A DNA stretch of 64,000 nucleotides, from NCBI GenBank assembly GCA_002731275.1, contig PCBK01000080.1, positions 1-64,000 on the forward strand, given 5' to 3'. This stretch comes from Deltaproteobacteria bacterium (GTDB lineage Bacteria > Myxococcota_C > UBA6777). Position numbers and translations under genes: made by a program. Shown here piece after piece: positions 1 to 64,000 of this stretch (its first letter is position 1; every line of letters starts with the position of its first letter). The notes below the pieces were generated by a model, which saw only the letters and a list, made by a program, of their open reading frames with translations, had not been told where the DNA came from and ran no database searches.

Positions 1-151
1 GCACTTTGTTTTCGTTGTTTGATTGTTTTGTTGGACATGCAAACCCCTCAACCTGCAAAAAGATATAAACTTCATAACACATGCTATACATTTGTGCAAG
101 AAAAAAAGAAAGAAAAAAGAGACAAAACAAGGGTGGGCATTCATCCCTGCC

Positions 152-1753
152 CTAAAGAGCAGGGCCTTCTGCCTCCTTTTTGTGGTAAATCGCGAGCATA
201 TGTTCCCTGATCGGCTTGGGCAATGTCTCTGAATAGGCGAGCGCTTTGATGCCTTCTCGTGTGAGGTCGTTGTTCTCTAGAGCGAGATGAGTGAGCGCCG
301 GAAAGTTTGTTGAATGTGCCATGAATCTGGCACCTTTGTCTTCGATGTTGTTGAGCTGAAGGGAGAGCGTTTCGAGCTGAGGGGCCATCTTTGAGCGTGC
401 GAGGGCTCTCAAGCCTTCGTCTTTTGTGTTGTTGTAGTTGAGGAAGAGATGGGTGAGGTTTGTGAGGTGGGGAGCCTTTGCGAACGCGACGATACCTTCG
501 TCTTGGATGAAGTTTTGTTCGAGGTGAAGTGTGGTGAGTTGGCTGAGATAGGGTGAATGGGCGAGGGCTGTAATGCCTTTGCTGCCCAGCCTGTTTTGGG
601 TGAGTCTGAGCGTCGTGAGTTGCTGTATATTTGTGGATTGTGCGAGGGCTTCGATGCCTTCTGCGTTCAGCTCGTTTGCGCTCAGGTCGAGCTGGACGAG
701 GTTTGTGAGATAGGGGGAGTTGGCGAGGGCTTTGAGGCCTTCGTCGCCGATACTGTTGAAGTGCAGGTTGAGGTGGGTGAGCTGCTTGAATTGAGGGGCT
801 TGTGCGAGGGCCTTCATCGCGTCGGTGTTGAGTTTTGTGTTGTAGAGTCGGAGGCTCGTGAGGTGTGTGAGATACTTGGAGTTGGCGAGGGCTTGTGCGC
901 CACTTTCTTCGAGGCGGTTGCTGTCGAGATTGAGGTGGGTGAGGTTTGTGAGATAGGGAGAGTCGGCAATCTCTTCGATACCTTGGGGACCGATCATGCC
1001 GTAGGACAGGTCAAGGTGGGTGAGTTGGTTCAGGTGTGGTGCATCAGCGAGCTTACTCGCGCCGTTGTCCTCGATCTGGTTTCTTCCGACATAGAGATGC
1101 GTGAGTGAACGAAATTGTGAGGATTTGGACAGCGCGTTGAACCCGTGAACATCAATGTCATTACCGGAGATGTCGAGATGGGTGAGTTGTTCGAAGCCGG
1201 AAGCACGCGCGAGGTGTTTGATGCCTTTGTTTTGGATGCTGCTCCCGCCGAGCAAAAGTTGTTTGAGTCCTGTGAGCGTTGTGGACTCTGTGAGGGCTTC
1301 GATGCCTCTTGGACCGATGTTGCTGCAATAGAGGTTCAGTGTTTCGATCTGCTGAAGGTATGGGGACGCTGCGATGGATTGGATACCTTTGACACCAAAG
1401 TTGTTGTATCCGATGGAGAGTTTTGTGAGGAGTTGCATGTATGGGTGATGGGTGAGAGTGTGTGCTTCATCGCTATTCATCCCCAATCTTTCGGCGTTGA
1501 GGTGTTTGGCGAGGGGGGCATGAGAGGCCGGTTCACCGTTGGGAAAGTCCGGCCAAAAAGCGTCGAGTCTGATCTGCCTTGTGTGCTCGGGCCACGAGGC
1601 GAGATGTTGGAGGGCGTAAGTCAACCCGTTCTCTTTGTTGTCTTCTGCTCGCCAGCGCCCGAAGAGGGAGAAGATCTGTGCAAATGTCTGCTGTGAGTGT
1701 GTCTGTGTCAAAAGCAGTCGCAATTGTGAGAAGGGGTCATCCTGGTGTGTCAT
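152..1753 (-). CDS. Leucine-rich-repeat protein (RI-like LRRs) with conserved N-terminal domain
   Basis: The 533-residue product has two parts. Residues 1-80 form a helical-looking domain with a conserved block (LASWPEHTR, then WPDFPNGEP). From about residue 95 to 520 there are roughly 15 leucine-rich repeats of 24-27 residues, pattern LTxLxxLxLxxNxIxxEGxxALAxSP. This repeat type resembles the ribonuclease-inhibitor/NLRC-like class and normally forms a protein-binding solenoid. No signal peptide or membrane helix is seen, so a cytoplasmic location is likely. The same N-terminal block occurs in the next two genes to the right, so this is one of three tandem paralogues. Partner and function are unknown. 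A 6-bp inverted repeat (CCCTGC...GCAGGG, 145-164) overlaps the stop codon but lacks a convincing T-run. Confidence 0.85.
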   Translation of the reverse strand: MTHQDDPFSQLRLLLTQTHSQQTFAQIFSLFGRWRAEDNKENGLTYALQHLASWPEHTRQIRLDAFWPDFPNGEPASHAPLAKHLNAERLGMNSDEAHTLTHHPYMQLLTKLSIGYNNFGVKGIQSIAASPYLQQIETLNLYCSNIGPRGIEALTESTTLTGLKQLLLGGSSIQNKGIKHLARASGFEQLTHLDISGNDIDVHGFNALSKSSQFRSLTHLYVGRNQIEDNGASKLADAPHLNQLTHLDLSYGMIGPQGIEEIADSPYLTNLTHLNLDSNRLEESGAQALANSKYLTHLTSLRLYNTKLNTDAMKALAQAPQFKQLTHLNLHFNSIGDEGLKALANSPYLTNLVQLDLSANELNAEGIEALAQSTNIQQLTTLRLTQNRLGSKGITALAHSPYLSQLTTLHLEQNFIQDEGIVAFAKAPHLTNLTHLFLNYNNTKDEGLRALARSKMAPQLETLSLQLNNIEDKGARFMAHSTNFPALTHLALENNDLTREGIKALAYSETLPKPIREHMLAIYHKKEAEGPAL

Positions 1754-1876
1754 GTTGTCGTTCCATCATCGCTGTGCCTTTGGTTTTTGTCTGTATTCTT
1801 GTTGGATGACCATGCTCCGGATGTCACGTTTTATGAGTTCAAAAGCTGGGCCACCTTCTAGAGAGATAGGTGAATG

Positions 1877-2320
1877 TCAATCTACACTGATTTTTGTGAG
1901 TTTGTTAAGGTGGGGAGAGTTCGCGATTGCGCTCTTTCCTTCGTCTCCAAATCGATTCCCTTCGAGTTCGAGTGTTTGGAGGTTTGCGAGGTGGGGGGCA
2001 TTTGCGAGTGCTTTGACCCCCTCGACTCCGATTTGGTTGAAGGAGAGGTTGAGTGCGTGAACGAGTTCAAAGGGAGCGCTTGGCTGGGAGTATGGGAAGT
2101 TTGGCCAGCATTGTTTTAAGGTGGCTTCTCTGTGCGTATCGGGCCAGGATGAGAGGTGTTCTTGGGCGTATGCGATTGCCATTTCTTTCGAGGATTCGTG
2201 ATGTTGGGTCTCTTCTTCGTCCCATTTCTCGAAAAGCTCGATAATTTGCAAGAAACCCTCTTTTGAGGGGTTCTCTACTAGGAGCGTTCGGAGTGTCGCA
2301 AAGTGTTCGTTGTCTGTCAT
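1877..2320 (-). CDS. Short LRR paralogue, probable truncated duplicate of the next gene
   Basis: The 147-residue product starts MTDNEHFATL, and its first ~75 residues are almost identical to those of the neighbouring 569-residue LRR gene (2519-4228). About 30 bp of upstream sequence, including the GGGAA ribosome-site region, is shared as well, which fixes the start at 2320 rather than at an upstream in-frame ATG (2437). After the shared domain only two LRR units remain (LNLSFNQIGVEGVKALA, LELEGNRFGDEG), then a stop. It is therefore either a degenerate or partial copy, or a minimal paralogue. The frame is intact. No function can be assigned beyond LRR-type protein binding. Confidence 0.6.
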   Translation of the reverse strand: MTDNEHFATLRTLLVENPSKEGFLQIIELFEKWDEEETQHHESSKEMAIAYAQEHLSSWPDTHREATLKQCWPNFPYSQPSAPFELVHALNLSFNQIGVEGVKALANAPHLANLQTLELEGNRFGDEGKSAIANSPHLNKLTKISVD

Positions 2321-2518
2321 TGTGTTCCCATTTGGCTCGTTGGTCTTGGATGTTTTGTCTGTGTTGTTGTTTGCATGATACATCCTTATCAATATCCGAA
2401 CCCACCTTTTCCACTTTTGACAGAGACGACAGACCATACTGTTGAGCCCACTGAGAACTCATAGCCCAATGGTTTGAAAAAGAGACTCTCCTTTCCCCTG
2501 CCACATAACCCCCTTTGT

Positions 2519-4228
2519 TTAATAAAATCTCACGTTTGCCTTCTGCGAAGATTCCATGAGCGCGTTCCATACTTCGTCCTCTATCTCGTTGCCGAAGAGG
2601 ATGAGTTTTTTGAGGTTTGCGAGGTGAGGAGAGTGGGCGAGTGCTTTGGCTCCCTCAGCCCCAATCTGGTTTGAGGAAAGATCGAGTTCTTTGAGGTTTG
2701 TAAGGTGAGGAGAGTGGGCGAGTGCTTTGGCTCCTTCGTCTCCAATCTGGTTTAAGCGGAGGTCAAGCATTTGGAGGTTTGTAAGGTGAGGAGAGTGGGC
2801 GAGCGCTTTGGCTCCTTCGTCCTCTATCTCGTTGTTGGAGAGGTCAAGCACTTGGAGGTTTGTGAGGTGAGGAGAGTGGGCGAGCGCTTTGGCTCCCTCA
2901 GCCCCAATCTGGTTGTAGGAAAGATTGAGTGTGGCAAGGTTTGGTACTCTTGCGAGCGCTTTGGCCCCTTCGTCCTCTATCTCGTTATGGGAAAGATTGA
3001 GTTCTTTGAGGTTTGTGAGGTGAGGAGAGTGGGCGAGCGCTTTGGCTCCCTCAGCTCCAGTATCGTTATAGGAGAGGTTAAGCGTTTGGAGGTTTGTGAG
3101 ATAAGGCGAACTTGCGAGTGCTTTGGCCCCTTCGTCCTCTATCTCGTTATGGGAAAGATTGAGTTCTTTGAGGTTTGTGAGGTGAGGAGAGTTGGCGAGC
3201 GCCTTGGCTCCTTCGTCTCCAATCTGGTTTGAGGAAAGATCGAGTTCTTTGAGGTTTGTGAGGTGAGGAGAGTGGGCGAGTGCTTTAGCTCCCTCAGCTC
3301 CAATCTGGTTTAAGCAGAGGTCAAGCACTTGGAGGTTTGTGAGGTGAGGAGAGTGGGCGAACGCTTTGGCTCCTTCGTCTCCAATCTGGTTATGGGAAAG
3401 ATTGAGTGTGGCAAGGTTTGGTAATCTTGCGAGCACTTTTGCGCTTTCAGCTCCAATCCTGTTGTTGTGTAGGTCGAGTTCTTTGAGCTTCGTGAGGTTT
3501 GCGAGTGTTCGTGTGCCCTCATCTTTGATGAAGTTGCCTTCGAGGTAAAGTGTCGTGAGGTGTGCAAGATATTTTGAATTTCCGATCTCTTGCGTTCCCT
3601 TGTTCTCGGTCTGGTTTCCGGAAAGGTTGAGCGTTCTGAGATTTGTGAGATAAGGGGAGTTTGCGATGGCCTCCGTTCCTTCAAACTCTATGTAATTGTA
3701 AGAAAGATCGAGCGTGGTGAGGTTTTTGAGGTGAGGAGCTGCCGCAAGTGCTTTCGCTCCCTCTTTTTTTATGTGTGAACTGAAAAGAACGAGTGTGGTG
3801 AGGTTTTTGAGGTGAGAGGAGCGCGCGATGGCCTCTGCTCCCTCGGCATTGATGTGGTAGACGTTTGAAAGGCGGAGGGCCGTAAGATTTGTGAAGATTG
3901 GTGAGTCTGTGATTGTTCGCATTACCTTTGTTCCGAAATCTTCAAATGTGGTGGAGTCAAGTGAGCGAATGAGCACAGAAGATGCGATAGGCTCGGCGTG
4001 TGGGTATGTGGGCCAAAATTGTTTTAAGGTGGCTTCTCTGCACGTATCAGGCCAGGATGAGAGGTGTTTTTGGGCGTATGCGATTGCCATTTCTTTCGAG
4101 GGTTCATGATGCTGGGGCTCTTCTTTGTCCCACTTTTCGAAAAGCTCGATAATTTGCAAGAAACCCTCTTTTGAGGGGTTCTCTGCCAGGAGTGTTCGGA
4201 GCGTTGCAAAGTGTTCATTGTCTGTCAT
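2519..4228 (-). CDS. Leucine-rich-repeat protein with near-identical 27-residue repeats
   Basis: The 569-residue product has the ~85-residue N-terminal domain shared with its two neighbours (FLQIIELFEKW, LSSWPDTCREATL, WPTYPHAEP). About 16-17 leucine-rich repeats follow, most of the form LTNLKELDLSxNxIxxEGAKALAHSPH. The repeat unit is 27 residues (81 bp), with a 24-residue variant (ALARVPNLATLNLS). Neighbouring units are very similar at the DNA level, which suggests recent internal expansion or gene conversion. No signal peptide is visible. It is probably a cytoplasmic protein-interaction scaffold. The short paralogue at 1877-2320 carries the same 5' leader, consistent with tandem duplication. 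Confidence 0.85.
   Translation of the reverse strand: MTDNEHFATLRTLLAENPSKEGFLQIIELFEKWDKEEPQHHEPSKEMAIAYAQKHLSSWPDTCREATLKQFWPTYPHAEPIASSVLIRSLDSTTFEDFGTKVMRTITDSPIFTNLTALRLSNVYHINAEGAEAIARSSHLKNLTTLVLFSSHIKKEGAKALAAAPHLKNLTTLDLSYNYIEFEGTEAIANSPYLTNLRTLNLSGNQTENKGTQEIGNSKYLAHLTTLYLEGNFIKDEGTRTLANLTKLKELDLHNNRIGAESAKVLARLPNLATLNLSHNQIGDEGAKAFAHSPHLTNLQVLDLCLNQIGAEGAKALAHSPHLTNLKELDLSSNQIGDEGAKALANSPHLTNLKELNLSHNEIEDEGAKALASSPYLTNLQTLNLSYNDTGAEGAKALAHSPHLTNLKELNLSHNEIEDEGAKALARVPNLATLNLSYNQIGAEGAKALAHSPHLTNLQVLDLSNNEIEDEGAKALAHSPHLTNLQMLDLRLNQIGDEGAKALAHSPHLTNLKELDLSSNQIGAEGAKALAHSPHLANLKKLILFGNEIEDEVWNALMESSQKANVRFY
2590..3500 (-). repeat. Tandem 81-bp LRR-coding repeats
   Basis: Inside the LRR gene, successive ~81-bp units repeat with only a few differences; the plus-strand signature is gaggtttgtgaggtgagg recurring at about 81-bp intervals. 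A 72-bp variant encodes the 24-residue units. This is an array prone to expansion, contraction and assembly collapse. Confidence 0.8.
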
Positions 4229-4255
4229 TGTGTTCCCATTTGGCTCGTTGGATCG

Positions 4256-6100
4256 TCAAAAAAGGACATTGAATCCAAGCTGGAGTTGAAAGAGCGCGAG
4301 TGGTGGATTGGAGTCCTGAAAGAAACCCCCCGGAAAGAACAAGTCGATCTGTAAGACCGGACGAAGCCATGAGAGGAGCTTGTACGTCGCGAGAAGATTC
4401 ATCTCCAAACCGTAGAAGTGATCGGCTTGTTGGTCCTCACCTATCTTTGTGGGCAAGGTATGAGAGAAGAGCGGTGCGGAGGTGAATTTCAGCTCCATCT
4501 GATCTTCGACATAGTAACGCATGATGAGCCCCATCGCGAGAAATCCATTCCCTGATATCCCTGAGATGCTGATACCTGGACGCGATGAATAATCGTTGAT
4601 TCCGCCTTGAAAGAACACATGTGTATACCGTAGCTGTGGTGAGATCCCCATGAACGTGTGAGCGTACGCAGGATTCGCGGAGTTAAAGTTGTCACCGGAG
4701 GCGAACAACATAAAAAAGGTCGTCGTAAAGGCCGGATTCCATTGGTAGGTCAGCGTCAACTCGCTGGAGAATGCGAGCCCCGTGATATGTTTATCCTGGA
4801 TGTCTGGAGAGAAGGGGTCATCGTCTCCTTCGGAGATGTTGGTCAGTGTCGTCCCTGAGGCCCACTCACTGTGAGACGCTGGTAATTGTAGTTTCGGGCT
4901 TTTTGGAAGCCCTACCTGCATTTTGGAGAGATACAAAATAGCTTGGCCTTTGACACGTAGTTTCCCAAGCCGCGTCTTTCCATGCAGACCAAACCATACG
5001 TGATGTCCCGATGAGTCTGGGATTGTACAGGTTTGTTCATAGGGGATCAGGATGCTCTCATCGAGTGGACAGAGCTGTGGGTCTTGTCCGTTTTTCTCGC
5101 GCGTGGCGTTGTCTTGTTCGCAGGCTTCTTGCTGTTGTCTCGTCTCCTTAGGCAACAGCGACTTGAGGGCGTCCATGTCGGGGGCGGCATAACACGAGAG
5201 CTTGGGGTTTTCACCGCTGATCTTGTAGAGTTTTTCGTTCCACTCATTGGCAAAGATGTCCTGCCAGAGCGGAAGAAGGAGTTGGCCTGCGAGATGATTT
5301 CCATCGTATAGGTAGGACGCGAAGACGCCAAATTGATGGTCTTTGTGGGGTGTCCAGGTGACGTCGAGATGGAGAACAGGGCTGGTCTTGCGGGCTTGTG
5401 TGAAGGATGAGTCGGGCAAAAATGCGTTGAATGTCAGATGAAGAGGCGGAGCTTTGGGGAGCTTTTTGAAGTTGACCTCAAAGCGCACCCCCAATCCATA
5501 GTTGTCGTAGATGAAGCCATTTCCGAGAGTGTAGCGCATCATCCCGGCGGATAGGTGGAAGACCTTTCGCTTATCCGGGTAAACAGAGACGTAGAGCTCA
5601 CGTAGAAAGAAACTCTCCATCAAGAACCACGGCGCGATCTGACAGTGTTCATTGGTGAGCTGTGTGCGTCCCTGCTGTTGGAGTTGTTGGACTTGTTGTT
5701 CACATTGTGTTTGCAGTTGGGACAAGAGGTCGTTTTCTGTGGAGGTGGTGTTGAGGCGGCGGTTGTTGAGGAGGACAGAGAAGCGGTTGTCTTCATCTGT
5801 TTTGCCGTAATTACCGATGAAGAGTTGTCCGATGTCGAGTGTCGCGTAGAGCTCGAATTGGTCGTTGAAGTGAAGAAGTCCAAGCGCGCCGAGGAGGATT
5901 TGCGCACCTGTGCGTTGTTGATCGAAGCGTAGCGGCTTGCTCGTAGGATTGAAGAAGTTGTTTTGTTGTGTAAAACGGACACCACCGTGGACAGCACCGA
6001 CGAACTCAAGAGCGTGGCTGTTGTGTGAGCAGAGGAGGACACAACATAACACCAGCCATCGTAGAGATCGGATGATTAGGGATGCGATTGTTGTCTGCAT
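4256..6100 (-). CDS. Probable outer-membrane beta-barrel protein
   Basis: The 614-residue product begins with a signal peptide (MQTTIASLII..., hydrophobic RWLVLCCVLLCS, then an SHA-L cleavage region). The body is rich in alternating aromatic and hydrophobic strands (FELYATLDIGQLFIG, GLGVRFEVNF, LRYTHVFFQGG, LKFTSAPLFS) and ends in an aromatic-terminated strand (LQLGFNVLF), as beta-barrel outer-membrane proteins do. A loop around residues 290-340 has several cysteines. I chose the ATG at 6100 because a GAGGCAG site precedes it and it places the signal peptide at the N-terminus; the frame stays open up to 6205. No family or substrate is recognised. The gene lies divergently from tgt. Confidence 0.65.
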   Translation of the reverse strand: MQTTIASLIIRSLRWLVLCCVLLCSHNSHALEFVGAVHGGVRFTQQNNFFNPTSKPLRFDQQRTGAQILLGALGLLHFNDQFELYATLDIGQLFIGNYGKTDEDNRFSVLLNNRRLNTTSTENDLLSQLQTQCEQQVQQLQQQGRTQLTNEHCQIAPWFLMESFFLRELYVSVYPDKRKVFHLSAGMMRYTLGNGFIYDNYGLGVRFEVNFKKLPKAPPLHLTFNAFLPDSSFTQARKTSPVLHLDVTWTPHKDHQFGVFASYLYDGNHLAGQLLLPLWQDIFANEWNEKLYKISGENPKLSCYAAPDMDALKSLLPKETRQQQEACEQDNATREKNGQDPQLCPLDESILIPYEQTCTIPDSSGHHVWFGLHGKTRLGKLRVKGQAILYLSKMQVGLPKSPKLQLPASHSEWASGTTLTNISEGDDDPFSPDIQDKHITGLAFSSELTLTYQWNPAFTTTFFMLFASGDNFNSANPAYAHTFMGISPQLRYTHVFFQGGINDYSSRPGISISGISGNGFLAMGLIMRYYVEDQMELKFTSAPLFSHTLPTKIGEDQQADHFYGLEMNLLATYKLLSWLRPVLQIDLFFPGGFFQDSNPPLALFQLQLGFNVLF

Positions 6101-6234
6101 CTGTGTTTGCTGCCTCGTTGCTTTGGTCGTCACGAGAAGGCCATGTGGGCTGGTGTGGGAATAGAAAAAAGAGACTCCTCCTTTTGGACAACACAAAGAT
6201 ATCACACTTTGTTGCTGTTTGCTGATGATTGAGG

Positions 6235-6263
6235 TTGAGAAAGGGGGTGGTGTCCGTTATATT
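6235..6263 (+). promoter_or_regulatory. Predicted sigma-70-type promoter for tgt
   Basis: TTGAGA (6235-6240), 17-bp spacer, TATATT (6258-6263), followed by about 85 bp of leader to the tgt start. Hexamer quality and spacing are close to consensus. Prediction from sequence only. Confidence 0.5.
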
Positions 6264-6337
6264 GCAGGCGCAATTGTAGGGCCGATCCAAGAAAAAGGTC
6301 TTCATCTTCACCAAAGAAGCCAGTGTTGTGCTGGTAG

Positions 6338-7468
<1,131 letters not shown>

Positions 7469-8875
7469 TTAGAGTTTCTTTTTGTCTGGTGGGGGGAGGG
7501 TGGATTTCTTTGTGGGGGGAATGACGGTCGTTTGTTTCTCTTTGAGATAGCTGTGTGCGGACTTGACGTCACTCTCTTTTTTGTCGTGTGTATGGCTCTT
7601 CGAAGCTTCGGCCTCTTCTTTTGTGGAGATCGCCTTGAGAGAAGGGCGCGGTAGTCTCGCGTTTTCGGAGAGGAGCTTTTCGGCTTCTTCTGGTGTGATC
7701 GGTGCGGGAGCTTTACCGAGACGTTTGGGTGGGGGGAGTGGAACGGGTTCTGTGATCAGGCTGCGGATGGTGTTGTGGATGATCGGACGAAAACGTCTTA
7801 TCTCAATGTTGTCGCGACTTGGGTGGACGCGGTTGGTGAGCAGGACAATCACGACGTCATCTTCGGGGTCAAGCCACATCGAACAACCTGTGAATGCGAG
7901 GTGTCCGACACTCGATGCTGAGTAATGACTACCTGCGGAGCTGCCTTCAGGGGAGGGCGTGTCCCATCCGAGTGTCCACGTTGTGTTGGGGACCATCGGC
8001 TGAATCGACCAAAATGTCTGCACGAGCTCTTGTGGCAAAAAGTCCATCGCGCCGTGATAGCAACGCAGCATCGTGAGGGAGAAGCGATGGATGTCAGCGG
8101 CTGTTGAAAAGAGCCCTGCGTGTCCTGCGACGCCGCCCATCGCGTGGCAGTTGGAGTCGTGGACTTCACCGACGAGGACACGTTTACGCCAGGGACAATC
8201 TTCGGTCGCGACGACTTGTCGCCCCTTGAGTAATTGCTGCTTTTTGTCTTCTTGCCAAAGCGGAAGGAAAAATGTGTCTTCCATTCCAAGTGGCAAAAAG
8301 ATCTCATTGCGGCAGTATTCATGAAAGGGTGTCTGTGTGAGCTGTTCGACGAGGTAACCTAAAACGATGTAGCCGAGATCGCTGTAAACAGTCTCTGTTT
8401 CAGGGGGGCGACTCTCAAGTCCTGCGATCTTTTCGACGACCCATTTTACAGCTTGTGGTCCGTAGTCAGGGCCTCGACCCTCCTGGTTGAGGGCTTCGAG
8501 CTCTTCGTAGAATTTTACGTGTGCGTCGAGACCGCTGCAATGGCTGAGGAGGTGTCGGATGGTGATGTCTTTTTTGCCTTTCTTTCCGAAGATCGGCAAG
8601 TGTTTGTAAATGGGGGTGTCGAGCTCGGTCTCTTTGGAGTCGATGAGTTGCATGATCGCGGTGACGGTTGCGACAGGTTTGGTGAGGGAGGCGACATCGA
8701 AGAGGGCCTGTGTGACGATGGGGACGGGGTCGGGGGAGAGCGTTGCGTTTCCGACAGCGTGGTCATATTGGACGGAGCTTTTTTTGGACGCACAGACAAC
8801 GGCACCGGGAAAGATGCCTTTGCGAGAGGCTTCACGGAGAAGTTGGATAACGGGATCGTTGTTGGAGATAGACAT
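7469..8875 (-). CDS. Serine hydrolase, class C beta-lactamase/PBP-like family
   Basis: The 468-residue product belongs to the beta-lactamase-related serine hydrolases. The active-site SxxK motif is SLTK at residues 63-66 (VASLTKPVAT). The Tyr motif is YSD in VYSDLGYIVLG, and the third motif resembles HLAFTG in SVGHLAFTGCSMW. Such enzymes act on peptides, D-amino-acid peptides or esters, and the exact substrate cannot be read from sequence. No signal peptide is seen, which would put it in the cytoplasm unless the start is misplaced. The last ~90 residues are Lys/Ser/Pro-rich and low complexity, outside the usual fold. It is convergent with tgt, stop to stop. Confidence 0.85.
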   Translation of the reverse strand: MSISNNDPVIQLLREASRKGIFPGAVVCASKKSSVQYDHAVGNATLSPDPVPIVTQALFDVASLTKPVATVTAIMQLIDSKETELDTPIYKHLPIFGKKGKKDITIRHLLSHCSGLDAHVKFYEELEALNQEGRGPDYGPQAVKWVVEKIAGLESRPPETETVYSDLGYIVLGYLVEQLTQTPFHEYCRNEIFLPLGMEDTFFLPLWQEDKKQQLLKGRQVVATEDCPWRKRVLVGEVHDSNCHAMGGVAGHAGLFSTAADIHRFSLTMLRCYHGAMDFLPQELVQTFWSIQPMVPNTTWTLGWDTPSPEGSSAGSHYSASSVGHLAFTGCSMWLDPEDDVVIVLLTNRVHPSRDNIEIRRFRPIIHNTIRSLITEPVPLPPPKRLGKAPAPITPEEAEKLLSENARLPRPSLKAISTKEEAEASKSHTHDKKESDVKSAHSYLKEKQTTVIPPTKKSTLPPPDKKKL

Positions 8876-8925
8876 CGTGTATTCCTGGGTGTGATGGGGG
8901 AGGGGGAACGAGAGCGTGTGGTGGT

Positions 8926-10620
8926 TTACTTGTTGAGCAGGTTTTGCGCCTTTTTGAAGATCTTGTCTGTGCGTGGGACGAAACGGCTGGCTTTACGTAG
9001 GAGCTGCTTTCCTTGGGCGGGGTTACTCGCGAGGAGCTGCTCGCCATCCTTGAGGTATTTGGCGGCGAGCGCGCGGAGCTCTTTGAGCTTCGCTTTGCTT
9101 GTGCTGTTTCTGGGGTAGTAGCGGCTCGCTGTCTGGAAGTGTCGGAAGGCGATGCCGTTTTGTTGTCGACTCATGGAGAGAAGGCCACGAGACACGTACA
9201 TGTTTGCGAGCATCATACGAATTTGTCTTGTGTATCGGCTGTTTCCGTCGGCGATCTCTCGGTCGAGGTTGAAAGACTTCAGCAGCGCAGGGATCGCGAC
9301 GCTGGTGTTGCGGTTGTTGTGAGCGAGACGACCTTTGCGGAAGGCCATTTGGAATTTCTTGGTGTTGCTGTACTTCTCAGTTTGGTTTGTTTTTTTGAAA
9401 TGCTTGAGCGCTTTGTCGATCTGTCCAACGCGATAGAAGGTGATCCCTGGATCAATTTTGGGTGCGACTGGACGTCTCTCAACAGGTGGCTCAGGTCGTT
9501 TGGGTGGGATGCGCTCTTTGGCTTTGAGGTAGATTTTTTTCCACCGCTTGGTCTCAGAGGTCCACTCTTTGTAGTAACGGATGTAGCGTCTTTTTCGCTT
9601 GGAGTAGAAGCGGTAGATTTTGCTACGTTTGACCACGACGCGTTTTTTGGGTGGTGGTTGTGGTGCGACTCTTGGTGTGGGTTTGGGGATCTTTTGCTCG
9701 ATTTTGAAGCGCAGGTTCCAGACAGTATCAGCAAAGACACTCCCTGCAGCGAGCTGTTGGTCGGCTTCTTTGGTGGCCTGGAGGGCGTCTTTGTAGTTAC
9801 CTCGCTTGAAGAAAATTTTGGCCTTACGAAGCTTCTGTGCCACCATCTCTTCGGACTTAACATCGTTGAGCCGCTGTGTGATCTCGGGGTTTTTGGGGTC
9901 GAGACGCAGCGCTTTATGGAAGGCGAACTTAGCATCACGCCACTTGCGTTGTTTGTAGTGGTTGATCCCTGTCTCAAGGAGCTCTTGCGCTTGCTGTTTG
10001 TTGATCTTTTCTTCATCGACAGGTGGGAACAATTGCATGTACGCGAACGCGCCGCCACCGATCAACAAGACGGCGAGCAGGAGAGCGAAAACGAGCCCTT
10101 TGGAGGAGCCTCCACCTGTCGTGGTGAGTGATTCACCGATGACGCGAAATTGGATCAGGGCTTTTCCGACCTGGATACGATCACCGTGTGAGAGCTTGAC
10201 GGTCTCTTTTTTGTGTCGTTTGCTGTTGATCGCAGTACCGTTACCACTTCCGAGATCTTCGAGGACATAATGTCCTTCGCGTTGGTGGATTTTGAAGTGG
10301 TAGCGACTGACCGCTGGGTCTGGGAAGGAGATGGTGTTATCTCTTTCGCGACCGAAGGTGACGGTTGGTTCGACGAGCGTGAACTCCTCTCCTTGTTCGA
10401 TGCCATCGAGCACGACGAGTTTTGCGAGGGGAGCGAGCGGGCTCATCAGCTGGTCATGCAGGAGGGTTTTATCACTGGAGTTGTCACCTCCAACAGCAGA
10501 AGGGTCGACAATCGTCGGTGCGCCAACAGCAGGTGCGTTGAAGGGGGATTGGAGCGGACTATCTGATGCGACGACGGTGGCGTCATTGTCTGCAAATGGA
10601 TTTTTTTCGTTGTGGCTCAT
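8926..10620 (-). CDS. FHA-domain membrane protein with TPR-like C-terminal region
   Basis: The 564-residue product has an FHA phosphothreonine-binding domain at about residues 75-160, with TFGRERDN, the SRYH motif and GSGNGT all present. A single membrane helix follows at about 178-197 (FALLLAVLLIGGGAFAYM). Beyond it are TPR-like helical repeats (ELLETGINHYKQRKWRDAKFAFHKALRLDPKNPE) and a basic segment. Topology suggests a cytoplasmic FHA domain and an extracytoplasmic repeat region. FHA domains read out Ser/Thr-kinase phosphorylation, and kinases are encoded elsewhere in the window. A second FHA gene lies immediately upstream on the same strand, 130 bp away. Confidence 0.85.
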   Translation of the reverse strand: MSHNEKNPFADNDATVVASDSPLQSPFNAPAVGAPTIVDPSAVGGDNSSDKTLLHDQLMSPLAPLAKLVVLDGIEQGEEFTLVEPTVTFGRERDNTISFPDPAVSRYHFKIHQREGHYVLEDLGSGNGTAINSKRHKKETVKLSHGDRIQVGKALIQFRVIGESLTTTGGGSSKGLVFALLLAVLLIGGGAFAYMQLFPPVDEEKINKQQAQELLETGINHYKQRKWRDAKFAFHKALRLDPKNPEITQRLNDVKSEEMVAQKLRKAKIFFKRGNYKDALQATKEADQQLAAGSVFADTVWNLRFKIEQKIPKPTPRVAPQPPPKKRVVVKRSKIYRFYSKRKRRYIRYYKEWTSETKRWKKIYLKAKERIPPKRPEPPVERRPVAPKIDPGITFYRVGQIDKALKHFKKTNQTEKYSNTKKFQMAFRKGRLAHNNRNTSVAIPALLKSFNLDREIADGNSRYTRQIRMMLANMYVSRGLLSMSRQQNGIAFRHFQTASRYYPRNSTSKAKLKELRALAAKYLKDGEQLLASNPAQGKQLLRKASRFVPRTDKIFKKAQNLLNK

Positions 10621-10713
10621 ATCAGTTTCTTTCCTCCTTGGGATTGGGAGGTTGAGAAAGAGTAAAAGGGCGGTCGATCATATTGGTCTATGGGATGTGT
10701 TAATCACGATATA

Positions 10714-10730
10714 CCTCTTAAAGCAAGAGG
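10714..10730. promoter_or_regulatory. Inverted repeat between the two FHA genes
   Basis: Perfect 6-5-6 inverted repeat CCTCTT-AAAGC-AAGAGG in the 130-bp gap between the two FHA genes. No T-run follows on the minus strand, so it reads more like an operator or weak attenuator than a terminator. Role unknown. Confidence 0.35.
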
Positions 10731-10750
10731 GCAAACGTGTTTTTTGAGTG

Positions 10751-12442
10751 TTATCTTTGTGTCAGTTTTTTGGTCAACGCGGAGATGCGTTGGTGTTGCG
10801 GATAAAACGGCTCTGGGAAATACAAAAGCAGGTTTTTGTAGATGCGCTTGAGCGTTTCGATATCAGCAGCGGTTTTGTGTGGCTTCTTCCATATGCGAAA
10901 AGTGGGTCTGAGTTTTTGTTGGAAGATCAGGTCCATTTTCTGCTCGATGCGAGAGATCATGTCTCCTGCGCGCTGGTAGATACGTTGGGCTTGTCGGTAC
11001 AGCGCGAGGTTTTCAGGAGTGGGTTGTTGGGGTTTGTCAAACCGCGCGAGATGGTCCTGGCATTGCAGATAGTGTGTCAGGGCTTTGTGGAGGCGATTGG
11101 GTTGTTTTGAGCGGTTGTGGTAGTACTTTTCGCCTTCTCTGCAATGTTTTCGGGCTGCCGAGATGTTGGGTGGGGGCAAGACCTTCTCTTTGATCTTGAT
11201 GTGTGTGATACCCCAGTTCACCGTCGCTTTTTCCTGATGGCTAAATTCAATGTCGTTGAATTGGAATTTTTTCAGGTGCTTTTTGGGGAGCCTGTGTCTT
11301 TGGTAAGTCCACTCTGTTGTCGTAGAGGTGTTGGCGATGAGTTTGCCATTGAGACGGACTTGTAGAGGTGTGTTGGGGGAGATGGATTGGTAGATCACGA
11401 CAGTGCGACCATTCCGGTAGAAGAAGCGGAACGTCACCTTTTTGACTTGTTGCGCACGATCTTTGTTGAGTTTGTTGTATCCGAAAACCCTTCCCTTGGT
11501 GGCGTCGATGGAGATTGGGGCGTTCGTGTTTTGTGTCGTGTTGTCACCCATCCTGGCTGGTTTGATCGGAGCAGCCATCAGACCGACAGCAAGCACAAAC
11601 AGGAAGAAGCTCCAAATCGTGAGCATTTGGATGTGTCTGCGTTCTTGTTTATTGCCTCGTGCGGGTTTGTTGCCAGGGGCTGGAGCGCTCATGTTTCCTG
11701 GTCCACCTAAAGGAGGAAGCTGTCCAGGTGCCTGCGCTGGCATAGGAGGCATCGACGGCATTGGAGCCTGTGGGCGTGGGGGGAGCCCTGGTTGTTGACC
11801 GAGTTGGCTGGGGTGCGGCATCGATGGCATCGGGGCAGCAGAGCCGTGCATGGGGTGCTGTCCTGTAGCTCTTTGGTGATGATCTGCGGGGAAGGCGGGC
11901 TGAGACGGAGCGGCGCCTTGTTGGTAACCTATTGGTGCCTGGGCTGGAGGGGGGGCACCTTGAGGCTGTAGTTTTTGTGGAGAAAATGTGCGCGTGTCTC
12001 CCTCGGGAGGGAGGGGGTGCTCTGTCGAGCCATCCCAGCGGCGGACGATGGGTTCTTTGGAAGGATCGTCATTGACAGGAGGGGAGAGCTCACCGGCTTC
12101 GATCTCTGTTGGATCATCTGTCTCTTCGATGCTTTCGGAAAATTGGAAGCGTACGGCGCCGACCTCAACGATATCCCCTTCACACAGGACTGTAGGTTGG
12201 CTGAGTAAGTAGCCGTTGAGCAGGGTGCCGTTGCTGCTACCAAGGTCTTCGATGATAAATTGGTTGTTTCTGTAGTAGACGACGATATGTCTACGTGAGA
12301 CGGCTGGATCGTATAGTACGAGGTCGTTGTCCTGTACCCGTCCTAAAGTCACTTCGGGTTGATTGAAGACGAAGCGTTCGCCGGATTCTCCCCCACCTGT
12401 AATGGTCAGGCTAAATTCGGGTACGTTATCGTAGTAATCCAC
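10751..12442 (-). CDS. FHA-domain membrane protein with proline-rich linker
   Basis: The 563-residue product opens with an FHA domain at about residues 10-100 (TLGRVQDND, SRRHI, GSSNGT), followed by a Pro/Gln/Met-rich linker at about 150-265. One membrane helix follows (MLTIWSFFLFVLAVGLMAAPI, about residues 272-292), then an extracytoplasmic region. The start codon is GTG at 12440-12442, with GAGGA seven bases before it. The architecture parallels the FHA gene downstream, and the two probably form one transcription unit. The linker composition resembles that of the Ser/Thr kinase at 40510. It is likely a phospho-dependent signalling adaptor; its partner is unknown. Confidence 0.85.
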   Translation of the reverse strand: MDYYDNVPEFSLTITGGGESGERFVFNQPEVTLGRVQDNDLVLYDPAVSRRHIVVYYRNNQFIIEDLGSSNGTLLNGYLLSQPTVLCEGDIVEVGAVRFQFSESIEETDDPTEIEAGELSPPVNDDPSKEPIVRRWDGSTEHPLPPEGDTRTFSPQKLQPQGAPPPAQAPIGYQQGAAPSQPAFPADHHQRATGQHPMHGSAAPMPSMPHPSQLGQQPGLPPRPQAPMPSMPPMPAQAPGQLPPLGGPGNMSAPAPGNKPARGNKQERRHIQMLTIWSFFLFVLAVGLMAAPIKPARMGDNTTQNTNAPISIDATKGRVFGYNKLNKDRAQQVKKVTFRFFYRNGRTVVIYQSISPNTPLQVRLNGKLIANTSTTTEWTYQRHRLPKKHLKKFQFNDIEFSHQEKATVNWGITHIKIKEKVLPPPNISAARKHCREGEKYYHNRSKQPNRLHKALTHYLQCQDHLARFDKPQQPTPENLALYRQAQRIYQRAGDMISRIEQKMDLIFQQKLRPTFRIWKKPHKTAADIETLKRIYKNLLLYFPEPFYPQHQRISALTKKLTQR

Positions 12443-12743
12443 AGTGCATTCCTCTTCACCTGATACGAACTTTGTGGGTCTGGGGATGTGGGGAGAGATG
12501 GTATACTTCCCCGATACAGTAAGTTGTCATTTGCGACCATCGTTGCTTCTTTCCAAGCCGTACGAATGAATTCACATATCATAGATGGAAGGCCTCGAAA
12601 AATCAACATCAAAACACACGAAGAGCCGTGTTGTGGCACAGGTGTGTCGCTCATGTGTGGCGTGCGGCTCGGGGCTGCTCGATTTGCGGGCGATTGAGTG
12701 TCAAGAGCTGCTCATGACGTTGAGTGTGTAGCATCGTCGACTC
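12443..12743. other. Non-coding gap (301 bp) between FHA gene and queG
   Basis: No credible gene is seen. A GTATACC -10-like element on the minus strand near 12500 could belong to the FHA promoter, but its -35 is poor. No terminator hairpin is evident after queG. Confidence 0.4.
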
Positions 12744-13820
12744 TCAGGCTGGTTGGGCTTGAAGTTGTGTGAGCGCCCACTGTGCATGTTCACGGACGAG
12801 TGGATCGTCATCCTCACAGGCCTGATTGAGCGGCTCAATCGCCTCTGTGCTGCCCGTATTTCCTAGCGCGACAGCGACATTTCGTAGCAACCGACCTCGC
12901 TTGAGACGCCTGATGGGGGAGCCTTCAAAGCGGCGCTGAAAGCCCTCCTCGTCAAGCTCCAACAGCTCGATGAGTTTGGGCGCAGTGACCTCTTCAGGAG
13001 GTGAACCCCAGAGGGGACTTTCGTCAGCATCGGCAAATCGCATCCAAGGACAGACTTGTTGACATACATCACATCCGTAGATCCGATTGCCGATAAGTGG
13101 GCGCAGCTCTACTGGGATACTACCCTTGAGCTCGATCGTCAAATAAGAGATGCACTTTCGTGCGTCGAGGATGTAGGGGGCGACAAACGCATCCGTTGGA
13201 CAGGCCGTGAGGCATCGGCTACAGGTCCCACAGCTCGGCATATGTGATGGTGTGTCAAGAGGGAAGGGGAGGGAGGACAAGATCTCTCCGAGAAAAAAGC
13301 CGCTCCCATATTGTGGTTGGATCAGTAAGGTGTGTTTGCCTGTGAACCCCAACCCTGCACGTTCTGCTAGATCTCGTTCCTGAATGGCGCCTGTATCCAC
13401 ATACCAGCGCGTTGTATCGCCGTGTTCTTCTAGCCAGCGGCTGAGCGTCTTGAGCTTTTTGCCCAAGATCTTGTGGTAATCCCGTCCCCACGCGTAGCAG
13501 GAGATTGCGCCACGCATAGGGTCTTGTTGTTCGTCTGGGAAGGTGCCGGGCCAGTATGGAAGTGTGAAGATGATCAGACGTTGTACGCCAGGCAGAATGA
13601 CGTTGAGATCTCTTCTGCGGTCGAGTCTGTCTGGTCGCGCGAGATATCCCATCTCACCGTGGTAGCCTTGTTCGATCCAATGCTCGTAAGCGGCGAGAGA
13701 GTCCGCAGGTGTTGCGGTCGTGATGGCGAGTTGGTGTAGACCGAGCTGCGCAGCTTCTTCACGAAGGGCTTGTTTGAGCTCGATGAGTTGTTGGGGAGAG
13801 TACGTTTGGGAGGATGTCAT
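12744..13820 (-). CDS. queG: Epoxyqueuosine reductase (QueG)
   Basis: This 358-residue cobalamin- and iron-sulfur-dependent enzyme reduces epoxyqueuosine to queuosine in tRNA. Two 4Fe-4S ligand sets are visible, CGTCSRCLTACP near residue 195 and GCDVCQQVCPW near 250. The conserved segment VDTGAIQERDLAERAGLGFTGKHT near 145 holds the family's catalytic aspartate. The C-terminal ~60 residues are HEAT-like (RNVAVALGNTGSTEAIEPL), normal for this family. Together with tgt at 6350 it gives the last two chemical steps of queuosine formation. The gene is separated by 29 bp from the upstream PLP-enzyme gene on the same strand. Confidence 0.96.
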   Translation of the reverse strand: MTSSQTYSPQQLIELKQALREEAAQLGLHQLAITTATPADSLAAYEHWIEQGYHGEMGYLARPDRLDRRRDLNVILPGVQRLIIFTLPYWPGTFPDEQQDPMRGAISCYAWGRDYHKILGKKLKTLSRWLEEHGDTTRWYVDTGAIQERDLAERAGLGFTGKHTLLIQPQYGSGFFLGEILSSLPFPLDTPSHMPSCGTCSRCLTACPTDAFVAPYILDARKCISYLTIELKGSIPVELRPLIGNRIYGCDVCQQVCPWMRFADADESPLWGSPPEEVTAPKLIELLELDEEGFQRRFEGSPIRRLKRGRLLRNVAVALGNTGSTEAIEPLNQACEDDDPLVREHAQWALTQLQAQPA

Positions 13821-13849
13821 GGGTGTGTGTTTCGTGGGAGGCGGTGCAC

Positions 13850-14992
13850 TTAGACTTTTTCCAGCGCGTTTTTGAGGTCCTCGATGATGTCTTCGACATC
13901 TTCGATACCAACGGAGAGACGCGCGAGTCCGTCAGTCAGGCCACGTGCTTCGCGGTCTGCTTTGGGGACATCTGCGTGTGTCATGGTCGCGGGGTGTGTG
14001 ATCATGGTCTCGACAGCGCCAAGACTTTCGGCGAGAGCGCAGAGCTTGACGTTGTTGAGCAGTGCGATTCCTGCGGGGATACCACCTTTGAGCTCGAAGG
14101 AGATCATACCACCAAAGTCAGACATTTGTGCTTTCGCGACTTCGTGTCTGGGGTGGCTCTCAAGGCCGGGGTAGCTGACAGAGCTGATTTTTGGGTGATT
14201 TTCCAGGAAGGTTGCAACTTGCATCGCGTTTTTGGAGTGACGCTCCATACGCAATGACAGCGTCCGCACACCGAGGAGGGTCAACCAGCAATCGAAGGGG
14301 CTGGGGACAGCACCCAAGGATTTTTGGATCCACTTCATCTTTTTGTGGATCTCTTCGTTGTCTGTGAGGACTGCGCCACCGATGATCTGGTTGTGACCGC
14401 TGATGTACTTGGTGGTACTGTGGATGATGATATCCGCACCAAAGTCCACACTACGCAGCAACGCGGGCGTCGCGAAGGTCGCGTCAATACCAAACAACAC
14501 GTTGTGTTTTTTGGCGATCTTGTTGACCGCGTCGAGGTCAGTGACTTTCAAGAGGGGGTTGGTGGGCGACTCGATCCAGATCATCTTGGTCTCTGGTTTG
14601 ACTGCCGCTTCGACCTGCTCTGGGAAGGAGGAGTCGACGTAGGTGAAGGTCAACCCATATTCCGTGAGGATGTCGTTGAACAAGCGGGAGACGCCACCGT
14701 ATACATCGTCACTGCTGACGATGTGGTCGCCGGGCTTGAACAGCTTCATCATCGCGTCGACCGCTGCGAGTCCTGACGAAAATGCGGTCGCGTAAGAAAC
14801 GCCTTCAAGTGCCGCAAGGACAGACTCCAATTGTGCGCGCGTGGGGTTTGAGGAGCGGGTGTAGTCGTACCCTTTGCTCTCACCCACCTTGGGCAATACA
14901 TAAGTCGCTGTCTGATAAATGGGAGGAACAATCGCACCAGTCGTTGGATCGGGCTCTATTGTGGCTCGTACCACTTTTGTATCAAACTTCAT
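13850..14992 (-). CDS. Cystathionine gamma-synthase/gamma-lyase family PLP enzyme
   Basis: The 380-residue product is a Cys/Met-metabolism PLP enzyme (MetB/MetC/CGL/MGL family). The Schiff-base lysine is in HSTTKYISGH near residue 200. The phosphate-binding region is YTRSSNPTR, and SSGLAAVDA is also present. The usual D-N-T before the FATP motif is D-A-T here (GIDATFATP), and the usual GHSD is GHNQ. The gamma-synthase, gamma-lyase and sulfhydrylase members cannot be separated by eye, so no symbol is given. No SAM riboswitch or T-box was recognised upstream. Confidence 0.9.
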   Translation of the reverse strand: MKFDTKVVRATIEPDPTTGAIVPPIYQTATYVLPKVGESKGYDYTRSSNPTRAQLESVLAALEGVSYATAFSSGLAAVDAMMKLFKPGDHIVSSDDVYGGVSRLFNDILTEYGLTFTYVDSSFPEQVEAAVKPETKMIWIESPTNPLLKVTDLDAVNKIAKKHNVLFGIDATFATPALLRSVDFGADIIIHSTTKYISGHNQIIGGAVLTDNEEIHKKMKWIQKSLGAVPSPFDCWLTLLGVRTLSLRMERHSKNAMQVATFLENHPKISSVSYPGLESHPRHEVAKAQMSDFGGMISFELKGGIPAGIALLNNVKLCALAESLGAVETMITHPATMTHADVPKADREARGLTDGLARLSVGIEDVEDIIEDLKNALEKV

Positions 14993-15419
14993 CGAGGTTT
15001 TGCCTTTCTCGTCAGTATGTTCAATAGATTTTATCTTCTCAGTGTGACCCGTGTGGTCGCACTGCTTGTCTTACGTCGACGTGATGATAAGGGGCCGCCT
15101 CAAATTAAGCAACCCATTTTTCCACAAACCAGCTCGATTTGCTCTCTCTTCATCAACTTACTGGGCGGAGTATGTTTTTTGTTCCTTTGGAGTGTCGTTA
15201 CTCCAGCTGTTCGTACTCTTTTTGGCAGAAAACTTGCCTGTCGTTCAACACATGGGCAAGATCATCACGCTGATTTTGTGGATCAGATCTTGCCATACGT
15301 TCAAACGAAACCATACGGACATGGTTTGTTTCCATCGTCAAGAAAGACCGAACACCACAACAACAGCACATTTGTATGATCGAGATGGATTGTTGTTTTT
15401 TTTGGAAGAAGAGGCGCAG
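14993..15419. other. Divergent intergenic region (about 430 bp)
   Basis: Lies between the PLP enzyme (minus) and the NlpC/P60 lipoprotein (plus). The lipoprotein frame stays open upstream to 15051, but a lipobox signal peptide beginning at 15420 argues that this stretch is non-coding. No riboswitch or terminator is recognised. Confidence 0.45.
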
Positions 15420-16526
15420 ATGAACAAACAAAAGCATGTACGTATGTTTTTGGGTGTATGTATCGCAGCCATGGGTTTGCTGCCAGGCTGCAAGAGCGTA
15501 CAAACAAAGCTCCCCTCAAAACCTGTCCTCTCCAAGCCTCCACACAAAGAAAAAATCGCGATTCAGTCTGTGACACCGCCCAAACCATCTGCGACAATGC
15601 TCCCCGGCGTGAAAGTCGATGATGGGATCCAGTGGAGCGTGGCACCTGGACCATCTGATGCGCAGGTGTTGCAGGTTCGTCGCAAGATGGCGATGATGGC
15701 ATCAAAAACATTTAAGCATCGAAGGGTTCGATGTGGTCGTTTTATGCGTTTTCGGTCTGACTGCTCAGGGTGGGTGCGTTGCATGTTCTCTCGCTATGGG
15801 CTCGATCTGATGAGACCACCAGGCGATCAACGTGGCAACGGGGTGTTGTTGATTCGAAAGTTTATCGGTGCATATGGCACGCTGCATCGCAGTCGCACAC
15901 CGGCGCTTGGGGATGTTGTCTTTTGGCACTACACATACGACAAAGATCGCAATGGAAAGCTCGACGATTATTGGACACACATCGGTATCGTCGAACGCAT
16001 CGAATCAGATGGTCGTATCTCTATCCTGCACTACAACCGAAAGGTCAAGCGTTTGTACATGGATCTTCGCCAACCCAACAAACGCTATCACGTCAAGATC
16101 AAACGTTCTGCTAAGTATACACGTGCATGTTCTCGATACAAACGTCGATATCGGCTCTGCAAAAGGAGAAGAGGGTGGCGTCGATGTCGTTCTCTGTATC
16201 GTCGAAAGAGACGAATCTGTCGGCGTGCACGAAAGCGTATCTATATCCCTGTGAACGATTATCTCGTCGGACCTCGCAAGCGAGGACGTATTCACGGGAT
16301 GTTAACAGGGCAGCTCTTCGCGGGGTTTGGCACGATCCTGCAAACACCATTGCCTTCTCACCTCGCCCAACCACGTCGCGAAGTGTTGAGTGCGAGTGAT
16401 GTCCTCCCTCGTCCCTTGCCCTTGCTCTCTGCAGCACCTTTTGCCGAGCTGTCCTCCTGGCCAAAACCGTACACCTCACGGCCTCTTGTCGCGTCTGCTA
16501 GGACAACTTCCACATTCTCCCATTGA
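15420..16526 (+). CDS. NlpC/P60-like lipoprotein (putative peptidoglycan hydrolase)
   Basis: The 368-residue product starts at the ATG at 15420, after a GAAGAGGCG site. It has a lipoprotein signal (VCIAAMGLLPGC, lipid Cys about residue 24). The catalytic region shows DCSGWVRC (Cys near 115) and THIGIVERI (His near 190), the Cys/His pattern of NlpC/P60 peptidases that cut cell-wall peptides. A segment around residues 225-262 is remarkably Arg-rich with spaced cysteines (CSRYKRRYRLCKRRRG, CRSLYRRKRRIC), outside the peptidase fold. It is probably anchored in the periplasm or outer membrane. The downstream membrane-protein gene follows after 70 bp on the same strand. Confidence 0.75.
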   Translation: MNKQKHVRMFLGVCIAAMGLLPGCKSVQTKLPSKPVLSKPPHKEKIAIQSVTPPKPSATMLPGVKVDDGIQWSVAPGPSDAQVLQVRRKMAMMASKTFKHRRVRCGRFMRFRSDCSGWVRCMFSRYGLDLMRPPGDQRGNGVLLIRKFIGAYGTLHRSRTPALGDVVFWHYTYDKDRNGKLDDYWTHIGIVERIESDGRISILHYNRKVKRLYMDLRQPNKRYHVKIKRSAKYTRACSRYKRRYRLCKRRRGWRRCRSLYRRKRRICRRARKRIYIPVNDYLVGPRKRGRIHGMLTGQLFAGFGTILQTPLPSHLAQPRREVLSASDVLPRPLPLLSAAPFAELSSWPKPYTSRPLVASARTTSTFSH

Positions 16527-16596
16527 TCTCCACATCCTCTTCTCCTATCTTTATTTTTTCCAACAGCAGCAAGTTTTTTGTACTGAGGGTAAATGG

Positions 16597-17265
16597 ATGT
16601 CAGCGGAACACCAATTGGGTCCCAAAAAGCGCTCATGTCTTCAGGCGATCACTCACCTACGTTTGGCACAGAAGGCGCTAGAAGAGAGCCTTGTACAGGA
16701 GCGGATCTCTCGACTCTATCGAGGTTTGTTGCGTCCCACATCCTTCTTCTTGGTGTGTATCGCATGGAGTGGTGTCTCGTTGTTCTGGTGGGCTGTGGGG
16801 TTCTCTTTCTCTCTGGCTGCGTTTCTGTCGGGCTTGTGCGTTATCTTTCCCTTACTTTGGTATATGTGGCGCGGAGATGGGGAACATTCTTACACTCATG
16901 TTCTCGCGGACGTCGCTCGTGCCGATGAATGTATCCTCGAACTCGAAGAACCATCCTTGCTTCATTGGGAGAGCTTCCATCCAGATCTCTCCAAAGAAGA
17001 GCTGGTCTCTGCCGATCAGCTACATGAGACATTGGACAGACGCATCATTCAGATCGAGCAGTGGATGATGACGGAGTTGGTGGAGGATGCACCAAATGAC
17101 GTGGAGGTGGCGCAAGTTGCTGAGGACGCAGAGGAACCTCTTGATGAGCGGACATTTCGCGATGACTTTTGGTTGCCACCGAGGTTGCTTGCACATAAGA
17201 ACGCGCCGTCTTACAGACGCGATGCGTTTGAACGTTATGAGAAGCCTGTAGAAGATGAAGAATAA
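16597..17265 (+). CDS. Hypothetical membrane protein
   Basis: The 222-residue product starts at the ATG at 16597 after a GAGGG site; longer in-frame readings run back into the preceding gene and lack a ribosome site. Two adjacent hydrophobic helices lie at about residues 46-90 (TSFFLVCIAWSGVSLFWW, FSLAAFLSGLCVIFPLLWYMW). An acidic, helical C-terminal half of about 125 residues follows, probably cytoplasmic. No family is recognised. It overlaps the following DUF218 gene by 11 bp, which implies co-translation. Confidence 0.7.
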   Translation: MSAEHQLGPKKRSCLQAITHLRLAQKALEESLVQERISRLYRGLLRPTSFFLVCIAWSGVSLFWWAVGFSFSLAAFLSGLCVIFPLLWYMWRGDGEHSYTHVLADVARADECILELEEPSLLHWESFHPDLSKEELVSADQLHETLDRRIIQIEQWMMTELVEDAPNDVEVAQVAEDAEEPLDERTFRDDFWLPPRLLAHKNAPSYRRDAFERYEKPVEDEE

Positions 17266-18115
17266 ATGGCGTCGTCAAATCAAAAACATCCTCATCGCGT
17301 CATGGTATGTCACTCTCGGCGGCGTTGGGTTTTGGTTGGAGCTGGAGGTGTGTCTCTTTGTCTGGCAATGGACCTGGTCTGAAGAGGACCCAAAAGCCAA
17401 ACAAAAGCGCATGTTCTTGCGCTCCTGTCAAAAGGATGTCCAATGTCTGCGACGTTGGTTTTCCCGACATCCTCTACCTACATCTTTGAAGAGAGACACA
17501 AAGCGCCGACAATTGCTTCGTGAGGTCAAAGGGCGCAAGTGGGGACTCGCTTTGATGGCGGCAGTTGCGAGGAAAGACAGAGGTTTTCGTGAGGCCATGT
17601 ACGGCTTTGATGCGATCGCAGTGTGTGGTGTCCCGGCGTCCCCAAAGGGAGAGGTTACATGGTTGCAAAGAGCCCGCATCAAGAGAGGGAAACGTTTGTA
17701 CGATGGTGGACTCGCGCCTTGGCTTATCACGAGTGGAGGGGCTGTGCATAACGCCTTTGTGGAGGCGCATGTGATGGCGAAAGAGGCGAAGCGTCAGGGC
17801 ATTCCACAAGAGGCGATCATTCCTGAACCTTGGGCGCGTCACACGACAGGGAATGTCCGTTATAGTGTGATCATCGGTTTGAAGAGACATTGGCGTCGCC
17901 TGTTTATGGTGAGCGACTGGTGGCATACGATCTATATATCGGCATTTACAGGGGGAGGGGCTTATGGAGGGAAGGCTCGCTCGACTTACTTTCGGCGCGT
18001 TCGTGGTGTTTCTGTGGAGATTGAACGTTGTCCGCGCGGCGGGGACAGGAGTCCAGGTGGGAAACATGAAGCCCAACAAGGTGCCCCACAGTGTCCTGTA
18101 CATTCGAAAAGATGA
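17255..18115 (+). CDS. DUF218 (YdcF/SanA-like) family protein
   Basis: The 286-residue product has an N-terminal membrane segment at about residues 10-38. A DUF218-like core follows: FDAIAVCGVP, RIKRGKRLYDGGLAPWLITSGG, EAHVMAKEAKRQGIPQEAIIPEPWARHTTGNV, LFMVSDWWH. SanA/YdcF-type proteins are implicated in envelope integrity, and their biochemical activity is poorly defined. The start overlaps the end of the preceding membrane-protein gene. The C-terminal tail (GGDRSPGGKHEAQQG) is low complexity. Confidence 0.8.
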   Translation: MKNKWRRQIKNILIASWYVTLGGVGFWLELEVCLFVWQWTWSEEDPKAKQKRMFLRSCQKDVQCLRRWFSRHPLPTSLKRDTKRRQLLREVKGRKWGLALMAAVARKDRGFREAMYGFDAIAVCGVPASPKGEVTWLQRARIKRGKRLYDGGLAPWLITSGGAVHNAFVEAHVMAKEAKRQGIPQEAIIPEPWARHTTGNVRYSVIIGLKRHWRRLFMVSDWWHTIYISAFTGGGAYGGKARSTYFRRVRGVSVEIERCPRGGDRSPGGKHEAQQGAPQCPVHSKR

Positions 18116-18145
18116 CTTGGGTTTGAGGCATCTTGTTCTATTCTC

Positions 18146-18173
18146 TTGACAATGTGGCTGTGAAACGTACCCT
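18146..18173 (+). promoter_or_regulatory. Possible promoter upstream of cytochrome gene
   Basis: Perfect -35 hexamer TTGACA (18146-18151), 16-bp spacer and a weak -10 (TACCCT, 18168-18173), about 70 bp before the cytochrome start. Only the -35 is strong. Confidence 0.3.
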
Positions 18174-18243
18174 GTTGCAACTTTGTAGCTCTTGATGAGT
18201 GTGTCACAGCAAAAGAATGTTTCTCTGCGGAGGTTGCGACCTG

Positions 18244-20028
18244 ATGGAATCGGCGAAAAGCCAATTGATGAAGACAATCACATGGACACTTGGCGCGATC
18301 TTTGTGTCCTCTTTGATAGGGTGGACGGTGCTCTTTGAGTCCCCTGTTACACAAACCCAACCTGTCCAGCGCGCGCTTGTCAAAAAAGGCCAGAAGATCT
18401 TTCGCACGCAAGGGTGTTGGTCTTGTCACCACACGACATTGAAGGGACAACGGTGGGCTTCCAGCTTGGAACGACCTGTCTCTGAAGGTTGGTTACGTGC
18501 GTTTTTGCTGGCACCTCGTACGGTGAAAAAGGCTGCCGCGATGCCTTCTTACGGATGGCTCGTCAAAGGCGCAGACGGCAAGCAGAATGTTAAGGCGCTC
18601 GCTGCGTATCTCAATAGCCTGCTCTCCGAACCTTCACGTGGTGGACAAACGCACAAAGAGCGCCAGACTGGTGAGGCCAGTTCGTTCTCTTTACCCGAAG
18701 GTCGTAAACTCTACAGTAAATATTGTAAGGGATGTCACGGCGCTTCAGGCAAGGGGAACCAGGCATTTGCAAAGCGCTTACAAGTGCGACTCCCTGATCT
18801 TACAGATACAAAGCAGTTTTACTGCCGATCAGGTCGCAAAGTCTTTGTCAAAGACATCGAGCGGACAATTCGACATGGCATGTCCCACAGGATGATGCTC
18901 CCCTACAAAAAGTATCTCAACCCCAAACAACTTCGTTCGATCGTGGAGTACGTAAGACAGCTCGCTCCCGAAGGGTATTGGAGAGCACCTGATCCATTTG
19001 ATGAGGTGTTGATTCGCCAGATGCTTCCTGAGTCAAGACGCCTTAGCAGACCCCAATTTCGTGGATGGTTGCGGCATTGGTGGTTTGTGCAATATCTCGA
19101 TTGGAAGAAACAGGTCAAAGCCAATGGACAAACTCCCTGGATGACACAGGTCGCGTGGGAGAGGTGGATGAGATGGCAGCGATATGGCAAATGGTTGGAG
19201 GCTGACCCCAGGCGTCTGCGAGCGTCTCGCGCCGATTGGCGTGGCGCGATGAAAAAGCGTTTCCTCAAGGCCTTCCCGAAAGGTAAGCGAGCGCTTGAGC
19301 GAGCCCAAAACATCAAATCATTTGAGTCCTGGTTGAAGGTTTGGTTCTACAAACTCGTGACGGGAAAGAAAACGGGAGAGTCGATCGGGTGCTGGATGCC
19401 GGGGATGGTGAAAGGCTTCTTGCCCAACTCCGTGAAGCCTATCTGTGCCGAGGATGTTCGCTCCAAGGTCAGCCGCAAACTTCGACAGATGAATTTTCTC
19501 AAGTACGAGCCTTGGCGTTCACAAAGAGAGAAGTCCTCCTTTAACCGCTGGGTGAAGATTCAAAAACGTTGGATGTTCCGGGCCTGGGAGGGAAGCCGAG
19601 TCTATGAAGCGATGAAGTGTGCGTCCTGCCACGGTCAAAACGGAGAGGGAAAAGAGATCGCGTTACCTGTCTTGCAGAGAGGCTGGCACCAAAAAGCGAA
19701 AGGGAAGGTGTTTGCGTGGTCCAAGAAGAAGCAAGTGATCAAGGTACGTGACTTCAAAGAAGGGAAGCTGCGTTGTGGTGCGAGTCCCAAAGAACTGTAT
19801 CACACCATGCGTTCGTTTATGTCGGGCTGGGGGCGGCATATGAGCGTAACAGAGCCGCAGCTACGTAAGCACTATGGACATTATCCGACGTTGTGGGCGC
19901 GTCATCAGAGCGCAAAGCTCAGCAAGCATACGCTCAATCTCGTGACATATCTACGTTTTCTGACACGAGAGTTACCGATCACGCGAACCGTCGCGTTCCC
20001 CAAAGAGTTGCCCTTCCCAGCACGTTGA
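18244..20028 (+). CDS. Tri-heme c-type cytochrome with membrane anchor
   Basis: The 594-residue product starts at the ATG at 18244, ten bases after GGAGG. It has an N-terminal membrane anchor (TWTLGAIFVSSLIGWTVLF, residues 13-31). Three CxxCH heme c sites are visible: CWSCH (58-62), CKGCH (161-165) and CASCH (459-463). A possible Met ligand follows the first (AAAMPSYGW). The ~290-residue Trp/Arg-rich segment between the second and third hemes matches nothing I recognise. It probably faces the periplasm and carries electrons, but no oxidase or reductase gene is adjacent. It is convergent with rsmD. Confidence 0.85.
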   Translation: MESAKSQLMKTITWTLGAIFVSSLIGWTVLFESPVTQTQPVQRALVKKGQKIFRTQGCWSCHHTTLKGQRWASSLERPVSEGWLRAFLLAPRTVKKAAAMPSYGWLVKGADGKQNVKALAAYLNSLLSEPSRGGQTHKERQTGEASSFSLPEGRKLYSKYCKGCHGASGKGNQAFAKRLQVRLPDLTDTKQFYCRSGRKVFVKDIERTIRHGMSHRMMLPYKKYLNPKQLRSIVEYVRQLAPEGYWRAPDPFDEVLIRQMLPESRRLSRPQFRGWLRHWWFVQYLDWKKQVKANGQTPWMTQVAWERWMRWQRYGKWLEADPRRLRASRADWRGAMKKRFLKAFPKGKRALERAQNIKSFESWLKVWFYKLVTGKKTGESIGCWMPGMVKGFLPNSVKPICAEDVRSKVSRKLRQMNFLKYEPWRSQREKSSFNRWVKIQKRWMFRAWEGSRVYEAMKCASCHGQNGEGKEIALPVLQRGWHQKAKGKVFAWSKKKQVIKVRDFKEGKLRCGASPKELYHTMRSFMSGWGRHMSVTEPQLRKHYGHYPTLWARHQSAKLSKHTLNLVTYLRFLTRELPITRTVAFPKELPFPAR

Positions 20029-20065
20029 GTTCGCTCCCCACAACGCACACTTTCTGACCTTCTGT

Positions 20066-20629
20066 TTAATCCTCTTCATCTTTGGTGTAAAAATACGTAA
20101 ATGTCGTGTAGCCGTACTTTTTGGTCTTCCAACATTCGATATTTTTGAAGTCGAGTTTGGGGTGGAAGTGCGTGGGGTGTTGGACAAAGAGGACGCCGTG
20201 TGGGTCGAGCATGTTGTATTTGTCGATGATGTCGAGGATGGGATCTTCGAGATCTTGATCGTAGGGTGGGGCGACGGAGATCGTGGTAAACGTCTTGCCT
20301 TCTTCGCCGAGCTTGGGGAGCCATTCGAGTGCGTCACCTTGGAGCAATTCAAAGGGTTCTTCGACACCTGCTGTGCGAAAGTTTTTTTTGATCAACGAGG
20401 CTGTTTTGGGGTTGAGCTCGACGATCGTGGCGTGGGGAGCGCCTCGGCTGAGGGCTTCGATCGCGAAAGAGCCACTTCCGCCGAATAGATCGAGATAGGG
20501 ACCATGTGGAAGGAAGGGCATGAGGGTGTCAAAGAGCGCACGTCGGAAGCGTGTCAGCGGGGGTCTGACAGTGTCTTCTGTTGGTGACGCGAGCTTTTTT
20601 CCTTTGTATTTTCCGGCGATGATTTGCAA
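20066..20629 (-). CDS. rsmD: RsmD-family 16S rRNA (guanine-966-N2)-methyltransferase
   Basis: The 187-residue product has typical family length. MQIIAGKYKGKKLASP is the characteristic RsmD N-terminus, and the TRFRRALFDTL segment and the SAM-binding YLDLFGGSGSFAIEALSRGA follow. The catalytic motif IV, usually D/N-P-P-Y/F, reads SVAPPY (A in place of Asp/Asn) near residue 135. The gene otherwise looks intact, so either activity is altered or this lineage tolerates the change. It lies 14 bp downstream of the aminotransferase gene on the same strand and is probably co-transcribed with it. Confidence 0.88.
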   Translation of the reverse strand: MQIIAGKYKGKKLASPTEDTVRPPLTRFRRALFDTLMPFLPHGPYLDLFGGSGSFAIEALSRGAPHATIVELNPKTASLIKKNFRTAGVEEPFELLQGDALEWLPKLGEEGKTFTTISVAPPYDQDLEDPILDIIDKYNMLDPHGVLFVQHPTHFHPKLDFKNIECWKTKKYGYTTFTYFYTKDEED

Positions 20630-20643
20630 GTCAGTGCTCCTGT

Positions 20644-21840
20644 TCAGCGAAGTTCTTTAAGGGCCTCGGTTGTGCGATCGATGCACGCGGCGAGGGTGTC
20701 TTTATCAGTTGCGTAGGAGATGCGCAACTTCCCAGGAGCGCCAAATGCTTCACCAGGGACAAACGCGACGTATTTTTGTTCGAGTAAGTAGGTCGCGAGA
20801 TCGACAGTGGAGGTGATGGTTTGCCCGGAGGGGGTTTGCATGCCGAGATAGTGCGAGAAGTCGAGCATCAGGTAGAACGCGCCTTGAGGTGAAGAACTTT
20901 TCACATGGGGGAGTTCTTTGGCTTTTTCACGGAGGAAGAGCATGCGCCCTTCGAAGGTTTGTCTCATCTCTTCGAGGAGGGCGCGGTCCATGTCGAGCGC
21001 GGCGACCCCTGCATGTTGGGCGATGGAGTTGGTGCCTGAGGTGGAGGCGCCCTGGATCGCGCGGATGGCTTTGATTAGGGGTTTGGGCGCAGCGATGTAA
21101 CCGAGTCGCCACCCTGTCATCGCGTAGGCTTTTGAGAAGCCGTTGATGAGGATGCCTTTCTCTTGTGCTTCAGGACAGAGTTGAAAGGGTGAATGGGCCT
21201 TGGCACCTTCGTAGACCAGCTCATCGTATATCTCGTCGGAGAGCAACCAGATTCCTTTTTTGGCCGCGAGTTTTGCGATGGCTTCAACGCGCTCTTTTGT
21301 GTAGATGGCCCCTGTGGGGTTATTGGGGCTGTTGAGGATGATGAGCTTTGTGTACGGTGTGATCGCGCGCTCGATGGCGTCAGGGTCGATTTGAAAGTTG
21401 TCTTCGAGTTTGGTTTCGACAAAGACACTGTCGCCTCCTGCGATCTCTACCTGTGAAGGGTAGGAGACCCAGTAGGGAGATGGGATGATCACCTCGTCTC
21501 CTGGGTCGACGAGCGCAAGAATCGCGTTGAACAAGCATTGCTTGGCACCTGTTGAGACGACGATTTGATCGGTACCGTACGTCAACCCTCTGCGTTCTCG
21601 CAAAAAGCTGCTGATGCGCTGACGCAATGGCAAGATCCCTGCAGAGGGCGTGTACTTTGTGTAGCCTTTGTCAATCGCGTCTTTGGCGGCGGCTCGGATC
21701 GGGGTCGGGGTTGGAAAATCAGGCTCTCCCAAAGATAAATCGAGGACTTTGTGGCCATCTGCGCGAAGCTGTTTGGCACGTGTGCTGATCGTGAGGGTTG
21801 GAGAAGGGCGCAGGTTGCGGGCTTTGGTTGAGAGCTTCAT
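20644..21840 (-). CDS. Class I/II pyridoxal-phosphate aminotransferase (aspartate aminotransferase-like)
   Basis: The 398-residue product starts at the ATG at 21840, chosen because AGGAG lies seven bases upstream; the frame extends 23 codons further without a ribosome site. It is a fold-type I aminotransferase of the aspartate aminotransferase subfamily. LSLGEPDFPTP is the subfamily's N-terminal signature, the NSPNNPTGAIY block is present, and the PLP lysine is in NGFSKAYAMTGWRLGY. It probably interconverts aspartate and oxaloacetate with glutamate and 2-oxoglutarate; some members also act on prephenate. It is likely co-transcribed with rsmD. Confidence 0.92.
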   Translation of the reverse strand: MKLSTKARNLRPSPTLTISTRAKQLRADGHKVLDLSLGEPDFPTPTPIRAAAKDAIDKGYTKYTPSAGILPLRQRISSFLRERRGLTYGTDQIVVSTGAKQCLFNAILALVDPGDEVIIPSPYWVSYPSQVEIAGGDSVFVETKLEDNFQIDPDAIERAITPYTKLIILNSPNNPTGAIYTKERVEAIAKLAAKKGIWLLSDEIYDELVYEGAKAHSPFQLCPEAQEKGILINGFSKAYAMTGWRLGYIAAPKPLIKAIRAIQGASTSGTNSIAQHAGVAALDMDRALLEEMRQTFEGRMLFLREKAKELPHVKSSSPQGAFYLMLDFSHYLGMQTPSGQTITSTVDLATYLLEQKYVAFVPGEAFGAPGKLRISYATDKDTLAACIDRTTEALKELR

Positions 21841-22295
21841 AACAACTCCTGGGTTGGGGGTCTTTGTTCTTGGCATTTGCGTGATCGGCTTGTCCGAGTC
21901 GATCGACAAAGGGTTCTTTACACGAAGTGGAGAGCATGCTATAGCCTATCCATTCAAATGCCGGAAAGAGAACACAAATATACTACATATTCGCTCGGGC
22001 ATTGAGGATTTTTTCCTCTTCTGTAACTTTCTATGTATCGTATGTGTTCTCGTTTTGGGTGACCTGTGTCAAATTCTGTTGTCAAGGCTCACTTTGTAGT
22101 ATACAAGAGATTGGTTTGCGCAGCGTCGCTGATGGTTGTCATTTAAAAGGCCACGAAATTTGACGTCTCATCTGGCATTTGATGTGATGCTGCAAAGTTG
22201 TAAAAGCAAAATAGAAGTGAACGTGAACGTGACCTGCTGTTGCGATATAGGATGTTGAGCCGCAGGGAATCGAAATCCTGAAGATAGAGGATGTT
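21841..22295. other. Divergent intergenic region (455 bp)
   Basis: Lies between the aminotransferase (minus) and the ParA-like ATPase (plus). It contains a small 5-5-5 inverted repeat (GAGGA-TTTTT-TCCTC, 22004-22018) and a direct repeat GAACGTGAACGTGA near 22217. No canonical parS site, tRNA or ORF with a ribosome site was found. Confidence 0.4.
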
Positions 22296-23099
22296 ATGGC
22301 AAAAACCTTTGCGATTGTTAGCCAAAAAGGTGGTTCGGGTAAGACAACCACAACACTCAACCTGGGTGCTTCTTTTGCGGTCCGCAAATTGAGAACGCTT
22401 GTCATTGACTTGGATCCTCAAGGTGGAGCAGCATATGGTCTGGGCTTGAAACCCGGTGATTATGACGCAGGTGTTAACGATCTCCTCCAGGGGCGAGCTG
22501 ATATCCGAGAGCTCTTGGTTCCTTCCGAAAACCCATATCTGCGGTTCATTCCAGCTGGACGATTCTCAAATGTTGCCGAGATCGATCGCTTTCACAATCT
22601 CGGAAAACGTCTGAGCTTGCTGCGACGAGCGGTGATGAGCGTTCGCGATCTGTGTGACATCATCTTGTTTGACACACCTCCCGGAGAAAACTCTCTCGCG
22701 GTCAGCGCGATGAATTGTGCGGACTCCGTGATCATTCCATTACAATGTGAGCCTCTCGCACTTCGCACGTTGCCACAAATCTTGCGCCTCGTCAGAGAGG
22801 TGAAGACCAAGGTCAACCCGGTCCTCGGGATCGAAGGTGTTTTGCTCACGATGTACGACGTTCGCTACAATTTTACCGAGCAGGTGACCGAGCAAGTGTG
22901 GAAAAACTTCCCCAGAGATCTCGTATTTGAGACGATCATCCCTCGTCGAGAGGACTTCTCGAAGGCGTTTATCCAAGGACGCCCCGCAGTCTTCGAAAAC
23001 CCGCTCTCTCCAGCGTCTCTTGCATATCTCCAGCTCGCTGACGAGATGATCGCGCGGCTCGCACAAAACATGCTCTCAGTCCCTAGCCCCATCGCCTGA
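22296..23099 (+). CDS. ParA/MinD-family ATPase
   Basis: The 267-residue product begins MAKTFAIVSQKGGSGKTTTT, a deviant Walker A with the signature lysine. VIDLDPQGG (Walker A') and ILFDTPPG (Walker B) follow, then DSVIIPLQCEPLALR. These are the hallmarks of the ParA/Soj group, which form ATP-dependent sandwich dimers on DNA and position chromosomes, plasmids or protein cargo. No parB or parS is present nearby, so it is an orphan ParA that may position a protein complex rather than the chromosome. AGAGG lies 8 bases before the ATG. Confidence 0.9.
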   Translation: MAKTFAIVSQKGGSGKTTTTLNLGASFAVRKLRTLVIDLDPQGGAAYGLGLKPGDYDAGVNDLLQGRADIRELLVPSENPYLRFIPAGRFSNVAEIDRFHNLGKRLSLLRRAVMSVRDLCDIILFDTPPGENSLAVSAMNCADSVIIPLQCEPLALRTLPQILRLVREVKTKVNPVLGIEGVLLTMYDVRYNFTEQVTEQVWKNFPRDLVFETIIPRREDFSKAFIQGRPAVFENPLSPASLAYLQLADEMIARLAQNMLSVPSPIA

Positions 23100-23307
23100 T
23101 TGGCTCTTCTTTCTGCTCTCCTGCTCTCTTTCCCATACAGACCCTTCACCTTTTCCTTTCTCGCGCTTTTTGGTACACAAGATCCCCATGATGTTGGTTG
23201 GTTGAAAAAAGCCTCCTTCTTGGAGTTCTCTGTTGGTTGGTGAAAGATGTGCACAAACGACCCAACGAGACCCCCTTGTAGAGGAGCATTCACGCGAGGA
23301 GTTGTGT

Positions 23308-24117
23308 ATGAGCGAATACAAGTCTTTTGAAGTTGAACGACACGACGCTGTTGTTGAGGTGTACTTAAACCGTCCCGAAAAGAGGAACGCGATGGGGTTG
23401 GAGTTATGGGATGAGTTACCAGAACTTTTCTCAGCGCTCGACTTCGATCACAGTGTACGCGCGATCATCATCGGTGGACGTGGAAAGATGTTTTGTGCGG
23501 GGCTCGATTTGACGAGCACGATGAGCATCCCTGGTCTCGACTTTGGTGACCAAAAGCCCGAAGGACGTATCGATCTCGCCGTGTTTGTACGCAAATGGCA
23601 AGACGCCTTGACTGCGATTGAGCGATGCCGAAAACCTGTGATCGCGGCGATTCATGGGGGTTGTATTGGTGGGGGATTGGATCTCGCCTCTGCGTGTGAT
23701 ATCCGCCTCGCGAGTCGCGACGCGTTCTTCTCATTGCGTGAGGCTGCGATGGCGATGGTTGCGGATCTTGGTTCATTGCAACGTTTGCCGTTGATCATTG
23801 GTCAGGGGCTGACGCGGGAGTTGGCATTTACAGCACGGGATGTTCCCGCCGAAGAGGCCAAAGAGATGCGCCTCGTCAACCACGTATACGATGATCAGGA
23901 CGCCATGATGAAGGCCGCTCGTGAGATGGCTGAGCAGATCGCTGCACAGGCTCCACTCGCTGTACAGTCGAGCAAGCAGGTCCTCAATTATAGCCGCCAT
24001 GTCTCTGTAGAAGATGGACTGCACTACGCGGTCATTCGCAACAGTATGATACTGCCTTCAGGTGAATTGCTCGAAGCGATGCAGGCGTTTATGGAAAAGC
24101 GTAAACCCAAGTTTTAA
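23308..24117 (+). CDS. Enoyl-CoA hydratase/isomerase, dienoyl-CoA isomerase (ECH1)-like
   Basis: The 269-residue crotonase-superfamily enzyme starts at the ATG at 23308, six bases after GAGGAG. The oxyanion-hole segments are CAGLDLTS and HGGCIGGGLDLASACDIR. The segment DAFFSLREAAMAMVADLGSLQRLP carries the Glu and Asp at the positions used by delta3,5-delta2,4-dienoyl-CoA isomerases, plus the Asp in GGGLDL. This favours ECH1-like isomerase activity on polyunsaturated acyl-CoAs over simple hydration. The next gene (a kinase) starts 31 bp downstream. Confidence 0.85.
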   Translation: MSEYKSFEVERHDAVVEVYLNRPEKRNAMGLELWDELPELFSALDFDHSVRAIIIGGRGKMFCAGLDLTSTMSIPGLDFGDQKPEGRIDLAVFVRKWQDALTAIERCRKPVIAAIHGGCIGGGLDLASACDIRLASRDAFFSLREAAMAMVADLGSLQRLPLIIGQGLTRELAFTARDVPAEEAKEMRLVNHVYDDQDAMMKAAREMAEQIAAQAPLAVQSSKQVLNYSRHVSVEDGLHYAVIRNSMILPSGELLEAMQAFMEKRKPKF

Positions 24118-24148
24118 GCCGTGTGTTTGCGTGGGGAAAGGACAAGTC

Positions 24149-25507
24149 GTGAATCAGATCGCAAGTTTTCTCAAGGAGATTGAGATCTTTCAGGGGCTCA
24201 GTGATATCTCGGCTGAGCGTCTTGCCAAACGCGTCGAGCTGCAGACCTTTGAGGCGCAAAAGCTGATCTTGCGTCGAGGCGCGCCTGGCGATCGGATGTA
24301 TGTGATTTATGAAGGGGAGGTTCGCATCCCTATTGTCGACGAGCACGGGCAGATGCGCTTCATCACGCACTTGCACAAGGGGCAGGTGTTTGGCGAGATG
24401 GCTTTGCTAACGGGGGACCCTCGAAACGCTGATGTTGTCGCAAATACCGATTGTACATGCTTGGTGATTTCCAAGGACACACTGGAGGATTTGATCCAGT
24501 CGTACCCGGAGGTTGCCAAGTTTCTCACGGCGATCCTGGGAGAGCGTCTGTGTCGTTCTGGGGGGATCCGAAAGGTCGGAAAGTACAATCTGATCGGTGA
24601 ATTAGGGCGAGGTGGGATGGCGGTCGTGTACGAAGGTGTCCATCCCATCCTCGAACGCTCCGTCGCGATCAAGATGCTCTCCCACGAGCTCGTCTATCAC
24701 CAGGAGTTCGCGGAGCGTTTTCGAGAAGAAGCGCGGATCATTGCGAATCTGAGGCATCCAAATATCGTAGAGGTGTTTGACACTGAGGAGGCCTACGCGA
24801 CGTTCTTTATCGTGATGGAGAAGCTGTCAGGGACGGACCTTCGGGACATTGTCCGTACCAAAGGTGGGCTCTCCTACGAGGAGATCCGCATACTCCTTCG
24901 GGAGATGGCCTCTGCGCCTGATTGTGCCCACAGCAAAGGTGTGATCCACCGCGATGTCAAACCTTCGAACATCGTGATCAGCCCCGATGGCAAAGCCAAG
25001 CTTACGGACTTTGGTCTCGCGGTTCGGGTTGATATGAATGAGAGCAAGCAGTTTGCTCCTGCGAGCTCTGTGGGGACACCGTGCTATATGGCACCCGAGC
25101 AGATCGCGAAAAAGCATCTCGATGGACGTGCTGACATTTACGCGCTGGGTATCATTACGTACGAGCTGTTGATAGGCCAGCCTCCTTATCTCGGCAGCGT
25201 CGTAGATGTTCTCAAAAAACACCTGCGTGGGGAGGTCCCCCACCCACGCAAGATCAACCCCGACGTTCCAGAAGATCTGGATACATTTGTGCGAACTGCA
25301 ACGGCGAAGAAGCCAGAAGAGCGCTTTCAGAGTTGTGCCGAGATTGTGAACTTTTTTCGCGATCCATCGGAGACTTTGAACGCCGATCGTCTTGAGGTGC
25401 AGACGTTGACGTTTGTGTATGACAAAACACTCCAAAAGAAAGTCGACGCGCTGCTCGAAGAGTGTAGACAAAAGGCCAAAGCGATCGATGGTTTGATCGT
25501 TCGGTAA
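24149..25507 (+). CDS. Ser/Thr protein kinase with N-terminal cyclic-nucleotide-binding domain
   Basis: The 452-residue product starts at the GTG at 24149, after AAAGGAC. Residues ~10-130 form a cNMP-binding domain, including the phosphate cassette FGEMALLTGDPRNADV with its Arg. Residues ~147-410 form a Hanks-type kinase: glycine loop GELGRGGMAVVYEG, VAIKML, catalytic HRDVKPSN, DFG, and GTPCYMAPEQ. The helix before the catalytic loop reads REMASAPDCAHSKG where Leu-Asp-Tyr is usual, a small oddity. There is no membrane helix, so it is a soluble kinase probably gated by cAMP, cGMP or c-di-nucleotide. The short C-terminal tail is not recognised. Confidence 0.9.
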   Translation: MNQIASFLKEIEIFQGLSDISAERLAKRVELQTFEAQKLILRRGAPGDRMYVIYEGEVRIPIVDEHGQMRFITHLHKGQVFGEMALLTGDPRNADVVANTDCTCLVISKDTLEDLIQSYPEVAKFLTAILGERLCRSGGIRKVGKYNLIGELGRGGMAVVYEGVHPILERSVAIKMLSHELVYHQEFAERFREEARIIANLRHPNIVEVFDTEEAYATFFIVMEKLSGTDLRDIVRTKGGLSYEEIRILLREMASAPDCAHSKGVIHRDVKPSNIVISPDGKAKLTDFGLAVRVDMNESKQFAPASSVGTPCYMAPEQIAKKHLDGRADIYALGIITYELLIGQPPYLGSVVDVLKKHLRGEVPHPRKINPDVPEDLDTFVRTATAKKPEERFQSCAEIVNFFRDPSETLNADRLEVQTLTFVYDKTLQKKVDALLEECRQKAKAIDGLIVR

Positions 25508-25589
25508 GATGTGTAGAAAACAAATTGTCAAAGAGATCATATAACGAAAGGCTGCTTTTTGGAGTGGCTGCTGACAGGGAGAGAATGAG

Positions 25590-26354
25590 ATGGCAGATAG
25601 ATTGAAGGAGAAGGTCGCGATTGTCTCAGGTGGAAGTCGTGGGATTGGTGCGTGTATCGCGCGTTCTTTTGCACGTGAAGGTGCGAAGGTCGTGATCACA
25701 TCGCGCAAGCAGGAAGCCTTGGACGAGACCGCAGCGTCGATCAACGAGGCGTATCCTGGCCGTGTGATTCCAAAGGCCTGTCATATTGGGCACCTCGATC
25801 AAATCGAGTCCTTTATGAAGTGGGTGAATGAGGAGGTTGGCCAACCTACAATCCTCGTCAACAACGCCGCAACCAACCCTTACTTTGGCCCTATGCTCGG
25901 GATCTCTGAGGGGGCATGGGACAAGACTTTCGATGTGAATCTGCGTGGGTATTTTGAGATGACCCGCAGCGTCGCGCAAGCGCTCCTCGACTCACAAACG
26001 CCAGGTTCCATCATCAATGTTTCGAGTGTTGCAGGGATCAAAGCGGCACCTTTTCAGGGCGTCTACGGGATGACCAAAGCTGCGATTCTTTCGATGACCA
26101 AAACCCTCTCTCTGGAGCTGGGTGAGGCTGGGATTCGTGTCAACGCTGTGGCACCAGGCTTGGTCGACACCAAGTTGGCGTCTGCGATTGTCTCTTCGGA
26201 TGAAATGACCGAGATGTTTACGCAAAGAACTGCACTTAAGCGATACGCACAACCAGAAGAGTTGGCCGAAATCTTTGTTTACTTGGCTTCTGATGAGGCT
26301 TCTTATGTCACTGGACAGACGTTCTGTGTCGATGGCGGCTTTACGATCGTCTGA
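25590..26354 (+). CDS. Short-chain dehydrogenase/reductase (FabG-like SDR)
   Basis: The 254-residue classical SDR has the NAD(P)-binding GGSRGIGA near residue 14, followed by VITSRK (Arg suggests NADP preference), and NNAATNP. The catalytic residues are Ser in INVSSVAG and Tyr-Lys in YGMTKAA, and AVAPGLVDTK and a C-terminal VDGG complete the family pattern. The substrate is not deducible; ketoacyl or sugar/alcohol ketones are usual. GGGAGAG lies upstream. The nearby dienoyl-CoA isomerase-like gene may hint at acyl-CoA metabolism, which is only contextual. Confidence 0.9.
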   Translation: MADRLKEKVAIVSGGSRGIGACIARSFAREGAKVVITSRKQEALDETAASINEAYPGRVIPKACHIGHLDQIESFMKWVNEEVGQPTILVNNAATNPYFGPMLGISEGAWDKTFDVNLRGYFEMTRSVAQALLDSQTPGSIINVSSVAGIKAAPFQGVYGMTKAAILSMTKTLSLELGEAGIRVNAVAPGLVDTKLASAIVSSDEMTEMFTQRTALKRYAQPEELAEIFVYLASDEASYVTGQTFCVDGGFTIV

Positions 26355-26637
26355 TGGAGCAGTGAACAAGGAAGCATCTTTGTTTTCAATGGTTTTGTTC
26401 GGGGAGTTGGGAAGTCATCACGAGAAAGAGCTGGTTTTGCTTCGTGAGATTTGATAGATAGCGTGTCGAATGGGAATCTTTGTATGGCACGTTGTGGTCT
26501 TACTAGAGTTCGTTCGATCGTTTCGCGTTTCTTTGAGATGTCCGATGGTTGTGATGTCTCTGTTGAGAAAGAAAATTGGTTGTTTTTTCTGTGTGGCGAC
26601 ATCGTGTGCCTGCAGTGTCATGTATTGAGTGGGTTTG

Positions 26638-28356
26638 ATGTTACTGGAACTATCCATTCGCAACGTTGCGATTATCGAAGAGATTTCGATTTCATTGAAG
26701 TCTGGTCTGATTGCGTTTACAGGCGAAACAGGGGCGGGCAAGTCGATCCTCATCGAGTCATTGTTGTTGGCTCTTGGCGGACGATCGACGGTTGAAATTG
26801 TACGCACCGGAACATCCGAAGCCGAAGTGACCGCGCTGTTGAGCTGTGAGGAGGATTCCCCCGTCAAGGCAAAGCTCGAAGAGGCAGGGATCCCCTTTGA
26901 AGATGAGATCCTTGTGCGTCGTGTGATTTACGCGAATGGGCGCTCAAGGGCCTACATCAACGACCGCCCTGTGACAGTCTCTTTTCTTCGAGAGGTCGGG
27001 AAAGATCTTGTCGAGATCAGCGGACAACACGAACATCAACACTTGATGAACTCCAAATATCATCTGGATCTTCTCGATCTACACGGTGGATTGATGGAGG
27101 ATCGTGCTGGAATTCGCGAGCAATACAAAAAGACGCGAGATATGCGCAAAGTATTGACGGAGCTAGGGGGAAATGCTGTTGAGCGGCAGCGACGTAAAGA
27201 ATATCTCCTCTATCAGATCGAAGAGTTGGAGCGAGTCGACCTCTCCATAAGTGAAGATGACCTGCACGATGAGCGACGTTATCTGTTACAGCTCGAACGT
27301 ATGCTCGAAGTCGGACAGAGTGCAGAGGCGATGTTGTACTCTGGTCAGGGTTCTTTTACCGAAGAAGTCGGGCGTTTTGCCCAACAATTTGGCGACTGGT
27401 CTGACTTCTCTGAAGAGCTCAAGGTCGTCTCCGATGGACTTCACGAAGCGCAAGCCTTGATCGACGATGTCGCACGGTCTCTGCGCAACTTTTTGGATAT
27501 CACAGAGCTCAATCCTGGACGCCTCGAAGAGATCGAAGAGCAAATTACACAAATCCGAGACCTCAAGCGCAAACATGGGGTCATGACTGTGGATGCGCTG
27601 CTTCAAACGAAGCAAGAGTATGAGAAAGAGTTACAACAACTCCACGATCAAGAGACTCTTCTCTCCGAAAAGGAAGCACAGTACAACGACGAAGTCGAGA
27701 GCTTAGTTGAGATCTCCACAGCCTTGAGTAAAAGGCGGAGGAAAGTCGCGACAAAGCTCTCGAAAGAGATCGAGAAAGAACTCGCCTCTGTAGGGATGAA
27801 AAAGTCTCGTTTTGTCGTAGAGTTCGAGTACTCTGAGCCTGAAGAGGGCGAAGAAGCACTCGAAGAAGATCGTCCATTGCCCGGCCCTGATGGTCAGGAC
27901 AAAGTGCAATTCCTCCTCTCGAGTAACCCTGGAGAAGAGCCCCGTTCATTGGCGCGAGTCGCCAGTGGTGGGGAGCTGAGTCGGATCATGTTGTCTTTGA
28001 AGCAAATCTTGACAGAGCACGAGCCTGTTGAGACCTGCATCTTTGACGAAGTGGATACAGGGATCGGTGGATTTGCAGCGACGATTATTGGGCAAAAGAT
28101 CAAACGGATTGCCGACGAGCGCCAGGTCATTTGCATCACACACCTTCCTCAGCTTGCTTGTTTTGCAGACCATCACTTTCTCATACAGAAGTCGGAAAAA
28201 GATGGTCGGACACACTCTGTGATCCGAAAGCTCAACAAGACACAACGAGAGAAAGAACTCGCTCGTATGCTCGGTGGCATAGAAATTACGACACAAAGCC
28301 GTGCACACGCCCGACAGCTTCTTCAGCAAGCCAAAGAGTTCTTTGCCCAGGCTTGA
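26638..28356 (+). CDS. recN: DNA repair protein RecN
   Basis: This 572-residue SMC-like ATPase for double-strand-break repair has the usual length. The N-terminal LLELSIRNVAIIEEI and Walker A GETGAGKSILIESLLLALGGR are present, as is ISGQHEHQHLM. A coiled-coil region follows (~160-380), then the ABC signature VASGGELSRIMLSLK and Walker B FDEVDTGIGG. ITHLPQLACFADHHF matches the RecN C-terminal motif. I chose the ATG at 26638; a GTG three codons upstream (26629) is possible. An intrinsic terminator follows at 28395. Confidence 0.97.
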   Translation: MLLELSIRNVAIIEEISISLKSGLIAFTGETGAGKSILIESLLLALGGRSTVEIVRTGTSEAEVTALLSCEEDSPVKAKLEEAGIPFEDEILVRRVIYANGRSRAYINDRPVTVSFLREVGKDLVEISGQHEHQHLMNSKYHLDLLDLHGGLMEDRAGIREQYKKTRDMRKVLTELGGNAVERQRRKEYLLYQIEELERVDLSISEDDLHDERRYLLQLERMLEVGQSAEAMLYSGQGSFTEEVGRFAQQFGDWSDFSEELKVVSDGLHEAQALIDDVARSLRNFLDITELNPGRLEEIEEQITQIRDLKRKHGVMTVDALLQTKQEYEKELQQLHDQETLLSEKEAQYNDEVESLVEISTALSKRRRKVATKLSKEIEKELASVGMKKSRFVVEFEYSEPEEGEEALEEDRPLPGPDGQDKVQFLLSSNPGEEPRSLARVASGGELSRIMLSLKQILTEHEPVETCIFDEVDTGIGGFAATIIGQKIKRIADERQVICITHLPQLACFADHHFLIQKSEKDGRTHSVIRKLNKTQREKELARMLGGIEITTQSRAHARQLLQQAKEFFAQA

Positions 28357-28394
28357 CCCTCCATTTTTTTCCTGTTACAACTTCAATAGGTGTC

Positions 28395-28424
28395 CTCTAT
28401 CATCTGTAATGATAGAGTTTTTTT
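28395..28424 (+). terminator. Rho-independent terminator after recN
   Basis: Perfect 9-bp stem CTCTATCAT/ATGATAGAG with loop CTGTA, followed immediately by seven T. It lies 38 bp after the recN stop and is the clearest intrinsic terminator in the window. Confidence 0.85.
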
Positions 28425-28480
28425 GTCGATATGCGGCAAAAACGAACACCTTTCACAAAAAAATGTCGATAATGCAATAG

Positions 28481-28512
28481 GTGATGTCACGCTCATGCAA
28501 GCGTGAGATCAC
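28481..28512 (+). promoter_or_regulatory. Long hairpin upstream of first VWA/MopE-repeat gene
   Basis: GTGAT-g-TCACGCT, loop CATGCA, AGCGTGA-g-ATCAC: a 13-bp imperfect palindrome with a single mismatch, about 90 bp before the start at 28603. No T-run follows, so it is not an intrinsic terminator. It could be a 5'-UTR stabiliser, attenuator or dyad operator. Confidence 0.5.
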
Positions 28513-28602
28513 ATGCATATACAAGATTGGGGCGCCAGGCACCCGAGTACCGCTCGCTTTTGGGACTCCATGCTCATCGCTCACCACATAGAGGTTCACA
28601 AT

Positions 28603-31581
28603 ATGCAACGGCTGATTTTTTCGTTTCTCACGGTGTGTTGCCTTTGGGCACTTGGCGGTGTCTCCACCGCGCACGCCGTCTGTGTGAAGTCTAACGTCTT
28701 TTTGCTCCTCGATGTCTCCGGTAGTATGAAGGACACATCAACCTCCACAAAACACACGGATGTCCGAACAGCGATCAAAAAATTCACGTACGACTTCCGA
28801 AGCAAAGTGCGCTTTGGACTTGCGACCTTTGGGACGACATACACACACAAGGTCAACATCAGTGATACTGCGTGGTCGACCATTCGCTCCAATGTCGACT
28901 CCTATCCCTCCAACCAGGGATACACAAAGATGGGAACGGCGATCAGCAACGCAGGAGCCTACCTCTGGAACCTCAAGCAAAACGAAGTGGGTGATGGAAG
29001 AAAACGCCGCTACTACATCGTCCTGATTACAGACGGAAACCCCACAGGGGATACCCTCAACCCCACGACAGAGACGACCAAAGTCTGGCAAAATTATGGC
29101 ATCAAAACCTACGCGATTGGGATTCAGTTTAACGCAACAGTCCTCAACAGTATCGCGACCGCCGGACAAACTTCCAAGCCATATAACGCAAACAGCCAAT
29201 CGAGTATCACCTCAGCGTTTAACGCGATCGCCAACACCGCGACCACAGAGGTCTGTAACAACGTAGATGATGACTGTGACGGTAGTATCGACGAGTTCCT
29301 CGTTCGTCCCTGTACCACTTCTTGTGGATTCGGGATCGAGACGTGCTCTAGAGGTGTCTGGGCAAATTGTACTGCGAGCCAACCCAAAGCCGAAACATGT
29401 AACGATAAAGATGATGACTGTGATGGTCGTGTCGATGAAAACTGGTCCAACAAAGGAAACAGTTGCTCGGCAGGCGCTGGTGGCTGCCAACGTACAGGTA
29501 AATATGTCTGTAACCAGTCTGGAACAGGCACACAATGCTCTGTCAGCTCAGCCCAACCGACATCTGAAAAATGTGACGGACTTGATAACGACTGTGACGG
29601 TCGTGTCGACGAATCCCTCGTCCGCAACTGTAGCACCGCCTGTGGCTCAGGTACCGAAATCTGTTCGAATGGTCGATGGATTGGGTGCTCTGCTCCTAAG
29701 CCACAAGCCGAAAAATGTAACGGTAAAGACGATGATTGTGACGGCAGAATCGATGAAAACTGGTCGCAAAAGAACCGCTCTTGTACGACAGGTGTCGGCG
29801 AGTGTAAGCGAAGCGGATCTTACCGTTGTAAAGCTGATGGCTCAGGTCTGGAATGTTCAACACTCTCAGGCCCACCATCCACCGAAATTTGCGATGGAAA
29901 AGACAACGACTGTGACGGTCAAACAGATGAAGACTTCCCCAAAAAAGGCCAAACCTGCGGGTCTGGCGTAGGAGCTTGCTCCAAAAAAGGTACCTACATT
30001 TGTACTCCCAACGGTCTGAGTGTCCAATGTTCTGCGGGATCCGGTCAGCCAGAACCCGAAAAGTGCGATGGTACAGACAATGACTGTGATGGCATCGTCG
30101 ATGAAGGCCTCCAGCGCTCTTGCTCCACCAAGTGTGGAACAGGTCTTGAGTCCTGTAACAACGGAAAATGGGTCAACTGCTCTGCACGTAAAGAAGCCAA
30201 AGAGACTTGTAACGGTAAAGATGACGACTGTGATGGTACCGTTGATAACGGCCTGACACGTAAGTGTACGAGCAAGTGTGGAGATGGTCAGGAGACTTGT
30301 AATAACGGTCGTTGGGAAGGCTGTACTGCACAACAACCCAAAAACGAAGAGTGTAACGGTAAGGATGACGACTGTAACGGTCGTGTCGACGATCTTGTGC
30401 CCAAAAAATGCTCCGGTGCTTGTGGTTCAGGAACCGCAACTTGTGACAATGGAAAGTGGAGTGGCTGCTCCGGACCCCAACCTGAGCCCGAGACTTGTGA
30501 CGGAAAAGATAACGACTGTAACGGTAAGATTGATGATGGTGTGTCACGCCGTTGTAAATCCATCTGTGGAGAAGGGAAGGAGTATTGTGAAGCCGGTAAC
30601 TGGTCTGCTTGTGATGCGCCACTTCCCCAACCCGAATTTTGCGATGGCAAAGATAACAACTGTAACGGCAAAATCGATGAGAGCGCAGTCTGTCCCTCAG
30701 GTACTGTCTGTAGCGAAGGTGCTTGTCGCCCCGAGTGTTCTGGTGGGGAGTGTCCCAAAGGTCTCCAATGTGTGAAGGGTGTTTGTGTTGGAGACGCTTG
30801 CGCGACAGCCAAATGTGCGGACGGAGAAGTCTGCATGGGTGGACGTTGTGTCGAACCTTGCTCACTCGTCACATGTGACAGTGGACTTCGTTGTTCCAAC
30901 GGACAGTGTGTTCGCGAGGACTGTTACTTCACAGGTTGCTCAAATGGCAAGAGTTGTGTGAAGGGACGTTGTGTTGCGGATCCTTGCGCAGGTAAAACGT
31001 GTGGTGCAGACGAATTCTGTCGTGAAGGTGATTGTGTCAAGTCATGTGCAAATGTCACGTGTGGTGCGGATGAGCGCTGTGTGGATGGGAAGTGTGAAGT
31101 CAATCCTTCTACGAGTGGTGATTGTGCCAACAAGACCTGTCCTGCCGAACAAATCTGTTCTGGTGGAAATTGTGTCGCAGACCCATGTTACGGTGTGTCA
31201 TGTGCGCAAGGACGTATGTGTGTAAATGGTAACTGCGAGCATGATCCTTGTACAAACGTGAAGTGTCCAGCCAACCAAGAGTGTGTTGAAGGTCAATGCC
31301 AGAAACCAGGAACAGGGAAGCCCAAAGATGATGGTAACAATCCATCTGACGGTGTGGTCTCCGATGGTGGGAACAACGGACCTGATGGTACAGTCATTGA
31401 TCAAGGGACTGGACCCAAAAATGTTGACGCTGGGAATGGTGGTGTCGATGAGACGAATCGCCGTCGTGTCACAGGTGGCGTTGGTGGATGTGCTTGCTCT
31501 ACAAAAGATGGGGGACTCCCCATGACACCGTTTATTTTTGGCCTCTTCTTCTTGGTGTTTGCGATCCGACGCCGACGCTAG
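28603..31581 (+). CDS. Secreted VWA-domain protein with MopE-type repeats and MYXO-CTERM-like tail
   Basis: The 992-residue product starts at the ATG at 28603, with GAGG upstream. Signal peptide at residues 1-25 (ending STAHA). A von Willebrand A domain at about 28-225 has the metal-site motif DVSGSM. Ten MopE-type repeats of the form C-N-G-x-D-D-D-C-D-G-x-x-D-E follow (~230-720), then a Cys-rich EGF/TIL-like region (~725-920), an Asp/Gly/Asn-rich linker, and a tail GGCACS, hydrophobic helix, RRRR. The tail matches MYXO-CTERM sorting signals. MopE proteins are surface-associated, and the Asp-rich repeats are predicted metal-binding. It is likely displayed on the cell surface. Two paralogues lie downstream. 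Confidence 0.88.
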   Translation: MQRLIFSFLTVCCLWALGGVSTAHAVCVKSNVFLLLDVSGSMKDTSTSTKHTDVRTAIKKFTYDFRSKVRFGLATFGTTYTHKVNISDTAWSTIRSNVDSYPSNQGYTKMGTAISNAGAYLWNLKQNEVGDGRKRRYYIVLITDGNPTGDTLNPTTETTKVWQNYGIKTYAIGIQFNATVLNSIATAGQTSKPYNANSQSSITSAFNAIANTATTEVCNNVDDDCDGSIDEFLVRPCTTSCGFGIETCSRGVWANCTASQPKAETCNDKDDDCDGRVDENWSNKGNSCSAGAGGCQRTGKYVCNQSGTGTQCSVSSAQPTSEKCDGLDNDCDGRVDESLVRNCSTACGSGTEICSNGRWIGCSAPKPQAEKCNGKDDDCDGRIDENWSQKNRSCTTGVGECKRSGSYRCKADGSGLECSTLSGPPSTEICDGKDNDCDGQTDEDFPKKGQTCGSGVGACSKKGTYICTPNGLSVQCSAGSGQPEPEKCDGTDNDCDGIVDEGLQRSCSTKCGTGLESCNNGKWVNCSARKEAKETCNGKDDDCDGTVDNGLTRKCTSKCGDGQETCNNGRWEGCTAQQPKNEECNGKDDDCNGRVDDLVPKKCSGACGSGTATCDNGKWSGCSGPQPEPETCDGKDNDCNGKIDDGVSRRCKSICGEGKEYCEAGNWSACDAPLPQPEFCDGKDNNCNGKIDESAVCPSGTVCSEGACRPECSGGECPKGLQCVKGVCVGDACATAKCADGEVCMGGRCVEPCSLVTCDSGLRCSNGQCVREDCYFTGCSNGKSCVKGRCVADPCAGKTCGADEFCREGDCVKSCANVTCGADERCVDGKCEVNPSTSGDCANKTCPAEQICSGGNCVADPCYGVSCAQGRMCVNGNCEHDPCTNVKCPANQECVEGQCQKPGTGKPKDDGNNPSDGVVSDGGNNGPDGTVIDQGTGPKNVDAGNGGVDETNRRRVTGGVGGCACSTKDGGLPMTPFIFGLFFLVFAIRRRR
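29200..30700 (+). repeat. MopE-type coding repeats (10 copies)
   Basis: Repeats of about 40-55 codons, each with a tgtaacggtaaagatgatga-like core encoding CNGKDDDCDG. The DNA similarity creates long spurious open frames on both strands. Confidence 0.75.
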
Positions 31582-31783
31582 ACTCCTTTCCCTTCCCCAC
31601 TTCCTCTATCTTTCCCTCCAATTGTAACCACAAAAACCACGACATTCTGTCTACGGCGTCTTGTATTTCCGCGACCAAACAAAATTTCCTCTTCTTTCGG
31701 AAAGAGCTTTGTGGTAGCATACCTAGCCACGAGAACCCACTCTACTTTCTGTTCAAAACGAACAACTGAAGGAGACTTTCAAA

Positions 31784-34700
31784 TTGCGACGTGCATCTGC
31801 TTTTCTACACCTGTTCGTTGGACTGGCCGTATGTTGTAGTGTCTTTCTTTTTAAAGCCAACTCAGCTTTTGCTTGCGATCCTCCCGATGTCTTGATCGTG
31901 CTCGATCGATCTTGCAGTATGGGATCCAACAGCAAGTGGACACAGGCAAAAAACGCCATCAGAACCATCACCAACAATTACAAAGGCAAATTGAGATTTG
32001 GATTGGAGACGTTTAACTCCGGTGCAGCGATTAACTATGCCCTGACAAAGTGTCAAAGCGACGGTGTCGCGACCAACTGTGTTCCGCGTTTACAAACAAC
32101 GCTGAACTCGATCAGTTATTCAGGTGGCACAAATTTGATCGCCGCCTTGACTGTCGCGAAAAACCACCTCAACGCTGTGAAAGCCGCCGACACTGTATCA
32201 GGTCGTAAACGCAGCGTGATGTTCTTGACGGATGGTCAAGCAACATGTGCTTTCTCCGAAGCCCGCGCGCTGTGGTTACAGCTCGGTGTCAAAACCTATG
32301 TGATTGGGTTTGGTTCGGGGGTTGATGGAAACTGTCTGAGCAAGATGGCGACAGAGGGGCAAACTGCGCTCTCTGGAACACGGAAGTATTATCAAGCGAA
32401 CAGCCAGACCGAGCTTAACGCTGCCATGAAGGCGATCGCCGACGCGAGTCGTGTCGAGATCTGTAACAACTCAGATGATGACTGTGATGGTCGAGTCGAT
32501 GAAGGTCTTTCTCGTGCCTGCTCTGGTGCTTGTGGTGCCGGAACACAAGTCTGTTCGAAGGGGGCATGGGGGACGTGTTCCACGGCTCCCAAGGCAGAAA
32601 CGTGCAACGGAAGAGATGACGACTGTGACGGCGCAACAGACGAAAACTGGCCGCAAAAATCACAGGGTTGTTCTGTTGGAGTTGGTGCCTGTCGTCGCAA
32701 TGGGACGTATGTCTGTAACAGCGCAAAAAATGGTGTCGTCTGTTCTGCAAAGGCGGGTAGTGCATCTTCCGAGCTTTGTGATGGCATTGACAATGACTGT
32801 GACGGTCGTGTCGATGAAAACTGGCCGCAGAAAGGCTCCTCTTGCTTTGCTGGGACTGGAGCATGTCGAAACACCGGTACATTCTCGTGTAATAGCGCAA
32901 AAACTGGACTGACCTGTTCTGCTAAGGCTGGCTCTCCCACGACAGAAAAGTGCAACGGTCAGGATGATGACTGTGACGGTAAAATTGATGAGAGTCTCAC
33001 CAGAACTTGTAGCAGCAAGTGTGGTAGTGGACAGGAAACATGTCAGGGGGGGACGTGGGTCAACTGTACTGCGAAAACCCCATCACCTGAACTGTGTAAT
33101 GGAAAAGACGATGACTGCGACGGTTCTATTGATGAAGACTGGTCGCTAAAAAATAAGACATGTACTGTCGGAAAAGGCATCTGCGCTCGTTCAAGCAAGT
33201 GGCGATGTCGTGCTGATCAGTTTGACATTGAGTGCCCTGTCAAAGCTGGCTCCCCCACAACCGAAATCTGTAACGGGAAAGATGATGACTGTGACGGACT
33301 GACCGACGAAAATTGGCCGCAAAAAGGTGAGCCATGTGTCGGCGGAACAGGCGCTTGTCAACGTACTGGTAAGAAGGTTTGTAGCGGGGATGGAAAATCC
33401 CTTATTTGTTCTGCGACCCAAGGGAACGCGACCAAAGAGATCTGTAACGATAAAGATGACGACTGTGATGGGAAAGTTGACGAAGACTGGGCATTGAAAG
33501 GTAAATTCTGCTCTGTTGGACTTGGTGAATGCCGTCGCACAGGCTCTTGGATTTGTAACACCGCTGGAACCAATGTCGCTTGCTCTGTAAAAGCCGGGAA
33601 GGCTGGTACAGAGACCTGTAACGGGAAAGATGATGACTGTGATGGTCTCGTCGATGAACAGCTCGAAAAAGCTTGTACCACCGGATGCGGAAAAGGAAAG
33701 CAGGTCTGTATCAATGGTAAGTTCGCTGCTTGCTCTTCACCTGTTCCTTCACCTGAAAAGTGCGACGGTATCGACAATGACTGTAACGGTCAAGTCGATG
33801 ATCAATGGCCCAACCGAGGGAAAAACTGCTCTGTCGGAAAAGGGGCATGCAAGCGCGTAGGACGCTGGATCTGTGATGCGAGCAAGACAAAGCTTCAATG
33901 TTCTGCGAAAGCCGGCTCCCCAACAACCGAAGTTTGTGACGATAAAGACAACGACTGCGATGGCCAAATTGACGAAAATTGGGCCAACAAAGGCAAAACT
34001 TGTGGTAGCGGTGTCGGTGGCTGCCAAAGAAAAGGAACATATGTCTGTAAGCCCGATGGCACAGGAACACAATGCTCTGTCTCTGGTACTGTTCCAGAGC
34101 CCGAGAAGTGTGACGGTATCGACAACGATTGTAACGGTCAGGTCGATGAAAATGTCACTCGCGCATGTAAAACGAAGTGCGGTGTTGGGCTTGAGACTTG
34201 TAAAGGCGGAAAATTCGAAGGGTGTACTGCACGCCAACCCACAGCTGAGACATGTAACGGTCGGGATGATAACTGCGATGGTTCTGTCGATGAGAACTTG
34301 ACACAAGAGTGCTCCACAAAGTGTGGCAAAGGACAAGAACAGTGTGTCAACGGCAAGTGGGAATTCTGTGACGCGCAAAAATCAGTCGCTGAAGAGTGCA
34401 ACGGTAAAGATGATGACTGTGATGGCGACATCGATGAAGACGTTGCTCCCAAACCCTGTAAAGGGTCATGCGGTTCTGGTACCGCTGTTTGTGCAGATGG
34501 TAAGTTTGGAGGCTGCTCCGGTCCCCAACCAGAGCCCGAAAAGTGCGATGGAAAGGATAACGACTGTAACGGTAAAGTCGATGACAACCTCGAACAAAAC
34601 TGTCGTAGTGCCTGCGGTAGTGGAAAGCAAACATGTGTGAATGGTGCGTGGTCCGATTGTTCTGCTCCCACCCCTCAGCCTGAGTTTTGTAACGGTAAAG

Positions 34701-35713
34701 ATGATGACTGTGACGGTCAGGTCGATAATAGCGCAACCTGTCCTTCTGGCCTGGAGTGTAAAGATGGACTTTGTCGTCCACTGTGCGTCGGTGGTGAGTG
34801 TGCCAAAGGTCTCTTGTGTGTGGATGGTTTCTGTGTTGGCGATCCTTGCAAAGATAGAACGTGCGCAAGTGACGAAGTCTGTATTGGTGGTAAGTGCGTT
34901 GAGCCTTGTACTCTCATCAGCTGTAATGCCGGATTTATCTGTTCCAACGGACAATGTGTGAAAGAAGACTGTTACATCAAAGGCTGTCCCAGTGGCGAGA
35001 GCTGCGAAAACGGTCTGTGTGTCGCGGATCCTTGCGCTGGCAAAACATGTGGTGCAGGTGAATTCTGTCGAGAAGGCGACTGTGTGAAGTCATGTGCGAG
35101 TGTGACTTGCCAGGATAACCAAAAATGTGTAGACGGAAAATGCGAGGACGATCCCACCAAAAATGGTGATTGTGCGAGTGTCTTTTGTAAAGACGGAGAG
35201 TTTTGTAAAGAAGGCAAATGTGTCGTTGATCCTTGTGCAGGTGTCTTCTGTGGAAAAGGAAGAATCTGTAAAGAAGGTCGATGTACACACGATACCTGCA
35301 CAAATATCACATGCCCGACAGGCGCAGTTTGTAAAGATGGTCAGTGCCAAAAAGACAACACTGGCGGTGATCCTGATGGTACGACAAATGCTGATGGTGG
35401 TATCAATTATCCTGATGGGTGGTCCTATTCGCCGGATGAAGGAACTGTCACGTTGCCTGATGGACGTGTTGTACCTGCGGATCAGGTCAGCAGGCAGCCC
35501 GACGGAAAGATCGTCGTGAATGGACCTGATAAAGCAAATGAATACTTCATCCCTGACAATAAAACGACTGGGACTGGTGTTGATAAAAAACCCACAGGAA
35601 GGACTGTTGAGCCTGGTGGGTGTGGCTGTCAAACGACAAGCGGCTTCCCCGTTGCGCCTGTCTCTTTGTTGATCTTCTTCCTCTTTATTGGATTGCGACG
35701 AAGAGAGCAATAA
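31784..35713 (+). CDS. Large secreted VWA/MopE-repeat protein with MYXO-CTERM-like tail
   Basis: The 1309-residue product starts at TTG (31784), eight bases after AAGGAG; the encoded signal peptide (RRASAFLHLF...NSAFA) supports this start. The VWA domain at about 33-230 has MIDAS DRSCSM, with Cys in place of the usual Gly. Fifteen MopE-type repeats (CNGKDDDCDGxxDE family) occupy about 230-985, the largest number of the three paralogues. A Cys-rich EGF/TIL-like region at about 990-1190 is nearly collinear with that of the preceding gene. The C-terminus is GGCGCQ, a hydrophobic helix, then RRREQ. Predicted surface-anchored, disulfide-rich and metal-binding. No function is proven for the family in this context. 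Confidence 0.88.
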   Translation: MRRASAFLHLFVGLAVCCSVFLFKANSAFACDPPDVLIVLDRSCSMGSNSKWTQAKNAIRTITNNYKGKLRFGLETFNSGAAINYALTKCQSDGVATNCVPRLQTTLNSISYSGGTNLIAALTVAKNHLNAVKAADTVSGRKRSVMFLTDGQATCAFSEARALWLQLGVKTYVIGFGSGVDGNCLSKMATEGQTALSGTRKYYQANSQTELNAAMKAIADASRVEICNNSDDDCDGRVDEGLSRACSGACGAGTQVCSKGAWGTCSTAPKAETCNGRDDDCDGATDENWPQKSQGCSVGVGACRRNGTYVCNSAKNGVVCSAKAGSASSELCDGIDNDCDGRVDENWPQKGSSCFAGTGACRNTGTFSCNSAKTGLTCSAKAGSPTTEKCNGQDDDCDGKIDESLTRTCSSKCGSGQETCQGGTWVNCTAKTPSPELCNGKDDDCDGSIDEDWSLKNKTCTVGKGICARSSKWRCRADQFDIECPVKAGSPTTEICNGKDDDCDGLTDENWPQKGEPCVGGTGACQRTGKKVCSGDGKSLICSATQGNATKEICNDKDDDCDGKVDEDWALKGKFCSVGLGECRRTGSWICNTAGTNVACSVKAGKAGTETCNGKDDDCDGLVDEQLEKACTTGCGKGKQVCINGKFAACSSPVPSPEKCDGIDNDCNGQVDDQWPNRGKNCSVGKGACKRVGRWICDASKTKLQCSAKAGSPTTEVCDDKDNDCDGQIDENWANKGKTCGSGVGGCQRKGTYVCKPDGTGTQCSVSGTVPEPEKCDGIDNDCNGQVDENVTRACKTKCGVGLETCKGGKFEGCTARQPTAETCNGRDDNCDGSVDENLTQECSTKCGKGQEQCVNGKWEFCDAQKSVAEECNGKDDDCDGDIDEDVAPKPCKGSCGSGTAVCADGKFGGCSGPQPEPEKCDGKDNDCNGKVDDNLEQNCRSACGSGKQTCVNGAWSDCSAPTPQPEFCNGKDDDCDGQVDNSATCPSGLECKDGLCRPLCVGGECAKGLLCVDGFCVGDPCKDRTCASDEVCIGGKCVEPCTLISCNAGFICSNGQCVKEDCYIKGCPSGESCENGLCVADPCAGKTCGAGEFCREGDCVKSCASVTCQDNQKCVDGKCEDDPTKNGDCASVFCKDGEFCKEGKCVVDPCAGVFCGKGRICKEGRCTHDTCTNITCPTGAVCKDGQCQKDNTGGDPDGTTNADGGINYPDGWSYSPDEGTVTLPDGRVVPADQVSRQPDGKIVVNGPDKANEYFIPDNKTTGTGVDKKPTGRTVEPGGCGCQTTSGFPVAPVSLLIFFLFIGLRRREQ
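32455..34740 (+). repeat. MopE-type coding repeats (15 copies)
   Basis: Tandem repeats in the 1309-residue gene with the same CNGKDDDCDG-type core. The spacer between cores alternates between about 33 and 50 residues, giving two repeat subtypes: one with a cysteine-containing TKCGxGxExC segment, the other with KGxxCxxGxGxCxRxG. Confidence 0.75.
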
Positions 35714-35931
35714 TCCCCACAAAACCCTCACTCTTCCTGTCTCCATCACTCCTCAAAAATCCGATCAAACCACACAACACGACGATTGGCCTTTGCTGGT
35801 GGTTAGCAACTTCTGCACGTCTTCCGTTGTTGACGGGGGTGTTGTGATGAGGATGTTTTCGGGGGAGTGATGATTTGTGCGATGTGTTTTTGTGGTGAGT
35901 TTGTGTTTGGATGACTTGAAGAGGAGAGGGG

Positions 35932-36360
35932 CTAGTCAGGAGATACGCTATTTTTTTTGCGCATGAGACCTTGGTATACTTTCTCAACTTGGTTGATACC
36001 TTTGTTGAGTTTATTGAAGAAGCGCCCATGATCTGCGCGGAGGTTCAGAAGGTCTTTGGACATGTTTTCGATTTCTTGTCTGGCGACAGCTTTGTCTATA
36101 TCACCATCCCGTAATCTTTGGATGCGCGCCAAAACGCCATAAAGCAAGCGACCTGCTGAGCTCAAACGAAAGTCAGCCTCGTAGGGAATTTCGCCTGATG
36201 CCTTTGGGTATTGTTGGAGAAGTTCAGTTGCACGTGTTTCAGCCTTTGCGAATTCGCTTTCAATGTGGGATAGTTGCTTGGCTGTTTCTGCGTGGGTTAC
36301 CAAATCATCGATGCTTTCAAGCATTCCAGTGACGTCTCGCCACTGCTCTTCCAGCGACAT
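35932..36360 (-). CDS. Hypothetical helical protein
   Basis: The 142-residue product starts at the ATG at 36360, eight bases after AGGAG. It is almost entirely predicted helical and charged (MSLEEQWRDVTGMLESIDDLV...AKAETRATELLQQYP...), with no signal peptide or membrane helix. A plausible promoter lies 80-105 bp upstream on the same strand. No family is recognised. It is convergent with the VWA gene and divergent from the kelch/FGE gene. A small coiled-coil regulator or scaffold is possible, but that is only a guess from composition. Confidence 0.65.
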   Translation of the reverse strand: MSLEEQWRDVTGMLESIDDLVTHAETAKQLSHIESEFAKAETRATELLQQYPKASGEIPYEADFRLSSAGRLLYGVLARIQRLRDGDIDKAVARQEIENMSKDLLNLRADHGRFFNKLNKGINQVEKVYQGLMRKKNSVSPD

Positions 36361-36437
36361 GATTGTTCTCCTTTTGGTTCCGGGTAAGTCGCTACATTGG
36401 TGTTTTGATGTCCGGAGGATTGAATCCATCTGGACCT

Positions 36438-36467
36438 ACTATACCCCAACCTCATTCTATCTGGCAA
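36438..36467 (-). promoter_or_regulatory. Predicted sigma-70-type promoter for 35932-36360 gene
   Basis: On the minus strand: TTGCCA (36467-36462), 18-bp spacer, TATAGT (36443-36438). The gene start at 36360 lies about 78 bp downstream. Confidence 0.45.
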
Positions 36468-36585
36468 GCGAATATCTGTAGAGGGGTGAGATCGAGCCGC
36501 CTTCTTGACTCTATGTGGAAATGACGGTAAAACCTCACATTGAGTAGCTTTTTTTATAATCAATTCTTTTGAGTGGTATCGTTGA

Positions 36586-38961
36586 ATGATGGAAAAGTCC
36601 AAAAAAGTTTCATTGTATGTTTGGTTTAGTTTGTGTGCTGGTCTGATCGTGTGTTTGCATGGAATGCCAGCGTGTATCATTCAAGACTTTTCTTTGGATA
36701 ATCACGTTTGTGCAACATCTGGGACCAATGAGTGTCTGGCAGGGTGGCGATGTGATACAACGCAGAATCGGTGTGTTCTCGCCGAGGTGGCTGTCTCTGA
36801 GCCTGGTGTTGAAACAATCCAATCAGAGCCAAATACAGAGCAAGTCACTCCCAAAGAGGAGCCGCCTTCACAGGAACCTGTGAAGCCTGACGTCGCAGAT
36901 GCAGGGCCTGAGCTTCCGCCCAAAGAAGAGCCACCCGAGCAGCCGGCCAACCAATTGTGCGTGTACAAAAAAGAGTCCAACGCTCTGAATTGCACGGAGA
37001 AGCAAGGGTGTAAGTTCTTCAACAGCGCGCTTACAACATCGACCGTTGCGTTGCCCAAGGCCATTTCAGGAGCTTACGCAGTCGCACGTGATAGTGGCTT
37101 TAGCTCGATTCTCTCTGAGAGTCCAACACCCTACATTTATCTCGTGGGTGGGGGGGATGGAGCTCCTGGCGCAGAAGTCCTCTACACAAAAGTCGACGCA
37201 ACAGGAAAGATTGTGCAGTGGAAGACAGGCAAATTGCTCGCTGAAGCGCGCACCAACGCCTACGCTTTCATCTACCGCAATCATTTATACGTGGTGGGTG
37301 GTGAGAATGCGAGCGCACAAGGCGTGAAGGGCATTGAGCGCGCACCACTTAATGCCGACGGGAGTATGGGAGACTTCATCAAAGTGGGGACCTGGGACAA
37401 CGCACGTCCCAAAGCTGGAATCGTCTTCATGTATGGTCATCTGTACTTTGTCGGAGGACTCGGCTCTGATGGAAAACCGAGTAAAGATGTTGAGCACGCG
37501 TTGATTCTCCCTGATGGTCAAGTTGGAACGGTTTCGACCGCTATGATGGACGTGAACGGAACACCTGAGGCTGCCTCACTTCCTGAAGGACGTATTGGAC
37601 CCGTCGTCGCCACTGAACATTTCATCTACGTGCTTGGGCCTGGCGCCACCTCTGAAGTCTTGATGGCACACATCCTCCCCAACGGGATGATCGAAGCGTG
37701 GTGTACCACAACAGAGATTCCCAGACCCGATGGAAGTGTTGATTCTCTCCAGGCGTTGGGGAGCGCAAGACGTATTCTCTTGTTTGGATTGGCTTCTGGA
37801 AACAAAATTAACTCACAACTCTACTTTGGTGCTTTGAAAAAAGGAACACAGCAGAACGTCTTTGGTGGCGGTCTTGAGACATGGCGTTGCAGTAAGGCCG
37901 GTAACGCTCCAGCGAAGGAAAAAGCGGAGATGCTTGTGCCACGTAAAGGAGCCGCGGCGGTGTACGTTCAACGAAGGCTGTATCTTATCGGTGGTGTCGA
38001 CGCGAGCAACAAAACACTCAGCTCCATTGAGATCGGCGAACCCAACTTCCTTACGGATCTTTGTGACTTGGATCTCGATGGGATCAGCGGGAACGCTGAT
38101 TACTGTCGGCACAACTACTCACCTGCGAATAAAAATGACGACCAACCATCGTCTATTACGTATCCTGGTGACACAGGTAATGGTTGGGTAGATCGTTTTG
38201 GTCATGGAAACGTTTGTGAACAGAAACATATGTTGTTGGTCTCGGCTGGCGAGTTTAAACGAGGCTCTATCACTGCTGATCCACAAACGGATGCTCCTCA
38301 AGGTTCTGTGACAATGAATGCCTTTTATATCGACACCTACGAGGTGACTAACGCTGATTATCGAGAGTGTGTGACGGCTGGTGTGTGTACCGCGCCTAAA
38401 AGCGCAGATCTGGGCTCGATTACAGGCTATCACACAGACAAAACGTACGATAACTACCCTGTTGTTCAGGTGACCTACGAGATGGCGAAGAAGTACTGTG
38501 CGTACCGAGGTAAACGTTTACCAACGGAGGCCGAGTGGGAGAAGGCAGCTCGTGGTCTGGATGGTGGAAAGTTTCCTTGGGGCAATGGGAACACTGCTCC
38601 CGTGTGCACGAAAGATCAGCAACAGGCAAACTACAAAGATTGTAAGGCGACATCACCTGTTGAGGTTGGCTCTCTGAAGCCCGGCGAGGGACCATACGGA
38701 ACCTTTGATATGGGCGGAAATGTCCGCGAGTGGGTCGCTGATTTTTACAGTGATACCTACTACAACGATCAAGCCTCATTGATGAATCCAACGGGACCTG
38801 ACTCTGGCACTGAGCGGGTCATTCGTGGTGGTTCATTTAGCACCGATGTAAAGTTTATCACCACCTACACGCGTGATAAGGGTACACCTGAAACTGCGGC
38901 TGATGATCTTGGTTTCCGTTGTGCTCGTGATCTTTACATACAACTTGCGCCTGCCAACTGA
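36586..38961 (+). CDS. Secreted kelch-like propeller + formylglycine-generating-enzyme (FGE/SUMF1) domain protein
   Basis: The 791-residue product has a signal sequence (residues ~8-30, ending CLHGMPAC, possibly a lipobox). A Cys-containing segment and a Pro/Glu-rich linker follow. Residues ~155-490 contain kelch-like repeats (YIYLVGGGDGA, HLYVVGGENAS, HLYFVGGLGSD, RLYLIGGVDAS). A calcium-loop-like Asp-rich stretch follows (DLDLDGISGNADYC). Residues ~545-785 form an FGE-sulfatase domain (MLLVSAGEFKRGS, YEVTNADYRECV, KRLPTEAEWEKAARG, GNVREWVADFY, RVIRGGSF, DLGFRCAR). Many bacterial FGE-fold domains are non-oxidase binding or iron-enzyme modules, so activity is uncertain. A TATAAT element at 36555 lacks a good -35. 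The TPR gene follows after 14 bp. Confidence 0.85.
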   Translation: MMEKSKKVSLYVWFSLCAGLIVCLHGMPACIIQDFSLDNHVCATSGTNECLAGWRCDTTQNRCVLAEVAVSEPGVETIQSEPNTEQVTPKEEPPSQEPVKPDVADAGPELPPKEEPPEQPANQLCVYKKESNALNCTEKQGCKFFNSALTTSTVALPKAISGAYAVARDSGFSSILSESPTPYIYLVGGGDGAPGAEVLYTKVDATGKIVQWKTGKLLAEARTNAYAFIYRNHLYVVGGENASAQGVKGIERAPLNADGSMGDFIKVGTWDNARPKAGIVFMYGHLYFVGGLGSDGKPSKDVEHALILPDGQVGTVSTAMMDVNGTPEAASLPEGRIGPVVATEHFIYVLGPGATSEVLMAHILPNGMIEAWCTTTEIPRPDGSVDSLQALGSARRILLFGLASGNKINSQLYFGALKKGTQQNVFGGGLETWRCSKAGNAPAKEKAEMLVPRKGAAAVYVQRRLYLIGGVDASNKTLSSIEIGEPNFLTDLCDLDLDGISGNADYCRHNYSPANKNDDQPSSITYPGDTGNGWVDRFGHGNVCEQKHMLLVSAGEFKRGSITADPQTDAPQGSVTMNAFYIDTYEVTNADYRECVTAGVCTAPKSADLGSITGYHTDKTYDNYPVVQVTYEMAKKYCAYRGKRLPTEAEWEKAARGLDGGKFPWGNGNTAPVCTKDQQQANYKDCKATSPVEVGSLKPGEGPYGTFDMGGNVREWVADFYSDTYYNDQASLMNPTGPDSGTERVIRGGSFSTDVKFITTYTRDKGTPETAADDLGFRCARDLYIQLAPAN

Positions 38962-38975
38962 GCGAGGAGAGATTT

Positions 38976-40034
38976 ATGAAAACAATACCATCCTGCCTGC
39001 TTTTTGTCGGGCTCTTGTTATGTCTGGGGCTGTCTTTTTCACCTTCGACAGCTGAGGCAAATGCTCAACTTGAGAAAGCGATCGCGAAAGTCAAAGACTT
39101 CGACATTCGTGGCGCGCTCAAGATCCTTGAACCCATGAAAGACAGTTCCCTCGCACCCACAACACAGGCGCAAGTCTATCTCTATCTGGGACTTAGCTAT
39201 CTCTACCTGCGTCGTCGGAGCGATGGGATCGATGCCTTCAAAAAAGCGATCAGTGTCAATTCGAGCATCAACCTGCCTGCAGGTTCCCCAAAGCGTATCC
39301 GCAAAGCCTTTGAAGAAGCACGTCGCAACTCTGGAGGTGGCGTCGGAGGACTGGGGATTCCTCCTGTTCGCCGAAGCACTCTGAATGTCCCCCCTCCAAC
39401 GCGTAGAGAGACATTTAACCCTCCACCGCTTCGACGTGAGACGTTTAACCCTCCACCACCACGTAGAGAGACGTTTAATCCTCCTCCTCCACGACGTGAG
39501 ACGTTTAATCCTCCTCCTCCACGTCGCGATGATTCGATGAATTTTGGCTCTTTTAATACGCGCAAAACACCACCTGTACGCCGTGAGCCACTTCGTCTTG
39601 ATCCTCCTCCTGGACGCAAGCTCGCTCTCTCCGGTGATAATGATGCGGAGTTGAAGATGGAAGAGAACAAGTTGAAGGCCAAAAAGCCAAGTGGTGTGCC
39701 CATTGTTGTGACGGGGGTGATTGCTGGTGCAGCGGTTCTGGCTCTTGGTGGGGGAGGCGTCTTTGGCTTCCTAGCCTCCCAAGACGTCCAAAAAGGTCTA
39801 GATATCGCGACGCCACAAACAGAGCTTCCTGCACTTGAGGAGCAAGCCAAAGGGAACGCAATGATCGCCAATATTCTCTACATTGGTGGTGGTGTTCTTG
39901 CGGCGACAGCTGTTGTGCTGTTCTTCCTCAGGCCCAAGTCCAAGCCCGTCAAAAAGAAGTCCGATATGCTCTCAAGACGTCCCCCAGCCAAAAGTATTCC
40001 TCCTGCTGTTGTCTTGGTTCCATCGACACTATAG
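38976..40034 (+). CDS. TPR-like envelope protein with RRETFNPPPP repeats
   Basis: The 352-residue product has a signal peptide (residues 1-29, ending AEA). A TPR-like region lies at about 30-120 (ALKILEPMKD, QVYLYLGLSYLYLRRRSDGIDAFKKAISVN). A proline-rich stretch with four 10-residue repeats R-R-E-T-F-N-P-P-P-P occupies about 135-190. Two hydrophobic helices flank a short loop at about 245-270 (VPIVVTGVIAGAAVLALGGGGVFGF) and 292-313 (IANILYIGGGVLAATAVVLFF), then a Lys-rich tail. The ribosome site is GAGGAGAG. It lies 14 bp behind the kelch/FGE gene and is probably in the same operon. The architecture resembles TPR envelope proteins common in myxobacteria; the function is unknown. Confidence 0.8.
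   Translation: MKTIPSCLLFVGLLLCLGLSFSPSTAEANAQLEKAIAKVKDFDIRGALKILEPMKDSSLAPTTQAQVYLYLGLSYLYLRRRSDGIDAFKKAISVNSSINLPAGSPKRIRKAFEEARRNSGGGVGGLGIPPVRRSTLNVPPPTRRETFNPPPLRRETFNPPPPRRETFNPPPPRRETFNPPPPRRDDSMNFGSFNTRKTPPVRREPLRLDPPPGRKLALSGDNDAELKMEENKLKAKKPSGVPIVVTGVIAGAAVLALGGGGVFGFLASQDVQKGLDIATPQTELPALEEQAKGNAMIANILYIGGGVLAATAVVLFFLRPKSKPVKKKSDMLSRRPPAKSIPPAVVLVPSTL
39403..39530 (+). repeat. 30-bp tandem repeats encoding RRETFNPPPP
   Basis: Four consecutive ~30-bp units (cgtagagagacgtttaaycc-like) in the TPR gene. Codon usage varies between units, so they are not very recent copies. Confidence 0.75.
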
Positions 40035-40509
40035 CGTCTGCACTCTTTGACTTTTGTACAGCGTGTGCCCTCTCTTTTTCTGTACACACCACTCCGATTG
40101 CTCACCAAACAAATCGCTTTTATCGCTTTGCCATCCAAAAGACAAGTCACTATCTTCAAGGTTCGAGATGGATCGTATTGTGTGAAAACTCGTTTTTTGT
40201 TGTGTGCATGTTTGCTTTTTGCTATCCTTTGGACGGAAAATATGTCAAAAAGCTCCCCCCGGTCTCCGGTTTTCCGTGTTTGAAACGTGCGCTTTGCAGA
40301 ACTCTCTTGCGACGAGTTTGCGGAGCGATGGGTGGGTTTTTTCGAAAATATCTCGCATTCGTTTCCATGTTCGGGTAGAACGGGATTTGGATGGTTGATG
40401 ATTCTTGTTCTATTATAGGTAAAGTGTGACCGAGAGAAGGCCGTTTGTGACTGATGTCCATGTATCCAACGGTCGATGAAACGATGAGCCAAACAACGCG
40501 AGTTGAAGT
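40035..40509. other. Intergenic region (475 bp) before the kinase gene
   Basis: No ORF with a ribosome site is convincing. It contains an inverted repeat TGTACAG...CTGTACA (40056-40087, 18-base loop) and a promoter candidate near 40387-40416. Confidence 0.4.
40387..40416 (+). promoter_or_regulatory. Possible promoter for Ser/Thr kinase gene
   Basis: TTGGAT (40387-40392), 18-bp spacer, TATTAT (40411-40416), about 94 bp before the kinase start. Confidence 0.35.
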
Positions 40510-42462
40510 ATGAACCCAGGTGATTTGTTCGCACAAGGTAGATATACGCTGCTTCGAAAGCTTCGTAGTAGTGGTATGGCTGAAGTTTGGCTTGCCCGAC
40601 AGCACGGGACGGAGGGGTTTGCAAAGGACGTTGTCCTCAAACGTATTTTGCCCCATCTCGCTGAAGATGAGAAGCTGATCTCCATGTTTTTGGATGAAGG
40701 GCGGATCGCGGCGAATCTCAACCACCCCAACGTCGTTCAAATTTTTGATCTCGGCAATGATGGCGTCGATTACTACATCGCCATGGAGTACATCCGAGGA
40801 TACGATCTCGAACAAATCCAAGAACAGCTTCGCAAACGCAACGTCGCCTTTCCTGTCGAGTACGCGCTTCGTATCATCGCGGACACATGTCTTGGTCTGG
40901 ACTACGCCCACGACTGCAAAGCCTCCGATGGGACTCCTATGAACGTCGTGCACAGGGATGTCTCACCACAAAACATCCTCGTCTCAGAGACAGGCGTCGT
41001 GAAGTTGATCGACTTTGGTATCGCAAAAGCCAGGACATCTTCGACACGCACACAGGTCGGCCATACAAAAGGCAAGATCTGTTACATGTCTCCTGAACAG
41101 ATGATGGCACGTGATCTCGATCGACGTAGTGATATTTTCTCAGCAGGTGTGGTCCTCTATGAATCACTGTTGAGCTTGAAACCCTTTGATGGGGACAACT
41201 TGCTCGCTTGCTTTCATAAGCTGATGAAAGAGGGGATCATCCTCCCTCGACAAGTTCGCCGTGATATCCATCCTGAGCTTGAACATGTCATGATGACCGC
41301 GCTCGCCAAAGATCGTGATGAACGCTATCCGACTGCCGGGGCTTTTCGACGTGCGCTTGAGCAATTTTTACGTGGACAGGGGATCTCTGTTGGACCTGAG
41401 CATCTGAGTGATTTCCTCAAGTGGTTGTTTACACCAAATGATTCCACACAAGTTGCGTTGGATCTTCCTTATGCGGTGGCCCAACAGAATGGTGCAAAAC
41501 CCCTCTCCAGTCCATCAGTCCCTGCTGGCAATGGTTTTGGTACAGAAGATCGTGTCGCAGCACATGCTGGGCGTGTGACGGCTTCTGGTGCCCCTCAGCC
41601 TCAGCACGCAGGTCGGCAAACGTCACCTGCAGGGACACCGCCTGGACCACAAGGATTCCCCCAAGGGCCGATGGCACCTCCTCATGGTGTCTCAGATCCT
41701 AATGTTCCTCACTCAGGCTTCTTCCAAGGGGCACCTGCTCCATCAGCTCACTACCAGACCGGACCTTCTCTGGGCGCGCTTGCTGGCTCTGATCCTGCAC
41801 TCGGCGGAATTGGTGTGCACTCTACCGGACCCTCCTTGGGCGTACCGATGGAGTTCAACGATGATGATGAACTCCATTACCGCGGTCGTAAAAAGCGTTC
41901 TTCTGGTGGTGTGTGGATCTACATCTTGCTGCTCTTTGTCCTCGCTGCTGGTGGTGTTTTGACAACACACTTTCTCGGGGTCTTGCCTGGATTTACGTCG
42001 GCTAGCGTGGTGACAAAGGATGCTGGTACACCGACACCTCCCCGGATCGCAACAGTGAAGCAAGACGCCGGCACACCCGATGTGCGTAAGGTCCCTGTGA
42101 GGAGCAAGCCTGATGCCAGACGGACAAAACCTGTTAAGCGTCGTGCCAAGCCGGACAAAAGGAAGAGCACCAAGCGCACAAAGCCTGTCGCTCGCAAAGT
42201 CGAAAGACGTCCTCCACCAAAAAGAAGAAAAAAACGTCGGGTGCGTGGGTGGGGATATGTGATCATTGACACTGATATCCGCGCGCGGGTCAGCATCGAC
42301 GGTAAACTGAATTACATCCGCGTCCCGCTCCTCAAAAAGAAGAAGATCAAGGCAGGGTGGCACAGACTTCGTTTTATCTCTCCCGCAGGGACAAAAGTGA
42401 AGCGGGTGTATATCACCCCTAACAAAACCAAAGACATTTACGTACGCCTTCGCTCCCGCTGA
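40510..42462 (+). CDS. Membrane Ser/Thr protein kinase with PEGA-like C-terminal domain
   Basis: The 650-residue product has a Hanks-type kinase domain at about residues 10-280: VVLKRI (Lys), HRDVSPQNIL catalytic loop, DFG, and GKICYMSPEQ. The glycine loop is atypical (KLRSSGMAEVW). HRDVSPQN is the variant common in myxobacterial kinases. A Pro/Gly/His-rich linker follows (~330-455), a membrane helix at about 476-498 (VWIYILLLFVLAAGGVLTTHF), a Lys/Arg/Pro-rich stretch, and a C-terminal PEGA-like domain (GWGYVIIDTDIRARVSIDGK). It is probably an inner-membrane receptor kinase with an extracytoplasmic sensor, and may phosphorylate ligands read by the FHA proteins, which is inference. Confidence 0.9.
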   Translation: MNPGDLFAQGRYTLLRKLRSSGMAEVWLARQHGTEGFAKDVVLKRILPHLAEDEKLISMFLDEGRIAANLNHPNVVQIFDLGNDGVDYYIAMEYIRGYDLEQIQEQLRKRNVAFPVEYALRIIADTCLGLDYAHDCKASDGTPMNVVHRDVSPQNILVSETGVVKLIDFGIAKARTSSTRTQVGHTKGKICYMSPEQMMARDLDRRSDIFSAGVVLYESLLSLKPFDGDNLLACFHKLMKEGIILPRQVRRDIHPELEHVMMTALAKDRDERYPTAGAFRRALEQFLRGQGISVGPEHLSDFLKWLFTPNDSTQVALDLPYAVAQQNGAKPLSSPSVPAGNGFGTEDRVAAHAGRVTASGAPQPQHAGRQTSPAGTPPGPQGFPQGPMAPPHGVSDPNVPHSGFFQGAPAPSAHYQTGPSLGALAGSDPALGGIGVHSTGPSLGVPMEFNDDDELHYRGRKKRSSGGVWIYILLLFVLAAGGVLTTHFLGVLPGFTSASVVTKDAGTPTPPRIATVKQDAGTPDVRKVPVRSKPDARRTKPVKRRAKPDKRKSTKRTKPVARKVERRPPPKRRKKRRVRGWGYVIIDTDIRARVSIDGKLNYIRVPLLKKKKIKAGWHRLRFISPAGTKVKRVYITPNKTKDIYVRLRSR

Positions 42463-42657
42463 TTTCTTCTTGCCATTCCCCAACACATGCCCATGTTTTG
42501 TATAGCTGACTTTACAGGTCGTAAAGGGATGTTTGCGCGTCATTTTTTTTAGGGTGGTGGGCTCGCGTTTTTTTTGACTTGTTGCATGTAGATCGCAAAA
42601 CAATAGGGTGCACGGTACATTCTTTGCTATGCACTTTGTACCTCGTAAGGAATGTCT

Positions 42658-42909
42658 ATGAAATATCTTCCAGAACCTGTCTCTGGTGGGCCACTCGCTC
42701 GCCAAAAGCAAGAAGCACGTCGTCTGGGATGGCATGCGTTGAGAGCTGGTGCTCTGACCCTTGGTGGTGTGGGCCTCTGTCTATTTGGAATGGGTGGGGG
42801 GCTCGGTTGGTTCCTTGGAGGCCTTGGTGCATTGGTCGGAACTGCCTGGACAGGTGTACAAACCTGGAAATGGTTGCAGTTTCGTGGTAAATGGGGACTG
42901 CGTTTTTAA
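42658..42909 (+). CDS. Small hydrophobic membrane protein
   Basis: The 83-residue product (MKYLPEPVSGGPLARQ...) starts at the ATG at 42658, which has AAGGA at proper spacing; an ATG two codons earlier directly abuts that site. A Gly-rich hydrophobic stretch at about residues 28-58 (LTLGGVGLCLFGMGGGLGWFLGGLGALVG) probably forms one or two membrane helices. It ends WGLRF. No family is recognised. A short inverted repeat (TGGCA...TGCCA) at 42930-42945 follows the stop. Confidence 0.55.
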   Translation: MKYLPEPVSGGPLARQKQEARRLGWHALRAGALTLGGVGLCLFGMGGGLGWFLGGLGALVGTAWTGVQTWKWLQFRGKWGLRF

Positions 42910-43022
42910 TCGTGAACCTTTTTTTCATTTGGCAGCTCATTGCCAGATGGAGTGTTTGGTCTCTTTGGAGGCCGTTTATTGTGAATAAAGTTCTACGACG
43001 ATATTGAATCGGAGGTTGTCAA

Positions 43023-43553
43023 ATGATTCGGAATTTCTTTGTGATGTTGTCAGTGTTGTTCTTTGCTGCAGGTTGTGCGCCTTCCAACTGGAAAGTCGTT
43101 CGTCAAGCGAAGCCCAACCCCTTCAAATCTGGTGCACCAGCCTTCAAAGCGACAGCGATCGACTTTGGAAGTGCGCAAATGGCTGGTGTTGCGAAAACAA
43201 TGAATAAGAAAAAGTTCAAGACCGATCTGTCTTTTCTGTCACGCCACTACCGCAAAGCGTTGTTGCGTTCGATGAATGGGAAAGGTGTGAAGATCTTCAC
43301 TGGAAAAGCCAACCCTGGTGTTTACGTGTTGCGCGCAGTTGCGACCACGATTGATCCAGGTAGCGCACAAAAGCCCAGCATGATCGAGCTGAAAGTGCAA
43401 ATCCTCAAAAACAACCGCATCCAAGATGTGATCACTGTGAAGAGCAGCACCAAGTTCGAGAAAGCCAAGTCCGTCAGCGCAAGAATGCAAATGGACGGAA
43501 AAAACCTTGGTGAGTATGTTGGAAAATATCTCTCAAAACGTCTTGGTAAATAA
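43023..43553 (+). CDS. Putative lipoprotein
   Basis: The 176-residue product has GGAGG seven bases before the ATG. A lipoprotein signal ends FFAAGC (lipid Cys at residue 18). The mature part has a beta/alpha pattern (FKATAIDFGSAQM, GVYVLRAVATTIDPG, SMIELKVQILKNNRIQDVITV) reminiscent of DUF4410-type periplasmic lipoproteins, though I am not certain of the family. It probably sits in the outer or inner membrane, facing the periplasm. It is convergent with the next gene pair. Confidence 0.7.
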   Translation: MIRNFFVMLSVLFFAAGCAPSNWKVVRQAKPNPFKSGAPAFKATAIDFGSAQMAGVAKTMNKKKFKTDLSFLSRHYRKALLRSMNGKGVKIFTGKANPGVYVLRAVATTIDPGSAQKPSMIELKVQILKNNRIQDVITVKSSTKFEKAKSVSARMQMDGKNLGEYVGKYLSKRLGK

Positions 43554-43595
43554 GTTTTTTCCTCACAAACGCCCCTCCTGACACGCCCCCATCTT

Positions 43596-44081
43596 TTATC
43601 TTCGTCGCTTAAACCTCTTTCGATTCGGTGCAAAGCGCGGCTTGAGAAAGCGCTCTTTGGGGAGCTTGATCCGCCAGCGACAACGCCACTTACGTGAAGA
43701 TTGGTTTTGCTCGCGCAATCTCCTCGTGATCACAAACATCCTGCGATCGATCCTGTAGCAAAGATCGAATGTCTGCTTCATCTTTTTGCATTCTCGGGTT
43801 CGGCGTTTTTGACAGGCGCTCCATCGCTCTTCACAAGAATAGATCGCGAGGCGAGGGTGGAGACGGATCCACCTACGGATCGTTTTTTGGACCTTTTTGT
43901 ACAACTTCCAACAACGACGGGTGCGAAACTTTCCACTTCGTTTGAGCTTGGGAAGATCTTTGGAAGGTGTTGCCTTGGTCTTGTTAGGTTTTGCTTCCGA
44001 AGTGATTGGGAGCACCGCGAAGAGCGCACAAGCAAGGACAATCTGTAAGACGTGAGGACAGGGGAGTGGAGGACGTCTCAT
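43596..44081 (-). CDS. Small secreted, strongly basic Cys-containing protein
   Basis: The 161-residue product has a signal peptide (LQIVLACALFAVLPITSEA), then a mature part very rich in Arg and Lys with spaced cysteines (RTRRCWKLYKKVQ, SCEERWSACQKRR, RECKKMKQTFDLCYR, RKWRCRW). Predicted disulfide-bonded and helical. Its ATG overlaps the stop of the upstream gene in an ATGA junction (44078-44081), so translation is probably coupled. No family is recognised. The basic/cysteine spacing resembles the C-terminal segment of the NlpC/P60 lipoprotein at 15420-16526. Confidence 0.65.
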   Translation of the reverse strand: MRRPPLPCPHVLQIVLACALFAVLPITSEAKPNKTKATPSKDLPKLKRSGKFRTRRCWKLYKKVQKTIRRWIRLHPRLAIYSCEERWSACQKRRTRECKKMKQTFDLCYRIDRRMFVITRRLREQNQSSRKWRCRWRIKLPKERFLKPRFAPNRKRFKRRR

Positions 44082-44767
44082 GAGTCCACTTTTTTGCCGA
44101 CGGCTTTCAGCGATGTCTTGCCATCCCTTGTGACGACGCGAAAGTCGATGTTTTTGTAGCCTTTCTCTTCAAGCTTGGTGACCTGTCGGGCGAGCTTTCT
44201 CTTCATCGAATCAAACGACACATTCGATGACTCGTTGTGTTGTTGTTTGCTGTTGACAAAGTTCTGGTAGATCTGTTGGAGCCGTTCTTCAGAAGGACCA
44301 TTCGCGATCCCTGTGGAGGGGCCTACCTTTTCTCTGGGGGCTTGATTTTGTTTGAGATCGGGGTTCATCAAGTCTTCGATGGTGTAGGCTGCAGGACGCT
44401 CCTTGGCCTCTTGTGAGGGGGCGTGCTCTGTCGTGACACCTTCTTTGGTCGTGACGGATAAACCGAGACGTCGACGGGCCCGTTGTCTGTCGCGCTGGTA
44501 GTTTCCTTGTTCTCTTTGGTATTTGACACGCTCCCAGTACTGAGAGTAAGAGCTAAACCGACTGTTGAGTGTACGTAGACGAAAACGATCTACCGAGCTC
44601 TTTACCTGCATCTGCAGACTTCGGATCTCCCTTTTGATGTTCTCTTTTTCTCTGTAAGGCTCTTTCTTCTCGACCCCATTGAAGAACAATTCGTATTGTA
44701 CGCGACACTCATTGATCCTTCGTTCGAGTTGATCGAGCTTGCTCTTTAATTGCTTGTTTTTATCCAT
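44078..44767 (-). CDS. Coiled-coil protein resembling the MXAN_5187 C-terminal family
   Basis: The 229-residue product has an N-terminal coiled coil at about residues 1-100 (LKSKLDQLERRINECRVQYELFFNG...REIRSLQMQV) and a disordered middle. A C-terminal conserved-looking region at about 165-225 (RLQQIYQNFVNS, SFDSMKRKLARQVTKLEEKGYKNIDFRVVTRDGKTSLKA) resembles a small family described from Myxococcus. No membrane segment is seen. It is translationally coupled to the secreted basic protein gene through an ATGA overlap. Function unknown. Confidence 0.65.
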   Translation of the reverse strand: MDKNKQLKSKLDQLERRINECRVQYELFFNGVEKKEPYREKENIKREIRSLQMQVKSSVDRFRLRTLNSRFSSYSQYWERVKYQREQGNYQRDRQRARRRLGLSVTTKEGVTTEHAPSQEAKERPAAYTIEDLMNPDLKQNQAPREKVGPSTGIANGPSEERLQQIYQNFVNSKQQHNESSNVSFDSMKRKLARQVTKLEEKGYKNIDFRVVTRDGKTSLKAVGKKVDS

Positions 44768-45219
44768 GTGTATGCGCCTTTTGCTCTCGAAAGGCCAGAA
44801 GCCAGATCGTCTGTTCTTTTCGTGCCTTTGTTTCTACTACATCCTGCCGATGAATGCCAACTTGAAACTTTTTTTTGAAGTCTGTCATACTTCTTTTGAC
44901 TGCGGGGTATAGGATATAGTTTCGGATCAATCTGGAACTTTTTGTATCGCTGTGTGTTTTTACCAGTGTGCCCAAACTGTGATACTGACGTGATTTGGAA
45001 CGTGAACCTTGACCGTCTGTTGTGGGTCTGGTACAAAGATAGAATGTCCTGTCATACTTTAAATAATTTTGGAAAGTTGGTAGGTTGCTTACCATTTGTT
45101 ACACTTTTTGTGATAAAAAATAGATGATTGAATGATGCGAACTCACCAAGGCGGTGGGTTGGTTTTTTGCCATGGTTTTGTGGATCGGCTGACTTCCTGT
45201 CCGCAAATAAAGGAACGCT
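44768..45219. other. AT-rich divergent intergenic region (452 bp)
   Basis: Lies between the coiled-coil gene (minus) and the third VWA gene (plus). An A/T-rich block at 45055-45125 holds a weak promoter-like pair (TTACCA, 17 bp, GATAAA, ending about 45118). A GG-N10-GC arrangement near 45152-45170 is too weak to call as sigma-54. No ORF is supported. Confidence 0.4.
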
Positions 45220-47349
45220 ATGAGGTACGAGATGGACCAAACAATTCAAAATGTCAAAACGCTCCTGAAAGGGGTGTTTGGTCTCGGTTTATTTTTCGGT
45301 TTGATGTTGTTTTCAGCAAACAACGCCTATGCACAACCTGCAAACTGCTTGCCCTCTGACTTGTTGTTGGTCATCGACCACTCCGGTAGTATGACGGGGC
45401 GTACTTCAAGCGGTGAGACAAAGTGGAGCGCTTCTTCGAAAGCCTTTAACACACTGCTCACACAATACGCAACCAAGCTCCGCTTCGGTCTGGTGACCTT
45501 CTCTACCACCGCAAAGCTGCGCGTGAATGTCGGTCCCAACACCGCCAACCAATGTCTCTCCATCTTGAAACAGACCAATCCCAGTGGTCGTACCGCGATG
45601 AAGTGCGCGATGGACATCTCCTACAACCACTTCAAAAACACTGTCATCCCACGTGACTCTGTGAAAGACCGACGCCGCTTCGTCGTCCTTATCACAGATG
45701 GTATTCCCAACGAATGTGGAACCAACGTCGTTCCCTCCGTCGCACGTCTTCGTTCGATCGGAGTCGGTGGTGCGAATTACGACGTCAAAACATTTGTCAT
45801 TGGCTTTGGTTCAGGGGTAGACAAAACACAGCTTCGCAACATGGCGGTTGCTGGCGGTACCCAAAAATACTACCAAGCGGATAACTTCTCCGATCTGACC
45901 AAGGCGCTGACTACGATCGCAAACGGTGCTTCTAAAGAGATCTGTGATAACAAAGACAACGACTGCGATGGCGTCGTGGATAACTTCAATGAGATCTGTG
46001 TCGCGACATGTGGTGCAGGTACACGTACCTGTAAAAACGGACAATTCACACAATGTACGACCAACAAACAGCCCTCCAAAGAGATCTGTAACAAGATTGA
46101 CGATGACTGTAACGGTAAAATCGATGACAATCTGACTCGTCCTTGCGGAAACAACTGCGGGACAGGTACAGAGACTTGTAAACTTGGTAAGTGGGTCAAT
46201 TGTACGGCACCCGGTGTGGGCGTTGAGACCTGTAACGGTAAAGACGATGACTGTAACGGTCGTATCGACGAAGGCCTCTCCAAAGAATGTTCCACCAAGT
46301 GTGGAAAGGGTACACAAGCTTGTGTCCAGGGTGACTGGAGCACTTGTACAGCCCGCCAACCACAACCTGTCGATGCATGTGATGGTATTGATAACGACTG
46401 TGATGGAAAGGTCGACAACAACGCCACATGTCCCGGTAAAGGAAAGTGCTATGCTGGTGATTGTCTGACCGCATGTACTGGTGAGTGTAAAGTCGGTGAG
46501 TACTGTGCCCCCGATGGATTCTGCCGTCCCAAAAACTGTACCCCCGAGTGTCCCGAAGGACAATTCTGTCGTCAAGGAGCGTGCTTTAACGCTGACTGTA
46601 CGACCCCCGAGGGCAAGTGTCAGGCTGGAGAAATCTGCCGTAGTCGTCGTTGTTTCCGTGACCCCTGTGCGGGCGTAACTTGTGCTGCTGACCAATTCTG
46701 CCTGAATGGCGAATGTCGTCACTCATGTGCCAAAGTCCAAGGCACTTGTAAGGCCGGTGAAGTCTGTAAAAATGGTGTCTGTACAAAAGATGATTGTGCG
46801 AGCAAGGTCTGTGCTGACGGTTACAGCTGTGTAAACGGCCAATGTGAAGCGCAGAAGTGTCCAAATGGATGTCCCCAAGGCCAATACTGTGAAGGCACTG
46901 TCTGTGTCGACTATCCCTGTAAATACGTCCAATGTCCCAGCGGACAAACATGCTCCAATGGTGACTGCTACGATCCCAATAAGTTGCCCCCCAACTACGA
47001 TCCAAATGCGACAAACACCAACGGTTCAAGCGCAACAGGTGGGACAGGCACAACTTCCACAGGTACGACTTCCACAGGCACAAACTCGACGGGTACAACT
47101 TCCACAGGCACAACCTCGACAGGTTCAACGGCCAACGGTTCGAGCGCAACGGGCGCAACTGGTTCTATCAGTAGCGCCAACGCAACAGGCGCAAACGGAG
47201 CGACTGCAAACGGAACGAATGCAAATGGTGGCAATCGTCCGACCAATGGTGCTTGTGTATGTTCTTCTGCTCACCTTGAGCCGACCTTCCCCATCTCCTT
47301 CCTCATCCTCTTCGTCTTGATGCCAATGATGTTCCGTCGACGTAAGTAA
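45220..47349 (+). CDS. Secreted VWA/MopE-repeat protein with Thr/Ser/Gly linker and MYXO-CTERM-like tail
   Basis: The 709-residue product has AAGGA upstream of the ATG. Signal peptide to about residue 39 (ANNAYAQ). The VWA domain at about 43-240 has MIDAS DHSGSM. Only four MopE-type repeats follow (~243-405; CDNKDNDCDG, CNKIDDDCNG, CNGKDDDCNG, CDGIDNDCDG). A Cys-rich EGF/TIL-like region spans about 410-590. A low-complexity Thr/Ser/Gly linker (repeated TSTGTTSTG) lies at about 600-670. The tail has GACVCS, a hydrophobic helix and RRRK, a MYXO-CTERM-like signal. It has the same overall plan as the genes at 28603 and 31784 but fewer repeats. Confidence 0.88.
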   Translation: MRYEMDQTIQNVKTLLKGVFGLGLFFGLMLFSANNAYAQPANCLPSDLLLVIDHSGSMTGRTSSGETKWSASSKAFNTLLTQYATKLRFGLVTFSTTAKLRVNVGPNTANQCLSILKQTNPSGRTAMKCAMDISYNHFKNTVIPRDSVKDRRRFVVLITDGIPNECGTNVVPSVARLRSIGVGGANYDVKTFVIGFGSGVDKTQLRNMAVAGGTQKYYQADNFSDLTKALTTIANGASKEICDNKDNDCDGVVDNFNEICVATCGAGTRTCKNGQFTQCTTNKQPSKEICNKIDDDCNGKIDDNLTRPCGNNCGTGTETCKLGKWVNCTAPGVGVETCNGKDDDCNGRIDEGLSKECSTKCGKGTQACVQGDWSTCTARQPQPVDACDGIDNDCDGKVDNNATCPGKGKCYAGDCLTACTGECKVGEYCAPDGFCRPKNCTPECPEGQFCRQGACFNADCTTPEGKCQAGEICRSRRCFRDPCAGVTCAADQFCLNGECRHSCAKVQGTCKAGEVCKNGVCTKDDCASKVCADGYSCVNGQCEAQKCPNGCPQGQYCEGTVCVDYPCKYVQCPSGQTCSNGDCYDPNKLPPNYDPNATNTNGSSATGGTGTTSTGTTSTGTNSTGTTSTGTTSTGSTANGSSATGATGSISSANATGANGATANGTNANGGNRPTNGACVCSSAHLEPTFPISFLILFVLMPMMFRRRK
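47040..47150 (+). repeat. Thr/Ser/Gly low-complexity coding repeat
   Basis: Repeated 15-bp units (acttccacaggtacg-like) encoding T-S-T-G-T, forming the flexible stalk before the C-terminal anchor of the third VWA gene. Confidence 0.7.
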
Positions 47350-47462
47350 TCACACGAGCGTCTTTCTCCGCTCCGCTTCTCCGTTTCTTCCTTCCTTTTT
47401 GCAATCCACAACAACTGACACAGCGCGTCCTCACGAACTGTCCTGCTTTAGCGAGTCATGTT

Positions 47463-47504
47463 CATGTGAATACAGCAGATGTGTATTCGCTCATGGGTTT
47501 TTTT
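47463..47504. terminator. Candidate terminator between convergent genes
   Basis: Inner stem GAATACA/TGTATTC (7 bp, loop GCAGATG) and outer CATG/CATG, followed on the plus strand by GG and seven T. It lies between the convergent VWA gene and uridine phosphorylase. The stem is interrupted, so confidence is moderate. Confidence 0.45.
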
Positions 47505-47552
47505 GTGGGGCTTTGATTTGTTTGGGGACTTGGGAGGGAGTAGGGGAGGGGA

Positions 47553-48314
47553 TCAGGCTTTTTCGCTCTCTTGATCCTGTTTGATGATTGATCTCATCGC
47601 TTCGATCGCTGTCTCGATGGCTTCATCGACACCTTTCTTTTCGATGACAACCTGTCCATCGTGTGTTTCACCGATCACTGCGACGATCTCACCAGCACGC
47701 AACTTGCGGAGTTGGCTGACGATAAAGAGCGTCGCGCTCTCCATCTCCGTGCAGAGAACGTTGCTCTTTTGCCACATTTTCCAGCGTCGTTCCCAGTGTT
47801 CGTTGTCAGGCATCATGTGGGGCTCTTCTGCGAAGAACGCGTCTTTGCAATGGATCACACCAGTGTAGTGTGTATGTCCAAGTTTGCGCGCGGCGTCTCT
47901 TAACGCGCAGATGACGTCGATATCTGCGACCGCCGGGTATTCGAGTGGGACATACTGTTGTGATGTTCCTTCGTCGCGGACAGCTGCTGAAGCGATGACA
48001 AGATCGCCTGTTTTGATGCTGGGTTGGAGGGAGCCTGAGGTACCGATGCGGATCAGGGTGTCTGCGCCTACTTTGAGTATTTCTTCGATGCAGATCGCAG
48101 TAGAAGGGCCACCAATCCCCGTTGAGACGACGGAGACGGGGACACCTTCAAGAGAGCCTGTGTAGGTTGTGTATTCGCGGTTTTGTGCGACCTTTTTGGC
48201 GTCGTCGAGGTGTGCTGCGATGCGCTCTACGCGCCCTGGATCACCTGGTAAAAAGACATATCGTCCGATGTCACCGGGGCGTAGCTTTACGTGGTATTGC
48301 ACTTCATCTTGCAT
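47553..48314 (-). CDS. udp: Uridine phosphorylase
   Basis: The 253-residue product starts at the ATG at 48314, chosen by GGAG seven bases upstream (the frame opens 23 codons earlier). It is a nucleoside phosphorylase I-family enzyme: LPGDPGRVERIA, STGIGGPSTAI, RIGTSGSLQPSIKTGD, and EMESATLF near residue 200. The order and wording of these blocks match E. coli Udp more closely than purine phosphorylases. It cleaves uridine with phosphate to uracil and ribose-1-phosphate in pyrimidine salvage. No nucleoside transporter is adjacent. Confidence 0.87.
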   Translation of the reverse strand: MQDEVQYHVKLRPGDIGRYVFLPGDPGRVERIAAHLDDAKKVAQNREYTTYTGSLEGVPVSVVSTGIGGPSTAICIEEILKVGADTLIRIGTSGSLQPSIKTGDLVIASAAVRDEGTSQQYVPLEYPAVADIDVICALRDAARKLGHTHYTGVIHCKDAFFAEEPHMMPDNEHWERRWKMWQKSNVLCTEMESATLFIVSQLRKLRAGEIVAVIGETHDGQVVIEKKGVDEAIETAIEAMRSIIKQDQESEKA

Positions 48315-48486
48315 GTGCGTTCTCCGTGATTGAGGGGGTGGTATGGGCTGTGCGACGGTATAAAAAGAGCGTGCTCTTCGCAAGCTCGTGGTAGAACGAC
48401 GTTAAGAGGTTGGTTTGTGTTGGGTGGAGTGCAGAAGTGTGTTGTTTGTTGGGAGGGTGGGGGGGAGTGGAAGAGATGAAAAGGGT

Positions 48487-49740
48487 TCAAGCTGATTTTT
48501 TACTTTCCTGGTAAAGGAAGGTGGCTGCACCACCACGTGTAATCACATCTGCGTCGATGATACACTCTTTGACACCTTCCATAGAAGGAAGGTCGTACAT
48601 GATGTCGAGCATCACAGATTCGAGGATGGCACGAAGTCCACGGGCACCACTTCCTCTTCCTACGCAGATGGAGGCGATACTGTGGAGGGCCTCTTCTGTG
48701 AAGTGGAGTTTGACACCTTCCATCTCAAAGAGTTTTTCGTACTGTCGAGCCAACGCGTTTTTGGGCTCAAGGAGGATGCGCACGAGGTTCTCTTCGTTAA
48801 GGTCGTGAAGCGTCGTGACAACAGGGATACGGCCGACAAACTCGGGGATGAGCCCAAATTTGATCAGATCTTCAGGCTCGACCTTGGCGAGCAGCTCGCC
48901 GAGTCGATAATCTTTTTTGCTGCGAATGTCCGCATGGAAACCAACCTGAGAGCCGGAGATGCGACGTTCGATCGATTTTTCGATGCCGTGGAACGCACCA
49001 CCTACGATGAACAGGATGTTGGATGTGTTGAGTTGGATAAACTCTTGGTGTGGGTGTTTACGTCCACCACGAGCGGGGACGTTTGCGACTGTCCCTTCGA
49101 CCATCTTGAGGAGGGCCTGCTGGACACCTTCACCGGAGACGTCACGTGTGATGGAGGGGCTGTCACTTTTGCGCGCGATTTTATCGATCTCGTCGAGATA
49201 GATGATGCCTCGCTCTGCAGCTGCTACGTCGTAATCTGCGGCTTGTAGGAGACCTACGAGGATGTTCTCAACGTCTTCACCTACGTAGCCAGCTTCAGTC
49301 AGTGTCGTAGCGTCGGCGATCGCGAAGGGGACTTTGAGCATCCGCGCGAGACTTTGTGCGAGCAGAGTCTTTCCACATCCTGTAGGACCGAGCAACAAAA
49401 TGTTCGACTTTTGTAGCTCGGTCTCGTGGTTGTGTTGTTCGCTTTCAACGCGTTTGTAGTGGTTGTAGACGGCGACGGAGAGGTTCTTTTTCGCGCTGTG
49501 TTGACCGATCACATATTCATCCAAAAACGCTTTGATTTCCATCGGTTTTGGGATGCTTAAGCGTGGGCGATATTCATCGCTAGAGGCGTATTCGTTCGCG
49601 ATAATGTCGTTGCATAGTTCGACACATTCGTCACAAATGTACACATTTGGGCCTGCGATCAGCTTTCGCACTTCGTGTTGGCTTTTTTCACAAAATGAGC
49701 AGGCCAGTCGTTTGGGTTGGTGTTTGTCTCTACGTGCCAT
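48487..49740 (-). CDS. clpX: ATP-dependent Clp protease ATP-binding subunit ClpX
   Basis: The 417-residue AAA+ unfoldase feeds substrates to ClpP. The N-terminal zinc-binding domain has Cys at 14, 17, 36 and 39. Walker A is GPTGCGKT, and the pore loop GYVGEDV and Walker [10 protein letters not shown] are present. The sensor/box VII region has [16 protein letters not shown], and sensor II is GARGLRAI. The ClpP-docking loop reads VGF where E. coli has IGF. Length is normal. clpP is not adjacent in this window, so the pair is split here. The upstream region has two inverted repeats. Confidence 0.97.
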
Positions 49741-49801
49741 GAATTCCTCTCTAAAGTGCCCGGTGACGTTGTCTGAGAAGGTAGACTCTTTGCCAGGCAG
49801 A

Positions 49802-49846
49802 TATCCTTACATAGGATAAATCGGATCAGTCCAGTATTATCGGACT
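49802..49846. promoter_or_regulatory. Paired inverted repeats upstream of clpX
   Basis: TATCCT-TACAT-AGGATA (49802-49818) and AGTCC-N9-GGACT (49828-49846), 60-105 bp upstream of the clpX start. They are candidate operators or leader hairpins. They do not match the CIRCE consensus. Confidence 0.4.
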
Positions 49847-49974
49847 TCGTTATCCATCGCAACCCCTCAAGCCGAAATCTTTCCACGAGAGGCCGCGATA
49901 GACTCTTTCATCATACGCTATTTCAGGGTGTTGGCGCAAAAATAAAAATATGGCCTCTTTTTGTGCAAGGGTTG

Positions 49975-49997
49975 TTGTCATCTTGTCATTGTGACAA
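49975..49997. promoter_or_regulatory. Cluster of TTGTCA half-sites (candidate activator binding site)
   Basis: TTGTCA (49975-49980), then a perfect 6-3-6 palindrome TTGTCA-TTG-TGACAA (49983-49997). It lies about 130-150 bp upstream of the sigma-54 promoter at 50127, a usual enhancer distance. Confidence 0.4.
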
Positions 49998-50126
49998 AGA
50001 CTTGATGGGCTTCATTTCTCTCTGTACGTGCTTTGCTGTGGTCATTTGTATCAACCTTATCTTGCAGTCTTTTTATGATGACAATAGGAGGCTTTTTGTT
50101 GCGCATTCACTTTCTTGGATTGATTG

Positions 50127-50142
50127 TGGCATGATCTCTGCT
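50127..50142 (+). promoter_or_regulatory. Predicted sigma-54 (-24/-12) promoter of NtrC-type regulator
   Basis: TGGCATGATCTCTGCT fits the consensus TGGCAC-G-A/G-N4-TTGCA/T with GG-N10-GC spacing; it differs mainly at the C-to-T and T-to-C positions. It lies about 93 bp before the GTG start. A TTGTG-A-CACAA dyad (50184-50194) lies in the leader. Confidence 0.6.
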
Positions 50143-50234
50143 TGGGAAAATGACTTTAGCGCTGTATGTTGTATACACAGCTTTTGTGACACAACGTGGA
50201 ATGGATCATTTTTTGTCGAGAAACGAGGTGCAAA

Positions 50235-51641
50235 GTGAAGGAAGAGTACAAGCCAACGATCTTGATCGTAGACGATGACAAAGCCAACGTAGAGTCGTTA
50301 GAGCGCATTCTTAAACGCGAAGGATACGATTGCCTCATCGCGTTTGATGGAAAGCAAGGGCTCGATGTCCTTCGGAAATCACAGGTCGATCTCGTTGTCA
50401 CAGACATGTCCATGCCCAACATGGGAGGGCTTGAGCTGCTCAAAGCCATCAAGGCGATCTCGGACGAGATCGAGGTGATCATGGTGACAGCCTATGGGAC
50501 CGTTGAAAAAGCTGTTGAGGCCATGCAGCAAGGGGCTTTTCACTTCATCACCAAACCCTTCAAGCGAAAAGAGATCGTGCAGCTCTGTCAAAAAGCACTC
50601 GAACGTGTTCGACTGATCCAGGAGAACGAACAACTCAAACAGCGCATCCACGATTACGAGAATCCACGCTTGATCGTTGGGCCTTCTGTCGCGATGGGGC
50701 AGACGATGAACACACTTCAACTCGCTGGACCCAAAGATGTGACGGTCACGATCCGAGGTGAAAGTGGGACTGGGAAGGAGTTGATCGCCAAGGAACTCCA
50801 TCGACTCTCACCACGTCATGACAAGGGTTTTGTCGCGCTCAATTGCACGGCATTCCCTGAGACGTTGATCGACAGTGAGCTCTTTGGCTACGAAAAAGGT
50901 GCCTTCACAGGGGCAGATGGACCGAAAGCCGGTCGTTTTGAGCAAGCCGATGGTGGCACGCTCTTCCTCGATGAGATCGGTGAATTACCACCGAACGTGC
51001 AAGTGAAGCTCCTGCGAGTCCTACAAGAGCGGACGATTGAACGCCTTGGTGGGACAAAGTCCATCCCTATCGATATCCGCTTGATCTCCGCGACTCACCG
51101 AAATCTTGAAGAAGAGGTGAAGGCAGGACGTTTTCGTGAGGATCTCTACTACAGGATCAATGTGATCGAACTGAACGTCCCTCCCTTGCGAGAACGTCCC
51201 GAAGATATCGCTGTCCTGACACAGCACTTTATCAACAAATACAGCCAAAAATACCAACGCCCTCCACTGCACATCACACCAGAGGCGTTGGAGAGCCTGC
51301 AAAGTTATGACTGGCCAGGGAATGTTCGACAATTGGAAAATGTCATTCAAAAATCAGTGGTCCTCGCACCTGGCCAAGAACTCCAGATCCAAGACCTTCC
51401 AGAACAAATCCACGAGAGCAAGACACAAGGAAATTACTTCATGATCCCATTTGGCACACCGCTCGATGAGATCGAACGCCATGTGATCTCTGAAACTCTT
51501 CGTCGGACAGGGGACAAGAAGACGACTGCGCAGCTGCTTGGCGTCGCGACAAGGACGATATACCGCAAGCTAGAATCCTTCCAGCAGGCCGAAAAAAAGG
51601 AAGCCTCTGATACATCCACTTCGTCCGAAGACGATTCCTGA
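50235..51641 (+). CDS. NtrC-family sigma-54-dependent response regulator
   Basis: The 468-residue product starts at the GTG at 50235, with GAGG upstream. The receiver domain at 1-125 has acidic residues IVDDD and the phospho-acceptor Asp57 (VVTDMSMP). The AAA+ activator domain at about 145-385 has Walker A GESGTGKE, the sigma-54 contact loop GAFTGA, and LFLDEIGELP. The Fis-type helix-turn-helix is at about 430-455 (TAQLLGVATRTIYRKL). No histidine kinase is adjacent, so it is an orphan regulator here. It lies directly upstream of the T2SS operon and has its own sigma-54 promoter. Confidence 0.95.
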   Translation: MKEEYKPTILIVDDDKANVESLERILKREGYDCLIAFDGKQGLDVLRKSQVDLVVTDMSMPNMGGLELLKAIKAISDEIEVIMVTAYGTVEKAVEAMQQGAFHFITKPFKRKEIVQLCQKALERVRLIQENEQLKQRIHDYENPRLIVGPSVAMGQTMNTLQLAGPKDVTVTIRGESGTGKELIAKELHRLSPRHDKGFVALNCTAFPETLIDSELFGYEKGAFTGADGPKAGRFEQADGGTLFLDEIGELPPNVQVKLLRVLQERTIERLGGTKSIPIDIRLISATHRNLEEEVKAGRFREDLYYRINVIELNVPPLRERPEDIAVLTQHFINKYSQKYQRPPLHITPEALESLQSYDWPGNVRQLENVIQKSVVLAPGQELQIQDLPEQIHESKTQGNYFMIPFGTPLDEIERHVISETLRRTGDKKTTAQLLGVATRTIYRKLESFQQAEKKEASDTSTSSEDDS

Positions 51642-51715
51642 CCTCTCCTCAAGCACCTGTCCACTCTCTACATCCCTACTGAAAACATGTACGTAGATCT
51701 TTGTAAGGATGGCAG

Positions 51716-51728
51716 TGACATTTTGTCA
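51716..51728. promoter_or_regulatory. TGACA-TTT-TGTCA dyad upstream of T2SS operon
   Basis: Perfect 5-3-5 palindrome about 180 bp upstream of the sigma-54 promoter. It shares the TGACA half-site and the TTGTCATC block with the sites at 49975-49997. Candidate activator site. Confidence 0.4.
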
Positions 51729-51906
51729 TCATGGCTGTCTTCTTGATTTTTCCCTCCTATACCCGTATAGCAATGCTTTTTTTGACAAATTTGCACCCAA
51801 AGTCTGTACAAGGTGCGGTGGAGTTGTCACGATCTGTCCGCCACCATCCCCGCTCTTTTTGAAATGATTCTTGTTTTCTTTATGGAACTTGTTTTTTGAT
51901 TGGGCG

Positions 51907-51922
51907 CGGCATGAATATTGCT
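51907..51922 (+). promoter_or_regulatory. Predicted sigma-54 (-24/-12) promoter of T2SS operon
   Basis: CGGCATGAATATTGCT shows GG-N10-GC spacing with a full TTGCT -12 and GGCA -24. The first gsp gene starts at 51974, about 40 bp after the expected transcription start. It is similar to the promoter at 50127. Confidence 0.6.
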
Positions 51923-51973
51923 TTGAAGAATGCAAGAAGATAAAACCATGTTTTTTGAGATAGGAAAGGAAGT

Positions 51974-52648
51974 ATGATGCTTCGGACGTGGCCCATGACA
52001 TATTCCACAGGAAAGTGGTTGATCGCTGGCGGATTTCTCGCTGCTGCTGTGTGGTGGATGGTTGCATCACAACCTGTCCCATCGCCCACAAAGTCACGTG
52101 TGCCAGTTCGACAAAAGCATTCTGTGAAGGTTCCCACAGTCAAAAAGGCAAAGACACCTGCCAGACGACTTCCCAGCCCGGTCGCAAAGAAGAGCGTCAA
52201 GAAGGCAAAGAAGGGGCCTGTGTGCTCCTCGTGGACAAAAAACCTTCCTGCACATGACCGACCATCCAACTTCCCCTATCGCTTACAAGGAACAAGTGTC
52301 GCCGAGGTCTCGGCATCTAGTCTTGCGACCTTTCATGATATTGGACGCAAGCACACCGGCATCTACAAAGAGGGCGATACGCTCGGTACGGGTGTGCTCT
52401 GTCGTATTGAGCGAAAGCGCGTGTGGATCGCACAAAAAGGTTCGTTCTTTGTCGCGACCATCGAGCCCATTTCGCTCCCTGCTATACCACCTGCTCGACG
52501 GAATACAAAGAGACCAAGACGTGTCTTGAAGATCGATACCTACCGTTCGCTGCACGCGTTTCGTCGTCAGTTGAGGACAGAGGTTCGTTCGCTTCGTCGA
52601 CTGCGTACTCCACCATCTACACCGAAAAAACGAGAGGTTTCGCCATGA
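51974..52648 (+). CDS. GspC-like T2SS protein, HR domain only
   Basis: The 224-residue product has an N-terminal membrane helix (WLIAGGFLAAAVWWMVA, residues ~14-30) and a Lys/Pro-rich linker. A domain at about 95-165 (FPYRLQGTSVAEVSASSLATF, GIYKEGDTLGTGVLCRIERKRVWIAQKGSFFVA) matches the pattern of the GspC homology region that contacts the GspD secretin. There is no PDZ domain, and the tail is basic. The stop codon overlaps the start of the next gene in an ATGA junction. ATG is at 51974 or 51977, after AAGGA. It is likely a second GspC or a GspP-like accessory. Confidence 0.65.
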   Translation: MMLRTWPMTYSTGKWLIAGGFLAAAVWWMVASQPVPSPTKSRVPVRQKHSVKVPTVKKAKTPARRLPSPVAKKSVKKAKKGPVCSSWTKNLPAHDRPSNFPYRLQGTSVAEVSASSLATFHDIGRKHTGIYKEGDTLGTGVLCRIERKRVWIAQKGSFFVATIEPISLPAIPPARRNTKRPRRVLKIDTYRSLHAFRRQLRTEVRSLRRLRTPPSTPKKREVSP

Positions 52649-53616
52649 TCGAACGCCTTTTTCGCACGTACTTTTGGGTCCTTACGTTTGTATTTATGAC
52701 GTGTACAAGCTACTTCACGGCGGATATGTTTAGCACTCTCGTGCGTTTGTTTGTCGCGGCACCAACGCCTTACGTTGAGACGCCTAAAGTGACAAATCAC
52801 GCGGCATACTCAAAGCTTCGTGCACAGTTTGCGATTTTGAACAAGGGAAACTTGTTCGATACAAAAAATCAGCCCGTTGTCGCGAGCAAAGAGCCCCCAA
52901 AAAAACGCGAAACCAAGACGGACGCGTCCAAAACAGCCTCCTCTTGTGATCCGAATGGACAATACCAGCGCTCTTCCTTGCCGCTCCAACTGAAAGGGAC
53001 CGTGATCGCCTCGGACCCATCGTACTCTCTCGCTGTGATCTACGATGCACGTCGACGCAAGCGTTTTGTCGTGCGTGTCGGAGAGACATTTTTTGGGATC
53101 AAAATCTGCCGCGTGGAGCGTGACAAAAATAAAGGCTACGTAAAAATTGACCGGGGACAGGGAAGACTTGAATACTTGGAGCTTGGTGCTGCAGCCGGTC
53201 GTGGTGGTGGTTCGTATCGTCGAAAACTCTATCGCCACTATCGCAAACTGCGCAACACAAAGCTCGACCTCAGCAAGGTTCGTAAGCTCGGAGGCAACCG
53301 CTTCCGTATCTCGCGAAACTTTATCAACCAGATGACAGGGCGACTTGATATCCTGGCATCACAAGCTGCGATCGTGCCGTACTTCCAAAAAGGACGAAGT
53401 GTTGGTTTCCGCATCTACAACATCCGCAAAGGCTCTGTGTACCAAAAACTCGGTATCAAAAGCGGGGATGTGATCAAGCGAATCAACGGATATGAGTTCA
53501 CAAGTCCCCAAAAAGCCCTTGAAGCTTACAGCAACCTGACGAGCGCTGGGAACCTCTCTGTCGAGGTGATGCGTAAAGGCAAGGCGAAAAACCTCAGCTA
53601 CGAGGTGAAAGATTGA
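52645..53616 (+). CDS. gspC: Type II secretion inner-membrane protein GspC
   Basis: The 323-residue product starts at the ATG at 52645, overlapping the preceding stop. One membrane helix lies at about 10-30. The HR domain at about 115-180 (LPLQLKGTVIASDPSYSLAVIYD, VRVGETFFGIKICRVER) is followed by a linker and a C-terminal PDZ domain at about 235-320 (VGFRIYNIRKGSVYQKLGIKSGDVIKRINGYEF). GspC links the inner-membrane platform to the secretin. This is the complete GspC, in contrast to the shorter gene before it. Confidence 0.9.
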   Translation: MIERLFRTYFWVLTFVFMTCTSYFTADMFSTLVRLFVAAPTPYVETPKVTNHAAYSKLRAQFAILNKGNLFDTKNQPVVASKEPPKKRETKTDASKTASSCDPNGQYQRSSLPLQLKGTVIASDPSYSLAVIYDARRRKRFVVRVGETFFGIKICRVERDKNKGYVKIDRGQGRLEYLELGAAAGRGGGSYRRKLYRHYRKLRNTKLDLSKVRKLGGNRFRISRNFINQMTGRLDILASQAAIVPYFQKGRSVGFRIYNIRKGSVYQKLGIKSGDVIKRINGYEFTSPQKALEAYSNLTSAGNLSVEVMRKGKAKNLSYEVKD

Positions 53617-56117
53617 TGTTGCAAACATTTTACCACTCCACTCTTCGAGCTTTTTCATCTTCTCGCTCTGCGCGCAATCAAAGAGGAATGTTCATGTTTT
53701 CTATGCGTCCTTCAAACGCTGTCCGACCGCTTTTTCTCACTGGGATGTTGTGCCTGTTTGGGCTGACGTTGTGGCCACATGCGGCCTCTGCTGTCCCAAC
53801 GCCTTCCTCAACCCGTGGAAAAACACGTCTATTCTCCTCTAAAAAGCGCACGCGTTTGTTCCGCACCAAGCGCAACAAAAAAGTCATCCGTGTCGCGCAA
53901 AGCCGAAAAGGCAAGATCCTCGGAGACCGACGTGGTTGTCGTGTCAAGTGGAACCTTCGGATTCGTCCTGATTTCGACAAAGCGACATTGTTTGCGGTCG
54001 TCAAGTGGATCGCCAAGCAGACCTGTCAGAACTTCATCATCAGTGATCAGCTCAAGCGCAACCAATTACACATCATTACAGAGTCGCAAGTCACCGTTCG
54101 TAGTGTGTATCGTGCGTTCTTCTCTGCGCTTGAAGCCAATAACATGACCGCACAAAGAGTTGGGCGCTTTTGGAAGATCATTCGTGCACATCGCGCACGT
54201 CAACGAGCTATCCCAACGTACACAAACGGTCGCCTTCGTCACCCTCGTCGAGACGAGATGGTGACCTTCCTCTATCAGGTCAAACACCTTGATATCTATC
54301 GTGTCTCTGGTCTGTTGCGTCAGCTCTGCTCACCATCAGGTGGGATCGTCACACATAAATCGAGCAACAAGATCCTGATCGTCGACTACGCGTCCAACCT
54401 CTACCGGGTGCTCAAAATCATCAAGACACTCGATATTCCCCAGGCCGCAACCAAAGAAGAACTTCATATCCTCCAGGTCAATCACGCAAAAGCCCAGGAA
54501 GTCGCACAAAAAATTCGACAACTGTTTGAAGTTGGACGTCGACGTAAAGCGCGTATTGTACGTCGTGTTCGCCGAAGAAGAACGAAGAAGCGCGCCAAAC
54601 TCCGGAAGACGACTTCCTCAAAAAGTACGGATGATGGTGGAGATGCCTACCGTATCAACAAACTCGTCCCTGATGAGCGTACAAATCAGATCATCGTCCT
54701 GGCGAACAGACGTGCTGTTGAACGCGTGAGGAAGTTGATCAAGGACCTGGATATTGCGCTGCCTGGCGACGGACAGATTCGCGTTCACTATCTCAAGTAC
54801 GCAAGCGCCGAAGAGTTGGCACAAGTGCTCTCTCAAATTACCCAAGGGACCAAGCAAAAACGTCGGGTAAGACGTCGACGTCGTACCTCTACACCCAAGA
54901 AAGCCGCAGAGCTGTTCGAAGGTGAGGTGAAGGTCACTGCGGACAAAGCGACCAACTCACTCGTCATCGTCGCCAGTCGTCGCGATTACGAGAGCATGCT
55001 TCGGGTCATCAGACAGCTCGATATCTCCCGTAAGCAGGTCTTTATCGAGATTGTTATCCTCGAACTCAACCTGACAAGACAACGCGAACTTGGTCTGACC
55101 TTTCACGCAGGGACCAACCTGACGGATGAACAGAATCCTTCGCTTGGTATCGCTGGGACACGATTGAGTGGTTTAAACTCTCTTGTTCTCGACCCTACAG
55201 CGCTTACAGGGCTCGCATTTGGTTTGCAAGGCAAGGCCATCCCAGGTGTGAGTGACCTGCTCGGCTCGGCCCTTGGAAGTATTCCCTCTTTTGGTGTGAT
55301 GTTGCGTGCGCTTCAGAGTAACACCGACGTCGACATCATCTCCACACCTCACATTCTCACAACGACCAACAAAGAAGCCACCTTGCAAGTTGGACAAAAC
55401 GTTCCGTTTATCGCAGGGACGACGTTTACAGGGACCAGTCTTCCTGGTGTCCCCAACATCCAAAATATCCAACGCCAAGATGTCGCCTTGACCCTCAAGA
55501 TCAAACCTCAAGTCGACGCTGGTGATTATGTACGGCTCGATTTCCAACAAGAACTCACGGAGCTTGCAGGTCAGGATCCCGAGCTTGGACCGACGACCAC
55601 AAAGCGCCAGATCAAGACTGTCATCCTGGCGCGTGACAAACAAACGGTTGTGATCGGTGGTTTGGTTCGTGACAAGGTCACGAATGGTGCTTCGAAGGTG
55701 CCTCTGCTTGGGGATTTGCCTTTGATCGGTGCGTTGTTTCGCGTCAAAAACAAGATCAAAGAGAAACACAGTATGTTGGTGTTTTTGACACCACACATCA
55801 TCAACCACACCAATGATTTTCGTAAGATTTTTGAGCAGAAGATGAAAGAAAGACAACAGTTTGTCGAGATCTTCTATGGAAAGCGCGAGATCAAGGTCCC
55901 CGATAACTTCAACTACGATCGCACACGTGGTCTCGTCGACTTGATGAGGCAAAAGTTGAAGACCTCTGGCAAAGAGGTCGGTGTGATGAAACGAAAAAAT
56001 CTGAGCATCGAGAAGAAGAGACGTCCTTTGCCGTTCAGTCCAAAGGAAAAACCCAAAGTACGTCGCCCCATGCCTCGTAAGATCCCTGTACCCAGCGTGA
56101 AGCCTGCGAGTCGGTAA
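53616..56117 (+). CDS. gspD: Type II secretion secretin GspD
   Basis: The 833-residue product begins at the ATG at 53616, which overlaps the gspC stop (TGATG). A second ATG at 53694 after AGAGGA would give a more conventional signal peptide (MFSMRPSNAVRPLFL...ASA). N0/N1-N3 domains lie at about 100-470 (RPDFDKATLFAVVKWIAKQT, VKHLDIYRVSGLLRQL, INKLVPDERTNQIIVLANRR). The secretin pore domain is at about 490-740 (VFIEIVILELNL, VDIISTPHILTTTNKEA, VGQNVPFI, VVIGGLVRDK, VPLLGDLPLIGALFR). Arg/Lys-rich inserts lie between the N domains. It forms the outer-membrane channel. Confidence 0.95.
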   Translation: MLQTFYHSTLRAFSSSRSARNQRGMFMFSMRPSNAVRPLFLTGMLCLFGLTLWPHAASAVPTPSSTRGKTRLFSSKKRTRLFRTKRNKKVIRVAQSRKGKILGDRRGCRVKWNLRIRPDFDKATLFAVVKWIAKQTCQNFIISDQLKRNQLHIITESQVTVRSVYRAFFSALEANNMTAQRVGRFWKIIRAHRARQRAIPTYTNGRLRHPRRDEMVTFLYQVKHLDIYRVSGLLRQLCSPSGGIVTHKSSNKILIVDYASNLYRVLKIIKTLDIPQAATKEELHILQVNHAKAQEVAQKIRQLFEVGRRRKARIVRRVRRRRTKKRAKLRKTTSSKSTDDGGDAYRINKLVPDERTNQIIVLANRRAVERVRKLIKDLDIALPGDGQIRVHYLKYASAEELAQVLSQITQGTKQKRRVRRRRRTSTPKKAAELFEGEVKVTADKATNSLVIVASRRDYESMLRVIRQLDISRKQVFIEIVILELNLTRQRELGLTFHAGTNLTDEQNPSLGIAGTRLSGLNSLVLDPTALTGLAFGLQGKAIPGVSDLLGSALGSIPSFGVMLRALQSNTDVDIISTPHILTTTNKEATLQVGQNVPFIAGTTFTGTSLPGVPNIQNIQRQDVALTLKIKPQVDAGDYVRLDFQQELTELAGQDPELGPTTTKRQIKTVILARDKQTVVIGGLVRDKVTNGASKVPLLGDLPLIGALFRVKNKIKEKHSMLVFLTPHIINHTNDFRKIFEQKMKERQQFVEIFYGKREIKVPDNFNYDRTRGLVDLMRQKLKTSGKEVGVMKRKNLSIEKKRRPLPFSPKEKPKVRRPMPRKIPVPSVKPASR

Positions 56118-56155
56118 CGTATCTTTACGATGTGCATTGTGCAAAGGAGCCAAAG

Positions 56156-57952
56156 ATGAGCGAAACACAACCCACAACAGGATTCTCCGAATTGACCCAA
56201 ATCAGCGGGATCCCTGCTGGTGCGTTGGTCGGATTCCCTGTCGAGCAGATCCTCGTGCGTCGCGGTGTGCTCGACGCCGATAAGCTGCAACAAGCTGAGC
56301 TGCTCGCTGAAGAGCGAGCCGAACCCCTCGAAGATGTCTTGCTCTCGATGAAAGCCATCACCGAAGAGGATCTGCTTTACGCTCGCAGCGAACAACTGGA
56401 TATCCCCTACGGAGATGAGATTGACCCCAAAGAGATCCCTGCCGAGCTGCTCGATAAGCTCTCGATCTCCTTCTCCAAACAAGCGCTGATTCTACCACTC
56501 TCACTCGAAGATGGTCTGCTGACTGTTGCTTGTGCAGATCCCTATGACGTCGAGACGTTTGACCAGATACGGATGTTGTTGCAGGCGGAACCGATCCCTC
56601 TGTTGTATTCAAAGCAGGCACTGCTCAAGGCGATCAACCAGACATACGATCTGCTTCAGGCCAGCTTTGGCTTTGAGGACGCCCACGACGAGCTTGAAGA
56701 GGTGGGAAGCAAGCAGGACGATGAGTTCTCCGACATCGGCGAAGCGATGGACCTTCTCGATGCTTCGGATGATGAAGCACCCGTCATCCGATTGGTCAAC
56801 GCGCTTATCTACCGCGCGATGAAAGAGAGAGCGTCCGATATCCACATCGAGCCCTTTGAGAAAGAGGTCGTTGTACGCTTTCGTATTGACGGTATCTTGA
56901 GCCAGGTGACGACGGCTCCAAAGAGAGCGCAATCACACATCGTTGCGCGTATCAAGATTATGAGTCAGTTGGACATCGCAGAGAAACGACTCCCACAAGA
57001 TGGTAAAATCCGTCTGAAGATCGCAGGGAAAGACCTCGACCTTCGTGTCTCCACGATCCCTACAGCACACGGTGAACGCTGTGTTCTCCGTTTGCTCGAT
57101 AAATCAAACGTCTTGTTGGACCTGAGTTCCATCGGGTTTAGCCGAGAAAATCTCGACACGTTTGAAGGTTTGATCTCCCGTAGTCACGGTATTATTCTCG
57201 TTACAGGTCCGACAGGTTCGGGGAAAACAACGACGCTTTACTCCGCGCTCAGCCGGATCAACTCACCTGACAAAAACATTCTTACAGTCGAAGATCCCGT
57301 AGAGTATCAGCTCAAAGGGATCGGACAGATGCAGGTCAACTCGAAGATCAAATTGACCTTCTCAAGTGGTCTTCGCGCGTTCTTGCGTCAAGACCCCGAT
57401 GTCATCCTCGTCGGTGAGACTCGTGACGCTGAGACCGCAGAGATCGCGATCCAGGCGTCGCTCACTGGTCACCTCGTCTTCACTACACTCCACACCAACG
57501 ACTCCGCGACGGCTTTTACTCGTCTGATCGATATGGGGGTTGAACCCTTCCTCGTCGCTTCTTCGGTTGTTGGGATCCTGGCACAACGTCTCGTGCGTTG
57601 CGTCTGTCCTGATTGTCGCGTCCCCTACAAACCAACACCCGGCCAACTCGAACAAATTGGCCTGACACCTGAGGAAATTGAGCCTGACCAAGTGTTTTAC
57701 CACGCGAGTGACAAAGGCTGTGAGACTTGTAACTTCTCTGGTCACCGTGGTCGTTCGGGCCTGTATGAACTGTTGTTGGTCGATGACGACATTCGCTCGA
57801 TGGTGATGCGCAATGAGCCTGCTGGTAAGGTCAAGCAGATCGCGATTCAAAAAGGGATGTTGTCACTTCGGGAAGATGGTGCGCAGAAGATTATCCAAGG
57901 AAAAACAACGATCGAAGAGGTCTGTCGTGTCACTTCGGAAGATGGGACGTAA
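56156..57952 (+). CDS. gspE: Type II secretion ATPase GspE
   Basis: The 598-residue product starts at the ATG at 56156, seven bases after AAGGAG. The N-terminal domain spans about 1-180. The ATPase core has Walker A TGPTGSGKTTT, the Asp box (VEDPVEYQ), Walker B (RQDPDVILVGETRDAETA) and the His box (GHLVFTTLHTND). The tetra-cysteine zinc motif CVCPDC...CETC lies near 490-530. It powers pseudopilus assembly on the cytoplasmic face. A 38-bp gap follows gspD and a 53-bp gap precedes gspF. Confidence 0.96.
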   Translation: MSETQPTTGFSELTQISGIPAGALVGFPVEQILVRRGVLDADKLQQAELLAEERAEPLEDVLLSMKAITEEDLLYARSEQLDIPYGDEIDPKEIPAELLDKLSISFSKQALILPLSLEDGLLTVACADPYDVETFDQIRMLLQAEPIPLLYSKQALLKAINQTYDLLQASFGFEDAHDELEEVGSKQDDEFSDIGEAMDLLDASDDEAPVIRLVNALIYRAMKERASDIHIEPFEKEVVVRFRIDGILSQVTTAPKRAQSHIVARIKIMSQLDIAEKRLPQDGKIRLKIAGKDLDLRVSTIPTAHGERCVLRLLDKSNVLLDLSSIGFSRENLDTFEGLISRSHGIILVTGPTGSGKTTTLYSALSRINSPDKNILTVEDPVEYQLKGIGQMQVNSKIKLTFSSGLRAFLRQDPDVILVGETRDAETAEIAIQASLTGHLVFTTLHTNDSATAFTRLIDMGVEPFLVASSVVGILAQRLVRCVCPDCRVPYKPTPGQLEQIGLTPEEIEPDQVFYHASDKGCETCNFSGHRGRSGLYELLLVDDDIRSMVMRNEPAGKVKQIAIQKGMLSLREDGAQKIIQGKTTIEEVCRVTSEDGT

Positions 57953-58005
57953 ACAGCGGTTACAAGAGATGGATGTGAATGTACACAATGTGAGGAAGAA
58001 GCTTC

Positions 58006-59280
58006 ATGCCTGTTTATGAGTACAAAGGGATCAACGAAAAAGGGAAGAACGTCAAGGGCGTGAAAGAGGCCGATAACAAGCGCGCCTTGAAGAGCCTCTT
58101 GCGTAAAGAAGGCATCTTTCCCACAGACATCTACGAAGAAAAGGTCGGAAAAGCCACCAAGACGAAGGTCTCTGGAGATGGCAAGGCACAAGGCGATGGT
58201 GACAGTTGGCTCAACAAGGAGTTCGACTTTGCCAAGTATTTCCAGCGCGTAACACTGCAAGAAATTGCCTTGTTTACACGACAGCTCTCGACGCTGCTCG
58301 CCGCTGGTATCCCACTCGTCGAGTCGCTCACTGCGTTGGTCGATCAGACGGACAACGAGAAGTTTAAACGTATCCTCTCGCAGCTTAAAGACCGCGTCAA
58401 CGAAGGTTCGTCTTTTGCTGACGCGCTTCGTGAGCACGACAGTCTGTTCAGTGACCTGTACATCAACATGGTTCGGGCTGGAGAGACCGCAGGTAACCTT
58501 GAGGTCGTTTTGATCAAGCTCGCGGACTTTACCGAAAACCAGATGAAGCTGCGCGGTAAAATCCAAGGCGCGCTCGTCTATCCTGCTGTCATGTCGGGCA
58601 TTGGTGTGATCGTCGTGATCATCCTGATGACCTTTGTCGTGCCCAAGATCACCAAGTTATTTGAGGACATCAACGCGACGCTGCCGATCTATACACGGAT
58701 CTTGATCGGGATCAGTCACGCATTCCAAAGTTATTGGATGTTCATTTTGCCTTTCATTGGACTCGTTATCTACTTCCTTCGTCGCTATCTCAAGTCGGAG
58801 AAGGGCATTGAGCAATTTGATCAGGTCGTCTTGCGTGTCCCCATCGTCGGTCGCTTGACGAGGATGATCGCGACGAGTCGCTTTGCAGGTACGATGTCAA
58901 CTTTGTTGTCCTCTGGTGTCCCTATGCTCTCGGCGATGGGGATTGTACAGACGATCGTGGGCAACCGTGTGATCGCCCGCGTCATCGAAGACGCTAAAAA
59001 CAACGTGAGGGAAGGGGAGTCGTTGGCGATTCCTCTTCGACGGAGTGGGGAATTTGACCCCATTGTCGGACATATGATCTCTGTTGGTGAGCGCTCTGGT
59101 CATCTCGAAGAGATGCTTCAGCACGTCTCCGACGCTTACGAAAACCAAGTCGATGATCGCATCAACGCGTTGACGTCGCTTCTTGAACCTCTCATCCTCG
59201 TGGTGATGGCGGTCGTCGTCGGCTTTATCATTATCAGCATTATGATGCCTATCTTGCAGATCAATAATGCCATTCGATAA
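58006..59280 (+). CDS. gspF: Type II secretion inner-membrane platform protein GspF
   Basis: The 424-residue product has the N-terminal Y-x-Y-K-G-I-N-E-K-G-K motif. Two homologous cytoplasmic T2SSF domains (FTRQLSTLLAAGIPLVESL; ATSRFAGTMSTLLSSGVPML) are separated and followed by membrane helices (about 195-220, 243-262 and 395-417). It is a normal-length member of the inner-membrane platform contacting GspE. No anomalies were seen. Confidence 0.95.
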   Translation: MPVYEYKGINEKGKNVKGVKEADNKRALKSLLRKEGIFPTDIYEEKVGKATKTKVSGDGKAQGDGDSWLNKEFDFAKYFQRVTLQEIALFTRQLSTLLAAGIPLVESLTALVDQTDNEKFKRILSQLKDRVNEGSSFADALREHDSLFSDLYINMVRAGETAGNLEVVLIKLADFTENQMKLRGKIQGALVYPAVMSGIGVIVVIILMTFVVPKITKLFEDINATLPIYTRILIGISHAFQSYWMFILPFIGLVIYFLRRYLKSEKGIEQFDQVVLRVPIVGRLTRMIATSRFAGTMSTLLSSGVPMLSAMGIVQTIVGNRVIARVIEDAKNNVREGESLAIPLRRSGEFDPIVGHMISVGERSGHLEEMLQHVSDAYENQVDDRINALTSLLEPLILVVMAVVVGFIIISIMMPILQINNAIR

Positions 59281-59301
59281 CACCCACATGGAGGAAAAAC
59301 C

Positions 59302-59757
59302 ATGAACTTCTTGTTCCAATCCACACAGTCCCGCGCTTCCCGCCGAGGAAAGCGTTTGCGTCGCCAACTCGGTATGACCTTGATCGAGATCATGGTCGTC
59401 GTCGTCATCATCGGTCTGATCAGTACAGTCGTTGGTGTCGCGCTGATTCGTAACCTCGAAGACGGAAAAGTCGGAACAGCTCGTACACAGGTCTGCAACC
59501 TGAAGGCTGCCTTGACTGCGTATCGTATTAAAAAAGGACGTTACCCCACAAACGCTGAAGGTCTCAAAGCGCTCGTCTCTTCTGGAAACCTCCAATCCAA
59601 GAAAGTCCCCAAAGATCCTTGGGGTCGTGAGTACTTCTACCGCTTCCCCAGCGCGACCAACCCCGAAGAGCCAGATGTCCTCTCCTACGGATATGACGGA
59701 AAAGAAGGTGGTACAGAGTACAACACCAAAGATATTCGTTGTGAAAAAGACGACTGA
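59302..59757 (+). CDS. gspG: Major pseudopilin GspG
   Basis: The 151-residue product has a basic leader of 24 residues and prepilin-peptidase site G24-M25 with Glu at +5 (LGMTLIEIMVVVVIIGL). It has the GspG core (QVCNLKAALTAYRIKKGRYPT, AEGLKALV, VPKDPWGREY) and the calcium-binding C-terminal loop region (YGYDGKEGGTEYNTKDI). GGAGG lies upstream. It is the major subunit of the T2SS pseudopilus. The adjacent gene is a divergent GspG-like copy. Confidence 0.95.
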   Translation: MNFLFQSTQSRASRRGKRLRRQLGMTLIEIMVVVVIIGLISTVVGVALIRNLEDGKVGTARTQVCNLKAALTAYRIKKGRYPTNAEGLKALVSSGNLQSKKVPKDPWGREYFYRFPSATNPEEPDVLSYGYDGKEGGTEYNTKDIRCEKDD

Positions 59758-59885
59758 GAATGCTCTCTGAGCTGACGAACAAATCGTCAGCTTGACCCTC
59801 TTTGTTTGTATGTCGATGACCCACACACCGTCGATATACATTGTCCATTTGGATATGTCGGCCAACACCGACTGGTGGGAGTGAT

Positions 59886-60317
59886 ATGACACAACAACAA
59901 GATCACAACAAGACCATTCTTCCACCGAAGGAACAAGTTTTTCACATCCGATATCTGCTGTTGGCTTTGCTGCTGACGGGTGGGTGTTTGTTGGGTGTGA
60001 CACTCGGCGCCGCTGGCGCAGAAGATGACTCTATGCGCGTCTCTACAGCGAAACGACACATCTGTCATCTTCAGGCCGCGTTGCGGCTCTACCAAATCGT
60101 CAAAGGCCACTACCCGACCAAAGCGCAAGGACTTCAAGTGCTTCAGCAGCTCGAAGGGTTGGCCTTTAAAAAGATCCCCAAAGACCCTTGGGGACATGCT
60201 TATGTCTATCGAGTGAGCACAACACCACAAGGGACGATCCCTGAAGTAACCTCGTATGGGGCAGATCGACGTCCTGGAGGTGTGACACCGATGGCCAGAG
60301 ATATCCGCTGCGAGTAA
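59886..60317 (+). CDS. GspG-like protein lacking a prepilin cleavage site
   Basis: The 143-residue product starts at the ATG at 59886 after GGGAG. The C-terminal part parallels the preceding GspG (HICHLQAALRLYQIVKGHYPTKAQGLQVLQQL, KIPKDPWGHAYVYRV, YGADRRPGG, ARDIRCE). The N-terminus has a plain hydrophobic helix (IRYLLLALLLTGGCLLGVTLGAAGA) with no G-F/M-T-L-x-E motif. It therefore would not be processed as a pseudopilin; it may be membrane-anchored and interact with the pseudopilus, or be a decayed duplicate kept in frame. Its stop directly abuts the gspH start. Confidence 0.8.
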   Translation: MTQQQDHNKTILPPKEQVFHIRYLLLALLLTGGCLLGVTLGAAGAEDDSMRVSTAKRHICHLQAALRLYQIVKGHYPTKAQGLQVLQQLEGLAFKKIPKDPWGHAYVYRVSTTPQGTIPEVTSYGADRRPGGVTPMARDIRCE

Positions 60318-61070
60318 ATGATGAAACACAAGGCACCCAAATGGCGTAAAGCACGCGTCCGAGAACGAGGCATGACCCTCATCGAGATCCTGATCGTCGT
60401 CGCGATCGTCGGTGGGATTCTTGCCGTCGCGATCCCCTCGATCAACGCCCTCACACACTTGAAGCTGCGAGAGACTTCGACCAAATTGTCCGGAGTGATT
60501 CGTTACCTCTACAGCCAGGCTGCGTTGAAGGGGCTCTGTATGCGCCTTGTGTTCGACCTGAGGAACAACATTTATCACGTCGAAGCGAGCACGGATGGTC
60601 ATTGCCTTGTCGATGACGAGCAAAAATCTGCGAGAAAAGCCAAGAAGAAAGAAAAAGAGAAGAAAAAGAAGCTCAAAGAGAAGAAGGAAGAGAGCAACGA
60701 CGACTCCTCTGTCGGCGGTTGGAAAGGGGAAAAGCCCATCTCTCTCAAGATCAAGAAGGCGACCTTCACGCAGTACAACAAAGGGTTACTACGTCGACGT
60801 ATCCTGCCTGTCAAAATCCATGGCATCTACGTCGATCACCAAAAAGAAGTCTACAGCAAGAAAAAGGGACCGCAGTACACGTACATTCACTGCTTTCCTC
60901 TTGGCCGCTGTCAACGCGCAGTCATCTATCTCGAAGACAGCAGCGGCTCGATCATGTCTTTGGAGGTGCAACCCCTCACAGGGCGGGTCAAAGTCCACAA
61001 CAAGAAGATCAAGCTGGAAGATTATCACCTCGATCGCAAAAAAGGAGAAGACGATGTTGGCGGCTTTTAA
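60318..61070 (+). CDS. gspH: Minor pseudopilin GspH (with Lys/Glu-rich insert)
   Basis: The 250-residue product starts with ATGATG immediately after the previous stop. The cleavage site is G18-M19 with Glu at +5 (RGMTLIEILIVVAIVGGIL). The pattern LSGVIRYLYSQAALKGLCMRLVFDLRNN fits GspH/FimT-type pseudopilins. An unusual charged stretch (about 108-131, KKKEKEKKKKLKEKKEES) interrupts the globular domain. It is longer than the usual ~170 residues because of this insert. The 3' end overlaps gspI by 17 bp. Confidence 0.85.
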   Translation: MMKHKAPKWRKARVRERGMTLIEILIVVAIVGGILAVAIPSINALTHLKLRETSTKLSGVIRYLYSQAALKGLCMRLVFDLRNNIYHVEASTDGHCLVDDEQKSARKAKKKEKEKKKKLKEKKEESNDDSSVGGWKGEKPISLKIKKATFTQYNKGLLRRRILPVKIHGIYVDHQKEVYSKKKGPQYTYIHCFPLGRCQRAVIYLEDSSGSIMSLEVQPLTGRVKVHNKKIKLEDYHLDRKKGEDDVGGF

Positions 61071-61758
61071 GCGAGCACAACAAGCTCCCGAGGCTGGGTT
61101 TACCCTGCTCGAAGTGTTGGTCTCTATCGCGATCCTCGCGATGGGCTTTATGGTGCTGCTCGATTCACAAGGTGGCAGCGTGAAGATGACGCTCTACGCA
61201 AAGAACCTGACTGTCGCGACACAACTCGCGCGGGCAAAGATCGCGCAACTCCAACAGCAAATCGAAGATAAAAAACTGCGCTTTGGCCTCGACAAGAGCG
61301 TCTGCAAAGATGGCGATTTCAACGAAGAGGGCAGCGAGTTCAAGAAGTTTAAGTGGAAGTATTGTATCAAAAAGGTCGAGTTTGCGACTCCCGATCAGCT
61401 CCCCGGTCTCGGAGGGGGCGGTGGTGGCGGTGACGGCGAAGGTGGTGGAGAGAAAGGTGGGCAGGCGCAAGCCATGATGGCCGCGCTCGGTATTCCCTCG
61501 ACTGGCTCGGATGCAAGTTCTGTCGCGAGTGGCATTGGTTCGGCGCTGGGACCTTTTATGGGGATCTTAAAGTCCCAGATGAAGGTGATCTTCGAACAAT
61601 TGCAAGAATCTCTTCGGGAGATCCAGGTCACCATCAGCTGGAAAGATGGTCGTGAGCCTGACAAGCTGAGTATCACCACACATATCTTTCACTTTAACCG
61701 TGCGACAGGGCTGCCTGATGGATGGCCTGCGCAAAATCCAAATCAAGCGACACAGTGA
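61054..61758 (+). CDS. gspI: Minor pseudopilin GspI (with Gly-rich insert)
   Basis: The 234-residue product starts at the ATG at 61054, seven bases after AAGGAG, inside the end of gspH. The cleavage site is G15-F16 with Glu at +5 (AGFTLLEVLVSIAILAMGF). The usual GspI continuation (ATQLARAKIAQLQQQ) is followed by a Gly/Glu-rich low-complexity insert (about 115-150, GLGGGGGGGDGEGGGEKGG) before the C-terminal beta region (IQVTISWKDGREPDKLSITTHIF). It is about twice the normal length. It is expected to pair with GspJ and GspK at the pseudopilus tip. Confidence 0.85.
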   Translation: MLAAFKRAQQAPEAGFTLLEVLVSIAILAMGFMVLLDSQGGSVKMTLYAKNLTVATQLARAKIAQLQQQIEDKKLRFGLDKSVCKDGDFNEEGSEFKKFKWKYCIKKVEFATPDQLPGLGGGGGGGDGEGGGEKGGQAQAMMAALGIPSTGSDASSVASGIGSALGPFMGILKSQMKVIFEQLQESLREIQVTISWKDGREPDKLSITTHIFHFNRATGLPDGWPAQNPNQATQ

Positions 61759-61763
61759 GCGAG

Positions 61764-62498
61764 ATGATGCGTTCTTCACAGACAAATACACGCTCTACGG
61801 CGAACAGACAGACAACATTTACTTCGAGCCGGTTTCGTTCACAGGCTGGTATGAGCTTGTTGGAGATCCTGATCGCGGCGTTCCTGTTGAGCATGATTGG
61901 TATCGTGATGGCGGACTCTGTTGGTCGCGTCAACCGCACAAAAGAGTTGCTCGTCGAGGTCAACGATATCCACCACGCTGCGCGTGTCGTTCTCGATCGT
62001 ATGTGCCGGGAGCTTACAATGGCCTTCTACACTGGACGCATTAACGGACTCGATCAGAGCCGCGCGCCCAAAACGATCTTCAAAGGAGAGGATGAGACAC
62101 CCATCTCCAAGCTGACCTTTAGCTCCTTTTCCCATATTCGCATCGTACGAAATGCTCGCGAGTCCGACCAGAATATCGTCAGCTACTATGGCAAGTCCAA
62201 CGCTAAAAAGCGAGGGGTGTACAGGCTATTTCGGCGCGAAAAGACCGTCATCGACGCTGAGCCAGACAAGGGCGGCGTCTCGCAGATGCTTCTCGACAAC
62301 GTCGTCTCTTTGCGTATTCGGTACTGGGATCGTCAAAAAACAGATTGGGTACGTGAGTGGGACACTGAACGTATCGAGAACGCTCTCGCGATCCCGCCAC
62401 TCGTCGAGATCAAACTCGTCTTGCAAGATGAGGGCGGCAAAAAAATGACCTTTTTAACTCGGACAAAGATCTTTATGTCCGAACGACTCACACGCTGA
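61764..62498 (+). CDS. gspJ: Minor pseudopilin GspJ
   Basis: The 244-residue product starts at the ATG at 61764, six bases after the gspI stop; the frame is also open with an ATG at 61722 inside gspI. The leader runs to G29, then M30 with Glu at +5 (AGMSLLEILIAAFLLSMIGI). The GspJ pattern is seen in RVVLDRMCRELTMAFYTG and SLRIRYWDRQKTDWVREWDTER. It is a tip-complex minor pseudopilin of normal length. Confidence 0.9.
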   Translation: MMRSSQTNTRSTANRQTTFTSSRFRSQAGMSLLEILIAAFLLSMIGIVMADSVGRVNRTKELLVEVNDIHHAARVVLDRMCRELTMAFYTGRINGLDQSRAPKTIFKGEDETPISKLTFSSFSHIRIVRNARESDQNIVSYYGKSNAKKRGVYRLFRREKTVIDAEPDKGGVSQMLLDNVVSLRIRYWDRQKTDWVREWDTERIENALAIPPLVEIKLVLQDEGGKKMTFLTRTKIFMSERLTR

Positions 62499-62509
62499 GG
62501 ACGAGGACC

Positions 62510-63907
62510 ATGACCACCCAAAAGAAAAAGGGACGCAAGCCAAAGAAACGCCGGGCTTCCAGACCTACGTTGTGGGGAATGGAGCTCGCCCCGACACCTC
62601 CACACCTTCGTGACAAGAAGGAGAGTGTGGAGGACAAAGCCGAGTCTCAAGTCTCTGAGCGTCCCCGCTCCCGCGGTCTCGCGCTCTTGATCGTCTTGAC
62701 GATGTTGGTGTTGTCCACGACGATTACGTTGGAGATGCAGTTTGACTCACGTGTCCAACTTCAGCTCGCCGCCAACAGTCGAAATGCGATCCAGGCCGAA
62801 TACCTCGCTCGTTCCTCGCTCCAGTTTGTCCACTTATTGTTGGCCTTCGACAAGCAATTCCAGCGCCTCAAGAACAATCCACAGCTCAAAGCCGCGACCA
62901 AGATGATGCCGCAGGTCGCGATGATTCTCAACCGGTTACAGTTGTGGAAGATCGCACCTGTCGACTCTGCGATGCTCAAGAAGATCGCGGGCGGGGCGTT
63001 TGGCGCGGCCCAAAAGAAACAGGACGACAACAAAAAAGGCGACCAGGGAAAGCTCTATCCTTTCGGTGAGTTTCAGGGGCGCTTTGGTGCGAAGATCGAG
63101 GATGAGAGCTCCAAGATCAACCTCAATCGCTTCGAGAACTACGGGGAGGGCGTTGCGCTCAAGCAGCAGCTGTTTGCGCTCTTTGCCCCTGAGAAGTACA
63201 ACCCTATCTTCGAGCGGACGTTGAAAGATGGTTCCAATATGACGCGTATGGACATGATCTCTGTCATCGCTGATTGGGTCGATCGCAACCGCAAAGTGGA
63301 GCACGAACCGAGCAACACCGAAGATAGTAAGTACCGTTACCCTGAACATGGATATACGACCAAAGACTACAAGATGTACTCCATCGAAGAGCTGCGTCTG
63401 TTGAAGGGAGTCGATGATATCTTCTTCCAAACCTTTGGGAAGCTGTTTACTGTATTTGGCCGCGTATTGCGTACCAACATCGCGGAGGCTGATAAAGAGA
63501 CGCTGCGTGCGCTCATTGTCTCCTATGCCAACATCAAGCCACAAGACAAACAAGTGCTACTGGCAGGGCGCGATCCAAACTTCAATCGTTTGATGGATCA
63601 ATTGATGATTTACCGCTCGATTATGGGATTCCCAACGACGAGCGCGTTTATGGATTGGATGAAGGCACCACGCCCCATCGACCCCCGTATCTACGCAGGA
63701 AGTAACACCTCTGCGAGTGTCCAATCACTTGGTGAGTTGCCCAAGATCCCCCTCAAGAGCAATATCCTACAACGCATTTCTGTCAACGCAGATACGTTTA
63801 AGGTCGAGTGCTCTGGGCAGGTTGGGAATGTCGTGCGTCGATTGACGGCGGTGATTTATGTCCACGGTAGTGGGAAGAGAGACGTTCAATATTGGCGGCT
63901 TCACTGA
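62510..63907 (+). CDS. gspK: Minor pseudopilin GspK
   Basis: The 465-residue product has an unusually long, basic leader of about 55 residues, then G56-L57 (RGLALLIVLTMLVLSTTITLEM). Like other GspK proteins it lacks the Glu at +5. A large helical domain follows (LKNNPQLKAATKMM, KIEDESSKINLNR, DVIADWVDRNRK-like region, IEELRLLKGVDDIFF). It caps the pseudopilus with GspI and GspJ. The stop at 63907 is close to the window end, so gspL, gspM and gspN may lie beyond. Confidence 0.9.
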   Translation: MTTQKKKGRKPKKRRASRPTLWGMELAPTPPHLRDKKESVEDKAESQVSERPRSRGLALLIVLTMLVLSTTITLEMQFDSRVQLQLAANSRNAIQAEYLARSSLQFVHLLLAFDKQFQRLKNNPQLKAATKMMPQVAMILNRLQLWKIAPVDSAMLKKIAGGAFGAAQKKQDDNKKGDQGKLYPFGEFQGRFGAKIEDESSKINLNRFENYGEGVALKQQLFALFAPEKYNPIFERTLKDGSNMTRMDMISVIADWVDRNRKVEHEPSNTEDSKYRYPEHGYTTKDYKMYSIEELRLLKGVDDIFFQTFGKLFTVFGRVLRTNIAEADKETLRALIVSYANIKPQDKQVLLAGRDPNFNRLMDQLMIYRSIMGFPTTSAFMDWMKAPRPIDPRIYAGSNTSASVQSLGELPKIPLKSNILQRISVNADTFKVECSGQVGNVVRRLTAVIYVHGSGKRDVQYWRLH

Positions 63908-64000
63908 GCGGCCTGGAGAAAAAGGCTTGCAGGTCCCCGGATGTGCAGGCCATGTAAGCGCCCTTGTGGCTCACGTTGATAATACCATCCTTCGGGATGT
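63908..64000 (+). other. Sequence after gspK to window end
   Basis: 93 bp with no complete gene. The operon probably continues past the edge. Confidence 0.4.

Follow-up and report, generated by a model that had tools for sequence, protein, structure and literature searches.

What do three paralogous proteins do at the cell surface if each of them combines a signal peptide, a VWA domain, a tandem array of MopE-type motifs, a Cys-rich region and a C-terminal tail made of Cys, a TM helix and Arg residues? This question is raised by the genes P1, P2 and P3, which lie in a window of 64,000 nucleotides, the whole stretch of DNA analyzed here, from a genome of 10.75 Mb that is 94.65 % complete and 5.5 % contaminated. 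The original prediction had described this shared architecture, which was confirmed along with the coordinates and reading frames of the three genes, and had read the proteins as a disulfide-rich set of surface adhesins or metal sensors. A surface family with a MYXO-CTERM-type tail was upheld, whereas metal sensing was not. The explanation preferred here, with a probability of about 0.6, is that P1-P3 are cell-surface contact adhesins or receptors with a VWA head, a stalk stabilized by disulfides and probably by Ca2+, and an anchor of the MYXO-CTERM type. Adhesins or receptors are the favored assignment because adhesin VWA domains are among the top matches of the head and the sorting machinery is present. 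The three genes and their parts are as follows.

28603..31581, + strand: P1, 992 aa, with VWA domain, 10 MopE motifs, Cys-rich region and MYXO-CTERM tail
28678..29253, + strand: VWA domain of P1, MIDAS DVSGS/T/D
29254..30678, + strand: array of P1, 10 Cys motifs of the Dx[DN]xDG type joined by A (35 aa) and B (45 aa) linkers
30679..31299, + strand: Cys-rich region of P1, 39 Cys, about ten 21-aa units C-x4-C-x5-C-x4-C
31489..31578, + strand: MYXO-CTERM tail of P1, GGCACS...RRRR, 25.6 bits scored alone
31784..35713, + strand: paralogue P2, 1309 aa, TTG start, 15 motifs
31874..32461, + strand: VWA domain of P2, MIDAS DRSCS
32462..34726, + strand: motif array of P2, motifs 8-12 modelled with a mean pLDDT of 85.9
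34727..35347, + strand: Cys-rich region of P2, with the Cys spacing of P1
35621..35710, + strand: MYXO-CTERM tail of P2, GGCGCQ...RRREQ, 23.5 bits scored alone
45220..47349, + strand: paralogue P3, 709 aa, 4 motifs
45334..45942, + strand: VWA domain of P3, MIDAS DHSGS, model matching the VWA domain of the LapA adhesin
45943..46416, + strand: motif array of P3, from motif scan and model
46417..46968, + strand: Cys-rich region of P3, 35 Cys
46969..47253, + strand: spacer of P3 rich in Thr, Gly, Ser and Asn, probably disordered judging by its composition
47254..47346, + strand: tail of P3, ACVCSS...FRRRK, below the TIGR03901 cutoff and recovered by the lineage tail model

Head, repeat arrays and Cys-rich region

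The VWA domain exceeds the Pfam gathering cutoff in P1, P2 and P3 (E-values of 8e-16, 2e-15 and 3e-18), and the full MIDAS DxSxS...T...D is present in 3/3. Structure prediction had been proposed as a check for the VWA domains and the repeat unit. For P3, an AlphaFold model of aa 39-600, based on 11 sequences in the alignment, reached a mean pLDDT of 80, and the VWA part was predicted with confidence (mostly 87-96). The best Foldseek matches of this VWA model in the PDB include the VWA domain of the LapA adhesin of Pseudomonas fluorescens (9no5, TMt 0.80), which is the best bacterial match in both structure and sequence. Other top matches are the mussel byssus protein PTMP1 and the minor pilin PilB of S. 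sanguinis. In contrast to the proteins described here, LapA is a giant RTX adhesin exported by type 1 secretion, and it is anchored differently.

Scanning for the motif C-x(2,3)-[DN][DN][DN]-C-[DN]-G-x2-D found 10, 15 and 4 copies in P1, P2 and P3, exactly the numbers that had been predicted, and 2000 composition-shuffled controls of each protein yielded 0 to 1 motif. The Pfam model Cu-binding_MopE (PF11617) scores 135, 207 and 62 bits in the three proteins at a gathering cutoff of 27, in line with the predicted MopE type. The motifs are separated by two kinds of linkers with four Cys each, linker A with 34-36 aa and the pattern CxxxCGxGxxxCxxGxWxxC, and linker B with 45 aa and the pattern CxxGxGxCxxxGxxxCxxxxxxxxCS. 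Their order is ABABBAAAA in P1, ABBABBBABBAAAA in P2 and AAA in P3, and the final AAAA block is collinear between P1 and P2, with unit identities of 58, 60, 69 and 65 %. A-type linkers of 35 aa also occur in one MAG each from the Myxococcaceae and the Proteobacteria and in a MAG labelled as Woesearchaeota, and B-type linkers of 45 aa in a Deltaproteobacteria MAG. The A and B linkers are general modules and are not restricted to the window genome. In the Woesearchaeota-labelled MAG, MopE arrays containing this 35-aa linker lie at L109 6022-6702 on a contig labelled as archaeal, which may reflect horizontal transfer or mis-binning.

The ABBA array of P2 was predicted to fold as small beta units, one for each linker (mean pLDDT 86), with the A linker forming a two-strand hairpin and the B linker a unit of three strands and a short helix. 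In PDB structure searches, the stalk arrays had no matching solved fold, and the pTM of the models is 0.42-0.49 (P3 aa 39-600 and the P2 ABBA array), so that they fix neither the orientation of the units nor the overall shape or rigidity of the stalk. The arrays resemble thrombospondin type 3 repeats in their tandem calcium-type Dx[DN]xDG loops, and the pattern of the A linker is reminiscent of thrombospondin type 1 repeats (TSR), which is a resemblance only. Membership in the thrombospondins was not adopted: the profile match to a BAI1 TSR reached an E-value of 1.1 only, and structure searches gave no fold match at Z>=2.

The Cys-rich region had been described as nearly collinear between the three proteins and as EGF/TIL-like. 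The first part is borne out by the alignments: between P1 and P2, 39/39 Cys are aligned and all 38 spacings are identical at 61 % sequence identity, and the region of P3 is nearly collinear with both, with 35/35 Cys aligned at 35-37 % identity. However, an EGF or TIL identity was rejected since Pfam gives no match to either family at E<=0.1, and the label is therefore purely descriptive.

Sorting tail and proposed export route

All three tails had been called MYXO-CTERM-like. This stands for P1 and P2, but P3 alone lies below the curated cutoff of the model TIGR03901, which is 20 bits. As isolated tails, P1 and P2 pass with 25.6 and 23.5 bits, and they do so in a genome scan with 23.8 and 21.9 bits; in a whole-protein scan, they score 17.0 and 14.9 bits, below 20. 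The tail of P3, with A-C-V-C in place of G-C-x-C, gave no TIGR03901 match in the whole-protein scan, in the genome scan or in isolation, and the tails of its orthologues score 15.6-19.3 bits. Using a lineage tail HMM built from 26 relatives, with P3 and its orthologues left out, the P3 tail reached 24.7 bits compared to 17.4 bits for the best of 2000 shuffles. This HMM matches no other ORF terminus within the window.

The window genome encodes 30 MYXO-CTERM tails above the cutoff, and each of the five genomes examined from its GTDB phylum is rich in such tails. Its myxosortase is MrtP (NF040674, 315.7 bits at a cutoff of 250), a protein of 342 aa whose protease core is preceded by a long N-terminal region (L081 799-1827, G000:C65). 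MrtX was rejected for this role since it gave a partial match only. Across the phylum, the myxosortase core domain is above its cutoff in 4/5 genomes and GspD in 5/5. Type II secretion (T2SS), by which MYXO-CTERM proteins are documented to be exported, is encoded by an operon about 5 kb downstream of P3.

52423..63907, + strand: type II secretion operon gspC-D-E-F-G-(H-I-J)-K

The operon encodes H/I/J-like pseudopilins, and H, I, J and K are below their cutoffs. A functional unit of T2SS and P3 was rejected because their linkage is not conserved in the related genomes G001-G004, where the T2SS is located on other contigs.

TraA of Myxococcus xanthus is a kin-recognition receptor and the MYXO-CTERM prototype (PMC3325183, PMC11980579), for which a route of Sec transport, Cys lipidation, myxosortase cleavage and T2SS export has been shown or proposed (PMC11980579). 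It shares with P1-P3 the signal peptide, an N-terminal binding head, a Cys-rich tandem-repeat stalk and the MYXO-CTERM tail (PMC3325183, PMC11980579). The head of TraA is a PA14 domain, whereas it is a VWA domain here, and the stalk here is composed of MopE-motif arrays and 21-aa four-Cys units. Pfam detected no PA14 domain in P1-P3, and the Cys-rich repeats of TIGR04201 gave no match at E<=10.

By analogy to TraA, we infer the same type of sorting route with lipidation, cleavage and surface export for P1-P3. The proteins would cross the inner membrane by Sec and be kept there by the TM helix of the tail, after which Cys lipidation, cleavage by MrtP and T2SS export to the outer surface would follow. 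The exposed VWA head may then bind a protein or matrix ligand through the MIDAS metal. Disulfides, and probably Ca2+ bound to the Dx[DN]xDG loops, would stiffen a stalk made of the MopE-motif array together with the four-Cys units of 21 residues. How many units the stalk has, and in which A/B order, would determine its length.

The wider family and the P3 locus

The family had been counted as three, which is too low: besides P1-P3, at least 10 proteins of the genome have the VWA domain of the family, MopE motifs and the CxC/TM/Arg tail, giving a total of at least 13. One paralogue of 2227 aa (G000:C21:68000-77000, L086) carries 27 motifs, and its MIDAS is degenerate (NSSQN). The same 1550-aa MopE ORF is found with equal scores on the contigs C163 and C194 (G000), probably due to assembly redundancy. 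Outside the phylum, the combination of VWA and MopE motifs occurs in several Myxococcota/Deltaproteobacteria MAGs, several of them with the GC-x-C/TM/Arg tail.

Five genomes of one family represent the GTDB phylum of the window genome in this comparison, and every compared genome seems to be a MAG or a draft assembly. Exact DNA identity shows G002 to be JAKLKB01 'Myxococcota bacterium MAG.451'. In a RecN tree, which gives no resolution of its deeper position, the lineage forms a clean clade with MAG.451 and the close relative SBHC01 'Deltaproteobacteria bacterium M3003'. The lineage is set apart from Myxococcota by GTDB, but not by the NCBI labels.

The different repeat numbers of the three proteins had been taken as a sign of expansion, which applies to a part of the family. 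The P2 clade ranges from 5 to 22 motifs and P1 has 10 motifs in the window and 8 in G002/G004, whereas P3 has four motifs in AAA order in 5/5 genomes of the phylum. Since P3 is constant while P1 and the P2 clade vary, expansion is confined to some family members. The order ABBABBBABBABBBABBAAAA of a paralogue in G003 would fit that of P2 with one extra block of seven units. However, a simple block duplication was rejected because the unit-by-unit identities are out of register, and the likeness of the order strings alone is therefore no proof of duplication.

In the window, P3 is preceded by the following syntenic neighbors, with gene functions based on Pfam only.

36586..38961, + strand: Kelch repeats and FGE-sulfatase-like domain, lipoprotein-like
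38976..40034, + strand: secreted/membrane protein of 352 aa without Pfam match
40510..42462, + strand: Ser/Thr protein kinase (STPK) with membrane segment and extracytoplasmic C-terminus
43023..44767, mixed strands: small genes orf176 (+, lipoprotein-like), orf161 (-) and orf229 (-), without Pfam match

Elsewhere in the window, the minus strand encodes two adjoining leucine-rich-repeat-like proteins of the STM4015 family, below the family cutoff (152-4228), and two adjacent FHA-domain proteins (8926-12442).

The order Kelch/FGE, 352-aa protein, STPK, orf176, orf161, orf229 and P3 is kept in G002, G003 and G004, and the short G001 contig contains P3, orf229 and orf176. P1 flanks the P3 locus in G002, where it adjoins RecN as in the window, and also in G004; in G003, P1 is not at the locus. 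A gene of the P2 clade is located downstream of P3 in G001, G002 and G003, and in the window P2 adjoins P1. The P3 locus is conserved across this poorly known lineage, which is a new finding of this analysis.

It is possible, although doubtful, that this phylum-wide locus couples VWA-headed receptors to the Ser/Thr kinase and the Kelch/FGE protein as a dedicated module for contact sensing or adhesion, with the stalk length set by the A/B linkers. As an explanation of P1-P3 themselves, signaling from the VWA-stalk receptors to the membrane kinase, with the Kelch/FGE protein as part of one contact-sensing module, is unlikely. The gene order through P3 in G002, G003 and G004, its partial conservation in G001 and the recurring position of P1 all point in this direction. 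However, synteny is not interaction, and the kinase resides at the inner membrane while the outer membrane is the expected site of the receptors. In addition, P1 is away from the locus in G003 and at least ten further paralogues are encoded elsewhere in the genome.

A structural role in a surface layer or matrix, without a specific ligand and with the VWA domain serving self-association only, would agree with the very high Cys and repeat content and with the degenerate MIDAS of the 2227-aa paralogue. This is quite improbable, since the MIDAS DxSxS is intact in P1-P3 and in 9/10 other paralogues, and both the motif number and the locus of P3 are conserved.

Calcium or copper, and known relatives

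The sequence D-x-[DN]-x-[DN]-G-x-[VIT]-D is fitted by 29/29 motifs. Based on the calcium-loop pattern Dx[DN]xDG (PMC3123361), the strict form Dx[DN]xDGx[ILV][DSTN] is fitted by 18/29 motifs, and the remaining 11/29 deviate by an Asn in loop position 5 or a Thr in position 8. If D/N at position 5 and T at position 8 are allowed, 29/29 motifs fit the calcium pattern. The 11 deviating motifs, and the absence of the Glu that EF-hands have at loop position 12, count against Ca2+ binding. The 1388 repeat residues of P1-P3 contain 0 His and 0 Met.

MopE of Methylococcus capsulatus has the short Asp/Cys motif in common with the arrays, above the PF11617 gathering cutoff, but PF11617 spans just a small region of MopE (PMC6189053). 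The high-affinity Cu(I) site of MopE is formed by His132, His203 and kynurenine outside the PF11617 motif, and calcium is reported to shield MopE from proteolysis (PMC3423442). The copper site thus sits elsewhere in MopE and uses His and kynurenine, whereas the proteins described here have long arrays without His or Met. Because of this composition, the calcium-loop pattern and the position of the MopE copper site outside the motif, the arrays look like a stalk stabilized by disulfides and predicted Ca2+ binding rather than a copper or metal sensor. Scavenging or sensing of copper or other metals, as suggested by the Pfam name Cu-binding_MopE and in part by the original prediction, was rejected on the same grounds as highly improbable, even with 4 to 15 copies of PF11617 above gathering per protein and with additional low-affinity Cu(II) sites proposed for the Asp-rich N-terminal segment of MopE (PMC3423442).

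Each building block of these proteins is already known, and their combination appears to be undescribed in the literature searched, although this search was not exhaustive. Among surface proteins of myxobacteria, CglB is an adhesin with a VWA domain and is an N-terminal lipoprotein, and PilY1 is pilus-associated and has a PilY1 C-terminal domain. Neither CglB nor PilY1 is known to carry MopE arrays or a MYXO-CTERM tail. The VWA-type PilY1.3 of myxobacteria has a VWA adhesion domain on a surface protein, as is the case here (PMC9109919).

As contact adhesins or receptors, P1-P3 would reuse the head, stalk and MYXO-CTERM design of TraA, but with an integrin-like head instead of PA14 and on another type of stalk. 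Genomes of a lineage that GTDB places outside the Myxococcota each encode this design many times. For genome annotation, the evidence argues against calling the widespread PF11617 arrays copper-binding, and a stalk stabilized by Ca2+ and disulfides provides a testable alternative. P3 is a conserved single target with testable locus partners. If the coupling to the kinase locus were true, this module would belong to an uncultured lineage that GTDB sets apart from the Myxococcota and that nevertheless uses a large MYXO-CTERM/MrtP system for surface display.

Follow-up and report, generated by a model that had tools for sequence, protein, structure and literature searches.

Closest described systems

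To my knowledge, the control of type II secretion system (T2SS) expression in Myxococcota has been little described. In a genome-scale survey by matrix scans (PLoS One 2025; PMC12316311), the T2SS COGs were enriched for sigma-54 promoters in Myxococcia. The locus described here agrees with that prediction in placing T2SS genes under sigma-54 control, whereas the accessible part of the survey names no T2SS activator, operator or surface-protein co-target and does not extend to the phylum of the present genome. The gsp operon of Myxococcus xanthus contains a promoter, at MXAN2511, to which Nla28 binds (J Bacteriol 2022; PMC9765219). Since gspD is MXAN_2514 (PMC3222651), MXAN2511 lies downstream of gspD, and the Nla28-bound promoter is internal to the operon. 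Nla28 is likewise a sigma-54 activator acting on gsp genes, but it is a kinase-paired starvation regulator with 8-bp binding repeats, and its promoter has the core GGGCGCG-N4-TTGCA. The conserved site at the present locus is a TGACA-N3-TGTCA palindrome, whereas the Nla28 regulon sites are tandem 8-bp CTCCGGCC-type repeats.

Enhancer-binding proteins devoted to one secretion cluster that has -24/-12 elements are HrpR/HrpS, the T6SS enhancer-binding proteins and DVUA0100 of Desulfovibrio vulgaris (PMC4641369). These T3SS and T6SS activators serve injection systems, while here the general T2SS is the target; most Myxococcaceae have a single operator per genome, located at the T2SS, and the second target is a surface protein. 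An earlier note on this DNA had called sigma-54 control of a T2SS operon no textbook arrangement. This is fair, although such control has been predicted for Myxococcia (PMC12316311), and an internal Nla28-bound gsp promoter has been reported (PMC9765219). A literature search that covered few subscription papers found no mention of MXAN_2516, MXAN_2561 or MXAN_2562 and no description of a regulon of this activator, operator and surface protein; earlier work may exist.

Sigma-54 elements and the T2SS operon

The window is the whole stretch of DNA analysed, 64,000 nucleotides of contig PCBK01000080.1. Its genome has one copy of rpoN (PF04552, E 1.9e-63). Two elements with GG-N10-GC spacing, one upstream of an NtrC-type activator gene and the other upstream of a gsp operon, were read in the sequence at the sites reported in the earlier note:

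50127..50142, + strand: sigma-54 -24/-12 element upstream of the activator gene, TGGCATGATCTCTGCT; 17.0 bits, best in the window
51907..51922, + strand: predicted sigma-54 -24/-12 element of the T2SS operon, CGGCATGAATATTGCT; 14.3 bits, counterpart before gspC in 35/35 genera

The first element ends 92 bp before the GTG at 50235, and the second ends 51 bp before the ATG at 51974. Both elements have TGGCAC/TTGC-like boxes on the right strand and in the right place. With a weight matrix that approximates the published -24/-12 consensus, the 17.0 bits of the first element had p = 0.001 and the 14.3 bits of the second p = 0.003 in first-order Markov shuffles of their own gaps. Four sites of at least 14 bits exist on both strands of the 64 kb, and two of them are these elements. 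The remaining two, at 21628-21643 (+) and 42103-42118 (-), score 15.9 and 15.8 bits. A loose consensus scan of the whole window with two mismatches gave no excess (15 found vs 19 expected); thus, the case rests on position and conservation.

The second element is followed by a T2SS operon, in which GspD, GspE, GspF and GspG exceed their NCBIfam cut-offs and are accompanied by GspC and minor pseudopilins:

51974..52648, + strand: gspC1, an extra GspC HR-domain paralog of 224 aa without PDZ, first operon gene here; NF041515, E 3e-12
52645..53616, + strand: gspC (TM, HR and PDZ), overlapping the gspC1 stop; Pfam T2SSC and PDZ_2; start MIERLFRTYF
53613..56117, + strand: gspD secretin; TIGR02517, 505 bits, over cut-off
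56132..57952, + strand: gspE ATPase with MshEN domain; TIGR02533 over cut-off, PF05157
58006..59280, + strand: gspF; TIGR02120 over cut-off
59302..59757, + strand: gspG major pseudopilin; TIGR01710 over cut-off
59841..60317, + strand: second GspG-like pseudopilin; TIGR01710 below cut-off at 54 bits, 47% identity with gspG
60318..61070, + strand: gspH-like minor pseudopilin; TIGR01708 below cut-off
60595..61758, + strand: gspI-like pseudopilin; PF07963 and operon position
61722..62498, + strand: gspJ-like gene; PF11612
62510..63907, + strand: gspK-like gene; NF037980, PF21687

The N-methyl motif of the gspI-like ORF is at residues 166-188, so that its true start lies near 61080. Past the window end (L307), the operon continues with a PilM/GspL-like gene, gspM, an unassigned ORF and a gene for a weakly CxxCxxCC-like protein, and gyrase/topoisomerase genes follow. 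The earlier note had placed the 51907 promoter before the first gsp gene. That gene is indeed gsp-like, but it is the short extra gspC1, and the full-length gspC starts only at 52645. A gspC1 between the promoter and the true gspC was found in the window's genome only; gspC itself comes first in the four family relatives (G001-G004).

Is the promoter conserved? When the upstream regions of relatives were compared, as the earlier note had proposed, the -24/-12 element proved to be kept at gspC but not at the activator gene, where G001-G004 score below 2 bits. Among genomes with the activator-gspC order, one per genus, an element of at least 12 bits precedes gspC in 35/35 genera vs 0.5 expected by shuffles, a count that overstates independence because relatives of common ancestry are not independent trials. 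In most Myxococcota, these elements (for example, TGGCACCTGGCTTGCT) lie 12-40 bp from the start codon. A separate search for gspC covered 30 Myxococcota genomes in which the two genes are apart or loosely linked, all chosen for having an activator ortholog, and 25 of the 27 scorable loci have an element of at least 12 bits. In other phyla, 2/11 GspC genes reach 12 bits, one with the site 186 bp upstream and the other with the site inside the gene. An exception is L057, a Myxococcales MAG, in which gspC abuts the activator gene with no gap and no element. In G001 and G003, a TTGACA-N16-TATGAT box lies upstream of the sigma-54 element (L049, about 7015-7045; L051, reverse strand), which suggests that sigma-70 transcription may add to gsp expression there and that this genus may have a dual sigma-70/sigma-54 promoter.

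The activator and its operator

The activator gene and its divergent neighbour are as follows:

50235..51641, + strand: NtrC-type enhancer-binding protein with a receiver, a sigma-54-interacting AAA+ domain with GAFTGA and a Fis-type HTH (HTH_8); domain matches
48487..49740, - strand: clpX, at the same place in G001-G004; Pfam zf-C4_ClpX and AAA_2, synteny

The 50235-51641 product has the receiver-AAA-HTH domains of a group I bacterial enhancer-binding protein, and its orthologs keep GAFTGA, the phospho-acceptor Asp57 and the HTH. It shares this architecture and the GAFTGA motif with the nitrogen regulator NtrC (NR(I)), from which it differs in operator, targets and neighbourhood. Its TIGR01818 (NtrC equivalog) score is 441.5 bits, below the cut-off of 558.6, and the protein is thus NtrC-type, not NtrC. 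The description of the activator as an orphan holds locally, since neither the ORFs scanned at 36.6-49.7 kb nor those annotated downstream through the operon include a histidine kinase. In the whole genome, the activator domain has 49 matches, of which about 39 are strong. Upstream of clpX are genes for a Ser/Thr protein kinase (40510-42462) and for a VWA protein with MopE-type metal-binding repeats (45220-47349).

All five genomes examined from the window's phylum have an activator ortholog, with 59-66% identity in the other four, and all five show the clpX / activator / gspC-gspD synteny. In Myxococcota, 155/195 genomes have an ortholog over a strict cut-off. Among the 80 of these 155 loci that were read, gspC and gspD directly follow the activator gene in most Myxococcaceae, Anaeromyxobacteraceae and several further families, the genomes having been assigned to families by me. 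Judging from the numbering, the M. xanthus activator would be MXAN_2516.

Two operator-like sites, neither of which is assigned to a strand, lie between the activator stop codon and the gsp promoter:

51715..51729: main operator (UAS), GTGACATTTTGTCAT (TGACA-N3-TGTCA); 18.2 bits with a relatives-only matrix, best in the window, conserved in relatives
51782..51796: second, weaker operator-like site, TTGACAAATTTGCAC; 11.3-12.6 bits

In the relatives, the TGACA-N3-TGTCA palindrome is found in the same gap, about 65-190 bp upstream of the pre-gspC sigma-54 element, and the spacing from operator to -24 is 116-118 bp in most Myxococcaceae. The pattern TGACAWWWTGTC occurs just once per genome, in the activator-gspC gap, in nine Myxococcaceae of 9-13 Mb (G180, G177, G145, G120, G135, G151, G181, G195 and G187), while the reversed-pattern control had zero occurrences in these nine genomes. 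A tenth Myxococcaceae genome, G155, has three sites. A variant pattern, TTGACANNNTGTC, was dropped in favour of TGACAWWWTGTC because its N3 was too loose and its first T too strict. In Anaeromyxobacteraceae, the operator has changed to TTGCCAAWTTGGC at both of the targets described in this study (L217-L225, L244, L245). This sequence occurs at most twice per genome, with no exact occurrence in 2/7 Anaeromyxobacteraceae genomes searched, and the recognition-helix residues of the activators of this family show no obvious change matching it.

A joint scan of the whole window (sigma-54 element of at least 10 bits with an operator of at least 9 bits at 50-220 bp, the 9-bit limit having been set after the value was seen) returned exactly two places, upstream of the activator gene and of gsp. 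Other TGACAWWWTGTC sites in the window's genome are not counted as targets; most have no good adjacent sigma-54 element, and their number is near the base-composition expectation. Another strong operator-like site, CTGACAAAGTGTCAA at 32042-32056 (17.4 bits), falls within a large ORF (31784-35713) with no sigma-54 element nearby. Elsewhere in the genome (G000:C83; L312/L348), an operator-like site is followed 144 bp downstream by a 15.0-bit sigma-54 element and then by a gene for a basic, secreted protein of 139 aa that belongs to no known family.

A second target of the same arrangement

It was found that the operator and a sigma-54 element also lie upstream of the MXAN_2561-family gene. The family has a single match in each of 16 genomes searched. 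An operator of at least 12 bits and a sigma-54 element of at least 10 bits jointly precede the gene in 12/12 Myxococcota vs 0.002 expected. In the Anaeromyxobacteraceae G090, G091 and G101, the other TTGCCAAWTTGGC site lies 87 bp before a sigma-54 element, which is followed by the gene for a secreted MXAN_2561-family protein with a MYXO-CTERM-like tail; G222 and G065 likewise have the TGACA operator and a sigma-54 element before the gene. In the window's phylum, the pair is at the same place but weaker, with 11.3 and 7.7 bits in the window's own genome.

Against NF045522, which has a cut-off of 150 bits, the proteins of 8 Myxococcaceae score above the limit, while those of several other families stay below it at 98-117 bits. 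The MYXO-CTERM-like tail (GGC-TM-RRR) was seen in three Anaeromyxobacteraceae family members, and the protein of the window's genome has a CFI-box and a beta-barrel in its place. In the latter genome (G000:C141, about 19,500-21,650; L361), MXAN_2561- and MXAN_2562-like parts are fused into one 701-aa protein with the CFI-box between them, and in G222 (L347) the two families are likewise in one ORF. It is known that the T2SS carries surface and secreted proteins, including MYXO-CTERM proteins such as TraA (PMC11980579), and the MXAN_2561-family protein may itself be T2SS cargo.

Two more operator/sigma-54-like pairs precede T2SS paralogs. One stands before a second gspD in the window's genome (G000:C86, about 1,400-3,700; L313/L337), where TTGACAAAATGTC and the weak sigma-54-like AGGTACATTTTTTGCT lie upstream, and no other gsp gene was present in the 4.2 kb read. 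The other is before a GspC paralog in G003 (C74, about 830-2194; L321/L338), with the operator TGACAAATTGTCA and a sigma-54-like element upstream and no other gsp gene found within 14 kb.

Since the operator is common to the two targets and has changed at both in Anaeromyxobacteraceae, it points to one trans-acting protein. Most simply, the gene for this protein would be the activator gene kept beside gspC.

Possible autoregulation of the activator gene

The earlier note had also suggested that the activator gene is autoregulated. A further operator-like site bears on this:

49975..49989, no strand assigned: degenerate operator TTGTCATCTTGTCAT, 152 bp upstream of the -24 element of the activator gene; 9.2-9.8 bits, shuffle p 0.08

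An everted repeat at 49983, TTGTCATTGTGACAA, was rejected as an operator, since its half-sites are oriented opposite to those of the conserved operator and it scores 4.4 bits.

With the strong element at 50127 and the degenerate operator upstream of it, positive autoregulation is plausible in this genome, and I would put it at about an even chance. The alternative, that the 50127 element matches by chance or is used by a different enhancer-binding protein and that the activator gene is not autoregulated, falls slightly short of even. It would agree with the gap before the activator gene in G001-G004, which has no such element, and with the degenerate state of the sole operator-like site before this gene in the window. 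Because the element is missing in these four relatives, autoregulation is not a conserved property here. Yet a chance match would have to be the best site of the window and, at the same time, unique among the 27 activator genes of the genome, as none of the 26 others scorable exceeds 10.3 bits upstream; it would also have to lie at one of just two joint sigma-54/operator places in 64 kb. Moreover, in Myxococcaceae a different and weaker GG-N10-GC element, GGAAy-N5-TTGCA, precedes the activator gene in 9/22 genera vs 0.46 expected, which again speaks against the alternative.

Proposed mechanism and other explanations

Activator-linked sigma-54 control of the T2SS, as predicted from the sequence, is well supported, since the element, the operator and the neighbourhood are conserved and the operator recurs at a second target. 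Very probably, this locus forms the centre of a sigma-54 regulon dedicated to type II secretion, in which the activator co-activates the T2SS and a surface protein. An unlinked histidine kinase would presumably phosphorylate the receiver domain of the activator (50235-51641), which would then bind TGACA-N3-TGTCA at 51715, with the weaker second site at 51782. Via DNA looping and ATP hydrolysis, it would open the sigma-54 RNA polymerase held at 51907 and thereby turn on the whole gsp operon. The MXAN_2561-family gene would be the second target of the same operator and sigma-54 arrangement, so that the machine and the surface protein may be induced at the same time. In the window's genome, the activator gene may add positive autoregulation through its own -24/-12 element at 50127 and the degenerate operator.

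Three other explanations were weighed against this regulon. That both -24/-12 elements are chance matches would fit the loose window scan, which had no excess of matches, but the conservation before gspC in 35/35 genera, the uniqueness of the operator and the second target in common make it barely credible, and the gsp element already contradicts it. Another regulator in trans, such as an Nla28-type enhancer-binding protein, might use the operator while the neighbouring activator is a passenger. In M. xanthus, Nla28 does bind to a fragment of an internal gsp promoter (PMC9765219), and the operator stays at gspC where the activator and gsp genes are apart; on the other hand, Nla28 sites are not the palindrome, the activator is the gene kept beside gspC in most families, and all 30 genomes of the separate gspC search keep an activator ortholog, for which they were chosen. 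I regard such a passenger role as unlikely. Slightly more unlikely still is that gsp is transcribed mainly together with the activator gene from upstream promoters, or by sigma-70, with the -24/-12 element playing a minor part. The activator-gspC gap showed no terminator-like site, G001 and G003 have sigma-70-like boxes in this gap, and L057 lacks the gap altogether, all of which would suit readthrough or sigma-70. However, the element and the operator stay at gspC despite intervening genes (L180, L195/L259) or separation of the genes, and a look for sigma-70-like promoters in the activator-gspC gap of the window gave none.

Biological implications

The activator, operator, promoter and second target of the predicted T2SS regulon can now be named, and each is testable by single point changes in a laboratory strain. 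Sigma-54 is reported to be vital in M. xanthus (Keseler and Kaiser 1997, cited in PMC12316311). The control of the T2SS is a candidate contribution to this essentiality. A mutant with an insertion in MXAN_2510, which belongs to the same gene run, is viable but has impaired motility and development (PMC9765219). Thus, T2SS control alone need not explain why sigma-54 is essential, and the idea that it does so fully was dropped. As a wider and tentative proposal, which I hold somewhat less probable than its opposite, the two-target sigma-54 regulon may predate the split between Myxococcota and the window's phylum and may tie T2SS assembly to the production of one specific surface protein of the MXAN_2561/2562 family; T2SS demand or assembly would be sensed by the activator, and the T2SS target would contribute to the essentiality of sigma-54 in Myxococcus xanthus. 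The signals are conserved throughout a phylum of soil-dwelling predatory bacteria and in a little-known phylum next to it, which makes the control of their export machine directly testable.
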